Shown: positions 1 to 64,000 of the stretch, in pieces
How positions within the stretch are numbered: position 1 is the stretch's first letter
How the letters are laid out: the number at the start of each line of letters is the position of its first letter
Assembly: GCA_022495995.1 (NCBI GenBank)
Contig: JAFEMH010002514.1
Span: forward strand, 248,001 to 312,000
DNA from: Adenophora triphylla var. japonica
Lineage: Eukaryota > Streptophyta > Magnoliopsida > Asterales > Campanulaceae
Reading direction: 5' to 3'
DNA: 64,000 nt
Notes under the pieces: model-generated
Databases searched by the model: none
Told to the model about the DNA's origin: nothing
Seen by the model: only the letters and a program-made list of their open reading frames with translations
Position numbers and translations under genes: made by a program

Positions 1-128
1 CTAACGATTACAACATTTTTTGATGAGTTCAAGGACGGTCTACTCTCAAGTTCACAACATGCTAAAAGACAGCTTAATACATTTAACACATAATGTGTCT
101 GCAATGCAATGAATGGATACATAGGAGG

Positions 129-1652
129 TCATTCCACGCCATCTGCGCTTGTCCCCTCGCCATTCTTCCCTTTCTTTCCTCGTCCCCGGTGAGTCTTCTT
201 TTGCTCCACTCGAGCCAACTCTGTCTCTCTCAATTCAAGATTAGGAGTCCTCCCTGTAGAGTCAAACAATCAAGCAGCTCGCAGAGCTTCATTCACTCGT
301 GCTTTGGCTCGGATCTCCTCCCTGCGAGTCTGCAAAAGAGGACCTCTCTCCGTCAGTCGGTCAACTCGAGTCTCGTAGTCATACAAAGCGTCTCCCGTAA
401 CATCCTGAGGGTCAGACCAGGCTTCGGCACTCCTAAGGCAATAGCTGCGACGGCAACCGGGTCCCAGAAATGCTTCACGCCTGCTCCCCAAAATCACTTA
501 GGACTACCCGACACGCTGCTCGTACCAATCTAGGTACTCGGTGGTCAATACAACACTCTCCCGATACCGAAGGAGCACCACAGGAGGGAAAGTGGAATAC
601 TTCCATACCTTCAGAAAATACAAAAGAGCACCGAAGCTGCCATACAAAGAGGAGCTACCTCCGCAGTGGCAAGGTCATCCCAGCCCAGCAAAGGCTCCTG
701 CCACATCACGAACTTCCTAGAAACAAGCGACAGAATGTAGAAGGAGGACCAAGACAAACCTGGAACTCTCACAACATAGGACCCTTTCTTGAAAGGCCCT
801 CCTAGTCTCAATTCCCCAGTGTGGAACACACCAGCGGATCTGATGCGTACCAAGCTGTGCCATCCATCTCTCCCAGGCGGACTGATCCATATCCAATACA
901 AAAGGTCGCCGAGCAAACGACCACGGGCTAAATGACGTCGGAGCCTCGGGCATAGCCTGAAGTCTCTCTCGCAGCCACAAAGTGAGCAAAGCGGGGCTTC
1001 CCCCTCTCATGAACCTATCCCCAGTCGCCAGACGATCAATGCCGTGAAGGGTCTCCCCCAGCACCAACGGAACAATATCCTCTCCAGCTCTGCAGTGCCC
1101 TACCACATCCAGCAAAGCGCCGTTGCAAACCCCAAGGGAGCTGACCATGAAAAGCGTCGCTATCACGCACAAGGCAAATGCGTCCCACGAGACGTCACTC
1201 TCATCATCGCTCATAAACCGCTTCGGCAGCACAGAAATGTCAATGTGGCCTGAATCAAGAGTCATACCCAGCGCTTCTTCCAACGAAGTTTGAAGGAAGC
1301 ATGCAAGCTTCACGCTCACGGCAAAACTGCCAATCAAAGGAAGCAAGATGGCCTCCACCTCCGGTCCTACCATCAAGGCCCAAAAATCCTCAAAAGTGGG
1401 TGTCACTTCATTGTAGGAGAGACTATACACATGCCTCCTAACATCCCAGAACATTACGACAGCCCACAACAGTTCCCAATCAGGAACCAACTCCTTAAGG
1501 TACCAAACCGAGCAGAGTCGAAACCTCACCTCGAAAGCCCGCCTATGATACCTCATACGGTGCCGCATCCACATTTTTAGCCACTCTAGGAAGTATGCTT
1601 GCCGCTCCTTCGAAAGCCTCGACAAAACTCTTGGAACAGACGAAGAATCCAT
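129..1652 (-). pseudogene. Antisense DUF7745-like gene of TatA
   Basis: The start is taken at MDSSSVPRV (1652) by alignment with the TatB and TatC copies. The core, roughly residues 40-250, has the conserved VPDWELL..FWDVRRHVYSL stretch, then TPTFEDFWALMVG, then VPLVLGETLHGIDRLA. It reads in one frame down to about 750, then shifts (resuming in 611-916 and 270-497 frames) and ends in a lysine/arginine-rich tail (KKTHRGRGKKGK) before the TGA at 129-131. DUF7745 and plant-mobile-domain proteins share this FWD..H.F....PT.EDF pattern, and their biochemical role is not established. The basic tail could be a nuclear localisation signal (inference). Frameshifts make it a pseudogene. It lies opposite to the host element, after its pol. 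Confidence 0.75.
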
Positions 1653-2134
1653 GGCAAAAATGGAGGTTCCTAGAGAAAAAGAAGCTCGAAATGACTGCAA
1701 ATGGGAGGTGAGAGAAGTTCAGACATCCTGAAAACACTTATCTCTTCCCCAAAAGCAAAGATGATATGTACGTACCTCTTTGCATGCTAGGTCTGTCCGT
1801 ACGGACCTCTTTGCAACATGGTCCCACGTTTTCAGCAAACAGTAAAACAGCCACTGTTCCCAGCAGGACCATGCTCCAAACTGCCCAAATTCTGGCCAAA
1901 GCCATTTCCGGAAACCATACACTAACCACAAATGCACTCCCAGCTCACGTGGCATGTAATAATAATAAGATAGCAACAATTCCTAGGACAATCCCCGGGA
2001 ATCACAAAATACGACATTACATCTCAAATAAAATACTTTGTTGCGCATATACAAAATGTTTTATTACAGGTACCAAAATGTCTGTTGCTAAACATAAAAA
2101 CAACAAAAATGGAAAGAGGGAAAGAAAATGAGCC
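1653..2134 (-). other. Spacer between the two TatA antisense genes, with paired palindromes
   Basis: This 480-bp non-coding stretch is the likely promoter and 5' UTR of the DUF7745-like gene. It holds two palindrome-CTCTTTGCA sites at 1768-1815. No other clear signal was seen. Confidence 0.5.
1768..1815. promoter_or_regulatory. Two palindrome + CTCTTTGCA sites before the DUF7745-like gene (TatA)
   Basis: GTACGTAC (1768-1775) is followed at once by CTCTTTGCA (1776-1784). GTCCGTACGGAC (1795-1806) is followed by the identical CTCTTTGCA (1807-1815). The second core is the same as in TatA's LTR (48898-48915) and before its PMD gene (46797-46840). The sites lie about 115-165 bp upstream of the presumed ATG at 1652. 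Regulatory function is inferred. Confidence 0.55.
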
Positions 2135-3027
2135 CTACTCTGACTCATCATCATCAACCTCATCAAACGAGAAGTCAGGCATCTCGGCAAACTCGCCAGC
2201 CACACCCTCGTCATCAGAATACTGGACCCCCTCCTGAGGTGAGTACTCAAAGTACTCTGAAGGGTCAAACCCGGTGAAAGGATCAAAGAAGGGAGGCCCC
2301 AACGAACCCTCTCCCTGTGCCTCATGCGAAGGCCAAAACTGGTGAAGAATCGGCGGCCTCTGGACCACCGAAGACGTCCCTGCATCTAAACTATGCCACC
2401 CCGAATGGGTCCCTCCTGCTGTGGCCCTGGCTCAGCCCTCGACAAAGGAGCATCCACAGAATGCCTCGAAGGCATCGGCTCGTATGCCGGCACACACTGC
2501 GAAGACCTGTAAGACAGCTTCCCTGCCATCTTCTTCGCAAAGGACCGCATCCCCACGAAATGGCTGGTCAACATGTCAAAGGATCTCCCCGAGACCTGCG
2601 CAAGTAAACAATGAAAGAAACATTCAGCTAAAAAAGATACAGTCATACTCAACAAAAAGAGAAAAATACAGAAAAGATGCCAAGATGGAAAAGAGTAAGC
2701 ACACTCACCGGAGCATCCGGGTCAACCCGATAGGCAACAGGAGCCTGCTCAGGGACGGGCACTGACACCCTTCGCCTCGATGAGTCCCCGCGGACATATG
2801 TAAAGTTCGTCCCAGGCACCAGAACATCTGGGGGATGTGGTGGGCCATCCTGCCTCTCCCTCGCCAACACATGTGGTGTCCTCAACTTCCTCCTGACGAA
2901 GGCCCCGTACTCCTCGCCATACAAAATAAAATCCTCGGCACTCACGCCCCCAGGTACCTGTCGTACTCCAGCACGTCAATGTCACGAGGATGCATCATCC
3001 CAAAGGGCGGATCCTTCGGAGCCATAG
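2135..3027 (-). pseudogene. Antisense PMD-like gene of TatA, 3' part (end of exon 3, exon 4)
   Basis: This continues the gene that begins at 46631 and is split by TatB. Exon 3 resumes at 3027 and ends at 2709 before a GT donor (2708-2707). Exon 4 starts at 2595 after a polypyrimidine-AG acceptor and runs to the stop at 2135. Exon 3 encodes the FVRRKLRTPHVL and VSVPVPEQAPVAYRVDP motifs, which align with TatC FVEQRLRTPQKL and FMIPVPDTREPRYTLPP. Exon 4 ends in an acidic tail (DEVDDDESE), as all three copies do. Frameshifts lie near 2950 and 2385. Its function is unknown. Confidence 0.7.
3023..3027. repeat. TSD of TatB, left copy (catag)
   Basis: The five bases before the first TG of TatB are identical to 44594-44598. 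Confidence 0.93.
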
Positions 3028-3430
3028 TGTAAGTACCCAAATCCGGATCGCCAAAATCCGTTAAAAGTTAACCGAAATCCGTTAACTGGCCCGCTCCAGG
3101 TTAACTGGAACCCGTTAAGCGCCCCGTTCTCAAGCCAACAAGACGTCCCAGAACTGCGCCGTGCATCCCAATGTTGAAGCGTACTCAACACACGTTGTCA
3201 CACGTAAAAGTACAGCTTCTCCTGAAAAATGCACTTTTCGGCACTTTCGGGGGGCGTTTCAGACATTTTCCGGACAGTTATTTAAAAAACGGACAAAACC
3301 GGGAATAATGGCATGAAAAACCATGCCCTGGTGAGTCACAGGGGCACGTGGCACGCATGCCACAGCCCTCCGGTCAACATCAATCAGATTTCAGAGTGAA
3401 AAGACCAAAATACCCCTAAGATGTTGTCAC

Positions 3431-3560
3431 AGTCCGTCCGGACTCTTTTTCAGGCAAAATTGAGTTGCCAGCAAGTCCCCCCAATTTCAAAAATATCACA
3501 AAACCCCCTGAAATTCAGGTTAAGTCCGTTCGGACTCTTTTGCAAATTTATCCTATAAAT
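3431..3560 (+). promoter_or_regulatory. Core promoter of TatB 5' LTR: two palindromes and TATA box
   Basis: AGTCCGTCCGGACT (3431-3444) and AGTCCGTTCGGACT (3523-3536) are perfect or near-perfect palindromes, each followed by a CTTTT run; the second continues CTCTTTTGCA. TATAAAT follows at 3554-3560, 18 bp downstream of the second site. All six counterparts in the 3' LTR keep this spacing. Confidence 0.7.
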
Positions 3561-5005
3561 ACAGAGGGCTGTCAAAACATTTGAAGGAGGAAAAATATCA
3601 TCTATTTTCACCATAGCCACGGCCCAAACCAGTTTCACCCTCTCCCGAGCCCCGTTTTGCCTCGATTTGGGTGAAAACTTCATATTTCATCCAAACACGA
3701 ACCAAACAACCTCGAAACACCATTCCAAACACTAAATTGTATCCCGTATACGCCTTCCGAGCCAAAAGAGTCAACCCCTAGCCATAGGTAACACTCTCTC
3801 TCCCTAAACACTCGTTCCGTCTCGATTTACGTGCCAGTCGCTACAACCGTTTCAGACGAAAGTCATTGAAATGTAGACGACACCGTCAACGGGGTTCGAT
3901 ACGTTTTAGTCCCGGATCTCTTCTCTTCCCGTAAGAGAAGTAATCTCGAGTTAAAACGACGTTCCGGCCCCGTTTCTTTACCTTTCTGTCATTTACAATT
4001 CCGGATCGTTTGATCCGTTGAATGTCATTTACTTTACGCAACTTTATAGTCCAAACCGTTTGGTTTGTGATAGTCATTTAACGGTCCGGATCGTTTGATC
4101 CGTTGAATGCTATTTACTTAATGCACCTGTAAAATCTGGGTCGTTTGATTCCCATAATACCGCACTTTAAATACTATCATTTACAAGTCCGAGCCGTTTG
4201 GCTTGTGATAGTATTTACTTATCAAAGTCCGAGTCGCAAAAACAATTCGTTGATCGCATATCATTTAATGCTTTTTTCCCGTAAAATCGCTAACAATGTA
4301 ATGCCCGGTTCAAAACCGGAGTTCGACATTCGAACTCTCTTTCAAAACGCGCAAATGACGTTTGGCATCCAAACGATCATCTTTAAACTCAAAACCCGAC
4401 ATTTGACATTCAAATCTCATTTAATGTTTTTTTCTCGTAAAATCGCTAACAATGAAATGATCGGTTCAAAATCAGAGTTCGGCATTCGAACTCTCTTTCA
4501 AAATGCGCAAGATGACGTTTGGCATCCAAACGATCATCTTCAAACTCAAAATCCGACGTTTGACATTCAAACGCTCCTTTCTTAAAAGTCAACATTTGAC
4601 ACTTAAGTTAACAGTTCAAAATCATCACTCGCATCACTTTTTCCTAAAAAACTCCAAAACCGACGTTTGTCATTCAAACACTCGCTTTTTCTAAAAGGAA
4701 TCACAAAATAAATGTTTGATATTCAAACCAAGATTAAGCTTGTCATTCAAGCCCCCATTTTCAAAATGCAAACACACACACACACACATACACATTTTCA
4801 AGAAAGGTAGAAAGACTCGTCATACGAGGCATTTCGGGTGATCTCAAAATACTCTTTCTGAAACATAACGTGACCTTCATTTTTGCTATCAATAAAAACG
4901 ACACCCCGTTTCAAAGCCTTTTTCTATGTTTTTGCTACCAATAAAAACGACACCCCTTTCCACTAAGCTATTTTTCAAGGTTTGGGCTCAAAATACAAAA
5001 CCGCG

Positions 5006-5015
5006 TGGCGACTCC
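5006..5015 (+). other. U5 copy of the PBS core (TGGCGACTCC)
   Basis: Ten bases identical to the start of the PBS at 5100, located 94 bp upstream inside the LTR. The same box occurs near the end of the other Tat LTRs here (44500-44520, 49789-49797, 53158-53166, and reverse strand near 33797, 59741 and 60197). Confidence 0.6.
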
Positions 5016-5099
5016 TCTCCTTCCCGAAAGCGAGGTCTCAAACAACAATCCGCGAAAGACAACCGCGTTCGCCGCGCGCGAATCCCGGGTAATTTCAGT

Positions 5100-5117
5100 T
5101 GGCGACTCCGCTGGGGA
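5100..5117 (+). other. Primer binding site of TatB, tRNA-Arg type
   Basis: TGGCGACTCCGCTGGGGA begins two bases after the LTR end. From established tRNA sequence it is complementary to the 3' end of plant tRNA-Arg(ACG) including CCA. A tRNA-Arg primer is characteristic of Ogre/Tat elements. Confidence 0.88.
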
Positions 5118-6354
5118 TATGGATACTTTTTCAAAACGGTCGTCATTTTCAAAAAAGCCTTCCGTGGGTCAAACTTTCGTTTACCCTTCCTAGTTTTTTG
5201 TGTGCGTGTGTTGTTCAAAACCTCAAAAAGTTTTCAAAAAAGGGTGTTGCATTTTCATCTCTTTCAAAATCATAACATGTTCGTGCATTTCCGTTCATAC
5301 TTGATTTTCATGCTACATTTTGAACTGCGCATAAAATTCTTTAAAACACATTCTGAAAATCTATGTTTTACTCACAAAAAGAATTTTAGTGACCGCACAC
5401 TACTTGCACTTGCTGCCACGGTACACCGCACTTCACGTGCACTTGCTGCCTCGGTACACTGCACACTACGACCCACAACCCGGGATATCCGTTTAGTTGC
5501 AGCTTAGGTGGTCTGCCAGATACCTTTCGAGCGCGCACGGGGTCATCCCAAACAGCCCATCCTAGCCCGTGTAAGCCATGCACTCTTTGTGTCACACTTC
5601 GTCCAAGACCTCAGTTGGTTTTTTGGCTTAGTACGTGTCATAAAGCCCAAGTGTATGTTTTTTACGCCGGGTTCCGTCACGAGTCAAGCTCGAAAGATTG
5701 AGACCGAAGGTCGTTACCGACCCGAAGTCTTGAGCTTTTCAGCCTTGACTTTGACGCGGAGCTCTACCAAAAAATATACCCAAAGGTTCAATGTGACACC
5801 GTGTCACCAAACCCTCAACGTATGCACCGTGCCAACCACAACTTGGCCAATGCCAAAAGCTAAGGCCCCTCGCGCAAGCGAGTCAGGAGAGGTCATGCCG
5901 AAATTTTGGCATGATCCCCGCCTTAACATAAGGACGTTGACTTCGACCGTGGCCCGCGTGTCACATACGTTGGAAGTTTGCATGATCAGCTAGCCTTAAG
6001 TTTACTTTTTCCTTTGTTGGTGGAACTCGCTTGCCTTATAGGACCCTCGCTCGAGATTTTGTGTCCCGGGAAGACGATTTACAGGTGAAAAACGAGGGGC
6101 TTATAAACGTAGTGACGAGATCCACTGATTAGAGCCTTAGGTTAGTTGCGAAAAAGAAGACACGATCTTTTCCAACCGATTAGGACTCTGAGAAAATGCG
6201 TTTTAAGTAAACATTAATCGGTAACTGCACATTGCACTAGCCCGAAACCCTGAGCCAAATATCCTTTCCGAAGCCTAAACCCTGCCTTTCGTTCCCTGCA
6301 GCGAGCAGAAAGTGGTTCAGAATTTCGGGTTAGCGCCTCGCCATAGTCACAGTT
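5118..6354 (+). other. Untranslated leader of TatB
   Basis: About 1.2 kb without credible coding sequence lies between the PBS and gag. A block at 6030-6170, which includes TTATAGGACCCTCGC, GAGGGGCTTATA and GTTGCGAAAAAGAAG, is conserved in the TatC leader (reverse complement around 32150-32280). A packaging or translational-control role is possible but untested. Open frames here, such as 5508-5993, have no family similarity. Confidence 0.7.
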
Positions 6355-8577
6355 ATGGCAGCGTCAGACAGTTCTTCGGTTCCCTCAATTCCCTCAGCCA
6401 TAATATCCGACATGTCAAGCTCACCGAGTAATTGTGACAGGGACGGACCCCCGCCACCGGTAACAGATATGACATTGGAAGAAGCCATCCGGGCTTGTGA
6501 GGTTCACAGGAGGCAGAAAGAAGATCAGCAGAATTTCGTGGTACAGCTTCTGAATGAGTGAGGTATAGCAGCTATCTCCCAGTCAGACGGTACTTTCGTC
6601 CTAATCGAGGACGACGATTCCCCGAAACCAGCTCCTCAAACCTTCAACCAGGTTCCTCTCCCGCCAACTTACGGGATGCCTTCGAACCAAGGAAACAATC
6701 GACCTAGGCTTCATGTTGCCACCTCTCAAGGCAACCCTGTCATATACGGCCAAGCCAGTACTACTCCCATCACTCAGTACAACCAGCGTACCGCTGGACC
6801 ATCTCAAATAGATGCCAATATCCTCCAATATCCTCCTGGGTTCAACCCATTGCCTATACACGAATCCCAAAACACCGGGGATAAACTCCAATACAGTCCA
6901 GAAAAGGCCCCCATATATCCTCATATATCGAGCCTTCCACCTCCAATCACTGCCACTCATATGGTAGCACCCGGCGCCGAGCCTCAAAGTCCACCACTGG
7001 ACCAAACCTTAGCCTGGATGGTCGAACAGATGAAAGACCTGAAAGCCAGTATGAGCAGCTCAAAGCAAGAAATGCTCAGATCCACAGATCCGGGAATGGT
7101 CACGCCTCTCCCTGCCAAGTTTAGAATGCCGGAGATGGACCGATTCGATGGAACCGAATGTCCTCAAACGCATGTTGACACCTACATTCTCGGCATGAGA
7201 GCGAAAGGAGCAACCCTGCAGCAAATGGCCGATCACTTCCAGCATATGCTCAAGAGTTTAGCGTTACGATGGTTCCTAAGGGTCAAGCCTGCAGATCGCC
7301 ATACCTGGGATCAGATCAGTAACATCTTCCTAGAGCGGTACAGATCTAACCTAGAGTGGGAAACAAGTCGTGAGGACTTAATCACCACTGAACAGAAAGC
7401 AGATGGAAGCATCGGAGAATTCTACAAGAGGTGGAGTTGGAAACTTTCCGAGATTATGGAGCCACTCTCCAAGGATGAACAGATGCAAATCTTCAAGTCC
7501 TGCTTGAGGCCGTCCATCAGAACTCTCATTAGCCATCACTTTTTCCCAGATCTCTGAGCCATGGTCAATGCCGGCTCACAGTTCAAGAAGGATCTCAAGG
7601 AAAAACTGGCCACAGCACAGCCATACAGATTCCGATCAGCAGTTGCATTCAATCCCGCACCGGCCCCCGGCAAAGGGAAAGATACGTCTGTCAACTACAT
7701 TCATCAGGGACAGCAGTCGGGCAATAGAAACCCAGTCTCGTAAAGCAACAACTCCACCCCGAAGCAGCCTGTTGTACACTTCGACAAGTTGGACATGCCG
7801 CTAAGTAAGATGCTGGAAGGGTTGATCAAGGAAGGCCTCCTCAAACCCGTTGCAAACTACAAACCCAAGGATCCCGTAGTCAACGCTGACAAAAGCAAGT
7901 ACTGCCCCTTCCACCAGTATTATGGCCATACCACCGACAGTTGCGTGGGGTTACGGTAAGAAATTCAGAACTAGATAGAGGAAGGAAAATTGGAGCGTCC
8001 CCGTGGACCTAATACAGTCAGAAACCCTTTTCCGAACAACAACAGTGTAAACTCCATCGAGTGGGTGCCAAAGAAGATTGCCGCAGAGCCAGTCCCTCCG
8101 CCTCTTCCAGCCAGGCCTTCATCGAACGTCCACATCAGCTACAATGTTTGTGACTGCTCTGCATGTCTTAAGTGCAAGTCCCAAGACATGATCAGCAATG
8201 ATTCTCCCAGAAAGCAGAAGAAGAGTTCTTCTCAACAGAAACTGAGAGAAAGATATGAAGCTGGAGACACCAGCATGGGTACACTCGGAGAGCCATCCGG
8301 GAAGTTTGATTACTATGTACTCTACTCCAGCCAGTCCTCCCTTCCTCCAAGCCACGCAGCTTTAGAGCAGACAGGGGTGGGAAAGCCGAAAAATCCTGCT
8401 GACACCAAAGTTCAGGCCTCAGGACACCGGAATACCTCAAATCTTGACAACCTCACCACCAGCCAGAAGCCTAATCCCCGCGAGATCAGCCCAGGTTCAA
8501 TTTGCCCAACTTCAGGGCACAAGCCGGCAAAGGAAAGTCAAAGTCAACTTGGCACTCGCACTCAATCAACGTGCTGA
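6355..8577 (+). pseudogene. gag: gag of TatB (capsid and zinc knuckle), with in-frame stops
   Basis: One frame runs from ATG 6355 to 8577 and is broken by stops at 6559, 7555, 7741, 7957, 7969 and 8575. The N-terminus is proline-rich. The retrotransposon capsid domain spans about 7140-7545 (motifs RFDGTECPQTHVDTYI, LALRWFLRV, GEFYKRW). A CPFHQYYGHTTDSC zinc-knuckle-like motif lies at about 7900-7945. A second cysteine cluster (CDCSACLKC) is near 8145. Gag forms the virus-like particle that packages element RNA. At least four stops fit CAA, CAG or CGA changing to TAA, TAG or TGA, as expected from deamination of methylated DNA. Confidence 0.87.
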
Positions 8578-9178
8578 CCAAGGGTGGCCACCGCTACAAG
8601 CAGCCTCAACACAATCCCGAGGCACCACCAAAAGCTTTACCTTGCAAGAGGAAGACAGGAAACGGATGGCTTGATGACTCTCCTTCTCCGGAAAGAGACC
8701 AGATCTACAATTCTCGACTGTATGGCAGTATGCTCACCTTCTGTGATGAAGACCTGTCGAAAGATGCCTCAGGGCACAATGAAGCTTTGTACATCATCTC
8801 CGGCTCAACACCATATCTCTCCCCGGGGTATTGGTAGATAACGGATCAGCAGTCAACATCCTCTCTCTCAGCATGATGCGAGCCCTACGCATCAACGAAG
8901 GCCACATGATCCCATCTGGCCGGACTATCAAGGCCTACGACAGCATGTCTCGTCCCATCCTGGGGACCGTGACTCTGGAGCTCTGGTTCGAAACCCAAAT
9001 GATGCGAGCAAAATTCCACATGATGGACATTTCGTTCGAATTCACAGCTCTGTTGGGATGCCCTTGGCTACACCACTTGAAAGCCATATCTTCCACTCTC
9101 CATCAGTGCGTCAAGTTCATTAATCGGCAAGGAGATCTTGAAGTCATCCGAGGGGACCGTTTCCTCATAGGGAAATGA
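8502..9178 (+). pseudogene. First aspartic-protease-like domain of TatB
   Basis: Two overlapping frames encode GSTPYLSPG then VLVDNGSAVNILSLSMM, the flap-type stretch KAYDSMSRPILGTVTLELWF, and LLGCPWLHHLKAISSTLHQC. This is the retropepsin layout (catalytic Asp in D-N-G-S, then a hydrophobic-LLG motif). A frameshift lies near 8826. The domain closely resembles the second protease in 10707-13016 (shared KAYDS, W..Q/C PWLH, STLHQC motifs), so TatB carries a tandem duplication of this domain. TatC retains only the second. Which one matures Gag-Pol cannot be decided from the sequence. Confidence 0.75.
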
Positions 9179-9444
9179 AGCTGAGATAACAGCCAAGCGT
9201 GCCCACAGCCAGGCACCGGGGCTACCTCCTTCAAGCCAACCAAGGGACTATTGGGGCAAATCTCATCAGAATCCCTCAGAGTCCGGAGATGCTAACTATG
9301 TCAACGTCCTCGAACAGGCAGACCCTGAAGCTGTTTGATTCATCAAGTTCTACTGTCGTTTCCAACACTTGGAAGCAGACTGGAAAGAAACCCTGAGCTT
9401 CGCAATGATGCGGGCACCTAAACCCCCTGTCTCAGATCGGAGAT

Positions 9445-10608
9445 TTGTCAGCTTCCTTCAATCCTATTCTGGCCCCGCCAGGCGAGGAAATATTCGTGAT
9501 GAAGGTCAACAAGCATTGTCACACTCGTGATGAATGTATGGAAGTCATATGGGACGTCCTACATGAGGAATTGCCCGCCGAGCCCCTCTTCTCGAGCGAA
9601 GGTCATGATGTTTTTCTAGTAGCTCCAGCATCGCGGCAGGACGCGAGGCGTCCTTATGTCTGGGTTGAGCCGTCAGACGACAACGAATCAGGACTCTCCA
9701 GAGTCGAAGACGCGGCAGATCCACGGGAAGATCCCTATATACATATGTTCAGTTTCGAGGACGGCACCAGTTCCGATGATGTCACCTACGATGAGTGCTC
9801 CAATACCATGGAAATTGTCAAGCTCAACATCCCATACAGGCGATTATCCGGCTAATGGAAACAACTGGTTGACACGACAAAGAACCCCTCTGATCAAGTA
9901 ACTGACGACGACTTCGTCAACATTATCTTTTCCAGATATCCTGATGATACTAAGGATCCGGTCCTTATTATCAGATTCTGCAATGCCAAAGTTACCCTCG
10001 ACGACTGCCTGCTCATGGTAAACGATGCCCTGGCCAATCGAGCTCAGATCTCATCATCACTTCTGACTACCAGCCCCAGTGGCAACCGACCCGTGCCGTC
10101 AGTCAAGCTTACAGACACGAGCGCCGCCAAGGCCAAGGGCATCAGCAAAGGAGACAAAGCTCCTCACCCTGCCATAAATCAGATCAACCTCAGGAATGCT
10201 TCTAGTAGCTACCCTGAATACATCTGTGAGAGTCTTCCCCGCAAGACAGATCCAGCTTCCGAAGAAAGGAATGATCACCTCAGCATCAACATGCTCAAAT
10301 TCGATCCTGCTCCCAGTCGTCATGGCCACAGATTAAGGCATCCCGCCAACAAACTACTAGCTCTGATAGACTTGGCGATCCAGCGAGATCACGAGACTAT
10401 CAACATCGCTGAATTCAACACCCCCGTGGGTTCAATCAAACAGATATGGGCAAAATTCTTGGTAACCGAGATCAAGGAAGGTCGCATGGAATGTCCCAGC
10501 CCAAATTCTTTCGTCAATATAATCCAAGTGTTTCCGCCATTCGGGTACTTGGATGTGATTACAGTTCTAGACACTAGTCAGCAGCGCGCACCTACGAAGA
10601 CTATTTAG
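9445..10608 (+). pseudogene. Linker region of TatB polyprotein between the two protease domains
   Basis: Single reading frame with a stop at 9853 and further interruptions before 10015. It encodes two modules also seen in TatC's gag-like frame: a DECMEVIWDVL...DVFLVAP segment (about 9530-9640) and an NTP-type segment (AEFNTPVGSIKQIW near 10410). TatC has them in the opposite order. No known catalytic motif. Probably an element-specific spacer of the polyprotein. Confidence 0.55.
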
Positions 10609-10706
10609 CTCTCACAAGGAAAGCCATCATGGAACTAGACGCTCAAGAAAACCGTCTTTGGGACTAGAATCAAGCTCAGAGGACTCACAGGGACCAAGCC
10701 CTTAAA

Positions 10707-13016
10707 ATGTCACAGGCAACTTCAGACAGAAAGCTAGAGGCCACTCTAGACCAATTTGACCACAAAGGTTTTGCCCACAGCAACTTCCTGGATTATCGTC
10801 TTTTCTCATCAAACCCCCTCTGGCAAGGGAGGACGGTCCACGGTCCCGACGACCTAGGAGATGGAATAGCACAGTACAAGGAGTACCTAGCCAAACAGCA
10901 TGAAGAGTACCAGTGCTTACCTCCCGGAGGAAAGCAAGTTCTCTGTGAAAGCGACGACGAAGACGATGAAACCATTCTCTTCCAAGCCGGGCATGAAGTC
11001 AACAAAACCGGAATCCCAAGGGTCCTGGGAGGATGGGGACAGATCATTTCTGCTCTCAAACTAAAAGGCCAACTGAAGGAGGAAGGTCTATTCAAAAAGA
11101 AGAGAAAAATGGAAATACATCTCCAGCAACTACTCAGGGAGATTCCACAGACTACGGCCTTCGTTTACAGAAACGATCAACTGAGACAGCAGCCAGTTAC
11201 GTGGGCAGATGTTCGGGAAGCCGTGTACTCACCTTGCGACATACCTGCCACTCAGTTAAAGCAGAAGAAAAATCTCTCCCCGATGGAAGTTTATCTAGAC
11301 TGCCGCATACAGTTCAAGGAAGCACCGGCTATTCTCACTTGGGAAGAAACACAGGCGCTAACTCTCGACGTTGGCTCTAGTGCAAGAGAGCTGATCTGGG
11401 CTAAAAGTGGAGGAAAATTAGAAAACCATGACTATCGCCTCACCCAACTCCAGAATGCCCTGAGCATGCTCAGCAAGAAGGAAAGAAGTGCGGTATACCG
11501 TGAAGAGATCAAAGAGACAGTTCGCATGAACCAAGAACTCTCTAACCTCCCCCAGAGGGTTAGCAGTGCACAGTTCAGTTCTGGCAACCACTGCTGCGCA
11601 CTAACGTTCGAGCAGTTGCGAAAAACCATTAACTCCCTCCCCACGGAGGCACCCAAGCCAGTATCCTGGGATAGAATCCGGAAAGCTGTCGAAGCCCCCG
11701 GGAATGCATCTATAGTCAACAAACTGAGAGAAGACATATGGCCCTATGCTTCGAGGAATCCCCCTCTGATTATGGCTCAGCTCAGAGCGACCTGTTCAGA
11801 AGGGACCAAGCCTGATGTCAGTGCCCTGACCCGATCAGGTCAAATCCATGCATTACCACCCAAGGCCACTAAAAAGCCGACGGAGCCAGAACCGCAACAC
11901 GGCCTGCCAGAAGACTCAAGTTCCTTGAAGGAGGACCCGATCCTCACACAGCTCAAGCAGACCCAGGCGAACATTTCCCTTTGGTCCCTGCTCACATCTT
12001 CATACCCTCACAAACTCAAGCTAGAGGATATTTGGGCCCGCACCATGGTACCCGTGGACGCAACCCCAGACGAAGTCATTCAGATGATAGGCAACATCCA
12101 CTACGGCAACATCATCACCTTCACAAATTTGGACCTACCAAAATTTGGGGCTGATTACAATGAGACGCTCTACATCACAGTCCAGCTGGATGAGTGTCGC
12201 CTTCCCCGTGTGTTAGTAGACGGAGGTTCCGGAATGAATGTCTTGCCCGCCAAGATGATGGACCTGCTTGACATCAAGCCCACAGATCTGAAGCCTTCAG
12301 TCCACACTGTCAAGGCCTATGACTCCACTTCCCGCACAGTTCTCGGGGTTGCTACTCTAAATATCTGGTTCGACAAGCGGATGATCCCCACCGAATTCCA
12401 AGTGTTGGACATTCCTATCACTTTCACAGCCATCTTGGGGCAACCCTGGCTGCATCAAATAAATGGCGTGGCATCCACCCTTCACCAGTGTATCAAGTTC
12501 ATGCAAGGCAATGAGCTAACCACAGTCTACGGCGACAGCGTCACCACCGAGGGGACCAGCACCAACGGCATTCCAGTGTTAGAGATCAAGCATGATGACG
12601 ACATGGCATTAACTGGATTCACTTTGGAGACCTCCAAGATCCAAATATGCAACGTGGACCTTCCACTGTTTCAAGACAAAATCCCTCCCGCCATGAAGAT
12701 GATGAAACTCATGAACTTCATCCCAGGACTGGGGCTCGGCAAAAGGTTACAAGGCCAAGACCAAGTCATCAAAGTCAAGGACCACACTACAGTCCAGGGG
12801 CTTGGCTTTGTACCAACACCAGCAGATATCAAAGAAAACAATAGGCTTGCCCGCACCAAGGCAGCAGCCCGCAAAAGGGGAACCTCCAACGGCACACCCA
12901 ACCTCCGACCTTACAGTTTCGACCTTGCTCATTACTTCACCAAGGGAACCTACAGCAGAACTGAGGGGACCGACAAGGGAACCGACAGCAGAACCGGCTG
13001 GGCGACACAGCAATGA
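10707..13016 (+). CDS. pol: TatB polyprotein segment: linker, aspartic protease, G-patch-like motif (769 aa)
   Basis: This is the longest intact frame in the window. The first ~480 residues are a charged linker with two W-x-x-[IV]R-x-AV repeats (VTWADVREAVYSP, VSWDRIRKAVEAP). The retropepsin-like domain is at about residues 495-610, with catalytic VDGGSGMN near residue 503, KAYDSTSRTVLG and ILGQPWLHQINGVASTLHQC. A G-patch-like stretch, MNFIPGLGLGKRL, lies near residue 670; such glycine motifs often follow the protease and bind nucleic acid. The start is the first Met of the frame. In the living element the protein would be part of one polyprotein, so this start is probably not a native one. 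It is followed by the 13102 frame. Confidence 0.75.
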   Translation: MSQATSDRKLEATLDQFDHKGFAHSNFLDYRLFSSNPLWQGRTVHGPDDLGDGIAQYKEYLAKQHEEYQCLPPGGKQVLCESDDEDDETILFQAGHEVNKTGIPRVLGGWGQIISALKLKGQLKEEGLFKKKRKMEIHLQQLLREIPQTTAFVYRNDQLRQQPVTWADVREAVYSPCDIPATQLKQKKNLSPMEVYLDCRIQFKEAPAILTWEETQALTLDVGSSARELIWAKSGGKLENHDYRLTQLQNALSMLSKKERSAVYREEIKETVRMNQELSNLPQRVSSAQFSSGNHCCALTFEQLRKTINSLPTEAPKPVSWDRIRKAVEAPGNASIVNKLREDIWPYASRNPPLIMAQLRATCSEGTKPDVSALTRSGQIHALPPKATKKPTEPEPQHGLPEDSSSLKEDPILTQLKQTQANISLWSLLTSSYPHKLKLEDIWARTMVPVDATPDEVIQMIGNIHYGNIITFTNLDLPKFGADYNETLYITVQLDECRLPRVLVDGGSGMNVLPAKMMDLLDIKPTDLKPSVHTVKAYDSTSRTVLGVATLNIWFDKRMIPTEFQVLDIPITFTAILGQPWLHQINGVASTLHQCIKFMQGNELTTVYGDSVTTEGTSTNGIPVLEIKHDDDMALTGFTLETSKIQICNVDLPLFQDKIPPAMKMMKLMNFIPGLGLGKRLQGQDQVIKVKDHTTVQGLGFVPTPADIKENNRLARTKAAARKRGTSNGTPNLRPYSFDLAHYFTKGTYSRTEGTDKGTDSRTGWATQQ

Positions 13017-13101
13017 ACCGACATCGGGCGAGGGGACCGAAAGTGGAACTGATGAAGATGAGAAATAAGTAGGGAAAGTCAGCACAGAGACGGCAGAAAG
13101 G

Positions 13102-14004
13102 ATGGAAAAGCTAGCACAGAACCTCAAGCGTTTCAGAGGACTCAAGGTTAATCCGAGAAGGGGAGCGTTCCTCGACATCACAACTCTACCTGGACCCATT
13201 GCCACCACAGTTCAGCATGAGTACACATTCAAAGGAATCCCGGACTTGGAAGAGCAACTCGAGACACTCTTCATGGGAAAAAGACTGTTCGAGTCAGCCG
13301 CCGAGGCCACATTCGAGACAGTAACTCCAAAGCAGAAGGAACCAGAATTCATAGATGACGCTCTCATTGGACCCGCTCTACTAAGTCTTTTTGAAGAAGT
13401 CATGGAGGTGCCAAACCTGATTGACCTGGGCTCCGAAAATAGCATGATCTCCATGATCGGGACAGCAGAAGCCAAGCCTCTCGACCCCCGAACCCTCATC
13501 GAGCATCCAGCAATGCCACTGAAAAACTTGGTAACTTTCACCGGACCGAGGGCAAGCCAGACAGATATGGAAGACAAGTTGGGCCTGCACCCACATCTCC
13601 CTAAACCTGGTTTCAAACCCTCTAAGTCAGTCCTTGTTAAAGTCCAGTCCTCTGAGTCATCCAACGGCCTTACGCTGGAAGACTATGATAATGTAGCCAA
13701 CAATGTATTTTCGTTCGCATTTAATGAAAAGTCTGACCTTTCGAAGTATCCCCTCATTGCCACTTTAACAACTGATAAGTTAACAAACAACTTAAAAGAC
13801 GTTAATAATGACTCACTTGATAAAGAAACAGACACATTAAATGAACAATACATTAAAGAAGTTCTCAAGCGTGTAGTAGACCAAGAGGAAAATCGGGCCC
13901 AAGCTGCCGAAGAGGTTATGACTAAAGTGAACCTGGGACAATGCAAGAGCCTAAAGAGACACAAGTGGGCAGTTTCTTCACCGGTGCAGAAAAGGAAGCC
14001 CTGA
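13102..14004 (+). pseudogene. pol: TatB polyprotein segment between protease and RT
   Basis: A 300-codon frame aligning along its length with TatC 27983-28885 (shared motifs VQ..Y.FKG, FDPRTL, SSESS.GLT.EDY, LNEQYIKE, EENRAQAAEEV). The C-terminus is frameshifted at about 13940, where the correct continuation (EPKETQVGSFF) enters the RT frame. Function unknown; it joins the protease part to RT. Confidence 0.7.
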
Positions 14005-14837
14005 CAGATCTCCTCAAGGAGTATGTTGACGTGTTCGCCTGGTCATATCAGGACATTCCAGGACTCGATCCCTCAATTGTGGAGCACAGAATTCTCCTGG
14101 CTCCAGAATCCAAGCCTATCAAGCAGAAATTGTGCAAGATCAAGCCAGAGTGGTCCTTGCAAGCGAAAGAAGAAATTGAGAAGATGCTCCGCGTCGGCTT
14201 CATCCGATTAATTGAGTACCTGACCTGGCTCTCCAACATCGTGATGGTCACCCAGGCCAATGGAAAGGTCAGATGCTGTGTGGATTTCCGAGATCTCAAC
14301 AAGGCCAGCCCTAAAGATGATTTCCCACTGCCCAACATCGACATCCTAGTCGACACCACGGAAAATTTCGAGGTAAAGTCCTTCGTGGATGGGTTTGCCG
14401 AATACAATCAGATCAGAATGTCCGAGGAAGATCAAGCCAAGACTGCTTTCAACACTTCGTGGGGGACATACTGCTACACGGTCATGCCATTCGGTTTAAA
14501 GAACGCTGGGGCTACTTACCAGCGGGCTGCAACAGCCCTCTTCCATGACATGATTCACAAGGAAATCAAAGTGTATGTCGATGACATGATTATCCACTTC
14601 AGAGGATCAGACATGCAACACATGACAGATCTAAGAAAGTTCTTCAATAGACTCAGAAAGCACTCCTTGAGATTGAACCCTGCGAAGTGCACCTTTGGCG
14701 TCAAGAAAGGCAATGTACTGGGGTACATGGTTACAGAAAGAGGTATCGAAGCCGATCCCAAGAAAATCAAGGCTATCATCAACATGAAGCCGCCCCAGAC
14801 ACTGACAGAAGTGAAAAGTTTTATGGGAAGACTTTAG
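13941..14837 (+). pseudogene. pol: Reverse transcriptase domain of TatB
   Basis: Typical Ty3/gypsy RT. Catalytic motif A is SFVDGFAEYNQI (Asp near residue 150 of this frame), motif B area MPFGLKNAGATYQR, and motif C YVDDM at residues 212-216, all intact. It copies element RNA into DNA in the particle. The frame is cut at TAG 14835, where TatC has CAG (KLQYIS), so this is a C-to-T nonsense change. The thumb and connection continue in 14838-15154. Confidence 0.92.
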
Positions 14838-15154
14838 TACATCAGCCGCTTCATCAACCAGTTGACATCTCTCTGTGAGCCAATGTTTAAGCTGGTGAAG
14901 AAAAATGCCGACGTCAAATGGGACTCCGAGTGCCAGACAGCATTCGAGAAAATCAAAACATACTTGGTGAATCCCCCAATTATGTGCCCGCCACATGAAT
15001 ACAAACCACTTCTCCTGTACCTGACGGTGACAGATACGTCAATCGGAGAAATGTTGGCACAAGAACAGATTGATTCCAAGGTTGAGCATGCAATCTACTT
15101 CGTAAGCCGAAAGCTTCAAGGAAGTTAACTCAGCTACTCAGCATTAGAGAAAAC
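14838..15154 (+). pseudogene. pol: RT connection / first RNase H-like domain of TatB
   Basis: Continues RT in the same frame after the 14835 stop: YISRFINQL, then LLYLTVTDTSIGEMLAQE and IYFVSRKLQGS. This is the degenerate RNase H-like domain that follows gypsy RT. It stops at TAA 15126, where TatC reads Glu in SELNYSA. Confidence 0.85.
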
Positions 15155-15900
15155 TTGTACCGCCTTAGTATGGGTAGTCGGGAACTAAAACACTACATGC
15201 AGTCACATTCAGTGCTCCTGGTCTCCAAGATGGACCCCGTCCGATATCTCTTCGACAAGCCATCCCTGTTAATGAGACTAGCCAAGTGGTCATTCTTCCT
15301 GGCTGAGTTCGACATCAAGTACATGGTCAAAAAATCAACAAAGGGCAGAGTAATGGCAGATCAGCTGGCAGACTTCCCAAGCAATGAACCCAAGGGCCCT
15401 GATCCACAGTTTCCAGATGACGGGATCTTTTCACTCGACAGCGCAAACCGCTGGCAACTCTTCTTCGATGGGGCAGCCAACAAGAAGGGAAATGGTATTG
15501 GAAAGCTCCTGGTCGATCCCAAGGATGAGCACACTCCCATAGCCATCAAACTGAAATTTTGAAACAACCAACATTGCAACAGAGTATGAAGCTTGTGCAG
15601 CCGATCTAGAAGCCGCTCTTGAGTGCAACATCTCAGAACTGGAAGTGTACGGAGACTCAGCATTGATCATCAATCAAGTGTCCAACAAATGGAAGACGAT
15701 AGATTCTGGCCTCCAGAAGTACCACACGTACACGGAGGAGCTCATTGATCATTTCAAGGACATCTCTTTCCATTATTTGCCAAGAGACAGGAACCGCTTC
15801 GACGATGCCCTGGCTACCCTCGCATCTCTTGTCGAAATTCCCGATGGGAAATCAGTAAAACCCCTCAGAATAGGCAGACGGGAAACACCCGCTTATTACT
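15155..15900 (+). pseudogene. pol: Second RNase H (Tat-type additional RNase H) of TatB
   Basis: After the tether-like stretch (KWSFFLAEFDIKY) the RNase H fold starts at WQLFFDGAANKKGNG (catalytic Asp codon 15467-15469), continues YEACAADLEAALE and YGDSALIINQV (15648-15680). A one- or two-base shift near 15560 breaks the frame. A second, non-RT-linked RNase H is a recognised hallmark of the Tat lineage and degrades the RNA strand after copying. Confidence 0.87.
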
Positions 15901-16399
15901 GTGAGATCGAAGTTAAAAATGAACCGATCGATGAATCCTGGTACAATCAAATTTACCAGTACCTCAAAAACGGAGAAGCTTCCTTCACAAGTGAAGATGG
16001 AAAATACAAAGAAGGGATCAAAGCCAAAAACATGATGGCACTAAAACGCCTGGCATCCCATTTCGTCATTCTGGGGGGTATGTTGTACAAGAAGCGCCAC
16101 CAAGGGCTACTGCTTCGGTGAGTAAATAAAGAAAAAGCCACCGAGCTAATGAACGAAGTTCACAACGGAACCTGCGGTCCGCACATGAACGCCAGAGCAT
16201 TGACACAGATCATCCTCCGTATGGGATACTATTGGGTATCAATGGAAATAGACTGCATCCAGTTCGTTAGAAACTGCGACAAATGTCAACGGTTCTCTAA
16301 CCTCAATCACATCCCTCCTCATGAACTCTATTGGTTGACTACGCCATGGCCTTTCGCCACATGGGGAATCGATGTCATCAGCAAGATCACTCCGCCAGG
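15901..16399 (+). pseudogene. pol: Integrase of TatB, N-terminal part, cut by TatC
   Basis: Holds the HHCC zinc-binding domain (EVHNGTCGPHMN ... CDKCQRF, 16158-16290) and the first catalytic Asp in WGIDVI (codon 16371-16373). A TGA at 16120 breaks the frame before the zinc finger. The frame ends in the middle of a glycine codon (GG|G) at the TatC junction. With 35512 onward it reads on in frame once TatC and one ccagg are removed. Confidence 0.92.
16395..16399. repeat. TSD of TatC, left copy (ccagg)
   Basis: Identical to 35507-35511, directly before the first base of the TatC LTR. Confidence 0.95.
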
Positions 16400-17239
16400 T
16401 GTGAATGTGGTGCCCAAGATAAGCGGCTCCCTTTTTTTGTTTTACTTATTTTTTTGGAACCACTTTTTCGTGTAAGGGGGATCACCGCCTCACATCAGTT
16501 TGGAAACGTCCAGTTTAAATTGAAAAATGGAGTCTCCACGCCATTTTGATTCCCTCAAAACTTTGAAAAAAAGGATTTGGATCCGGAGGTTAAGTTACCC
16601 TTTGGAAAGAACAGATCGTCGTTCACCCAAAGAGCCTTGCCGAAGCAAGTCTTCCAAGATCCGCTTTTCATACTTGCCTTAATGTTTTCGTGTGTGGGAT
16701 GTGTGTTTTGAAAAGGAGGAACCAAGTGGTCTTCCGGACATATAAACCATGAGTTGGTTATCGCTTGGGATTCCTTGGATTTTTATGTATTAGGGACTTT
16801 GGTCCCGTTCTCATCTTGGACTTGTGATCATCATGATGAGACCTTGGGTCACATGTGATCAAGATAGGGACACCGTTTTTAGAGTCCAAGGATGAGACCC
16901 TTTAGAAAGGAGTGGCCTTTGCCTATTGACCCTACATCTTGAGACGATTTGGACTTCTTTGGGGCATTTATGCTCGTCTCAAGTGATGATCGGAGATATG
17001 TGGCTAGGGCTCTTCCTTTTCTAAAGGAGAATCCATCTATGGCATCTTTGAATGGAAGAAATGACGTAAAGATAGGACCTTTACATCATCTCGCTCTAAG
17101 AGATGCTCCAAGTACCAAGGGGGACTAGGGAAGGGGTATAAAGATTGGATCTTTATACTCATCCTATGCCTTTTTGTGCCTTATGAAGGTCACTAGGCAA
17201 TCCTAGGAGAGAAATCCAACCATGAGGGACATGGGGGAT

Positions 17240-17520
17240 GCATGTTTAAGCTAAAGATGACATTTTTAATGAAAAGATGACATTTTAAGTGCAAAGGATG
17301 CTACTTGGTTGCAAAGGATGCTTCTTTGATGTAAAGAATGATTTTTAATGCAAAGGATGCAACTTTGTGTGAAAAATGGCATTTTATGCGCAAAGGATGC
17401 ATAAAGATGTCATTTTAGGAGCAAAGGATGCTACTTTGATGTAAAGATAACACTTTTAATGCAAATGATGCAACTTTATATGTAAAGATGGCATTTTAGG
17501 AGCAAAGGATGCTACTTTCA
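17240..17520. repeat. Short degenerate tandem repeats in TatC LTR
   Basis: Units of about 28-32 bp built on GCAAAGGATGCTACTTTG and TAAAGATGACATTTTA alternate. The same array is at 34520-34790 in the other LTR. Confidence 0.8.
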
Positions 17521-17945
17521 CATCACCATGTGAGAGATCCACCCTAGAACAAGCCTTTTTTGAGGTCTTATTTGTTCATCCTTGGGTTGGATCTTCCATG
17601 GATCCTATGTGATAGGGGAAAGGGGGTAATATGATTTACATGCCTAAAGATGGGATCTTTAATGACAATATCAAGTACCAAGCAAGTATATAGCAATATG
17701 TAAAGCAAGGAGAAAATATATGACATAAACACAAGTATAATGCAAGGTAAAGGGGAGGAGAGGTTACCAATGATGGTGTCCCTCTTTCTTCTTGAAGTTT
17801 GCCTAAGGAAGGGACCAACTTTTGAAGGTTTTGATGAGGAGGGAGGTGGTTTTTGACACTCTCAGCTCACTAGAATTTCGTGGTGGTATTTTGGCAGAGT
17901 AATGTTACTGAAAATCCCCCCCCTAATATGATTAGAGGAGGTCTC

Positions 17946-18021
17946 TATTTATAGGCACTCTGGAAGCAGCTAATGAAGCCGTACGGCTGTAACCCCATGG
18001 CAAATGAGGCCATGCGGTCAT
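17946..18021 (-). promoter_or_regulatory. Promoter of TatC 3' LTR: TATA box and palindrome pair
   Basis: TATAAATA on the minus strand (17946-17953). Upstream of it are AGCCGTACGGCT (17977-17988) and a second site, GACCGCATGGCC followed by TCATTTGCC (about 18002-18019). The 5' LTR has the same arrangement. Confidence 0.65.
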
Positions 18022-18237
18022 ATCCTGAGATGACTCAGCTTATTTCTAGAACCATGCAAGGTGGCCTTCTAGAAGGGAATTTCCACCGAAGGACTATATG
18101 GAATTTTAATTCCTTGCAAGTCCTTCGCCCCTCGGAAGGTTCGAAAACTTTTCCGAATTGCCCCTGAACTTTAGGAAAGTCTGGGGAATTGCCGGGAAAC
18201 TTAACCGGAAGGCATGAGCCAGATTTGGGTACTTACA

Positions 18238-18281
18238 GAAGCCCCTCGGCAACATCACTTGCAGGGCGAGTGGGGTTGTCG
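18238..18281 (-). other. Stem-loop and PPT of TatC
   Basis: On the minus strand the arms CGACAAC (18281-18275) and GTTGCCG (18253-18247) enclose an inner CACT/AGTG stem, and GAGGGGCTTC follows and touches the LTR. The stem is 35 nt long, as in four other elements here. The purine run is the probable plus-strand primer. Confidence 0.75.
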
Positions 18282-18616
18282 ATAGAAAAGGATCCAATCT
18301 GGCGAATGCCGAAACAGATTGGGTGACCATGGTGGTCGAGTGGCTGAACCTTTGGAAGGCTACCTACGTATCCCGAGTGGGAATCAAGCCATAATCGTAG
18401 TTCAGAATCCACAGGGGAGAGGGGTGTCATATGTGACGAATTAGCTGCACCTAGGGTAGGCTACATATGTATCCCGGAGGAATCAAGCCTGGTCGTAGTT
18501 CGGAATAAACCCACTGGGGAATGGCGAAGAGAAATTGGCCTCTTGCTGGGGAAATAGAAGGGAAAGTGACCTGGGAGGTCAAGTGACTGATCCTATTGGG
18601 GATATGCTAGATGGAG

Positions 18617-18905
18617 GAAGTGACCGATGTGGTTGGATATCTGGACCTCTATGAGGGGCTACTTCACCACTGAGGAGTGATGAATGACAAGGGGCGACCA
18701 CTGCGGTCAGATGACTGGACCTTTATGAAAGGCTGCCTCACCACTTAGGAGTGATGAATGAAAAGGGTGACCAATGTGGTCGGATGGCTGGACCTTTTAT
18801 GAAAGGCTGCCTCACCACTGAGGAGTGATGAAGGAAAAGGGTGACCAATGTGGTCGGATGGCTGGACCTTTTATGAAAGGCTACCTACGTATCCCGGAGG
18901 AATCA
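18617..18905. repeat. 73/74-bp tandem repeat, about 4 units (TatC 3' UTR)
   Basis: Unit starts GTGACCAATGTGGTCGGATG at 18620, 18695, 18768 and 18842 and ends in CACCACTGAGGAGTGATGAA. Hypervariable repeat-bearing 3' UTRs are known in Tat/Ogre elements. Confidence 0.88.
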
Positions 18906-19077
18906 AGCCTTGGTCGTAGTTCAAGTCTCACTAGATAGTTAGGAACAATGTCTAGGATCCTTGAGGTTTTGACGATTAGTGGAGGAGTCACCTGATTGAC
19001 AATTAATGGAGGTTGTCACCTGATTGACAATTAATGGAGGTTGTCACCTGATGAAACTAAAGCTTACGTCACTGTCG

Positions 19078-19410
19078 AGGAGATAGAGGTAGCTAAAGTT
19101 TGGAGAATTTGAGCGTACTTCTCAATCCGTGGGATAGAGGTAGCTAAAGTTTGGAGAACTTGAGCATACTTCTCAATCCATGAGATAGAGGTAGCTAATG
19201 TTTGGAGAACTTGAGCGTACTTCTCAATCTGTGAGATAGAGGTAGCTGAAGTTTGGAGAACTTGAGCGTACTTCTCTATCCGTGGGATAGAGGTAGCTAA
19301 AGTTTGGAGAACTTGAGCGTACTTCTCAATCCGTGAGATAGAGGTAGCTAAAGTTTGGAGAACTTGAGCGTACTTCTCAATCCGTGAGATAGAGGTAGCT
19401 AATGTTTGAG
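19078..19410. repeat. 51-bp tandem repeat, 7 units (TatC 3' UTR)
   Basis: GATAGAGGTAGCTAAAGTTT recurs at 19082, 19133, 19184, 19235, 19286, 19337 and 19388, exactly 51 bp apart. Confidence 0.93.
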
Positions 19411-19606
19411 TTTTGACAATTCGGAGGTTGTCACCTAGCGTTATTTCGTTATAACGGAAGTAACGGAGGCGACTCGGGAGGAAAACCTATTTGCTTAGAG
19501 ATAACCGATATCCTTTGGGAGAACAACGTTACTCTAGTTAAAGGATAACAGGAATTATATGCCTAAGTAGAAAGTCCAAGGGCATAAGTGTAATTTTCTG
19601 CTCAGA

Positions 19607-19685
19607 GCAAAAGAGGCCGCCCGGCATGAGATGAGGGCAAAAGAGGTCGTGCGGCTAGAAATTTATTTTCACTAGATTATATAAA
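19607..19685 (+). promoter_or_regulatory. Likely promoter of the TatC antisense PMD-like gene
   Basis: Two sites of the form GCAAAAGAGG + CCGCCCGG (19607-19624) and GCAAAAGAGG + TCGTGCGG (19637-19654) precede a TATATAAA box (19678-19685), which is 116-123 bp before the ATG at 19801. The site type is the one found in TatC's LTRs. Confidence 0.6.
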
Positions 19686-19800
19686 ACTGAATTTGAACGG
19701 GCATTGGGCACCATTGCCGCCCATCTGCTGCCGAGGAAGAGAGAGAGAGGAGAGAGAGAAGTTTCAAAATCCTTCAATCCCTTTGCTTCTATTAATCAAG

Positions 19801-22394
19801 ATGGATCCAGAAGGGAACCCGATACCTAGGCAAGCACAAAGAACCATATCCGAAGCCGCTAGAAGGAGGAGGAGGGAGCTTGTTCGCACAGAGAGGAAGT
19901 ATGACTTCAATACGCCTCCATCGGAGCTTTATCCCGATAGGGGAGAACACAAATCAAAGAAACCTCAATCGGTTGGGGTAAGCATTCTTGATTTGCTTGA
20001 TTCCGTCAATTTTGATTGACTTAGGGCTTGACCCGATTTTTAGGAATTTTTCAAATTTTCCTAGGATTTTTGTTGATGGTTTTGGAATTTTGATGATTAA
20101 CCTATGAGGCTAAGGGGATAAATGAACATGCATGTGCAATTTATTTGAAAGATAATGGGAATGACCCATTTTTTTTCGAAGATAATGTCTAAAATGTGAC
20201 GGAGTCCTTGCATGTACTGGAACTAGGTCAATTCTTGATCATGGATGAGAAAACAAAATTTTGGACGATGAAAAGGATTCTTGCATGCCATTTTTGAAAA
20301 ATTAATGCTTACGTGCAAAGAATGTTGAAAATTGGAATTTTTGTGTCTTTGAAAGCAATGTGCTTGACATGACATGTTTCAAGTGATGAAAGACACGTTT
20401 TCTAAGCAAAAGATGCTAGAAATCTTTTATGAATGCTTTTCTTTGAAAATATGTGCACTTTTGAATATATGCATGCTTTTGAAATAAGATGAAGGCCTGA
20501 CACATTTTTGTTGTGTTTTCCTACAGGAGAACAAGTCTAGGGGACCTTCTGAGGTTGCAATGAAGCTATGGGAGAGGATGCCCAATTTTGAGAAGGATGG
20601 GGTGAACCCCAAGCAGCTTGTGATGGCTACTGGCCTTGATCTGTTCACTGATGCCATTGGCAGAGGTATCCACGTGACCTCCAAGAGTAAGGGGCTGGTC
20701 CAGGCCCTTTCAGAGTTCTGGTGGGACACCACCCACAACTTTCACCTTAGCTGGGGGGAGATTATGGTGACTCCAGCCGACTTTACTGCTATCACTGGCT
20801 GCAGTTCACTGGGAGGCCTGTGACTTGGAGGGACTACATCACGGCTGAGGAATTTAGGGCTCTGGTTGGGTTTGACCTCCGTCCTAAGGGGATTGGGATA
20901 GAGACTAGGTATGTGGAGGTGGCGGTCCAGGACTGTATGCAGGGATTTGCCGCCAATGAGGTGACCGCCCACCAGCTCGCGAGAGCTTTCTTGTGGTTGA
21001 TGCTGTCAGTCACCATCTTTGCGAACTCTGGGACGCTGGCTATGGTTTGTTTGCTTGATTCTTTAGATAACCTGGATGAGGTTAGGGCGGTCTCTTGGGG
21101 TGAGGTCGGATTGACGGAGCTTTACTTCTCCTTGGATATGTACTACCGGAACAAGGCTGCCTCTATGGACTGCTTCTCTTTTGCGCTTGAGGTAGTCTCA
21201 TTTTCTTTTCTCTCTTTTATTTTCTGTCTTTAGACTTTTATGAGATAAAATGACCCTTTTATGTTTTGAACATGCAGGTCTGGTTTTGTGAGGTGATTGG
21301 GTTCTTTCCGTGGAACCAGCAGAGTGATACGGAGATCTTCCCGGCTATGATCCGTTGGAGGGGAGATGCGAGAGACAAGTTCACCGGAAAGACCCGGATC
21401 AATTTTGACTACAAGATGGTGAGACCAATCATCAACAGAGATGGACATGATGGAGTTGACTTCTACCCTTGGGGGAGGTACCCGGAGGTGCTGCTAGGGG
21501 ATGCCGTGGAGGCAACTAGGCAGAGGAGGTGGCTTACGAGTTTGACATGTGATGTCATTTACTTGGGGGACCATTTTTCTAGGCAGCATGGCCATGTCCC
21601 TCCCTTGGACGCCATCACTCCTCACGATCCTCCAGCACGGATGCTGCAGCCCAGGGACTGGTCAGAGGATGATATTGCTAGGTATCAGGCAGGCGTGGCG
21701 GCCGTGGAGTATTTTGACTTGGCTACCCCGTATGCCACCTTCGTGGAGCAGCGGTTGAGGACGCCACAGAAGCTAGTGAAGCTGGCTGTCACTCAGGGGT
21801 ATGGGGAAGCTGAGCCTACTGACCCGCCTATGCCTCCTGCTCATCTCTCATATGTGGTCAACGGGGTACCGAGGAGGTTTATGATTCCCGTTCCTGACAC
21901 GAGGGAGCCCCGGTATACTCTGCCGCCTGACAGCACTGTGAGTACATTTAGGGTCTTTTCTTTTTTCCGGATTTATTTGCTTTCTGCAATTCTGAGATTT
22001 TCCTGAGATTTTCTGAGTTTTCTTCTCTTTCTCTCAGGTTCCTGCTCGCTCATAAGATGGATTGGTACCACAGAACAGGGGGTGGAAGGATGTGTGCCGG
22101 TCCCTTCTGAGGAAGTTGGCATGCGCTTCCAGGGCTGGGGCAAATATGCAGGAGCCCGTGCGCAAAAGAAGGCACGTCGGCAGCACAGCATCCACCTCCT
22201 CGGCCTCAGAGTACGCTACCTCCTCTACTAGTGCCATGCCTCGGGGACAGGGACCCAATACCGGCATTCTGGAGCAGCTAGCCGAGTACGAGCACGTGAA
22301 CGTGAACCTTTCTGATGTGAGTGACACGGAGGACTTGATGAGGGATCCTAGCTTCTATGATCTGAGTAGCGACGACGAGGAGTCGGAGGCTTAG
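19801..22394 (+). pseudogene. Antisense PMD-like gene of TatC (four exons)
   Basis: Exons 19801-19977, 20527-21191, 21278-21937 and 22038-22394 are joined by introns with GTAAG/GTAG/GTGAG donors and pyrimidine-rich AG acceptors; exons 1-3 are in phase. Exon 1 is arginine-rich. Exon 2 carries the PMD-like core (SEFWWDTTHNFHLSWGEI, VTPADFTAITG). Exon 3 continues YPWGRYPE, LTCDVIYLGDHFSRQHG and FVEQRLRTPQ. Exon 4 ends acidic (SSDDEESEA). Breaks: a one-base loss near 20818 and a TAA at 22053. The nearest known families are plant-mobile-domain / MAIN-like proteins, linked elsewhere to transposons and silencing control; the function here is unknown. It is transcribed opposite to gag-pol. Confidence 0.75.
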
Positions 22395-22738
22395 GATTCC
22401 TTAGAATTGACCTAGGAGGCAGGAAACAAACAATGAACACTTTTTTATGCACATTTTATTTGTTTTTCATTTTATTTGGGAGCAGATGGGGCGAAAACAA
22501 TGTATTACTCTTTTATTTACTTTTCTATTTTATGCTTTATGAATTTGCATATTACTTGAGCCTCGGGGCAGTTTTTTGCTTGGAATTGGGGCTGAAAATG
22601 GGACAAAATGGTTTGTGATGACATATGACTGTATGGTTGGTATTTGGATATGTTTTTGTACAGGTTTCATTGAGAAAGTGGGGTGAGAACTCCACTTGGG
22701 CAGCAACTTTGATTGCTGCAGATTTTTTTCTGCAGATG

Positions 22739-22791
22739 GCAAATGAGGCCGTCCGGCCTGGACCTGGGGGCAAATAAAGCCGTGCGGCTGG
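22739..22791 (+). promoter_or_regulatory. Palindrome pair before the TatC DUF7745-like gene
   Basis: GGCAAATG + AGGCCGTCCGGCCT (22746-22759) and GGCAAATA + AGCCGTGCGGCT (22778-22789). The second 12-mer is identical to the one in TatC's 5' LTR (35246-35257). The pair lies about 140-180 bp upstream of the presumed start at 22927. Confidence 0.6.
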
Positions 22792-22926
22792 AAGTTCTGT
22801 TTGAACTGGTTTTTTACAAAATAAAACCAAGGCTTAGCCATTTCATTTCATTTTCACCCTAGACTTGTTCCAACTGATCCCAGAGCATATTTTTGACCAA
22901 AAGACATCAACTTTGATCACCTTGCA

Positions 22927-24430
22927 ATGGAGAAACCCGTTAGATTGCCAAAAGGGGAAAAGAGACCGTTTTCTATCAGATCTTCAATCTTGGATGAGGC
23001 ATAACTTTCAATCCAACAAGAGACTGTTTGATACCACCTTCAAGATCAAGTCTTCATGGAATTTAAAGGATCTCCCGCCCGATTGGGACCTTTTGAGAGC
23101 CGCGGTAAGGTTTTGGGACGTCCGGAGACATGTTTACTGCTTTTCTTACAACGAGCTTGTCCCAACCTATGAAGACTTCCGAGCCTTGATTGGGGGTCAG
23201 GAAATTGAGGCCATATCGATTCCTCTGATCAAAGACGTGCCGGTAGCAGTAAAGTTGGCATCTTTTCTGCAAATCTCTCTGGGAGAGGCTGAGGGGATGA
23301 TGGTAGCCCCTGATCGGGTTGACCTTTCTGATATCCCAAGCAGGTTTGGGTTCTCGGATACGGCTACGACCACTATGTCTATGGATGCCTTTATCCTCTG
23401 TGTGTTCTCGTCTCTGTTCACGGCCGAGTCTGTGGGGATTTGTCAGGGTGGCCTCTTGGACATGGTTAGGGATTGCAGAGCTGGGAAGGATATTATCCCC
23501 CTGGTTTTGGGTGAGACTCTTCATGGTATTGACAGGATGGCTAGAGGAGACCATTTCATGAGGTCTGGGAGCCCGACTGTGTTGACTTTGTGGCTGCAGG
23601 AGAGGCTCGGGGCTTTGCCAGGGGCTTTGCCGACTCAGTGCCCTTGGGTGATTTCTCAGAGGGGTGCACCTAGGCAGCATGAATAGGGTGACTGGGAGCT
23701 GATGATGGCTAGGTTATCCACTTCGGATATTCACTGGTGGGTACCTCACTGGAGGCTGCAGACCCGGAGGATATTTCAGGAGTCCTACGTGGTGAGGGTT
23801 CCAGGGTTTTCTTGGTCATCCTTCTACATACCCCGCTTGGTATCCAGGCAATTCGAGGCTTTCCAGGAGCCATTGGGAGATTGGGAGGACACCCGTACCA
23901 TGGAGGTGGTGCCTTTAGACATGAGGGATACAGCCAGCTTCTCATTCTTCTCGAGGGCTTGGACACATATTGCTTTCCCACCCAGGGCCATTCTCAAGAG
24001 CAGGAAAAGTACCATATTGACTATGGCCTACTTGGACTGGTATGAGAGGGAGATGGGAGCGACTCAGGTCATATTGTGAGAGAGACGTCAGACTTTATTG
24101 GGGGCTGACAGTGACTCGAGTAGGACTCTGAGGGAGACTGAAGCCATGGCGAGTCGCCACAACCAGTCAGGTGACCTTATCAGAGATATGGAGGCTCGAT
24201 ACGAGAGGCTTTCTGAAGTCGCTCCCTTGACTGAGGCTCAGAGGGAGGAAGTGCGGACTCGTGCCCGGGTTGAGAGGGCACTTATTGACACAGGTTTGAT
24301 GGAGGCTCCAGTGAGGATACTTGAGATTGGGATGTGGGAGACCGACATCATTCAGAAGAAGAGGAAGAACACTCGACGAGGTCAAGGCAAAGGGAAGAAG
24401 ACCAAAGAAGACTCAGTGAATGACAACTGA
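22927..24430 (+). pseudogene. Antisense DUF7745-like gene of TatC
   Basis: The start is taken at ATG 22927 (MEKPVRLPKG), with a shift near 22960 into the main frame. That frame then runs to 24430 with only two stops: TAG 23684, where homologues have Gln, and TGA 24077, where a homologue has Trp. Core motifs are DWDLLRAAVRFWDVRRHVY, VPTYEDFRALIGG, and PLVLGETLHGIDRMA, then VPHWRLQTRRIFQESYVVRV. The tail is lysine/arginine-rich (KKRKNTRRGQGKGKK), as in TatA and TatB. It is a DUF7745/PMD-like protein of unknown role. An upstream TTG frame from 22865 is less likely. Confidence 0.78.
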
Positions 24431-24985
24431 TAGGTCTTTTCTTAGGATTCCCTTATTGCCATTTGCAAACACAGTAGTTTATTAGGCATTTTATTGTATT
24501 TTAGATCTTTGTAGCAGGTTAGCAGAGTCAAGAGTAGACCGTGCTTGAACTCATCAAGAAGTTTTTAACTTGTAATGAACAAGAGATACTATCTTAGAAA
24601 TTATAAGACACGTTTCATGGAAACTTTTATTGTCTTATTTATTGTTTAGACCGAACCATTGCTGGCTGCCTACGTTCCCCTTTTACAAGAAAGACTAAGG
24701 GGCTCAGGTCTTCGTAGTTCATTCTGGTGAACTATCGGGATTAGGTCTTTTGGCCCTTTTTTTTTTATGTGCAGCCCTGTTTTTTGCCTAGACCGCCCTT
24801 TTTGGGTTTTCAGCCTAGCTGGGCATTACTCTTTTTGCACTGAGATTTTTTCTTTCTTTTCTTTTTTTTATGTGCAACCCTGTTTTTTGCCTAGACCGCC
24901 CCTTTTTGGGTTTTTGAGTCTAGCTGGGTATTACTCTTTTTGCACTAAGATTTTTTTTATTTTCTCTTTTTTTATTGTTTTTTTT
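24431..24985. other. Spacer between convergent DUF7745-like gene and pol (TatC), with two conserved blocks
   Basis: It holds 24528-24575, whose reverse complement TTGATGAGTTCAAGCACGGT is conserved in TatB and TatA, and 24660-24720, whose reverse complement GAACTACG...GACCTGAGCCCC...GGAACGTAGGCAGCC is conserved with TatB 36486-36545. The remainder is T-rich with a 100-bp near-duplication (24770-24860 and 24870-24960). Confidence 0.7.
24660..24720 (-). other. Conserved post-integrase non-coding block (TatC)
   Basis: The reverse complement reads GAACTACGAAGACCTGAGCC, about 20 variable bases, then GGGGAACGTAGGCAGCC. The ends CTACG and CGTAG can pair. TatB's copy at 36486-36545 is nearly identical although it lies after the integrase stop. 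Confidence 0.65.
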
Positions 24986-26324
24986 TCAGACATAGTACCT
25001 ACGGAGCTTATCGCCGTTGAATGGTGGACAAAGGGATTGCCGTCCAGGTCTGCAAGCTTCATGGGTCCTCCCGATAGTATCTTCTGCACCACATACGGGC
25101 CGATCCAAACGGGTTCCCACTTTCCCAGGGGGCTGTCTCTGGTAGGGGGCTTCACTTTCAACACTAAGTCACCCTCTTTGATGTCCCTGGCCTTGACTTT
25201 CTTGTCGAATGCCCTGGCCATTCGCCTCTGGTAGGCTCGGGTGTGCTCCATGGCTTTTAGCCTTCTTTTGTCGAGCAAGGCCAATTCATTGTGCTGGCTG
25301 CGCAGCCATTCTACTTCGTTGACACTGTTTTCCTGGAGGACCCTTAGTGATGGGATTTCCAACTCCACTGGCAATACTGCTTCCATCCCGTAAGTTAGGG
25401 CAAAGGAAGTTTCCCCCGTGGCTGTTCTAACAGATGTTCTGTAGCCCAGAGTGCTAGGTGCAGCTTCTCAAGCCAATCACGACCACGGGTGGCCATTTTT
25501 CGGATAATTTTCTCGAGCGTCTTATTGGCAGCTTCCATGGCTTCGTTATTCTGAGGAGTGTATGGGGACGACTTGTGGCGAGTGATTCTGAATTCTGACA
25601 GCAATCTATCGCAGTCCCCTTCAAAGTGCAACCCGTTATCTGAAATGACCTCGTTGGGCACCCCATATCTACACATAATGTTTTCTTTGATGAATTGGGC
25701 CACTTTTCTGGAAGTGAGGACCTTGTAGGACTTGGCCTCTACCCACTTGGTGAAGTAGTCGACTGCTACTAACACGAATTCGTGCCCATTGCTTCCTGCC
25801 GTGGCTATCTTCCCTATCAGGTCAATACCCCAAGTTGCAAACGGCCAAGGAGTCGTCATGCAGTATAGGTCATGAGGCGGGAGATGGTTGAGGTTGGCAA
25901 ACCGTTGGCATTTGTCGCACGCTCGGACATGCTGGACACAATCTGTTTCCATGGAGATCCAGTAGTAACCCATTCTGAGGATCACTTGCATCAATGCTCT
26001 GGCATTCATATGAGGACCACAAGGACCATTATGGACTTCGGTCATCAACTCTCTGGCCCTTTCTTGGGTGACACACAGGAGGAGTGGTCCCTGGTACCGT
26101 TTCTTGTATAGGTAGCCCCCTAGAATGACATAATGGGAGGCCAACCGTTTCAGGGCTTGCAAGCTCTTGGCTTTAATGCCTTCTTTCGGTCTACCTTCTT
26201 TGTCTCTGAAAGTGAACTCTCCATCTTTGAGGAACTGGTAAATCTGACTGTACCAGGGTTCCTTGACAGGCTCAGGTCCCAAGTCTATTTCACAACAGAA
26301 AGTCGGGGCTTCTCTTCTACCCAC
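24986..26324 (-). pseudogene. pol: Integrase of TatC
   Basis: HHCC zinc finger (EVHNGPCGPHMN ... CDKCQRF), catalytic Asp in WGIDLIGK, second Asp in VISDNGLHF, and Glu in EAMEAANKTLEKI. A frameshift near 25390 separates the core from the C-terminal part (PVELEIPSLRV ... GDLVLKVKPP ... GPYVV). Another shift near 25015 hides the LRRYYV terminus, which ends at TGA 24986. It normally joins element DNA to the genome. Intact TatB has the same end, LRRYFV. Confidence 0.9.
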
Positions 26325-26410
26325 TCTGAAAAGTTTTATTGCTTTTCCCTCGAAGATCTCTACCAGTGAGGCTAGAGTAGCTAGGGCATCTGTGAATCTG
26401 TTATTTTCCC

Positions 26411-27142
26411 TTAGCAGGTAATGGAGGTCACTTCTCTTAACTGCTCAGTCAATTCCTCCATGTACGCATGATACCTCTGAAGATTAGGGTCTACAGTCTT
26501 CCACTTATTGGAGACCTGGTTGATGATCAGGGATGAGTCTCCATAAACTTCGAGCTCCCTGACATTTCTTTTTAAAGCAGCCTCTAAACCAGCAATGCAA
26601 GCTTCGTAATCGGTGACATTGTTCATGGTAGGGAAGTTCAACTTGAGGGCTATGGGCGTGTGCTCATCTTTCGGATCAACCAGTAGCATTCCTACGCCAT
26701 TTCCTCTTTTGTTAGCAGCTCCGTCAAAGAATAGCTGCCATCGGTTTTCAGGCTCAACTACGAAGATCCTTTCATCTGGGAATTGGGGTTCAGGCTCGCG
26801 GTCCTCATTACTAGGGAAGTTTTCCAGATGGTCTGACAACGCTTGACCCTTGATGGCCTTTCTCGTCACATAGTTGATGTCATACTCAGCTAAGAAGAAG
26901 GACCACTTTGCTAGGCGCATCGAGAGGGAAGGCTTATCGAAGATGTACTTGATGGGGTCCATTTTTGAGACCAAGTTCACAGAGTGGGCTTGCATGTAGT
27001 GCTTCAGCTTACCGACTACCCAGACCAGTCCTGCATAATTCTTTTTGCATGCTGAGTAATTGAGCTCACTTCCCTGCAGCTTCCGGCTGACAAAGTAAAT
27101 GGCATTCTCTACCCGAGAGTCTTTCTTCTCCTGAGCAAGCAT
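26411..27142 (-). pseudogene. pol: RNase H domains of TatC
   Basis: One frame: MLAQEKKDSRVENAIYFVSR of the RT-linked RNase H-like domain, then the second RNase H with WQLFFDGAANKRGNGVG, YEACIAGLEAAL and VYGDSSLIINQV. Catalytic acidic residues are present. The frame is lost before the integrase at about 26411. Confidence 0.88.
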
Positions 27143-27245
27143 GGCCCCAACTATCGTATCAGTGACAGTGAGATAGAGCAGAAGAGGTTTCTGTCTATGT
27201 GGGGGGCATAGGACCAGAGGATGTACTAAGTATGCCTTGATTTGA

Positions 27246-27995
27246 TCAAAGGCATCCTGTCATTCCTCGGTCCATTCTGTGTCTACATTCTTCTTCATGA
27301 GCTTGAAGATGGGCTCGCACATGGTAGTCAGCTGGTTGAAAATACGGCTGATGTACTGCAGTTTGCCCATAAAGCTTTTGACCTCTGTCTGGGTTCGAGG
27401 TGGCCTCATATCCATAATGGCCTTGATCTTTCGGGGGTCGACTTTTATACCTCGCTCCGTGACCATATACCCAAGCACTTTTCCCCTTGTCACCTCGAAG
27501 GTGCATTTGGCAGGGTTTAGTCTCATGAAATGCTGTCTCAGACTCTCGAAGAACTTTCACAGGTCCAAAAAGTGTTGTCCATCCTCGCCTTTGGAGTGGA
27601 TTATCATATCGTCGACGTAAACCTCAATCTCCTTGTGGATCATGTCATGAAAGAGCGCGGTCGCTGCCCTCTGATAAGTGGCCCCGGCATTCTTAAGCCC
27701 AAATGGCATCACTGTTTAGCAAGGGATAATCGTCTTTGGGGCTGGCTTTGTTCAGATCGTGGAAATCTACACAGCAGCGCATTTTCCCATTGGCCTTAGT
27801 TACAGTCACAATGTTGGATAACCATGTTGGATATTCGATGAATCGGATGAATCCTACCCGAAGTAGCTTCTTAATCTCTTCTTTGACTTGTAGAGACCAC
27901 CCTGGTTTGATCTTTCTCAGCTTCTGCTTTACTGGCTTAGCATCTGGTGCTAGAGGGATTCTGTGCTCCACTATCGAACTGTCTAGTCCCGGCAT
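27246..27995 (-). pseudogene. pol: Reverse transcriptase of TatC with deleted motif A
   Basis: The N-terminal part (PGLDSSIVEHRIPLAP ... VDFHDLNKASPKDDYPLLN) stops at about 27715 and joins directly, out of frame, to TVMPFGLKNAGATYQR. About 46 residues present in TatB are missing, including the first catalytic Asp (SFVDGFAEYNQI). YVDDM of motif C remains near 27610, and a TGA follows a little downstream. This RT cannot be active. Confidence 0.88.
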
Positions 27996-28885
27996 ATCCT
28001 TGTATGACCATGCAAAGACGTCGATGTATTCTCTGAGCAGATTGACCAGTCTGTCCAGTTCAACCCCTGGAAGAAGTTTCCAATCTGTGTCTCTTTAGGT
28101 TCCTCGACAGTACCCATGTTAACACTTGTCAAAACCTCCTCGGCAGCTTGGGCCCGGTTTTCCTCTTTGTCTGTAACCTGCTTAAAGATTTCTTTAATGT
28201 ATTGTTCGTTTAGTGCGTTTGCATCTTGTTCAAATGATTCATTATTAACTGTTGTTAAGTTTTGAGTTAATTTATCATTTGTTAAGTTGGCAATAAGGGG
28301 ATACTCAGAAAGATCTCTCATTTCATTCAAAGCAAGAGGAAAGATGACATTGGTTACATATTCATAATCCTCAGGCGTGAGGCCTTTGGATGACTCGGAG
28401 GACTGGAATTCAAAGATTCCTAACTCAACTGTATGGATGATAGAGTGTTTGACACGACTGGGCTGAGAAAGACGGGGTACCAATCCAAGCTCCGTGATCA
28501 TTTGCTGTCGGCTGGCGATCGGCCCTGAGAATGTCTCCCAATTCTTCAACAGCATCTCTGTCTTAGTCACCAAAGTGCGGGGATCAAAAGGCTCTTCACC
28601 ACCGTCTTCAATTACGGCAACTATCTCATCATCTGGGCTGAAGTCGATCAAATCAGGGATCTGTGCTTCTTCATCAAACAGCTTTTGCAAACCCAACTCA
28701 CTGTCTTCACTACCGGCAGCTTCTATCTGGCTAATCTTTGGAAGAGCTAACTCGAAGGCGGAGAAATCCATTACCCCGGATGAGAAGAGTGCGGACTCTT
28801 TGAAACTGTCTTGGTTTCCTTTGAAGGCATACTTGTTCTGAACAGTAGTGGTAGCCCCAGGAATGTCCGGCAAGTCAAGGAACAT
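27983..28885 (-). pseudogene. pol: TatC polyprotein segment between protease and RT
   Basis: A 300-codon frame equivalent to TatB 13102-14004 (FDPRTL, SSESSKGLTPEDYEY, LNEQYIKEI, EENRAQAAEEV, EPKETQIGNFF). It shifts frame after NFFQG before the RT start. Function unknown. Confidence 0.72.
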
Positions 28886-28912
28886 TCTTCGAACAGGATT
28901 CGCTGGTTTTCC

Positions 28913-29935
28913 TCAAACTTTCTCAAGGTTTTCCAGAAGAGTTTTTCTCAAGGAGATTTGATCATCATTTTCATCATATTGAGTCCCACCTTTTATGAAG
29001 TAATGGGCCAGAGACAAGTTGTAAGGATGGAGATGGACCCCTTCACTTCGTTTTTCTTGAACTGTGCCTTTAGCTTTTCTGTCTTCCCGAGAATTCTGTT
29101 TGTATCCCAAGCCATATCGGGTAGTCTGTTCCTTCACATCAATGATAGCATTGCGACCCTAAAGTCTTTTGCCCAGTCTGAGCCCCGAAAGATAACCCAT
29201 TTTTCTCATCATTCGCATGGCAGGGGGGATTTTGTCAGAGGTAGTAGTGAGGTCAGTGCAACACACTTATGCTTTGGGGGAAACTACAGAGAATCCAGTC
29301 AAGGCCAACCCCTCATCATCATGTTTGATCTCCAGTATCGGGATACCTCCGGTGCTGATACCTTCCACAGTGACACTGTCTCTATAGATAGTGGTGATAA
29401 AACCATCATTTGACTGGAATTTGACGCATTGATGCAAAGTAGAGGCTACCCCATTTATCTGGTGAATCCAGGGTCATCCCAGCAGAGCGGTAAATGAAAT
29501 GGGAATGTCAATCACTTGGAAATCAACATCCATGGCCTTTTTGCCAAACCACAATTTGAGAGTAGCAATCCCCAGAACTGATCGTGCAGTGGAGTCATAG
29601 GCCTTAATAGTCTGACTAGAAGGCTTCAAATCTGTGGGCTTCAAATCCAACAAATCCATCATCTTTGCCGACAGGACGTTCATTGCAGACCCTCCGTCAA
29701 CTAGTACCCTTGGCAATCGGCGCTCTTCCAACTGGACTGTGGTGTAAAGGGGTTCGTTATGACTAGCCCCATATTTTGGCAGGTCCAAGTCAGTGAAGGT
29801 AATGATGTTTCCGTAATGGATATTTCTGATCATCTGGATGACCTCATCTGGGGTGACATCTATGGGCACCATGGTCTTGGCCAAACTTTCTTCTAGCTTC
29901 TGTTTATGAGGGTATGAAGAGGTTAACGAGACCAC
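28913..29935 (-). pseudogene. pol: Protease and G-patch-like segment of TatC
   Basis: The retropepsin-like part (29474-29935) has RLPRVLVDGGSAMNVLSAKM, KAYDSTARSVLGIATLKLWF and PISFTALLG. After a stop near 29473 the segment continues with the WLHQ / STLHQC equivalent and then a degenerate G-patch (about 29170-29220; TatB has GLGLGKRL). It corresponds to the second, not the first, protease domain of TatB. Confidence 0.8.
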
Positions 29936-29959
29936 AAGGAGATGTTGGCACAGTACACT

Positions 29960-30706
29960 TCAACCGAGTCGATGCGGATCCTCTTTCTCAGAGTCTGGCT
30001 TTTCTGCTTCTGACTTATAAGGTCTTTTGTCTGTTTTTGGCTCGGAGACGGAATTTCTATTGTCACCCTTAGGATGCTCAACGCTCATCTGTCTGGATCG
30101 AGTCATCACATAGACATTAGACTCTTCTGAGTCATCATTCCTACCGGAGGATTCCTTCAGCTCTTTCAAAGTTAGAGGCGGGCTCTTGCTGGCATATGGC
30201 CAACTCTACTGATTAATCTGATTAACGGTACTACCAGAGGCATAGGCAGCTTTCCGAATTTGATCTCAGGTCAATGGCTTTCTAACCTTTTCTGGGTTTT
30301 GAATTCTTAACTGACTTAGCAACTTGCTGGTTTCAGCTTCATCCTCCTCACTCAGAACCTTGACAGTCTCATACAGTCTTTTCAGGGTCATCATGCAACA
30401 GGAATTATCGCTCCCAGGATTTGGAGGTTGGCTAATGGCTTTTTCACCTGGACTTAGCAACATTTTCAACAGAGCGGGGTCGCATTCCTCATCACTGTCA
30501 AGCATATCCCTTCTTTCTCTAAGGGTCAGTCTTCTGACGCCATCTTTGACATTGGATAAGCACTTTATGAAGTGGGAGATTCCATCATCGAGAAGGATTT
30601 CCGCAGGGTCAAACCTCATGGCGGGTTCCTGTTCTTTACTGTCGAGAAGGTTTTCTGGGCTTTTTGGCTTCTGGGCTAGCCATTCTTCCACCGTTCCTTT
30701 CGGCAT
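29960..30706 (-). pseudogene. TatC polyprotein linker before the protease
   Basis: Frames 30266-30706 and 29960-30169 align loosely with TatB 10900-11850 (C-CMMTLKRLYETV versus CCALTFEQLRKTI; a DQIRKAAYA repeat; WPYAS). A TGA at 30264-30266 and a TAG further on break it. No enzymatic motif. Confidence 0.6.
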
Positions 30707-30832
30707 TTCGACTGTGTCTTCCTCACTATCACTACAGTAGCTCCCGTGAGAACTTTCATCTTGACTCTGATGACCAATGAGGGCAAAAGCAGGTCGGGAT
30801 ACTTGGCGCCATATAAGGGGTATTCTGGACTC

Positions 30833-31993
30833 TTACCCTGACTTAGGAATTACCAAGAAAACATCACTGTCATCATAGGATAGGAAGGGGACCGAGGTCG
30901 CTTCGAACTTTAAGACTCTTTCTAGAGCTTCCATACACTCATCTTTGGACAAGATCTCAGGGGTGACTCTTAGCGCTTCAATGGATTCTACTCTTCCTGA
31001 TGGGGGCTTAGCTTCAATGACGCTTATGTGTTCTAGATCGGTGGGTGGAGCCCACTTCCCTCTTTCAGCTAAAGCTTCAATCAAGTTTATCCATTCACCG
31101 ACCAAGTCTTTGTAAGGAGTGTTGTATTCTAGGATGTGGAATTCATACCCTGCCTCATCTGAGCTTGCATCTATTTTCTCTTCTGAGTCCTTGCAAAGGC
31201 GACAGACACACTTTGAAGTGATACAGTCCCTCATTCCGGGTCTGTGGTTTTCTACTCCGTCTTGTCCTCCGGACTTCACTTCCGTTGGCTCTAGGTTCAT
31301 CCCTTCTACTGAACTGTCATCATCACTGTAAATCCATCCATTCCTATTCTCATTTCCAACTGACTCTTCACTGTCACTGTCTGGAAGATAGGCAAATTCA
31401 CAGGCATTGACGAAATTGGAAAGGTCAGGCTGATACTGGAATTCAGGGATAAAGAAAATTGGCTCAGGCTGAGAGGAGGGAGTGAATCCCGTGAGGTAGT
31501 GTAGAGGCTGTGTAACTGGGATAGCTGTGGCGTTTGCTCTCTGTTGGTAGGGAACAAAGCTGGGTCTTATCTGAGGAGGTGAGGGTGTTGGAACCCTGAC
31601 TGCCTGGGATGTGGGAAAGGACCGAAAAGGGGTAGTCCTCGGTAAGGGATCATATGTAGATGGAGGAGGGCATTGGTTATAGGCTGGGGGAGCCGAGATG
31701 GTTACTTCTGGAGTCTCATCTTCTACCATAACCAGGGAACCGTTGGACTCAACCACTATCTGAACCCCATGATGATGAAGCACATCAATGAGCATGGCTT
31801 GCTGTTCCTCATGGACCTTATGACTGTTTTCCAAGGCTAAGGCTAGCTCTTCTTCCCTAGTCATCTGGTTACCCAAACCGCTGATGTTTTCTGTCAAATC
31901 GGCCATTCTGACTCTCTGGACTGACAAAATTGAGGGTTCTGGCGAACTATCTGATACTTCTGCGCTAACAAGCCGCTGACCCTGTATTCTCAC
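30833..31993 (-). pseudogene. Gag-like N-terminal frame of TatC lacking the capsid domain
   Basis: The likely Met is at 31906 (MADLTENISGL). The N-terminus matches TatB (EEELALALENSHKVHEEQQ versus LEEAIRACEVHRRQKEDQQ; then SNGSLVMVED). After a proline-rich stretch (about 31700-31400) it jumps to an acidic region, a CVCRLC cysteine motif and the NTPYKDLVGEW / DECMEALERVL modules. The capsid domain, zinc knuckle and first protease of TatB are absent. The frame is open over 386 codons, so the deletion is in phase. Confidence 0.72.
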
Positions 31994-33644
31994 ACACTTC
32001 TTTCTCGCTGCGGGAAAGGGATAGGAGAGGTTTAGACTCGGGGTAGGTGTTTAGGCTGAAGGCTCAAGCAATATGCAAATTAAGAATCTTCCAGTTTACT
32101 TAAAACGGTGTCTTTTATTAATTTCTATTTGGTTGGAAAAGGGGTTCTGCCCTTCTTTTTCGCAACTCCTCTAGATCCTGGATCAGTTGGCTCCGTCACT
32201 ACGTCTATAAGCCCCTCATATTCCACATGTATTTCGACCTCCCAGGGTGGCCAGCCCCGGGCGAGGGTCCTATAGGGCACGCGGATCCCACCGACGGAGA
32301 GAGAAGAACGCTCCTAACGGGTCTAGCGGGTCATAGGAACTTTCAACGCACGCGAGATGCGGATTATAGTCAAGGCAATACCGAGAAAGTCTCGTCTTTC
32401 AGTCTTAACGAAATTTTGGCAGAGTTTCGCTTGCGCGATTGACGTTTTGACTTTTCGGCAATGTCCGAGAAGATAATAGGCATGGGTCGGGCGATAAAAG
32501 CCGGATGACACAGTGTTACATTGAACTTCGTTGCATACGCTGTGCGTGAGTCGAAGTCGAAGTCAATGCCGGGTCAAGATCTTGCCAATTTTTCCTTGTC
32601 GGAATTTCGGCAGAGCTCCGCTTGCGCGAAAGATCTTTGGATTTTTTTTTTGGCATGGAATTGGTCTCGACTCTTACAAATCCCGTCCGTAGTCAAGATT
32701 CTGCCCATTTTTCCTTGTCAGAATTTCGGCAGAGTTCCGCTTGTGCGAAAGATCTTGGCTTTCGTTATGGACTAAGGTTTGATCTTTACGGGGATATGCA
32801 ACTGGGATGTATGACACGGACTAGACCAAAAACCAACCAAAAGTCACGGTTTTAAAAGGTGTGACACCTGACCATGCATTAGTCGACACCTTTGGATGCC
32901 AAGGGAGTTTGGGATGATTCCATGCGCGCCGGGAGCATCGTAATCTGTCAGTGGCGCAACTGAGACAACCACCCGGGTTAAAGGGACGTGCGTGCAAAGT
33001 GTACGGGATATATAAGGTGCGCGTAGTGTGCGGCCTCCTAAAAATATTCCTTTTGAGTTAAAACGAAATTTTCGTAAATGTGTTTTAAAGGAATGATTTT
33101 CGGGACGGGGAAAATGCACGAGATAAGCACGTAAATTTTAAGGAGCCCGGTCGGTCTTGGGTGAATAGCCCCAAGGCCGCCAAGGCTACCGATTAGCCTC
33201 AATTTTTTCTGGTGGAATTTCCAGTGAAGCCGCCCGGCGGAATCCGGGGAGGATTAAGCCGTGCAGTGCGTCAAACAATTTTCCGGGTTCCAATTTCTTT
33301 GATCTGCATTTTCCCGGCCTTTTTGGCACCTTTTTCAGCTCCAGAATGCTTTCCTGTTCAGTTTCAGAATATGCAAAATTCCCAAGAAGCAAATGACGCA
33401 TGCAATGCAATGCAAAAAGGTAAGGCAAGTGTAAGAAGCGGATCCGCGGCAGAAGGCTAACCCTCTCGGAAAAAGCTTTCTTGTTTTTATTTTTCGAAAA
33501 GAGATACCGGTACGTGGGATTGTTAGACCACAATTTATCCCAAGCCTCGGGTTAGGAAGCGATACAGGAAGGTTAATGGTTTCCACCTATATACCGGGTA
33601 TCATTTTTTTATTTAAAAATGAAAGCTTTCTCCTTTGGATATTT
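31994..33644 (-). other. Untranslated leader of TatC
   Basis: Non-coding, 1.65 kb. It carries the block conserved with the TatB leader (32150-32290). It also has three copies of a segment built on GAATTTCGGCAGAG and CCGCTTGCGCGAAAGATCTT (about 32405, 32600 and 32717). Confidence 0.7.
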
Positions 33645-33661
33645 CCTCAGCGGAGTCGCCA
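33645..33661 (-). other. Primer binding site of TatC, tRNA-Arg type
   Basis: The minus strand reads TGGCGACTCCGCTGAGG, with one mismatch to the TatB PBS, starting three bases from the LTR end at 33665. Confidence 0.87.
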
Positions 33662-33664
33662 AAC

Positions 33665-35506
33665 TGTGAATGTGGTGCCCAAGATAAGCGGCTCCCTTTT
33701 TTTGTTTTACTTGTTTTTTTGGAACCACTTTTTCGTGTAAGGGTGATCACCGTCTCACATCAGTTTGGAAACGTCCGGTTTAAATTGAAAAACGGAGTCG
33801 CCACGCCATTTTGATTTCCTCAAAACTTTGAAAAAAAGGATTTGGGTCCGGAGGTTAAGTTACCCTTTGGGAAGAACGGATCGTCGTTCACCCAAAGAGC
33901 CTTGCCGAAGCAAGTCTTCCAAGATCCGCTTTTCATACTTGCCTTAATGTTTTCGTGTGTGGGATGTGTGTTTTGAAAAGGAGGGAATATACCAAGTGGT
34001 CTTCCGGACATATAAACCATGAGTTGGTTATCGCTCGGGATTCCCTGGATTTTGATGTATTAGGGACTTTGGTCCCGTTCTCATCTTGGACTTGTGATCA
34101 TCATGATGAGACCTTGGGTCACATGTGATCAAGATAGGGACACCGTTTTTAGAGTCCAAGGATGAGACCCTTTAGAAAGGAGTGACCTTGCCTATCGATC
34201 CTACATCTTTAGACGATTTGGACTTCTTCGGGGGATTTATGCTCGTCTCAAGTGATGATCGGAGATATGTGGCTAGGGCTCATCCTTTTCTAAAGGAGAA
34301 TCCATCTATGGCATCTTTGAATGGAACAAATGACGTAAAGATAGGACCTTTACATCATCTCGCTCCAAGAGATGCTCCAAGTACCAAGGGGGACTAGGGA
34401 AGGGGTATAAAGATTGGATCTTTATACTCATCCTATGCCTTTTTGTGCCTTATGAAGGTCACTAGGCAATCCTAGGAGAGAAATCCAACCATGAGGGACA
34501 TGGGGGATGCATGTTTAAGCTAAAGATGACATTTTTAATGAAAATATGACATTTTAAGTGCAAAGGATGCTACTTGGTTGCAAAGGATGCTTCTTTGATG
34601 TAAAGAATGATTTTTAATGCAAAGGATGCAACTTTGTGTGAAAAATGTCATTTTATGTGCAAAGGATGCATAAAGATGTCATTTTAGGAGCAAAGGATGC
34701 TACTTTGATATAAAGATAACACTTTTAATGCAAAGGATGCAACTTTATATGTAAAGATGGCATTTTAGGAGCAAAGGATGCTACTTTCACATCACCATGT
34801 GAGAGATCCACCCTAGAACAAGACTTTTTTTGAGGTCTTATTTGTTCATCCTTGGGTTGGATCTTTCATGGATCCTATGTGATAGGGAAAAGGGGGTAAT
34901 ATGATTTACATGCCTAAAGATGGGATCTTTAATGACAATATCAAGTACCAAGCAAGTATATAGCAATATGTAAAGCAAGGAGCAAATATATCACATAAAC
35001 ACAAGTATAATGCAAGGTAAAGGGGAGGAGAGGTTACCAATGATGGTGTCCCTTTTTCTTCTTGAAGTTTGCCTAAGGAAGGGACCAACTTTTGAAGGTT
35101 TTGATGAGAAGGGAGGTGGTTTTTGACACTCTCAGCTCACTGGAATTTCGTGGTGGTATTTTGGCGGAGTAATGTTACTGAAAATCCCCCCTTAAAATGA
35201 ATAGAGAAGGTCTCTATTTATAGGCAGTTTGGCAGCAGCTAATGAAGCCGTGCGGCTGTAACCCCATGGCAAATGAGGCCGTGCGGTCTTATCCTGAGAT
35301 GGCTCAGCTTATTTCTAGAACCATGCAAGGTGGCCTTCTAGAAGGGCATTTCCACCAAAGGACTACGTGGAATTTTAATTCCTAGCAAGTCCTTCGCCCC
35401 TCGGAAGGTTCGAAAAAGTTCCCGAATTGCCCCTGAACTTTAGGAAAGTCCGGGGAATTGCCGGGAAACTTAACCGGAAGGCATGAGCCAGATTTGGGTA
35501 CTTACA
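33665..35506 (-). repeat. 5' LTR of TatC (1842 bp)
   Basis: On the minus strand it starts TGTAAGTACCCAAATC at 35506 and ends CATTCACA at 33665. It has a TATA box (35215-35222), palindromes (35246-35288), the internal short-repeat array (34520-34790) and the U5 box TGGCGACTCCG (reverse complement at about 33793-33803), which matches 11 bases of the PBS. Confidence 0.94.
35215..35288 (-). promoter_or_regulatory. Promoter of TatC 5' LTR: TATA box and palindrome pair
   Basis: TATAAATA (35215-35222, minus). Upstream are AGCCGTGCGGCT (35246-35257) and GACCGCACGGCC followed by TCATTTGCC (35269-35288). The first 12-mer recurs before the element's antisense DUF7745-like gene at 22778-22789. Confidence 0.7.
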
Positions 35507-35511
35507 CCAGG
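35507..35511. repeat. TSD of TatC, right copy (ccagg)
   Basis: Identical to 16395-16399; TatB integrase resumes immediately after. Confidence 0.95.
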
Positions 35512-36322
35512 GAGCAACGGTCACGTGTTCATATTAGTCGCAGTCGAGTACTTCACCAAGTGGGTAGAAGCCAGATCATACAAGGTACTGAATTCTAAGA
35601 AGGTGGCCGAGTTCATCAAAGAGAACATCATATGCAGATATGGGGTGCCCAACGAGATCATATCCGACAATGGGACCCACTTTGAAGGAGATTGTGACCA
35701 ACTGTTGACCTACTTCAGAGTTACACGCCACAAGTATTCTCCCTACAGACCACAAACTAATGGTGCAGTAGAGGCAGCAAACAAGACTCTCGCAATGATA
35801 ATCAGAAAGATGACCGTCAAAGGTTGGGATTGGCCCGAGAAGCTACATCTAGCGCTTTGGGGATACAGAACATCAGTCAGAACCGTCACAGGGGAGATTC
35901 CTTTCGCACTTACATATGGAATGGAAGCAATGTTACCGGTGGAATTGGAAATTCCATCCCTCCGAGTCCTCTTGGAAAACGGGATCAACGAAGTTGAATG
36001 GCTTCAGAGTCGTCACGAAGAACTTGCTCTACTCGACGAGCGCAGATTGAAAGCCATGGAGCATACTCGTTCCTACCAAGGCAGAATTGCCCAAGCATTT
36101 GATAAGAAAGTCAAGATCCGAGACATCAGAGAAGGCGACTTGGTGCTAAAGGAAAAGCCTCCTATGCAGACCAATCCCCTCGGAAAGTGGGAGCCTAACT
36201 GGATAGCTCCGTTTGTGGTACAAAGAATCTTCTCCGGAGGAGCCATGGAGTTAGCTGATTTGGACGGGAACCCTTTCGTTAACCCCATGAACGGAAGCAA
36301 GCTCCGCAGATACTTTGTTTAA
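35507..36322 (+). pseudogene. pol: Integrase of TatB, C-terminal part after TatC
   Basis: Resumes the codon cut at 16399 (GSNGHVF). The second catalytic Asp is in IISDNGTHF (codon 35666-35668) and the Glu in GAVEAANKTL (codon 35771-35773), 35 residues later: a proper D-D-35-E core. Then PVELEIPSLRV, GDLVLKEKPP, and FVVQRIFSGGAMELADLDGN, ending LRRYFV at 36322. This half is uninterrupted. Confidence 0.93.
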
Positions 36323-36773
36323 GGAAGAACACGAGTCAACTCTCCTTCCCCATACCCCACCCCTCAGTAAAATTAAAGTGCTAAAAGAGTAATATCCAAC
36401 TGGATACATTCCCAATAATGATCTAGGTAAAAAACAGGGTCGCACTTCTTTTATCTTTGTTTTTCTCAAAATCACCTTAAGTGTCGAACTACGGTGACCT
36501 GAGCCCCTTAGTCCAATTGTAAAAGTGGAACGTAGGCAGCCATCATTGGTTCGGTCTCAAAAACAAAAAAAAAACAAATAAGCATCAATCGCTTGTGTTT
36601 CGAAAAACTCTTAAATTTTAACCTACAAATTCATTACGGTTAAAACAATCTTTGATGAGTTCAAGCACGGTCAACTCTTGACTCGCTACACGCTAGCAAA
36701 ACAACAATAATACATTAATCAATTAATGTGTCTGCAATGATAGTGGGTGGATACTCTGGACAGCAAGGTCAAC
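36323..36773. other. Spacer after TatB integrase with conserved blocks
   Basis: Contains 36486-36545 (GAACTACGGTGACCTGAGCC ... GGAACGTAGGCAGCC), shared with TatC, and 36647-36682 (TTTGATGAGTTCAAGCACGG), shared with TatC and TatA. The latter lies in the presumed 3' UTR of the antisense DUF7745-like gene. Confidence 0.7.
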
Positions 36774-38250
36774 CTAGTTCCCCGTACTTGGTCCTTCATC
36801 CTTCTTCCCCTTCCCTTTTCCATGGCGAGTATTCTTCACCTTCACAGGGAATATTCCCGTAGTCCTTCTACCTGGCTCAGGGACCCTTCCCGACGCCTCC
36901 GTCAAACCGGAAGCTGCCAACGCAGCCCTTTCCCTAGCTCTATCTTGAGCTGCCTATCTCCGAGTCATCATGACCGTGCTTTGATCGGCCGCCCGATCAA
37001 CATTGGCCTCATAATAAGCCATGTCATCCCCAGTACAATTCTGAGGGTTAGCCACTTCTTCGGCCCTCCTCAAAGTCGAGCCGTCAGGATAATCAAGACC
37101 CAACAGCTCCCCCCGTCTCCACAAAATGGCCATCTGTGTCTCTCCCATACACTCCTCGTACCAGTTCAGATACTGCATAGACAGAACAATGCCCCCTTTC
37201 CGATGAAAGAGAACCCTGGCAGGAAATGATGTGTATTTCCACAGCCGCGGAGAAGCAATAGTGTCGAAGGATCTTCTATCGGAAGAGATCCTACCTCGAA
37301 GGTAGTAGCATGACCCAAACCCGTCAGTGGCACCTGCTCCAGCTCATACTGTCGCAGCACCAAGGATGGAATGTAAAAAACAGTCTGGGACAACCCCGGT
37401 ACTCTGACAACCAGAAGACCCTCCTGAGCGGTCCGACAAGTTTATAGCTTCTAATGAGGAACCCACCATCGTAGGTGATGCGTGCAAAGTCTGGCCATCC
37501 AGAGCTCCAGTTCAGCCTGATCGCCCCCTATCACCAGAGGACGTCGAGAAAAGGACCAAGGGTCACAAGACACTGGCACCTTGGGCACCATCTGCAATCG
37601 CTCCCTCAACCACATAGTGAGCATAGCGGGACTCCCTCCCCACATGTATCGACTGCCGGTTGCCATCTGACCTATGCCTAGTAACGTCTCACCCAGGATC
37701 AAAGGCACAATGTCTCCCCCATTTCGGCACTGCCTCAACACACACCCAGGGACGTGAATGTGAACAAAGTAGCAATCGCGCACATAGCAAATGCGTCCCA
37801 CGCAAAAACACTCCCCTCAACACCGGCAAATTTATCGGGCAACCCTGAAATGTCAACATAATCTGTGTTCAGTATTAGCATCCCGTATGCTTCTTCAGCT
37901 GAGATACCAAGCAAAGACACCAACTTCTCAACAGTGGCCATGCCACCCGTCAAGGGAAGAACTAGCTGTTCCATCTCAGGTCCTCCTAATATGGCCCGGA
38001 AATCTTCAAAGGTGGGCGTAATCTCATTGTACGAAAAGTTGTACACGTGCCTCCGTACGTCCCAGAAACGAGCCGCAGCTCTCAAAAGATCCCAATCCGG
38101 CATGAGATCCTTCAAAGCCCAAACCGATTTCATCCCGTAACAACCCTCGAAAAAACCCTTGCTTTGCCTCGTGTGGTGCCGTACCCACGACTGGAAATTG
38201 TCCAAGTATCGCTCTTGCATCTGAGACGATAGCCTAGGAAATGGAGCCAT
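36774..38250 (-). pseudogene. Antisense DUF7745-like gene of TatB
   Basis: Start MAPFPRLSS at 38250. The core DWDLLRAAARFWDVRRHVY, TPTFEDFRAILGG and DIVPLILGETLLGIGQMA is intact but shifted near 37745. Stops follow VPHW near 37445, a shift near 37190, and the basic tail (KVKNTRHGKGKGKK) ends at TAG 36774. Same family as the TatA and TatC copies. The palindrome pair expected upstream was not found here. Confidence 0.75.
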
Positions 38251-38785
38251 GGAAAGAGCAATGAAAACCTTCAACAATTTAAGAGAGAAATTCAGTGATT
38301 GATCAGAAGCAAACGTGCTGTTTCCACAATTGCAAAAACTGAACTACAATTTAAAACAATCTGGAAATTGAATCCGGTCAGTGGATTAGGATTTGCTTTT
38401 CAAGTTAGAATTGACTCTCAGGCCGGCTTACCTCAATTTGGAAACATTTCCAAACCATATCCTATTCAAGCCTCATTTAAACTACGTGCACCCGTGGTTT
38501 AAATCAAGCACTACCAACACCACTTTCGCCCCGGGCTCGTGCAACAGTGCAATTAATTAAATAACAGTGCATATAGACATAAATTTTGACCAGTTCAAAT
38601 TTTGTCCATGTTTCATTATTATTTATTTTTGATCAACCTACTTGCTTATTTGCCGAAAATAACAGAAGATAATCACTAAATAAATGTGCAAAATACAAGG
38701 TTCCGCCTCAAAGGCCTTCTCGAATTCAATTTAAATTGTTTGGACAATACACACATTTTGTCTAAAAATAAATCAAGAAAGAGGA
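38251..38785. other. Spacer between TatB antisense genes
   Basis: AT-rich, no coding sequence and no clear promoter element seen. Confidence 0.5.
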
Positions 38786-39849
38786 CTACTCAGAGTCCTG
38801 CTCGTCATCCGAGCACTCGAAATACTGCCCCGCAGCAGTCGGATCCACCGAGGACAGGTAATCTCCAAATTCCTCCAGGCGGGAATACTAGAAAGGCCGC
38901 CTCCGCGCATGTGACTCCGAGGACTCTCCTCGCTCGTGCCCCGAGTATGAAGAGTGATGAGCTCCAAACCCCGCCATCTCACCGGAGAACCTGCCGAGAC
39001 CTCACGCGTAAAATCGCCTTCTACGGTCACCGCATGAGGCAGACGAGTCTCTCGGCCTAGATGGCATCGGCTCATGCACAACCACACTCCTTCGGGAATT
39101 ACACCGCAGGAACTCCACGAGTCTCCTGGCATAGTTGGCCCACCCATCCAAACGTCTCACGGCCTGGTTGTACGTACGGCCAGACACCTGCAAATCAGGA
39201 AAGCCATCAAAAGACAAACAGACATCACAGATGCAACATTTGTAGAATGCTACTATCAAGTACAGAAAATCAAAACAATCACCGAGGCATTGGGATCCAC
39301 TCTGTATCGAGGCCTCGTCTCCTCCGGAATAGGGATCACCAATCGCCTGCGAGAACCATCAATCCCCTCATACGCCAGCCGAGAGCGAGGGAGCGGGTAG
39401 TCCCGGGGATATGCAGGGCCCTAGCCCTCCCTATGCAGCACCTGCGGGCTCCTCAGCCTTGTCCTCAGGAAGATGTCATAGTCGGCACCCTCTATGATAA
39501 ACTCGGTATAGAACACGCCCTGTCGGTACCGCTCCAAATCCTCCATCGGTATCAGCAAAGGATGCTACATGTGTGGAGGCGGGTCCATCGGAACCAAAGG
39601 AAGGGACCCCAGACCATGCTGATAGGTCACCCTCTCCCCCAAGTACATCGCGTCACAATGAAGCCCCACTAGAAGCTTCCGCCGATGTGTGACCTCCCTA
39701 GCAGCCTGGACCACAAAAGCATTAATTCGGTTCCACCAAGTCTGCTGGATCCGCCTGAAAAACTCTCGGATCATGGCCTGAGACACCTCCTCGTAAGTCA
39801 GCCGAGTACCCTCCCCGACATTAAATTTCCCGTTAGCTTTTACTAACAT
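38786..39849 (-). pseudogene. Antisense PMD-like gene remnant of TatB (exons 3-4 only)
   Basis: Exon 3 remnant (about 39840 to 39283) encodes LLVGLHCDAMYLGERVTYQHG and, after a stop, FLRTRLRSPQVLHRE and LVIPIPEETRPRYRVDP. A GT donor at 39282 and an AG acceptor at 39189-39188 bound a 95-bp intron. Exon 4 runs from 39187 to TAG 38786 and ends acidic (CSDDEQDSE). Exons 1 and 2, which carry the PMD core, are missing. Confidence 0.7.
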
Positions 39850-40669
39850 TCCGTCTCCAGACGTTAAATCTCAAACTGTCTTCGGACGTTAAATTACATT
39901 TTCATCTCCAGAAGTTAAATTTTCAGTTAGTTTTCACTAACGTTTCGTCTCCAGACGTTAAATCTCAAATCGACGTTTGACATTCAAATGCTCATTTTCG
40001 TCCCAAACCGACGTTTACATTCAAACGCTCAGTCTTGTCTTCGGACGTTAAATCACAATTCCGTCTCCCGACATCAAAATTCTCATTGGTTTTCACCAAC
40101 ATTCATCTCTCCGACCACCATTCGTAAGCCCGACCATCTCAATTCAGCGGCCATCAAGGTAAGCCCACACAACAATCCCTCTTCGGCCATCTTCGTAAGT
40201 CCGAATACCTTTTCACTACAGCAAGTGAACAATCACTTCCCCGGCAGTCAATCGTAAGCCGAACCATCATAATTCAGCGGCCATCGAGGTAAGCCCACAC
40301 GACAATCCCTCTCCGGCCTTCATCGTAAGCCCGAACATTCCTCCCCAGCAGGATCCTAAGACCATCTGTCTAAAAGGAAACGTCAATTAATCCCCCTAGT
40401 TTTGTTAGAACTCTGGGCGCTTTTCCCCAACAATGTGTGAGTCTCTCATGAGACCACATCCCGTTCCTAACCCCGTCGTTAGAACGTCAATCCTTCCGTG
40501 TTGTTAAGAACGCCAGTTTAACGCAACCATTCCCATCATTATCACCCTATCCCCATCAGATAAAACATGGTTGTCATCATAAGTCCAGCACCCAAGGCAC
40601 GAATGCCTTACAAAATCAATCTCAAGGCACGAACGCCTTCATCTCATGACAAACACATCCTCGTAATCC

Positions 40670-40955
40670 AGGTCTGAGGCGCCACACGCACTCGAAAGTA
40701 TCAGTAACCTCAGTCTGAGGCACCACACGCCCTCGAATGTTTCAGCAATCTCGGTCAGAGGCGCCACACGCCCTCATAAGTTTCAGCAATCCCGGTCTGA
40801 GGCGCCACACGCCCTCGTAAGTTTCAGCAATCTCGGTCTGAGACGCCACATGCCCTCAAAAGTATCAGTAATCCCGGTCTGAGGCGCCACACGCCCTCGA
40901 ATGTTTCAAGTAACCCCGGTCTGAGGTGCCACACACCCTAAAAGGTTTCAGAAAT
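40670..40955. repeat. 41-bp tandem repeat, 7 units (TatB 3' UTR)
   Basis: CTGAGGCGCCACACGCCCTC recurs at 40674, 40715, 40756, 40797, 40838, 40879 and 40921. Confidence 0.93.
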
Positions 40956-40959
40956 CCCA

Positions 40960-41085
40960 TGTCCAGACGCCTCAAAATAGTCTCCACCCAGGTTCAGACG
41001 CCTCACAATAGTCTCCACCCAGGTTCAGACGCCTCACAATAGTCTTCACTTAGGTTCAGACGCCTCACAACAGTCTCGCTTATGT
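40960..41085. repeat. 31-bp tandem repeat, 4 units (TatB 3' UTR)
   Basis: CAGACGCCTCACAATAGTCT recurs at 40964, 40995, 41026 and 41057. Confidence 0.92.
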
Positions 41086-41238
41086 CAAGGTCCCCACGCG
41101 CGGCCCTTGCACCTACGAACTACGATCGGCTTGATTCTCGCTCGGGATACGTAGGAATCCTTTCGCTAAGGGTCCAGCCAGCTGACCTCTCAGGTCTCTT
41201 CAAGTAAGGCATCCCCCGATTTGGATCCTTATCTTTTT

Positions 41239-41283
41239 CAACGACTCCACTTTCTTCGAAAGTGACGTCGTTGAGGGGCTAAC
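41239..41283 (+). other. Stem-loop and PPT of TatB
   Basis: CAACGAC (41239-41245) pairs with GTCGTTG (41267-41273), with an inner ACTTTC/GAAAGT stem; TTGAGGGGCT then precedes the LTR. Other elements have the compensated pair CGACGAC/GTCGTCG at the same place. Confidence 0.78.
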
Positions 41284-44200
41284 TGTAAGTACCCAAATCC
41301 GGATCGCCAAAATCTGTTAAAAGTTAATCGAAATCCGTTAACTGGCCCGCTCCAAGTTAATCGGAACCCGTTAAGCTCCCCGTTCTCAAGCCAACAAGAC
41401 TTGCCGAAACTGCCAAGTGCATCCCAACATCGAAGCATACTCAACACACGTTGTCACATGTAAAAGTACAGCTTCTCCTGAAAAATGCACTTTTCGGCAC
41501 TTTCTGGGGGCGTTTCGAACATTTTTCGGACAGTTATTTAAAAAACGGACAAAACCGAGAATAATGACGCGAAAAACCATGCCCTGGTGAGTCACAGGGG
41601 CACGTAGCACGCATGCCACATCCCTCTGGTCAACATCAATCAGATTTCAGAGTGAAAAGACCAAAATACCCCTGGGATGTTGTCACAGTCCGTCCGAACA
41701 CTTTTGCAGGCAAAACAGAGTTGCCAACAAGTCCCCCTAATTTCAAAAATACCACAAAACCCCCTGAAATTCAGGTTAAGTCCGTCCGGACTCTTTTGTA
41801 AATTTACCCTATAAATATAGAGGGCTGTCAAAACATTTGAAGGAGGAAAAATATCATCTATTTTCACCATAGCCACGGCCCAAACCAGTTTCACCCTCTC
41901 CCGAGCCCCGTTTTGCCTTGATTTGCGTGAAAACTTCGTATTTCATCCAAACACGAACCAAACAACCTCGAAACACCGTTCCAAACACTAAATCGTATCC
42001 CGTATACGCCTCCCAAGCCAAAAGAGTTAACCCCTAGCCATAGGTAACACTCTCTCTCCCTAAACACTCGTTCCGTCTCGATTTACGTGCCAGTCACTAC
42101 AACCGTTTCGAACGAAAGTCATTGAAATGTAGATGTCACCGTCAACGGGGTTCGATACGTGGTGAGTCAGAGGGGCATGTGGCACGCATGCCACAGCCCT
42201 CTGGTCATCATCAATCAGATTTCAGAGTGAAAAGACCAAAATACCCCTGGGATGTTGTCACAGTCCGTCCGGACTCTTTTGCAGGCAAAACAGAGTTGCC
42301 AGCAAGTCCCCCCAATTTCAAAAATACCACAAAACCCCCTGAAATTCAGGTTAAGTTCGTCCGAACTCTTTTGCAAATTTACCCTATAAATACAGAGGGC
42401 TGTCAAAACATTTGAAGGAGGAAAAATATCATCTATTTTCACCATAGCCACGGCCCAAACCAGTTTCACCCTCTCCCGAGCCCCTTTTGCCTCGATTTGC
42501 GTGAAAACTTCGTATTTCATCCAAACACGAACCAAACAACCTCGAAACACCATTCCAAACACTAAATCGCATCCCGTATATGCCTCTCGAGCCAAAAGAG
42601 TCAACCCCTAGCCATAGGTAACACTCTCTCTCCCTAAACACTCGTTTCGTCTCGGTTTACGCGCCAGTCGCTACAATCGTTTCGAACGAAAGTCATTGAA
42701 ATGTAGACGTCACCGTCAACGGGGTTCGATACGTGGTGAGTCACAGGGGCACGTGGCACGCATGCCACAGCCCTCTGGTCAACATCAATCAGATTTCAGA
42801 GTGAAAAGACCAAAATATCCCTGGGATGTTGTCACAGTCCGTCCGGACTCTTTTGCAGGCAAAACAGAGTTGCCAGCAAGTCCCCCCAATTTCAAAATAC
42901 CACAAAACCCCCTGAAATTCAGGTTAAGTCCGTTCGAACTCTTTTGCAAATTTACCCTATAAATACAGAGGGCTGTCAAAACATTTGAAGGAGGAAAAAT
43001 ATCATCTATTTTCACCATAGCCATGGCCAAACCAGTTTCACCCTCCCTCGAGCCCCGTTTTGCCTCGATTTGCGTGAAAACTTCGTATTTCATCCAAACA
43101 CGAACCAAACAACCTCGAAACACCGTTCCAAACACTAAATCATATCCCGTATACGCCTCCTAAGCCAAAAGAGTCAACCCCTAGCCATAGGTAACACTCT
43201 CTCTCCCTAAACACTCGTTCCGTCTCGGTTTACGCGCCAGTCGCTACAACCGTTTCGGACGAAAGTCATTGAAATGTAGACGTCACCGTCAACGGGGTTC
43301 GATAGGTTTTAGTCCCGGATCCTCTTCTCTTCCCGTAAGAGAAGTAATCTCGGGTTAAAACGGCGTTCCGGTCGCGTTTCTTTACTTTTCTGTCATTTAC
43401 AATTCCGGATTGTTTGATCCGTTGAACGTCATTTACTTTACGCAACTTTATAGTCCGAACCGTTTGGTTCGTGATAGTCATTTAACGGTCCGGATCGTTT
43501 GATCCGTTGAATGCTATTTACTTAACGCATCTTTAAAATCCGGGTCGTTTGATTCCGTTGATACCGCACTTTAGATACTGTCATTTACAAGTCTGAGTCA
43601 TTTGGCTCGTGATAGTATTTACTTATCAAAGTCCGAGTCGCAAAAATGATTCGTTGATCGCATATCATTTAATGCTTTTTTCCTGTAAAATCGCTAACAA
43701 TGTAATGCCCGGTTCAAAACCGGAGTTCGACATTCGAACTCTCTTTCAAAACGCGCAAAATGACGTTTGGCATCCAAACGATCTTCTTTAAACTCAAAAC
43801 CCGACATTTGACATTCAAATCTCATTTAATGCTTTTTTCCCGTAAAATCGCTAACAATGAAATGCCCGGTTCAAAACCGGAGTTCGACATTCGAACTCTC
43901 TTTCAAAACGCGCAAGATGACGTTTGGCATCCAAACGATCATCTTCAAACTCAAAATCCGACGTTTGACATTCAACCGCTCCTTTCTTAAAAGTCAACAT
44001 TTGACACTTAAGTTAACAGTTCAAAATCATCACTCGCACCACTTTTTCCTAAAAAAACTCCAAAACCGACGTTTGTCATTCAAACGCTCGCTTTTTCTAA
44101 AAGGAATCACAAAATCAACGTTTGACATTCAAACCAAGATTAAGCTTGTCATTCAAGCCCCCATTTTCAAAATGCAAACCCACACACACACACACATGCA

Positions 44201-44593
44201 CACATTTTCGAGAAAGGTAGAAAGACTCGTCATACGGTCGTTTCGGGTGATCTCAAAATACTCTTCCCGAAACGTATCGTGACCTCCGAACCTAACAATC
44301 TCTGGTACTAAAAAAGCCTTTTCCTCATTTTCGCTACCAATAAAAACGACACCCCGTTTCAAAGCCTTTTCCTCGTTTTCGCTACCAATAAAAACGACAC
44401 CCCGTTTCAAAGCCTTTTCCTAAGTTTTTGCTACCAATAAAAACGACACCCTTTTTCACTAAGCCATTTTTCAACGTTTGGGCTCAAAATACAAAACCGC
44501 GTGGCGACTCCTCTCCTTCCCGAAAGAGAGGTCTCAAACACCAATCCGCGAAAGACAACCGCGTTCGCCGCGAGCGAATCCCGGGTAATTTCA
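41284..44593 (+). repeat. 3' LTR of TatB (3310 bp, with promoter segment triplicated)
   Basis: Same termini as the 5' LTR but 1240 bp longer. The extra length is two more copies of a ~575-bp segment (units from 41587, 42162 and 42736) plus an extra copy of a ~47-bp GCTACCAATAAAAACGACAC repeat at 44290-44440. Confidence 0.93.
41587..43312 (+). repeat. Triplicated ~575-bp promoter segment in TatB 3' LTR
   Basis: Three head-to-tail units start with GTGAGTCA at 41587, 42162 and 42736. Each has two palindromes and one TATAAATA box (41810, 42385, 42958) and ends in CAACGGGGTTCGATA. The 5' LTR has one unit (3331-3903). Confidence 0.93.
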
Positions 44594-44598
44594 CATAG
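44594..44598. repeat. TSD of TatB, right copy (catag)
   Basis: Identical to 3023-3027. Confidence 0.93.
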
Positions 44599-45784
44599 GG
44601 GGCACACCTGGGCCATGCTGCCAGAAGACCCTCTCCCCCAAATACATGACATTACAAGTCAAGCCCCACAACATCTTCCTCTTCTGTGTCACCACGGGAC
44701 CGCCCTCAAGCTCTTCGCCGCCATACCGAGCCCAGGGGTACAGCTCAAACTCCGCCGGGGTATCTCTCTCCAAGAACTCCTATACATCCCGATATGTGAT
44801 AGTGAGCTTCCCCCTGACCGTCCTCCTCCTCCTCAAAGGACGGGCACAGCCAAGCATAGCAGGATAGGCCCCCATGGCCTCAGCATCCCGATCCCACGAA
44901 AAACACCGGAAGATCTCATAAAACCACACCTGCAACAAAAGCAGATAAGGCTCAGGGCAAAAGAAGACGGAGAAATGACAAACTGCTAAATCACAAACCG
45001 CAAGAAACTTATACCTCCAACGCAAAATTGAAGCATCCCAGGGAACTGGCCACACCTCGGGTAAACATGTCCAAGGAAAAATAGAGCTCCGCCAAGCCTG
45101 CCTCGCCCCAAGCAATCTCACCAACTCTCCCCAAGTCCACCAAGCTCTCCAATAGAGGAAAAGGAGCAAAGGAAGAGTGATTCGAGAACAAAGTATCGGA
45201 AAGAGCAAACCCCAAGAAAGAGCACGCCAGCTGCTCAGCCGTCAACAAGCCGGTGCCCCGGCGATAGGCCCCAATGTTGGCCGTAATCTGCGCCTCTACA
45301 TCGCCATACAGCATGCCCATGCCCCTACGAGGAGAAGGTGCAAAGCCCAGCAGCTCCGCCAGCGTCCCATCGGACATCCTGGCCCGCCATCTCACTGGCC
45401 CTCCTTTGAAGGAAAGCCCAGTAATCGCCGCAAAGTCGGTGGGAGTCACCGTCACCTCTCCCCAGCTCAGATGGAAGGTATGCATGGTGTCCCACCAATA
45501 CTCGGACAAAGCCAAGAAGATGCTCTTGTTCTTCCTTGTCTCCGCAATCCGGCAAGATTCTCAACGAATGCGCCCAAACCAGAAGCAAAGACCAGCGTCT
45601 TAGGACTCGGTCTACCCTCCCTGGAGATATCCGGCAAATGCTGCCACAGCTCAACTACAGCCTCGAGCGACCCCCGAGACTTCATCTTCTTTGCCTTTCC
45701 GGACAAAGGCCCCTCATCCTGCAGGTAAACACAGCAAAATTACATCAATCACAGTACTTAATGCAAAATATCAAGAGGAAACGA

Positions 45785-46190
45785 CAGCATAAAAAGTCCG
45801 TCCCAACACGGCAAAGCATAAAAAGTCCGTCCCAACACAGCAAAGCATAAAAGTCCGTCCCAACACGGAAAAACGAAAACCGTCACAAAAAAACGACACA
45901 CATTGCACATAATTTTCGCCACATAGTCCGTCACAAAACACGGCACACACTATACAAATTTTCTCAAAAGAGAGATTAGTCCCTACACGACACATTTTCA
46001 AAAAAAAAAACCGTCACCAAACAGGGCGCACATTCCCACGGAGTCCGTCACAAAAACACGGCACACACTACTTGACGCATTTTCAAAAAGTCCGTCCCTA
46101 CACGGCACACACTTTCAGACAAAACCCGTCGTAAAACACGGCACACGTCACACTTTTTAACACAAAGTCCGTCCCTACACGGCAATTTCT
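45785..46190. repeat. Degenerate repeats in intron 1 of TatA PMD-like gene
   Basis: Copies of AAAAGTCCGTCCCAACACGG and related ACGGCACACAC units at irregular spacing. Open frames here are artefacts of the repeat. Confidence 0.75.
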
Positions 46191-46796
46191 CCATAATGTA
46201 CACATGAAAATAGCATAAAGGTACAAATCACTAAAGCATACATTTCAAAGAGAGGCACTTTATTTTCACAAATAAGAGCTAATCTCCACATTTTTGCACA
46301 AAAAACACATACCCACAATTCTTAATGCTCAATTTCAACAATTCATCACGAATTTCACAAAAAGAGCATGGCAAAAATAAAAGCCCCAAATATGCGAAAA
46401 ACTAAAACCTAGTTCTAGCATACAACAATTCGAATAAGAATCAAGACGAAATTGATTTCTTACCTCCTCGGCGGTCCTATCTCGCAAGTTGTGCACCTCC
46501 GGATCCGGATACAACACATCCGGATTCCTCGTCGAAGGCACAAAGGAAGTACAATTCCTTTGAAGGTCTGATCTCCGCTCAATAGTCTCTTGACCCCTTT
46601 GACGATGACCTCTTCTGACTCTTTCCGCCATAACGAGCAATTCAAGCAAATGCGGAAGGATTACTTAGGAAATTTTGGCCAAATACCAATTTTTTCTCTC
46701 CCTCTCTCTTTGTTTCTCACGACTGGAAATGGGAACAATGGAGGATGCTTCGTTGCTGGAAGCTGATCAAAACCTGGGAAATTAAAATCCCACGAT

Positions 46797-46849
46797 GGTC
46801 CGTACGGACCTCTTTGTAAACAAAGATGATCCGTACGGACCACTTTGCA
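46797..46849 (-). promoter_or_regulatory. Palindrome pair before the TatA PMD-like gene
   Basis: GGTCCGTACGGACC (46797-46810) + TCTTTGTA and ATCCGTACGGAC (46829-46840) + CACTTTGCA (46841-46849), 165-215 bp upstream of ATG 46631. The core is the one in TatA's LTR. Confidence 0.6.
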
Positions 46850-47283
46850 TAATATGGCAAGTTTACTCTTTTGCCCTTATAATCTTTGCCCCTGGCTGTC
46901 CAAAGGCATTTTCAGCAGATTCAATGCAGTTTGGTCCTTAACCCAACAAAACAAAAATCGGCTTTCATCCTAAGTCCGGATCTCACCCACTAAACGGTAA
47001 AACAAACAGAAAAGGCGCAAACGCCCCCGAACACAAATCCCAAGGCACAAAACGCCTCCAAAACACAAAACGGTAAACTAAACACCGGCCATCAAAGTAA
47101 GCCCGAAATCCCCTCCTCAGCGGACAAAACTCAAACGGGAACTCTTGAAAGCCCATACAAGACTACGCGTCCCCAGCAAATGAACACCGGCAGTCATCAT
47201 AAGTCCAACCTTTCCCCAACGGACAAAACACGAGGCAATCACGCCTCTCAAAATAAAAACACGAGGCAATCAAGCCTCTCACA

Positions 47284-47520
47284 GTCAGAGGACAAGTCAC
47301 GTCCTCACGCACGACACAACCTTATAGTCATAGGACAAGCCACGTCCTCACGCACGACACAACCTCAGTCAGAGGACAAGTCACGTCCTCACGCATGACA
47401 CAACCTCAGTCAGAGGACAAGTCACGTCCTCACGCACGACACAACCTCTCAGTCAGAGGACAAGTCACGTCCTCACGCACGACACAACCTCAATTAGAGG
47501 GCATAACACGTCCTCATCAT
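47284..47520. repeat. ~42-bp tandem repeat, 6 units (TatA 3' UTR)
   Basis: AGAGGACAAGTCACGTCCTC recurs near 47287, 47331, 47371, 47412, 47455 and 47496. Confidence 0.9.
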
Positions 47521-47895
47521 TATCCGCAGCCCGAAAGGCTTTAAATCCCTCGGTCCGGGAGACCGCATAAATCAGCCAAATCAATATCCGCAGCCCGGAA
47601 GGCTTTAAATTACTCGGTCCAGGAGACCGTATAAATCAGTTGAATCACTATCCGCAGCCCGGAAGGCTCTAAACCACTCGGTCCGAGAGACCGCATAAAT
47701 CAGCCAAATCACTATCCGCAGCCCGCAAGGCTCTAAACCACTCGGTCCAGGAGACCGCATAAATCAGCCAAATCACTATCCGAAGCCCGGAAGGCTTTAA
47801 ACCACTCGGTCCGGAAGACCGTATAATTCTCCCAAATCATTATCTCCAGCCCGAAAGGCTTTAAATTACCCAGTTTTGAAAACCGTAAAATTTCC
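47521..47895. repeat. 64-bp tandem repeat, 6 units (TatA 3' UTR)
   Basis: TCCGCAGCCCGGAAGGCTTT recurs at 47523, 47587, 47651, 47715, 47779 and 47843, exactly 64 bp apart. The same unit and period occur in TatD (50583-50965). Confidence 0.94.
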
Positions 47896-48069
47896 ATTTC
47901 AGGACACCACCACGTCCTCACAGTCGACCTCAGCGGTCACATCACCTCAGGGCACCACCACGCCTGCGTACACTCACAATTTCACGAAGTCGGAACTACG
48001 ATCAGGCTTGATTCTCGCTAGGGATACGTAGGAATCCTATCACAGGGTCCAGCCAACCGACCTATACAG

Positions 48070-48285
48070 TCTCACAGGACACCACCACGTCCTTACAATC
48101 GACCTATACGATCACACAGGATGCCACCACGTCCTCACAATCGACCTATACGATCACACAGGACGCCACCACGTCCTCACAACCGACCTATACGGTCACA
48201 CAGGATGCCACCACATCCTCACAACCGACCTATACGGTCACACAGGATGCCACCACATCCTCACAACCGACCTAAATAGTCACCC
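48070..48285. repeat. 42-bp tandem repeat, 5 units (TatA 3' UTR)
   Basis: ACAGGATGCCACCACGTCCT recurs at 48074, 48116, 48158, 48200 and 48242. Confidence 0.93.
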
Positions 48286-48556
48286 ACAGGACACTGACAC
48301 ATCCACACACAGAGTCTCAGTTAGGGGACTTCACACGTCCTCGCTCACGACAACACTCACCCCACACACGAACTACGATCAGCTTAATTCCCGCTAGGGA
48401 TACGTAGGAATCCTATCACAGGTTCCAGCCAAATGACCTAAACGGTCACACAACAGGACACTGCCACGTCCTCACGAGCCGATCTAAATGGTCACAACAG
48501 CAGGACACAACACATTCTCTCCCCGCACGCGATCCAGATCAGGACCCTTATCTTAT

Positions 48557-48600
48557 CGACGACCCCACTTCTTCCGTAAGTGACGTCGTCGAGGGGCTTC
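48557..48600 (+). other. Stem-loop and PPT of TatA
   Basis: CGACGAC (48557-48563) pairs with GTCGTCG (48585-48591), inner CACTT/AAGTG, followed by GAGGGGCTTC up to the LTR. Confidence 0.78.
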
Positions 48601-49878
48601 TGTAAGTACCCCAATCTGGATCACTCTCTTCCGAACGCACGAGAAACACCGCAGACTCACACAAACGCAGTCTCGAACACCATAGCCCTCTAAAACCCAA
48701 AAAACTACCAACCAAACCAAGGGGGGTCTTTCTGGGATAAAAAAGCACAAAAGGACTTTTTAGGAATTTCGGAAAATTTGGAAAAGCATGGAAGGTCTGT
48801 ACGAACCTCTTTGCACCAGACATAATTATTACGAAATCCTCTTAAGGTCCACATTATTTCCTCAAATCTGGGAAAACTAAATTTTTGGTTTTCATGGAAG
48901 GTCCGTACGGACCTTCTTGTACGTTTTCCAAAACTATAAATAGAGGGCTCCCCCTCCCTCATTTGACACACATCCCTCTTCTCCTCTCTCTCCCTAAGCC
49001 TTCAGACTCCCCTTATAAGACCATTTGGGGCACTTCCGGTCCCTTTCGGTTCCTTCTGGGGCCTTCCGAGCTCCCTTGCGGTGTTCCGAAGCCCTGCCGA
49101 GCACTACCGAGCGCTCCCGAGATGCTCCCGCGCTGCCCCAAGGAACTCTCGAGGTATTGTGAGGCCCCTCGTGGTACTCCGAAGCCTTGGATGGTCTATT
49201 CCGAGGCATCCCGGCCTTTTTCGAACCAAACCGACGATCCCGACGCACGTCGAAACTCTGCCCGAACGCAACCGACGATCCCGACGCACAATGAACCTCT
49301 GCCTTAATCCAGTCAACGATCCCTGTGAACCCAATGCACGCCAAAACTCTGCCCGAGTACACACCTGACAATCCCGAGGCACGCCGAAGCTCTGTTCGCA
49401 GACAATCGGCACATCCCGAAGCGATCCCGGTCCATCCCGGAACACTATTCTATCCTCAAACACTATTCCCCAGCGGAAGACAAACACGAACCAACATTCG
49501 TAAGGCTTCCTTCCTACACTATTTCAATACATTTCAATATGTAGTGTACAATGTAGACATCCGATACAACATGCATTTTTAAAAGCACATACACACACAC
49601 ACACAACATTTAAAGAAAGAAAGGGTACCGAAAGACTCGTTTTTACGAGGCGACTCGGGTGAGCTCTAATATTCTAATATTCTCTTCTCGAGGAGTAACC
49701 TGACCTCCGAACTCAAAAATCTCATCACACAACAACAGTTTTTAAATTGATGCCTTTTCTCAATGTTTGGGTCTAAATCAAAACGGCGTGGCGACTCTAC
49801 AAGCAAAACACAGCGAGACACCTCCCGACAATGCGAGATGCCGGGGCTCTGCGCGCGATCTAGATTCGGGTAATTTCA
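48601..49878 (+). repeat. 3' LTR of TatA (1278 bp)
   Basis: Starts TGTAAGTACCCCAATC after a PPT and ends GGTAATTTCA with no PBS behind it, so it is a 3' LTR. It contains the promoter (48794-48942), many CCCGAGGCA/CCCGACGCA-type short repeats (49080-49440), and the U5 box GGCGTGGCGACTC near 49787. Confidence 0.9.
48794..48942 (+). promoter_or_regulatory. Promoter of TatA 3' LTR
   Basis: GGTCTGTACGAACC (48794-48807) + TCTTTGCA, then the perfect 18-bp palindrome AAGGTCCGTACGGACCTT (48898-48915), then TATAAATA (48935-48942). Confidence 0.7.
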
Positions 49879-49959
49879 CTTATGTCTTTAAATATTTCCT
49901 CTGTTACCTCGTAGTGAGATACGTCCCCCTGTCTCCCTGATAGATATCTCATATTTTTT

Positions 49960-50150
49960 AGTATGATTACCATTCTTTTGGTAAGATTGGCTATCCTTCA
50001 CGTAGGGTAGATATCTTTTAGAAAGATTACCCACCTTTTCGTAAGATTAGCATATCTTTTAGTAAGATTACCCATCTTTTAGTAAGATTAGCCATCTTTT
50101 AGTAAGATTACCAATCTTTTCGTAAGATTAGCCATCTCTCAACTTAGGGT
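49960..50150. repeat. 20-bp tandem repeat (TatD 3' UTR)
   Basis: AGTAAGATTACCCATCTTTT units, about nine, partly degenerate. Confidence 0.88.
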
Positions 50151-50580
50151 AGACACCCCCAAACAGTCTCACTTAGGTCCAGACGCCATAAAATAGACTC
50201 AACATAGGGTAGACACCCTCAAACAGTCTCATATAGGGTAGACACCACCAAACAGTCTCACTTAGGGTGTAGACACCTTCAAAGAAACTCAACTTAGATA
50301 CTCCTCGCCTTTCCCGGACGTCATCGTAAGTCCGGATCTCTCCCACTAAACGGCAAAACAAACCCCAAGGCCCAAATGCCTTCAAAATGCAAAACATAAA
50401 AGTCAAAATGGCCATCAATGTAAGACCGTATGGAAATACATATCCCTAGCACCGGCCATCATCGTAAGCTCAAACCTGGCCCACTAAATGCAAAATAAAC
50501 ATAAAACGCACAAAACGCCTTCAAACACGAATCCCAAGGCACAAACGCCTCCACACTCACAGTTTCACCATCACCAGCAT

Positions 50581-50965
50581 GATCCGTAGCCCGAAAGGCT
50601 TTAAATTACCCGATCCGGAAGACCGCAAAAACCTTCCAAATCACTATCTGTAGCCCGAAAGGCTTTAAATTACCTGGCCCAGAAGACTGTATAAATCTCC
50701 CAAATTATTATCCGTAGCCCGGAAGGCTTTAAACTACCTGGTCCGAAAGACCGCATAAATTACCCAAATCATTATCCGTAGCCCGGAATGCTTTAAATTA
50801 CCCGGTCCAGAAGACCGTATAAATCTCCCAAATCATTATCCGTAGCCCGAAAGGCTTTAAATTACCCGGTTCGGAAGACCGTATAAATCTCCCAAATCAT
50901 TATCCGTAGCTCGAAAGGCTTTAAATTACCCGGTCCGGAAGACCATATATATTTCCAAAGCATCG
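50581..50965. repeat. 64-bp tandem repeat, 6 units (TatD 3' UTR)
   Basis: TCCGTAGCCCGAAAGGCTTT recurs at 50583, 50647, 50711, 50775, 50839 and 50903. Homologous to the TatA array. Confidence 0.94.
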
Positions 50966-51009
50966 TCCTCATAACAACACAACCAGAGGACATAACACGT
51001 CCTCCTATA

Positions 51010-51410
51010 CCACAACCCATCTTTTCATGAGATTACCCATCTTTTAGTGAGATTATCCATCTTTTCGTGAGATTACCCATCTTTTCGTGAGATTACCCAT
51101 CTTTTCGTGAGTTACCCATCTTTTCGTGAGATTACCCATCTTTTAGTGATATTACCCATCTTTTAGTAAGATTACCCATCTTTTCGTGAGATTACCCATC
51201 TTTTAGTGAGATTACCCATATTTTAGTGAGATTACCCATCCTTTCGTGAGATTACCCATCTTTTCGTGAGATTACCCATCTTTTAGTGAGATTACCCATA
51301 TTTTCGTGAGATTACCCATCTTTTAGTGAGATTACCCATCTATTTGTGAAATTACCCACCTTTTCGGGAGATTACCCACCTTTTCCGGAGATTACCCATC
51401 TTTACGTAAG
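51010..51410. repeat. 20-bp tandem repeat, about 19 units (TatD 3' UTR)
   Basis: GAGATTACCCATCTTTTCGT with C/A alternation (TTTTCGT or TTTTAGT). Confidence 0.93.
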
Positions 51411-51637
51411 ATCACCTCACACGCGAACTACAATCAGGCTTGATTCCCACTTGGGGTACGTAGAAATCCTATTAAAGGGTCCAGCCAACCAACCTTAACG
51501 GTCACCTTAGGACACCACCACGTCCTCACAGATGTTAGCAGTCACATCACAACAGAACACCACCACGTCCTCACGAACCGACCTACATGGTCACATCCTC
51601 TTCTAGCACGCGATCCAGATCAGGACCCTTATCTTAT

Positions 51638-51681
51638 TGACGACCCCACTTCCTCCGTAAGTGACATCGTTGAGGGGATTC
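51638..51681 (+). other. Stem-loop and PPT of TatD
   Basis: TGACGAC (51638-51644) against ATCGTTG (51666-51672), pairing through two G-T wobbles and one mismatch, inner CACTT/AAGTG, then AGGGGATTC before the LTR. Confidence 0.7.
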
Positions 51682-53260
51682 TGTAAGTACCCCAATCTGG
51701 ATCGATCCTCATCCGACGCCTGCTGTAAGTATCCAAATCCGGATCATCAAAATCCGTTAAAAGTTAACCGGAATTCGTTAACTCCCCCTTTCCGAGTCAA
51801 CGAGACTTCCCAGGACTGCCCCGTGCATCCAAATTCTAAAGTGTACTCAACACACGTTCTCACACGTAAAAGTACCACTTTCCTCGAAATACGCAATTTT
51901 CGGGGTCTTTCAGGCTTTGATTTGCTATTTTTTAGAGTCTCAACCTTTCGGAGGTCATAACTTCCTCGTACGAACTCCGTTTTGGGCCCACCGCATATCA
52001 AATCGTACGCGAGAACAAGATCAATACTTATAAATAATTTAATTTTGGAAAATTTGGAAATGGTGTCTTCTGTCATGCGACACACTTTGCCCCCATACAT
52101 AATTATTACAAAATCCTCTTAAAGTCCACTAGATTCTCTTAAATCCTGGAAAACCAAAAAACTGGTGATGGTTGACAGTGTCGTGCAACACATCTTGCCA
52201 AGGGACATTCTAATTATGAAATCCCCTTAAGGTCCACGATATTCCCTTAAATCTAGGAAAATCAAAAAACTGGTAATGGTTGCCAGTGTCGTGCGACACA
52301 ACCTGCCAGAATCTGTACCTTATAAATAGAGGCCTCCTCCTCTCATTTTTCACATACCTCCCTCTTCTCTCCTCTCTCCCAGCCTTCAGGAAGCCCCTTT
52401 AAGACCCTTCGGGGTAATCCTGGTCCCTTTCGGTTCCCTCCGAAGCATTCTGAGGCCCCTCGTGGTACTCCGAAGCTCTGCCGAGCACTGTCGAGTGCTC
52501 CCGAGACGCTCCCGAGCTGCCCCGAGGCACACCCGAGGCATTCTGAAGCCTTACCAATCCATCTCAAAGCCCTGCCAAGCCATCCTGAGCTGTCCCGACC
52601 CATTCCGAGCACAACCAACTATCCCGACGCACGCCAAAACTCTTCCCAAGCACAACCGACGATCCCGACGCATGCCTGACCTCTGCTTGAGTCCAGTCAA
52701 TGATCCCTGTGATCCCAATGCATGCCGAAACACTGCCTGAGTACACACCTGACAATCCCAAGAAACACCGAAGCTCTGTCCGCAGACACCGGTACATCTC
52801 GACGCAATCCCAGTCCATCCTGAAACACTATTCAATACTCAAACACTATTCCCCACCGGAAGACAGACATGAACCAACATTGGTAAGGCTTCTTTCCTAC
52901 ACTATTTTAATACATTTCAATACATAGCATACGATGTAGACATTATATACAGCATGCATTTTTAAAAGCACACACACACACACACAACTTTTAAAGAAAG
53001 AAGGGGTACCGAAAGACTCATTTTTACGAGGCAACTCGGGTGAGCTCTAACATTCTCTTCCCAAGGCATAACCTGACCTTTGAACTCAAATATCTTATCA
53101 CACAACAACAGTTTTAAACTAAGCCTTTTTTTAATGTTTTGGGCTAAATCAAAATGGCGTGGCGACTCTACAAGCAACGAAATGCAGCGAACACACGGTC
53201 CCGACTGACCAATGCCAGATGTCGGGGCGCCCGCGCGCCTCTCGTATCTGGGTAATTTCA
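51682..53260 (+). repeat. 3' LTR of TatD (1579 bp), mosaic
   Basis: Starts TGTAAGTACCCCAATC like TatA, but after 42 bp restarts with TGTAAGTATCCAAATCCGG (51724) like TatB's LTR. TatB-like sequence continues to about 51890, and TatA-like sequence follows (from about 52030). Ends GGTAATTTCA. TATAAATA at 52321-52328. Confidence 0.88.
52071..52328 (+). promoter_or_regulatory. Promoter of TatD LTR with three palindromes
   Basis: TGTCATGCGACA (52071-52082) + CACTTTGCC, GTGTCGTGCAACAC (52178-52191) + ATCTTGCC, GTGTCGTGCGACAC (52286-52299) + AACCTGCC, then TATAAATA (52321). Same layout as the other LTRs with a different palindrome. Confidence 0.65.
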
Positions 53261-53276
53261 GCAGGTCTCTTTTTCA

Positions 53277-56133
53277 GCTTGAGAATTTTGAGTGTTTGGT
53301 AAGTCTCACTGGGGCCATTGGTTTTGGTTAGATGAGGAGGGGTATCGGTTGGAGGATCACCATGTTTCATAACTTTAACCACATCCACAAAAACTTCCAT
53401 TCTGTCAGCTCTCCTCTGTCTTTAAATTTCATCGGCTGGGGAAGGAGGCATTGGAATCGATTGAAGGCTGGACCGACTGCTGATCTCCTTATGGACATCA
53501 AATAAAAACATCCCATTGGGTAGATGAGGAATGGATGCTTTTGTTGTATAATAGTTGAGTTGGGACAAGAGATCTTTTTGGTCGTGGAAAAAATCAAAGC
53601 TAGCCGGTGGATGGGCAGCATCAAATGGATCATAGTCAAACGGTTCAGCAACTTTGAATTCAAGCTCATCTTCTTTAAAGAAATCAGAGGTAGACTCCTC
53701 CTCAAATATTGGATCAATCTCCTCCTCAACTGATGATTTACTTTTCAAAATAGGATTGGCCTGGATGGCTGATATGGAAGCTTGCAACCATTGCCTTTTG
53801 AAGTTGAATTTCATCAACATCATCTTCAGCCAGTTTCTCCTCTCTAACCGGTTCAGCAGAAGATACATCAGTTAGAGGCATTTCAATCGGTTGAGTGGCC
53901 ATCGGTTGAGTAACTAGTAAGGAATCGGTTGTAGCAGTGCCTTCTCCTCCTAAGGTCGTAACCGGTGAAGTATCGGTTATGCCTCCTCCCAAACTTCTAA
54001 CAGTTGCCATCCTTTGAGGAGTAACAAATCCCACCCTTTCAGATCGGTCAGCATCAGAAGAGCTTGAATTGGAACTGGAGCTGGAGCTTGAGCTTGACCG
54101 ATCACTTTTCTTGTCAACATCATCACCATCACCTTTAACTTCATCAAATCCATCTTCCTTAAAAAAATCATAAATATCTTCATCGTTCATGGAAGTCCAC
54201 TTGTTTTTATTTGAGTGAACCAATGAAAAGAAATCTGATAAGGCAATATCTCCCATAGCATGTATCTCTCTGTCTATCTCCACCATATTCTGAACCAGGT
54301 CCATAACAATTCGAATAAATTGGGTTCTCATTGGACCAAGAGAAATGGGCTCAGAATCAAACGATGGCAACACATCATCAGGTAGCTCATATCTGCCCAA
54401 CTGATAGGGGTCATATTCCATGAGAGTGTCTTGGGCATTATACAACAAGGCAAAGTCAGCCCACAATACATGCACCATCATGTCTTGTCTCAGCTGATCC
54501 TGACCAAGGCATATAGCATTCCAGAAATATGGAAGATGATCAAAGTATCGGTTGTATAGCTTGATAAGGCTTGAATTGGTCAGAGAGATGTCATAGACAC
54601 TCAAAAGGTAGGGCTTCCTGAAGTAAATTCCCTTGGCTTCATGAGTGTTATAAAAATCAACATAATCACACAAGTCATCGATGGGGACATATTTTTTGTT
54701 GATCTCATGATATTGAAGTAATCTCCTAATGAATGGAAGGAGATGATTTATGGGGTAAACCCATTTTGGAGAAGGGGTAAATTTAGCATTGATTGCCCAT
54801 GGGTTGTAATGGAATATATGGAAAGTTAGGTTTCTGATCGGCTGGCACCTCCTGACCAATGGGTATGAGGCATGACTGGTTATAGGAACCTCATCGATCA
54901 AGAAGTCATGCTTGAACAGCCGTTTTGGGATGAAGGGGACAAAGGTAGTTAGATCGATTTCAATTTTTTTTCTTCTCTCAGCTTTTTCTATTGCCAGATG
55001 AGCTGAGAGGGGGTCTTCGTGATTGATTTGGTAGAGGAAGGCTGGGTAGAAGATGTTATTTGGGATTTTTGGGGAGTAGGTTGATGGGCTGCTTATCAGG
55101 CAGTTTTTCTTGGCCTTATAGGAGGTGAGGTTGAGGGTTTAGCTGGTTTAGCAGAAGTAGAAGTGGCAGAAGGTTTAGCTGGGGTAGAGACCAGTTTAGG
55201 ATCATCGGTTGGCTTCCTCTTAGCCGATAGAGTAGTGGCCAGTTGAGAGGATTCAGGCACATCCATTTTCTTCACTTTTGGCTTATAAGATTTCTTCTTT
55301 TCAACCACCGGTTGAGCACCGGTTGAGGGCTTACCGGTTGCAGCAGCAACACTGGTTGATGGCTTAGCTTCCCTTGCAATCCTAGCTTGATCATTTTTGT
55401 CAAAAGCTTTGTAGAAAGATTGAGGATAACTGGGCTGACCGGTGGAGGCAGCAAGCACAGCAGGTATTCTTATCAATACCCTACTGATAAGAAGATAATG
55501 ACAAGGCATGGCCTTGTTAGCTCTTGCAAGTGGCTTCTCTTTCTGAAACTTCTTGAAAGCCACCAAGATAATTCTATAAATGAAAGAGCACCAGTTAAAC
55601 TCCTTCTGAAGGATTATTGCTGCCATTGCTTCCCACTGAATCATCGTAATACAGTGGTGAGAGCCTGACCGAAAGATGATGCAATGGTCAACTACTTCGG
55701 CTAAGGCATAATGCAAAGCATCCAGATCTGCCTTCTTGTTACCTTTACCGGTAACGAATGGATCGGTTCCCCTTACTTGAGACCAGGCAAGCTCCATGTT
55801 TTTCATTGTAACGGAAGAGGGACCGATTGAGGAGAGGGATGGAAAAGCATCGGCTATGGAGGATGTATTAAAGGTGACCGGTACGCCAGCAAGGGTTGAA
55901 GAAATAGCAGACATCACACCATTCTTAACATAATCATCCAAATCACCATTATCGAACAACTCATTCACCAAGTCATACATAATATCTTCATTCCCATCTG
56001 GCATTAGAAAAGGAAGAACATCAGCTCCCATCAGAAGGGCTTGAAGCAGCTTTCCTTCTTCAGATTCGAAGAAGCTTGGAAGAATGAAGCCTCCATAAAT
56101 GTCTTTCTTGGGGGTTGAAGATTTGGGAGCCAT
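53277..56133 (-). pseudogene. Extra ORF after copia pol (Sirevirus env-like candidate), truncated
   Basis: Starts MAPKSSTPKK at 56133. The first 345 codons end in a lysine/alanine/proline-rich region (PKVKKMD, KRKPTDDPK). A one-base shift near 55105 leads into a second frame that reads on through 54901 to about 53740, with a serine run (near 54080) after DKKSDR and then acidic stretches. A further shift near 53750 is followed by the last frames down to the TatD junction. Position downstream of copia pol fits the env-like ORF of Sireviruses. I see no clear signal peptide or membrane segment, so a true envelope role is not supported. Confidence 0.6.
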
Positions 56134-57073
56134 CTGTGGAAATCAAACATCAAACCAACATTTTAAGTTAGAACAAAAAAATATATATAAATAAGAAGAA
56201 GTTCATAACTTAGAAAGGTTTGACTGTTCAAAACATTAATATCCATGACTTTAGAAAACTTTTGAATTTTTAGAAAATATTATTGAAGAAGAACAGATGA
56301 TGATTTGAACAAACATGGATGAACTTGAAGAACTTTGAGTGCAATAGGATCCTTAACCGATTGGAAGTTTGAATTTGCATAGAGGGAGAGAGAATTCTTG
56401 GTTTTGAAAGATTTGAAAGTTGCTTTTGAAATTCCTTTTATAGGGAGCGAGAAAATAGAAGGCGAAGGGGTTTTGTTGGGAGAAACAAAATGAGTTCAAA
56501 CGTTTTAACTGGTTTATATGAAAATAAGGACAATTTAGACATGATTTTAAATATGGAAGCTTAAAAATAGGTTCGTGTATACAACAGTTATGTTTAAACA
56601 CAATAATGAACAAAAAGAATAACTTTTTGGATAAATAAGAATGATACAGAGATGACCTTTTTGATCAAAATTAAAATTTTGATCTACCTAGGAAAAGAAA
56701 AGTTATGGATAGCTCACTGTGTTGTCAGATGAAAGCGGATGACAAGACAGGTAGGACAGCAGGTACAAATAACGAGCCGGTCAAAACGAATTGGGATTTT
56801 TGATCCGCCGCAGTTCGTAGGTTAAACGATTGACCGGTTGAAGGCTTGACCGGTTACAGCTTGTAATCGGTTGAGAGAAATGATCGTTCAGGTGCAATTA
56901 CCAGTTGAGAGCAGCTTTGCCGTCGGTTGGGAGCCATCGATTAGAGTCATCGGTTTTGTTGAATCAGCAATGGTATTATGAAGGAAAAAAAGGGATCACC
57001 TTTTGATTGGTTGATAGCTTACACAGGTAGCAAAGTTAGCACAATTTTATCAACAAATATCAATCATGCCTAG
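56134..57073 (-). other. Spacer between copia RNase H and the extra ORF
   Basis: 940 bp, AT-rich. 56815-56960 is rich in ACCGGTTGA/ATCGGTTGAG-type motifs that also recur in the neighbouring frames. No other feature. Confidence 0.55.
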
Positions 57074-58710
57074 TTATCCTTTAAGGAATTCAAATCTTTT
57101 AATGTCTAAGGGTTTTGTCAAAATATCAGCTAACTGATAATCAGTATGTACTTTTAAGAGAACAATATTGGCCTTTTCAACATGATCCTTGAGGAAGTGG
57201 TATTTGATGTCTATGTGCTTTGTCTTGGAATGCATCATAGGAATATTATTGGAGACTGAGATGGCTGAGGTGTTGTCATAGTAGATGGGACACACTTCTT
57301 GGGAATTTCATAGTCCACTAGTTGTTGCTTCATCTATAGGATTTGTGAGTAGCAACTTCCAGCAGCTATGTACTCAGCCTCGATTGTAGAAGTGGAAATT
57401 GAAGCTTGCTTCTTGCACGACCAGGAAACTAGTCGATTACCTAGAAATTGACAAGTTCCACTAGTACTTTTCCTTGTGACCCTACAAGCTGCAAAATCAG
57501 CATCTGAATAGCTAATTAGTGTAAATGATGAATCTTTTTGGTACCATAAACCTAAGTTAGTAGTTCTCACAAGATATCTAATTATTCTCTTAACAGGTTG
57601 AAGGTGAGATTTTCTAGGATCGAATTGAAACCTAGCACATACACATACAGAAAACATGATATCTGGCCTACTAGCAGTTAAGTAAAGTAGAGATCCTATC
57701 ATACCTCTGTAGAGTGTCATATCTACTATCTTATCGGACTCATCTTTATCAAGGTGTACATTAGTGGCCATTGGAGTGCTTTGAGGATGAGCAGAATCAA
57801 GACCAAATTTCTTGATGAGATCATTGGTGTATTTGGCTTGATTGATGAATATTCCTTCTTGAGTTTGTTTGAATTGAAGTCCAAGAAAGAAGGTTAGTTC
57901 TCCCATCATGCTCGTCTCGAACTTGCTTTGCATAAGTTTCTCAAATCTCTTGCATAATTTTTCGTTAGTGGATCCAAATATAGTATCATCAACATATATT
58001 TGAACTAACAATGAGTGATCATTATGCTTAGCAATGAATAAGGTGGAATCGATTTTACCTCTTTCAAACTTCTCACTAAGTAGGAATTTGGAGAGAGTTT
58101 CATACCATGCGCTAGGTGCTTGCTTGAGGCCATACAAAGCTTTATTTAATCGATAGACATGATTAGGCTTCTTGGAGTCCTCAAATCCTGGAGGTTGATC
58201 TACATAAACAAGCCCTTGAAGTTCTCCATTAAGAAAGGCACTTTTCACATCCATTTGGTATAACTTAAATTCCATAAAGGCTGCATAGGCAAGAAATAGC
58301 CTAATTGCTTCTAGTCTAGCTACGGGGGCAAAAGTCTTGTCATAATCTATGCCTTCTTCTTGTTTGTACCCTTTTGCCACTAGTCTTGCTTTGTTCCTTG
58401 TAATTTTTCCAGACTCATCCAATTTATTTCTAAAAAACCATTTCGTTCCAATTACTGTCTGATCACTAGGTCTAGGCACTAATTCCCATACATTGCATCT
58501 TTCAAAGTGGTTGAGCTCTTCTTGTATAGTTTCAACCCAGCTGGGGTCATTCAGTGCTTCTTCAGTCTTCTTTGGTTCTATATTTGAGACCATGGCAGAG
58601 GAGAATAGTCCATGTTTTTCTTCAATGCTCCTCAACTGGCCTCTAGTCATTCTTGGACTAAAGACGTCACCAATCACATTTTTTATTGGGTGATCTCTGA
58701 CTGATCTCAC
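57074..58710 (-). pseudogene. pol: Copia reverse transcriptase and RNase H
   Basis: RVT_2-type copia [16 protein letters not shown] (motif A) and [13 protein letters not shown] (motif C), then [17 protein letters not shown]. RNase H follows with [20 protein letters not shown] and [14 protein letters not shown] near 57334 replaces the Trp usual before MKQQL. The end of RNase H (YYDNTSAISVSNN, HSKTKHIDIKYHF) is in 57074-57295. Apart from the stop the RT is intact. Confidence 0.92.
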
Positions 58711-59668
58711 TTTGCTAGAAAGGTCTTGCCTTACCGATTCTTGTCTTAGGGTTTCTAAGGGAGGAGCAGAACTGGTTGAGGGAAGTGTGACCGATTGGGG
58801 AGATCGGTTCGGGAGATGTGAGGCTGACTAATGATCAGTTTGTGGTGAAGGAAATGGTATATGAATGTTTGAAATTGGTTCAGGTTCATGTGGTGTACAA
58901 GGAACATTTGTAGAGGGTCTAGCTGGTAGAGAATCGGCTAAAGGATTTTGGACATTAGTATTTCTGACCGATTGAGGGAAGAATGAGTCATCAACAAGAG
59001 CTCTACTGGTTACACCACTTGGAACTGAATGCTGAGCTGGAGGTTGATTTGCATTATTACTGGTGACTTGATTGGAGTTAGAGTTGCTGGATTCACCTGT
59101 CTCAAAACACCAGAATTAACAATACTATTTGGAGCCTTGTCAGACTCTAGCAAATCAAATTCATCAAATGTAACATTAACAAATTCAACAATTTTCAACA
59201 GACGTTTGTTAAGAACTCTAAATGGCTTACTGTGCTTGGCATAACCAACAAAGATACCTTCATCGGCTTTCTCATCAAATTTACCTTGATGCTCTTTACC
59301 GTTGTAAAGAATATAAAACTTGCAGCTGAATATTTTGAAGAAACCAATGTTGGGAATTCTGCCATGCCAAAGCTCATAAGGGGTCTTGTTGTGAAATTTG
59401 TTGACCAGTGACCAATTCTGAGTGAAGTATGCTGTGTGGATAGCTTCATCCCAAAAGTACTTGGGTAGCCTTGCTTCAGATATCATCATTTTCTCAGCTT
59501 CGATCAAAGTTCTGTTCTTTCTCTCAACAACACCATTTTATTGTGGTGTTCTAGTGGCTGAGAAGTTGTGGTCATGTCCGTGATCATCACAGTACTGAGC
59601 AACCCCATTGTTTTCTACCCATGTATATCTTGAATAGTCGTCTACAACAACTAAGGCATATCTGCTTC
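58711..59668 (-). pseudogene. pol: Copia integrase C-terminal half and hinge, cut by TatE
   Basis: From the TatE junction: VVVDDYSRYTWV, then directly NNGVAQYCDDHG, skipping about 40 residues that normally include the second catalytic Asp. Next FSATRTPQ, a TAA where CAA is expected, NGVVERKNRTL (catalytic Glu), then WDEAIHTAYF and the GKFDEKADEGIFVGY element. The hinge (58711-59009) has another stop (TAG near 58828). Confidence 0.88.
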
Positions 59669-60145
59669 TGAAATAACCCGGATCCGGCGTGCGGACCGTG
59701 CATCTCGTGATGGCTGGTCGTTGCTGTGTTTTTTTTGTAGAGTCGCCACGTCGTTTTGATTACGCCCAAAACATTTAGAAAAGGCATTGTTTTAGTATTG
59801 TTGTGTGATGAGATTTTGAGTTCGAAGGTCAAGTTATGCCTCGAGAAGAGAATAGTAGAGCTCACCCGAGTCGCCTCGTATACACGAGTCTTTCGATACC
59901 CCTCTTTCTTTAAAAGTTTTGTGTGTGTGTATGTGCTTTTAAAAATGCATTTTGAAGATGATGTCTACATTGTATGCTATGTATTTGAATATTGATATTA
60001 ATTAAAATAGATTTGGGAGGAGGCCTTACCAATGTTGGTTCGTGTCTATCTTCCGCTGGGGAATGTGTTTGATTAAGTGTGAATAGTGCTCGAGGATGGA
60101 CCGGTGTGTGCCAGCAGGGTTTCAGGATGCTTCCAAATAGCTCGG
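59669..60145 (-). repeat. TatE LTR, distal (U5) part
   Basis: Ends GGTTATTTCA (59669, minus). Contains the U5 box (reverse complement near 59741), a CACACACAC tract and the GTACAATGTAGACATC region also present in the TatA and TatD LTRs. Confidence 0.85.
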
Positions 60146-60363
60146 TGTGATGATGCCCGATTTTTCTTTTGTTTGAAAATCATTTTTTTTATCGGAGTCG
60201 CCACACCGTTTTTAGTTTAAGGGCCAAAACTTTGAAAAATACCCAATATTAGAGAAAATGAGTTCGGAGGTAACGTTACACTCCGGGAAGAACGTTTGGC
60301 GTTCACCTAGAATGCCTCGTATGACGAGTCTTCCTCACTTGAAACCTTTTGTGTGTGTGTGTG

Positions 60364-60680
60364 TATGTGTTTTTAAAAGGACTTTTCTGAAATAACTGGA
60401 ATTCTAGGGACTGAATTGAAAAATTGTTTGAAAACAGTGATTAAACTGAAAATAACAGAAAACTGAGGGACTGTTTGCAGATGACAATGTCATCCGCGTG
60501 GATGAGATTGCACTTGTGTGTGTGTTTTTAAAAGGACTTTTATGAAAATAACTGAAATTCTAGGGACTGAACTGAAAAATAGTTTGAAAACAGTGATTAA
60601 ACTGAAAATAACAGAAAACTGAGGGACTGTTTGCAGATGACAATGTCATCCACGTGGAGGAAATTGTAGTGCAATCTCAT
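60364..60680. repeat. ~160-bp tandem duplication in LTR-F
   Basis: The segment with TTTTTAAAAGGACTTTT, GATTAAACTGAAAATAAC and GACAATGTCATCC occurs twice, at 60364 and 60524. Confidence 0.9.
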
Positions 60681-61804
60681 CCACGCGGATGGGGTTGCAG
60701 TGTCAATATTTTTACAGTTTCCAGTTTAGTCACAGTAATTTCTAGAAAGTTAACTGGATTTACAGGACTTAACTGGAATTGTAATTGAAAAGACAGAAAG
60801 TAAAGGGGGTGTTTGGATTTTGGCATCCATGCTTGTCCTCTCTTTCCCTAGACTTTGATTAGTGGTCATAAGTGATGAATCCACTTAATCAAGTCATCCC
60901 GGGGGTACGTTAGGACTTTGTAAGCATTTCATTTACTAGGGGAAAAGAGGAATTTGACATGAAAGTAAAATTGCAAGAGAGTTAGGTCAAGATGTATCAA
61001 CTTTAGAGGAAGATCTCTAAGGTGGTCATGAGATAACCATCCTTGAGATGTATACTCAAGTGTATCTCCTACATCTTGTGTGACCTATTTTGTAAGTCTA
61101 GATAATTTTCATCCAAGGAAAGTGTTCTAAGGTGAGCATCTTAGACTAGGGAGGGGGATTTGCAAGGAAGTAAATGATATGGACCATTTGAAATGATCAT
61201 CCATGGAGATTGAATCCAAGATGACCATATTTAGGTCAAGAAAGCAAGTAAAGACTAGAAATATAAAGAGGCATGAAACTAGAAAATATAGACCATTTGA
61301 AGTGGTCATCCATGGAGATGAACTCCAAGATGACCATCTCCTAGGTCAAGCAAGCAAGCAAGTTCCAAGTAAAGTAAAAGGGAAGTGGGGAATGACATGA
61401 AAGTAAAAGAAAATGTGGATCACCCTAGAAGATCATCCATGGAAATGGGTTCCATAGAGATCCTCTTGGATCCTTGGGACAAGAGGGGAAGGGGATGAGC
61501 AAGTAAGTAAATAAACAAGGCTACATCATTTATATGTGAAATGTAGGCATGAATGAAAGAGATTTGAGTAAGAGGGGTGAGGGTTTACCAATGTTTCTTG
61601 GGTTGTTGTTTAGGGTTTGGGAGATTTCAAGGCTTAAGAGTGGTTTGGGATGGATTTGGTGTTGGACTTGGTGATGGATTTGGTGTTGGATTTTGAATTA
61701 TGAAGGTGTAAATGGCTATTTGAGGATAGATTTTGACAGTATAACAATAGGTTTTTGGATTTTTTGGGTTTTTTCTGTCTTGTTAAACTGAGGAAGAAGG
61801 GTTG

Positions 61805-61884
61805 TATTTATAGGTTGTCTGGATGACAATCTTATCCGCGTGGAAAAGATTGTAGATGCAATCTTGTCCACGCAGATGACCCCA
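61805..61884 (-). promoter_or_regulatory. Promoter of LTR-F
   Basis: TATAAATA (61805-61812, minus). Upstream are two imperfect palindromes, AATCTTATCCGCGTGGAAAA (from 61828) and GCAATCTTGTCCACGCAGAT (from 61859). Confidence 0.6.
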
Positions 61885-62113
61885 GCAGCGTGCCTGATCT
61901 GTGCAGAAAAGCAGTTTTGGCATTTTGCTCTTGGTCAATATTCCCTTTTATTGGAAATGACAAATTTCCAGCTAGGTATTTGTCCATTTTTTTATTCATA
62001 AGAAGTCCTTCCTCATTCAAATTGTCAAAGCAATGTCCAAAATGCCCCTAAATGATTATAAATCATTAATTTGGGCTGACGGAACATTAACGACCCAGAT
62101 TGGGGTACTTACA

Positions 62114-62996
62114 TTCAAGACGGACCGGCAGATCTTCGACATGCCTCGGGATGGCTTAGGTTTATTCGGGCAGAGGTTCGGCGTGCCTCGGGATGGCTAT
62201 ATGTATTCGGGCAGAGATTCGGCATGCCTCGGGATTGCGAGGTGTATTCGGGCAGAGGTTCCGCATACCTCGGGATTGCTAGGTGTATTCGAGCAGAGGT
62301 TCGGCGTGCCTCGGGATTGCTAGGAGTATTCTGGTAGAGGTTCGGCGTGCCTCGGGATGCCTCGGGATGGACCGGTGTGTGCCAGCAGGGCTTCGAGATG
62401 CTTCGGGATGCCTCAGAATGGCTCGGGATGGAACGGCAGGGCTTCAAGATGCTTCGAGAGCATCTCAGAATGGCTCAGGAGCATCTCGGGATGGCTCGGC
62501 AGGGCTTCGGGAGGGCTTCGAAGTGCCTCAGGAAGGCTCGGGAGGTCTCGGGAAGGGCCAGAGGGGCTCGAGATGCCTTAGAGTTTTCCCAGCTTGCTGG
62601 GGGGAGGAAGGAGAGAAGGGAGGTGTGTAGAAAATGAGAGGGGGAGCTCTCTATTTATAGGACTAGAAAAATTGCAAAGTGGTCCGCGCGGACACTTTTG
62701 CAATCCCAATTTTTTTATTTTCCCGGATTTGAGGGAATATTATGGACATTAAGGAGATTTTTTCATGATTATTTTCACCTTGCAAAGTGGTCCGCGTGAA
62801 CACTTTTGCAGGCTGACTATTTTTTAATTCCGAAAAAGTCCTTTTTGTCTCGTTTTATCCCGGAAGGGTCCTACCTTGGTTTGGTTGGTGGTTTTAGACT
62901 TTTTGGAGGTTACAGGTCTTTGGGATCACATTTGCGTGAGTCCACATTATTTTCCGTGTGCTCGAATGGGGAGTGGTCTGGATTGGGGTACTTACA
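62114..62996 (-). repeat. TatE LTR, proximal (U3/R) part
   Basis: Starts TGTAAGTACCCCAATCC at 62996 (minus). Contains the promoter and a field of CTCGGGATG/TTCGGGATG short repeats (62130-62590). Confidence 0.83.
62652..62810 (-). promoter_or_regulatory. Promoter of TatE LTR
   Basis: TATAAATA (62652-62659, minus). Upstream GTCCGCGCGGAC (62682-62693) is flanked on both sides by TGCAAAGTG / CACTTTTGCA, and a second such site spans 62781-62810. Confidence 0.7.
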
Positions 62997-63040
62997 GATA
63001 CCCTTCGGCGACGTCACTTATGAAGAAAGTGGGGTCGTCG
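62997..63040 (-). other. Stem-loop and PPT of TatE
   Basis: CGACGAC (63040-63034) pairs with GTCGCCG (63012-63006) with one mismatch, inner CACTT/AAGTG, followed by GAAGGGTATC up to the LTR. Confidence 0.73.
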
Positions 63041-64000
63041 ATAAAGATAAGGGTACCGATTTGGATCGCTTGTCGGAAGAGGGAAGGTGACCCTGTTGGT
63101 CGGATGTGAGGACGTAGTGGTGTTCGAGGGTGACCGTTTAGGTCGGATGTGAGGACGTGGTGGCATCCAAAATGACCGTGTAGGTCGGATGGCTGGACCC
63201 TTTGATAGGATTCCTACGTATTCCGAATGGGAATCAAGCCTGATCATAGTTTGTGTGTGAGGGCAATTTTGAGGGGCCTCGACCTGTGGGGAACTATTTG
63301 TAGCCGTTCATCCTAAGTTGAGACTATTTTGAGGCATCTGGACCTGTGTTGAGATTGTTCCTTGGGGCATCTCGGCCTGAGTTGAGACCGTTCCTTGGGG
63401 CATTTCACCCTGTGTTGAAACTATTCGGAGGCATCTCGACCTGAGTTGAGGACTATTCGAAGGTGTCTCAACCTGATTTGAGGACTATTCGAAGGCATCT
63501 CGACCAGAGTGTGAGACTGTTTGGAGGCATTTGGACCTAAGTTGAGGACTATTCAGAGGCGTCACGACCTGAGTGTGAGACTGTTTGGAGGCGTCTGGAC
63601 CTAAGTTGAGGACTATTCAGAGGCATCTCGACCTGAGTGTGAGACTATTTGGAGGCATCTCGACCTGAGTTGAGGACTATTCAGAGGCATCTCGACCTGA
63701 TTATGATACTGTTTGGAGGCGTCTGGACCTAAGTTGAGGACTATTCGAAGGCATCTCGACCTAAGTTGAGGACTTTTTGGAGGCATCTCGACCTGAATTT
63801 GAGACTGTTTGGAGGCATCTAGACCTAAGTTGAGGACTATTCGGAAGCATCTCGACCTGAGTTGAGGACTATTCGGAGGCGTCTCGACCTGAGTGTGAGA
63901 CTTTTTGGAGGCATCTGGACCTAAGTTGAGGACTATTCGGAGGCGTCTCAACCTGAGTGTGAGATTTTTGGGAGGCGTGTTTGCCTTTTGTTTTGATTTT
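63041..64000 (-). other. 3' UTR of TatE with ~33-bp tandem array
   Basis: 63100-63180 has three GTAGGTCGGATGTGAGGACG units. The conserved CTACG/CGTAG block is at 63188-63260. From about 63290 to the window end runs a ~33-bp array of GAGTTGAGGACTATTCGGAG units, some 20 copies. No gene. Confidence 0.8.

Follow-up and report, generated by a model that had tools for sequence, protein, structure and literature searches.

VANDAL transposons are a kind of MULE. In Arabidopsis they encode VANC proteins, which bind to a short motif, specific to each family, within the non-coding DNA of their own element; motif and protein coevolve, the motif copies lie in one orientation, and tandem repeats multiply the sites (PMC5735166, PMC10398659). 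The Tat elements of the window, i.e., the whole stretch of 64,000 nucleotides from Adenophora triphylla var. japonica analyzed here, are alike in having a family-specific motif within their own non-coding DNA that is shared among control regions. However, the VANC motifs (YAGTATTAY and AGTTGTMC) are non-palindromic and CpG-free (PMC5735166, PMC10398659), whereas the Tat sites combine a CpG palindrome with a tail and keep a fixed distance from the TATA box. VANDALs are also DNA transposons, whereas the Tat elements are LTR retrotransposons for which binding is putative. The parallel with VANC would be one of logic; Pfam gives PMD and DUF7745 for the Tat antisense proteins.

The function of the PMD domain has been described as unknown. 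PMD-A clades are exclusively Gypsy-encoded, an anti-silencing use of PMDs for transposable elements has been suggested for MULEs, and the host PMDs of Arabidopsis are tied to the DOWN promoter motif (PMC7156037, PMC9899485, PMC5418596). MAIN and MAIL1 work jointly, perhaps as heterodimers, and the papers describing them leave direct DNA binding open, including a separate factor that reads DOWN (PMC7156037, PMC9899485, PMC5418596). PMD partners and a promoter motif are found in this system as proposed for Tat, but DOWN, which reads CATGCAGTTT in the MORC1 promoter, differs from the Tat palindrome, and while the genic PMD-C proteins serve host genes and their loss releases transposable elements, the Tat PMD is the element's own.

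Retand, Grande, and RIRE2 resemble Tat in having antisense genes in the interval from pol to the 3′ LTR, with tandem repeats nearby (PMC11963269, PMC7264820). The function of such genes has been described as unknown; the Grande antisense gene has its own promoter, and antisense ORFs have been suggested as regulators (PMC11963269, PMC7264820). These ORFs encode Transposase_28 or other proteins, with no cis site named in the excerpted texts, whereas those of Tat are PMD- and DUF7745-like; the term "mobile domain" has 0 occurrences in the main texts of both sources (PMC11963269, PMC7264820). Angiosperm Ogre and Retand elements have an additional RNase H between RH and INT, and PMD occurs in 57% of Ogre elements (PMC6317226). 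The window elements are of the Tat clade of Ty3/gypsy (Ogre-like), having LTRs, target-site duplications, gag, RT-RNaseH, and integrase, with domain matches for gag, RT, and RH in TatB and for RH and integrase in TatC. In TatC, RT_RNaseH is followed by RVT_3 and then by H2C2/rve in the next frame; this additional RNase H fits the described Ogre/Tat elements with PMD extra ORFs, and the PMD extra ORF favors Ogre rather than Retand. The excerpts of PMC6317226 mention no regulatory site, whereas a candidate one is present in the window elements.

Palindromic sites in the LTR and antisense promoters

The sites of the window follow a common plan, a YCGNNCGR palindrome centered on CpG plus a TTTGCM tail beginning 10 bp from the dyad, the tail being at +10 in 22 of 26 hand-curated sites (a set that omits the third TatD site, 52076). 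Counting YCGNNCGR cores in which six or more of the seven pairs are symmetric gave 14 against 0.84 expected, all of them in Tat promoters. Combining a palindrome of at least 6/7 with TTTGCM 6/6 at +10 gave nine matches, in eight places, against 0.05 expected. The first-pass annotation had proposed a comparison with shuffled LTRs, and the sites exceeded chance, with 13 in promoter regions versus 0.037 in dinucleotide shuffles; the TatC LTR gave 0 sites at the threshold used for this comparison. A leave-one-out matrix placed the TatD sites (126th, 137th) and two TatC sites (108th, 255th) at low ranks. The LTR sites are as follows.

3028..5097, plus strand: TatB 5′ LTR, sites 3431-3452 and 3523-3544
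41284..44593, plus strand: TatB 3′ LTR, promoter unit present three times, six sites (centers 41693, 41785, 42268, 42360, 42842, 42933)
16400..18237, minus strand: TatC 3′ LTR, sites centered at 18013 and 17982
33665..35506, minus strand: TatC 5′ LTR, sites centered at 35282 and 35251, spaced 31 bp
48794..48921, plus strand: TatA LTR U3, distal site centered at 48800, proximal site at 48906
52070..52307, plus strand: TatD LTR U3, three sites at 108-bp spacing (centers 52076, 52184, 52292)
62673..62802, minus strand: TatE LTR U3, sites centered at 62687 and 62795, each dyad flanked by TTTGCA on either side

Target-site duplications flank TatB (CATAG, 3023-3027 and 44594-44598) and TatC (CCAGG, 16395-16399 and 35507-35511). 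The palindromes reported by the first-pass annotation lie within a few bases of the places it gave, either exact or as variants one to four bases off, several of them CpG-to-TpG. Exact matches are at 3431, 3523, 41779, 42262, and 42836 in TatB, 17977, 22778, and 35246 in TatC, 48900 in the TatA LTR, 52286 in TatD, and 62682 in TatE, and variants are at 48794 (GGTCTGTACGAACC, TatA) and 52178 (GTGTCGTGCAACAC, TatD); the identity of AGCCGTGCGGCT at 22778 and 35246 was verified. Several features go beyond those claims, namely, the fixed +10 tail, pairs at 30 to 31 bp, the third TatD site at 52076, and a fixed distance from the proximal LTR site to TATAAAT, which is 29, 25, 30, 29, and 29 bp in TatA, TatB, TatC (5′ LTR), TatD (last site, 52292), and TatE, respectively. 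The tail of the TatA proximal site, CTTGTA, is a 4/6 match. The tail side is directed toward the LTR promoter but away from the antisense promoters. In TatE the tail stands on both sides of the dyad, unlike in the other families, so the earlier statement that the TTTGCA side always points along the sense strand is limited to those other families. The TatA and TatD LTRs are approximately 75 to 79% alike, yet their palindrome arms are identical at only 5/16 positions, against 59/79 in the spacer (Fisher p 0.002, with two sites in one LTR counted as independent).

Sites were also found upstream of two antisense genes, encoding a PMD protein and a DUF7745-like protein, for the most part in pairs spaced by about 31 bp. 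The latter is called DUF7745-like because its PF24924 matches in TatA, TatB, and TatC all fall under the curated cut-off of 26 bits.

1763..1815, plus strand: TatA antisense DUF7745-like promoter, centers 1769 and 1800, 31 bp apart
46797..46849, plus strand: TatA antisense PMD promoter, centers 46803 and 46834, 31 bp apart, palindrome at 46797 exact
19606..19657, minus strand: TatC antisense PMD promoter, centers 19620 and 19650
22738..22790, minus strand: TatC antisense DUF7745-like promoter, centers 22752 and 22783, 31 bp apart
720..1718, minus strand: TatA antisense DUF7745-like gene (717-1715 scanned; PF24924 E=1.8e-4, 21.1 bits)
2389..2975, minus strand: TatA antisense PMD gene, C-terminal pieces, cut off from the remainder by the TatB insertion
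44594..45739, minus strand: TatA antisense PMD gene, N-terminal pieces (45012-45560: PF10536 E=1.2e-20, 74.4 bits, above the curated cut-off of 34.9)
36777..38343, minus strand: TatB antisense DUF7745-like gene, several frames (25.1 bits)
39005..39870, minus strand: TatB antisense PMD gene remnant, its 5′ half without any match
20488..22003, plus strand: TatC antisense PMD gene, several pieces (E=1.6e-6, 28 bits, under the cut-off of 34.9)
22838..24427, plus strand: TatC antisense DUF7745-like gene, several pieces (E=1.4e-4, 21.5 bits)

Pairs spaced 30 to 31 bp occur in the TatA and TatC antisense promoters and in the TatC LTRs, the weakest TatA site being that centered at 1769 (GATATGTACGTACC). 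The TatB DUF7745-like gene of the window retains, as judged by eye, only a deleted site remnant at 38421 (CAGGCCGGCTTACC); the corresponding place in a B-like L017 copy reads AGTCCGGCCGGACT. The orthologous clusters of TatA and TatC are 0.46 and 0.52 alike, no more. Copying of LTR pieces into the antisense promoters was rejected, the flanks outside the sites looking unlike by eye.

Site matching within families across the host genome

The enrichment that the first-pass annotation would require in other copies was seen in the 2.48-Gb host genome, where 47,555 TatA cores were counted against 0 in a reversed control, which has the same letters but does not keep CpG order. The genome copies compared were read in 18 longer and 31 short stretches. 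As had been proposed, the core of each antisense cluster matched its own element, being nearest to that of its own family's LTR in 13/13 clusters (five families, TatD absent), with most sites taken from coordinates, ten located via unique typed fragments, and the B set including four L022/L032 sites called LTR by their 91- to 92-bp spacing alone. The L017 palindrome fits B best (0.93) even without these four sites, and the L022 PMD site and L022 LTR were assumed to belong to the same element. A D-type antisense match was found for one gene only among 11 stretches, its LTR not being seen there.

Twenty TatC-like promoters were hand-picked, among 138 scored matches, from those beginning at query residue 1 or 2, and 19 of them kept the pair at 30 to 31 bp. 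Identity was 0.91 over the 8-bp core, 0.81 to 0.86 in the flanks, and 0.64 over the linker, and of the 40 places scored, 35 had retained both core CpGs; the arms (0.69) fell below the flanks, and the tail (0.84) was inside the flank range. In copies outside the window, tails unlike TTTGCM at +10 were seen in family F, the L020/L021 element, and the B-like sites from L017, L022, and L032.

In the antisense DUF7745-like gene, synonymous change was in excess (pN 0.32 to 0.37, pS 0.76 to 0.82). Among the 138 gene copies listed, 15 had no stop in the match, with an open frame of 533 to 600 aa. The other DUF7745-like proteins of the window are 51% and 47% identical to that of TatA by alignment, or 48 to 62% over pieces of at least 96 aa.

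A candidate element-encoded regulator and rival readings

We infer from these sequence patterns, with moderate confidence, that the sites are docking places for an element-encoded dimeric regulator, most likely the antisense PMD and DUF7745-like proteins, that would raise transcription or counter silencing. Made antisense, the two proteins may work as partners. The regulator of each family would read its own palindrome and tail, docking both in front of the LTR TATA box, at a distance of approximately 29 bp, and in the promoters of the two genes that encode it; once docked, it may raise transcription or hold silencing off, as VANC does. Because docking would be family-specific, the element is proposed to control itself and not its neighbors. 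Published host PMD mutants release the silencing of transposable elements, so an activating role is not to be presumed. PMD protein-DNA motif modules reportedly counteract Polycomb, a report to which we give no evidential weight. The dimeric PMD/DUF7745-like binder had already been suggested by the first-pass annotation; the dimer-shaped sites, the genes, the matching of LTR and antisense cores, and the genome enrichment are consistent with it, and the binder itself is putative.

A more far-reaching version is plausible, though we hold it only tentatively. PMD and DUF7745 would constitute a new class of sequence-specific DNA-binding proteins, forming, in Tat/Ogre retrotransposons, a heterodimer on a family-specific composite site in the LTR and their own promoters and serving as a self-reinforcing activator or anti-silencer; specificity would switch at family splits, and the host MAIN/MAIL motif systems would be domesticated descendants. 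Within this heterodimer reading, the tail would be read by one partner, and TTTGCM would therefore be one-sided.

Host transcription factors of one family, with different members for each core class, could instead drive the LTR and antisense promoters, the elements having adopted host sites. LTRs commonly use host factors, and the inner TCCGNNCGGA is common to families A, B, E, and F, so that the cores fall into three clear classes (TCCG, GCCG, and GTCG). Moreover, L016 has the same full core as TatA with a DUF7745-like protein 53.7% identical to that of TatA (best-E match; the longest match is 39.5%), whereas the TatC protein, 53.4% identical to that of TatA, goes with a different core. Core type, for which the first-pass annotation had suggested a test of co-variation with the antisense protein phylogeny, thus does not simply follow protein distance; the core class is kept by the C-like DUF7745 genes (L021, 72%; L032, 74%) and the B-like one (L017, 77%). 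We nevertheless consider host factors unlikely, as both arms change together among an element's sites, including those at unrelated positions, with constant geometry, and as the A and D arms diverge more than the flanking LTR DNA.

The binder may also be element-encoded but other than the PMD/DUF7745 pair (another antisense part, Gag, or integrase), or PMD may act via a DNA-binding partner. No DNA-binding domain was recognized in the antisense frames scanned, the PMD alignment had no PDB relatives at E up to 1, and the MAIN/MAIL1 authors allow for a separate factor reading the DOWN motif. However, the PMD and DUF7745-like genes have the sites in their own promoters, which makes this reading rather improbable. 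The two proteins look distantly related to each other: hhalign gave E 8e-4 with a probability of only 24%, and the PMD query match overlaps the DUF7745 match (E 1.5e-5). AlphaFold models of the two domains had mean pLDDT of 34.8 and 50.8, neither usable. Searches for outside relatives gave none in viral contigs (PMD protein, RT, PMD alignment, and DUF7745 alignment as queries) and none outside the host in genome contigs scanned with the PMD alignment. The protein search gave 2 PMD relatives, none for DUF7745 at E 1e-3, and 7702 for RT; among the best 120 of the latter, the rows naming an organism were all plants (Vitis, Mucuna, Trifolium, Gossypium, Rhododendron). Matches to the site pattern in 2 viral and 9 prokaryote stretches were taken as chance, and GTCCGTACGGAC was not found in a literature search.

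The repeats could also work in RNA (dimerization, packaging) or serve as signals for recombination or insertion, as the U3 palindromes fall within the genomic RNA's 3′ end and the sites follow the sense strand, TatE excepted. The fixed 25 to 30 bp to the TATA box, the 30- to 31-bp pairs, the kept core CpGs, and the presence in antisense promoters point instead to double-stranded DNA read near promoters; a function in RNA only was therefore judged less likely, and we regard this whole reading as very improbable. Chance palindromes were ruled out by the counts (14 versus 0.84, 13 versus 0.037, and 47,555 versus 0), and mere inheritance without function, which the likeness by descent of the A, D, and E U3 regions might suggest, is next to negligible against the core matching within an element at non-homologous positions.

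For the regulator preferred here, encoded by the antisense genes, a defined 22-bp candidate target in the LTR and in the genes' own promoters makes the function of the antisense genes and of PMD directly testable. Our results suggest that each element controls itself through a private switch protein of its own making. If this is true, the PMD domain would gain a molecular activity, and self-encoded, family-specific control would extend from VANDAL DNA transposons to very abundant plant LTR retrotransposons.

Element nest and antisense genes

The window (64 kb, positions 248001-312000 of contig C2514) was found to be a nest of Ty3/gypsy elements, arranged as follows. The elements and the relatives of their proteins mark the host as a plant.

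TatB, 3028-44593: inserted within TatA, target-site duplication CATAG
TatC, 16400-35506: inserted within TatB, target-site duplication CCAGG
TatD and TatE: present in the window as LTR regions

The internal part of TatE sits just right of the window. A Ty1/copia element (RVT_2) lies between TatD and TatE at 53738-59537, and no curated composite sites (palindromes with a tail, defined below) were found within it. Long tandem arrays stand beside 3′ LTR regions (47282-48274, 50578-51416, and 63312-63976) and are partly common to TatA and TatD. A 782-aa ORF of TatB (10668-13013) matches the G-patch domain weakly, at 21.1 bits against a cut-off of 22.

The antisense genes are located downstream of pol in TatA, TatB, and TatC. 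The PMD gene (PF10536) scored 74.4 bits in TatA and 28 bits, below the cut-off, in TatC, and is a remnant in TatB; the DUF7745-like genes (PF24924) of the three elements scored 21.1 to 25.1 bits, slightly under the cut-off of 26. Between these DUF7745-like genes, pN was 0.32 to 0.37 and pS 0.76 to 0.82, which shows that the protein has been under purifying selection. A search of the host genome (2.48 Gb, 8,432 contigs) gave 55,804 first-look candidates for DUF7745-like genes, of which 138 were scored. In 15 of the 138 the match contained no stop and the open frame spanned 533 to 600 aa; the antisense gene therefore extends beyond the matched part. PMD and DUF7745 look distantly related: a motif like WDxxxHxFxxxxxExTPTxxDF was read by eye in both, the E value from hhalign was 8e-4, though its probability reached just 24%, and the PMD query match overlaps the DUF7745 match in L055, a stretch fetched from elsewhere in the host genome.

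Composite sites at LTR and antisense promoters

The palindromes that the first-pass annotation had placed at Tat LTR promoters and antisense genes proved to be real, exceeding chance in both core counts and shuffles. A typical site consists of a CpG-centred palindrome (core YCGNNCGR, with arms around it) and a tail, TTTGCM, on one side. Cores in which 6 or more of the 7 pairs are symmetric numbered 14 in the window, where 0.84 were expected, and each of the 14 lay either in a Tat LTR promoter or ahead of an antisense gene. A scan for palindromes of at least 6/7 with a 6/6 TTTGCM tail at +10 gave 9 hits, located at 8 places, where 0.05 were expected. Across LTR U3 (one copy per family) and four antisense promoter regions, we counted 13 sites versus 0.037 after dinucleotide shuffling; at least one site was present in 8 of the 9 regions, and the TatC LTR had none at this threshold.

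The geometry of the sites was regular. Of 26 curated sites, 22 have a tail that begins 10 bases out from the dyad, with every other offset seen at most 4 times, and the proximal LTR site lies 29, 25, 30, 29, and 29 bp upstream of TATAAAT in A, B, C, D, and E, respectively. The two sites of a pair are separated by 30 to 31 bp in the C LTRs and in the PMD and DUF7745-like promoters of A and C alike; elsewhere the distance is 91 to 92 (B), 106 (A), 108 (D), and 108 (E) bp. When a matrix was trained without one family and its held-out sites were ranked among ~128,000 positions, 15 of the 16 sites of A, B, and E came within the top ten, those of C had mixed ranks (3 to 255), and the test failed for those of D (126 and 137). 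A third D site also emerged, and its tail matches perfectly. Both TatE half-sites bear the tail, suggesting an inverted dimer as the full site, with the tail retained on a single half in the other families. The promoter unit (~573 bp) occurs three times in the TatB 3′ LTR (41585-43353) and once in the 5′ LTR, and this triplication multiplied the 3′ LTR sites to six.

Genome-wide counts covered two cores, those of A and D. GGTCCGTACGGACC occurred 47,555 times in the host genome, versus 0 for its reversed control and ~6 expected from base composition, and GTGTCGTGCGACAC occurred 573 times versus 1 in the control. Among the 63 places of GGTCCGTACGGACC listed on contig C1, 37 of the 39 gaps below 200 bp were 30 to 31, 99 to 100, or 105 to 107 bp, resembling the site spacings in the window. 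Several A-type LTRs on this contig bear four exact cores, spaced 107/30/100 bp or in the opposite order (e.g., 561966-562203 and 576852-577102), a higher number than in the window's TatA. We also observed TGTCGCGTGACA-like palindromes without a TTTGC tail in three fetched stretches, namely, L025 (962-1099, several within 150 bp), L028 (4156), and L029 (2105). No PMD or DUF7745 match was found in L025 or L028, and these palindromes perhaps belong to another kind of element with D-like sites.

Matching and turnover of cores

Within-element matching of LTR and antisense cores, as first proposed from the window, was borne out there: all four antisense clusters were closest to their own LTR. The TatA clusters scored 0.80 and 0.89 (next best, 0.62 and 0.71) and the TatC clusters 0.79 and 0.69 (next best, 0.56 and 0.55), with a likeness of only 0.46 and 0.52 between the orthologous A and C clusters; the TatB antisense site is only a remnant. 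The host genome outside the window served as an independent test. Over all clusters together, those of the window included, and with five families covered (A, B, C, E, and a further family, F), the own family was best for 13 of 13 antisense clusters, over both 14 and 22 bp; L017, L021, and L032 were placed in their family by protein, their LTRs not being seen. In L016, GGTCCGTACGGACC is common to four LTR and four antisense sites, one of which reads TGTCCGT at the left. Element F (L018/L019/L020) has one site per region: CATCCGCGCGGACA in the LTR, CCTCCGCGCGGACA in the DUF7745-like promoter, and CCTCCGCGCGGATA in the PMD promoter. TatE has TGTCCGYRCGGACCACTTTGCA at the antisense gene and TGTCCGCGCGGACCACTTTGCA at the LTR, and a B-like DUF7745 gene in L017 (77% to TatB) has AGTCCGGCCGGACT, with the tail one base further out. 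Tail variation is seen in element F, among B-like copies, and in the L020/L021 element; the presumed LTR of the last carries GGCCGAACGGCC ahead of its TATA box but lacks a TTTGC tail. As TCCGNNCGGA is common to A, B, E, and F, it is the central and outer bases that decide the matching among these families. For D, the inspection took in 11 stretches that surround GTGTCGTGCGACAC: 5 had TATAAA 27 to 29 bp away, in 1 (L055, its LTR not seen) the site preceded a DUF7745-like match (36.5%) by 257 bp, and 5 had neither feature.

In 20 TatC-like DUF7745 promoters fetched from the 138 scored hits, two sites 30 to 31 bp apart were kept in 19, and one site had decayed in the twentieth. Mean pairwise identity was 0.91 for the core, 0.84 for the tail, 0.69 for arms and gap, 0.64 for the linker, and 0.81 to 0.86 for the flanks; the tail, arms, and linker being within or below the flank range, only the core exceeds the flanks. 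Of 40 scored places, 35 still had both core CpGs. In a comparison of TatA with TatD, the inter-site spacer is 75% identical, the TATA region 79%, and a stretch farther upstream 85/124, whereas the arms outside CGNNCG agree at 5/16 positions (Fisher P = 0.002 and 0.0002). The arms of D and E agree at 3/16, and those of A and E at 12/16, not different from the spacer. By these identities, the TatD class switched on both arms of its sites while the surrounding DNA altered less.

Candidate binding proteins

The constant frame with changing letters, the symmetry, the promoter position, and the within-family matching fit a DNA-binding protein with coevolving targets. The PMD/DUF7745-like pair is the natural candidate for this protein, since the sites occupy these genes' own promoters, and it is predicted to bind them. 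Protein distance does not simply predict core type, however: one core is common to L016 and TatA, whose DUF7745-like proteins are 53.7% identical, whereas TatA and TatC have different cores at 53.4%. A host factor acting on the sites is a possible, less likely alternative. The TCCGNNCGGA held in common by four families, the varying tails, and the TatB remnant also count against the proposed binder.

We found no published report of these sites in the literature available, which excluded most subscription journals and bioRxiv. The closest working analogue is VANC of VANDAL elements (PMC5735166). In published work (PMC7156037, PMC9899485, and PMC5418596), MAIN and MAIL1, PMD proteins of the host that perhaps form heterodimers, are linked to DOWN, a promoter motif that reads CATGCAGTTT upstream of MORC1; Gypsy-only PMD clades are noted there, as is a possible use in TE anti-silencing. 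These papers also describe TEs being released upon host PMD loss, so the effect could go either way. If the PMD/DUF7745-like pair binds these sites, activation or anti-silencing would be preferred to repression, because very abundant elements carry the sites at promoter distance.
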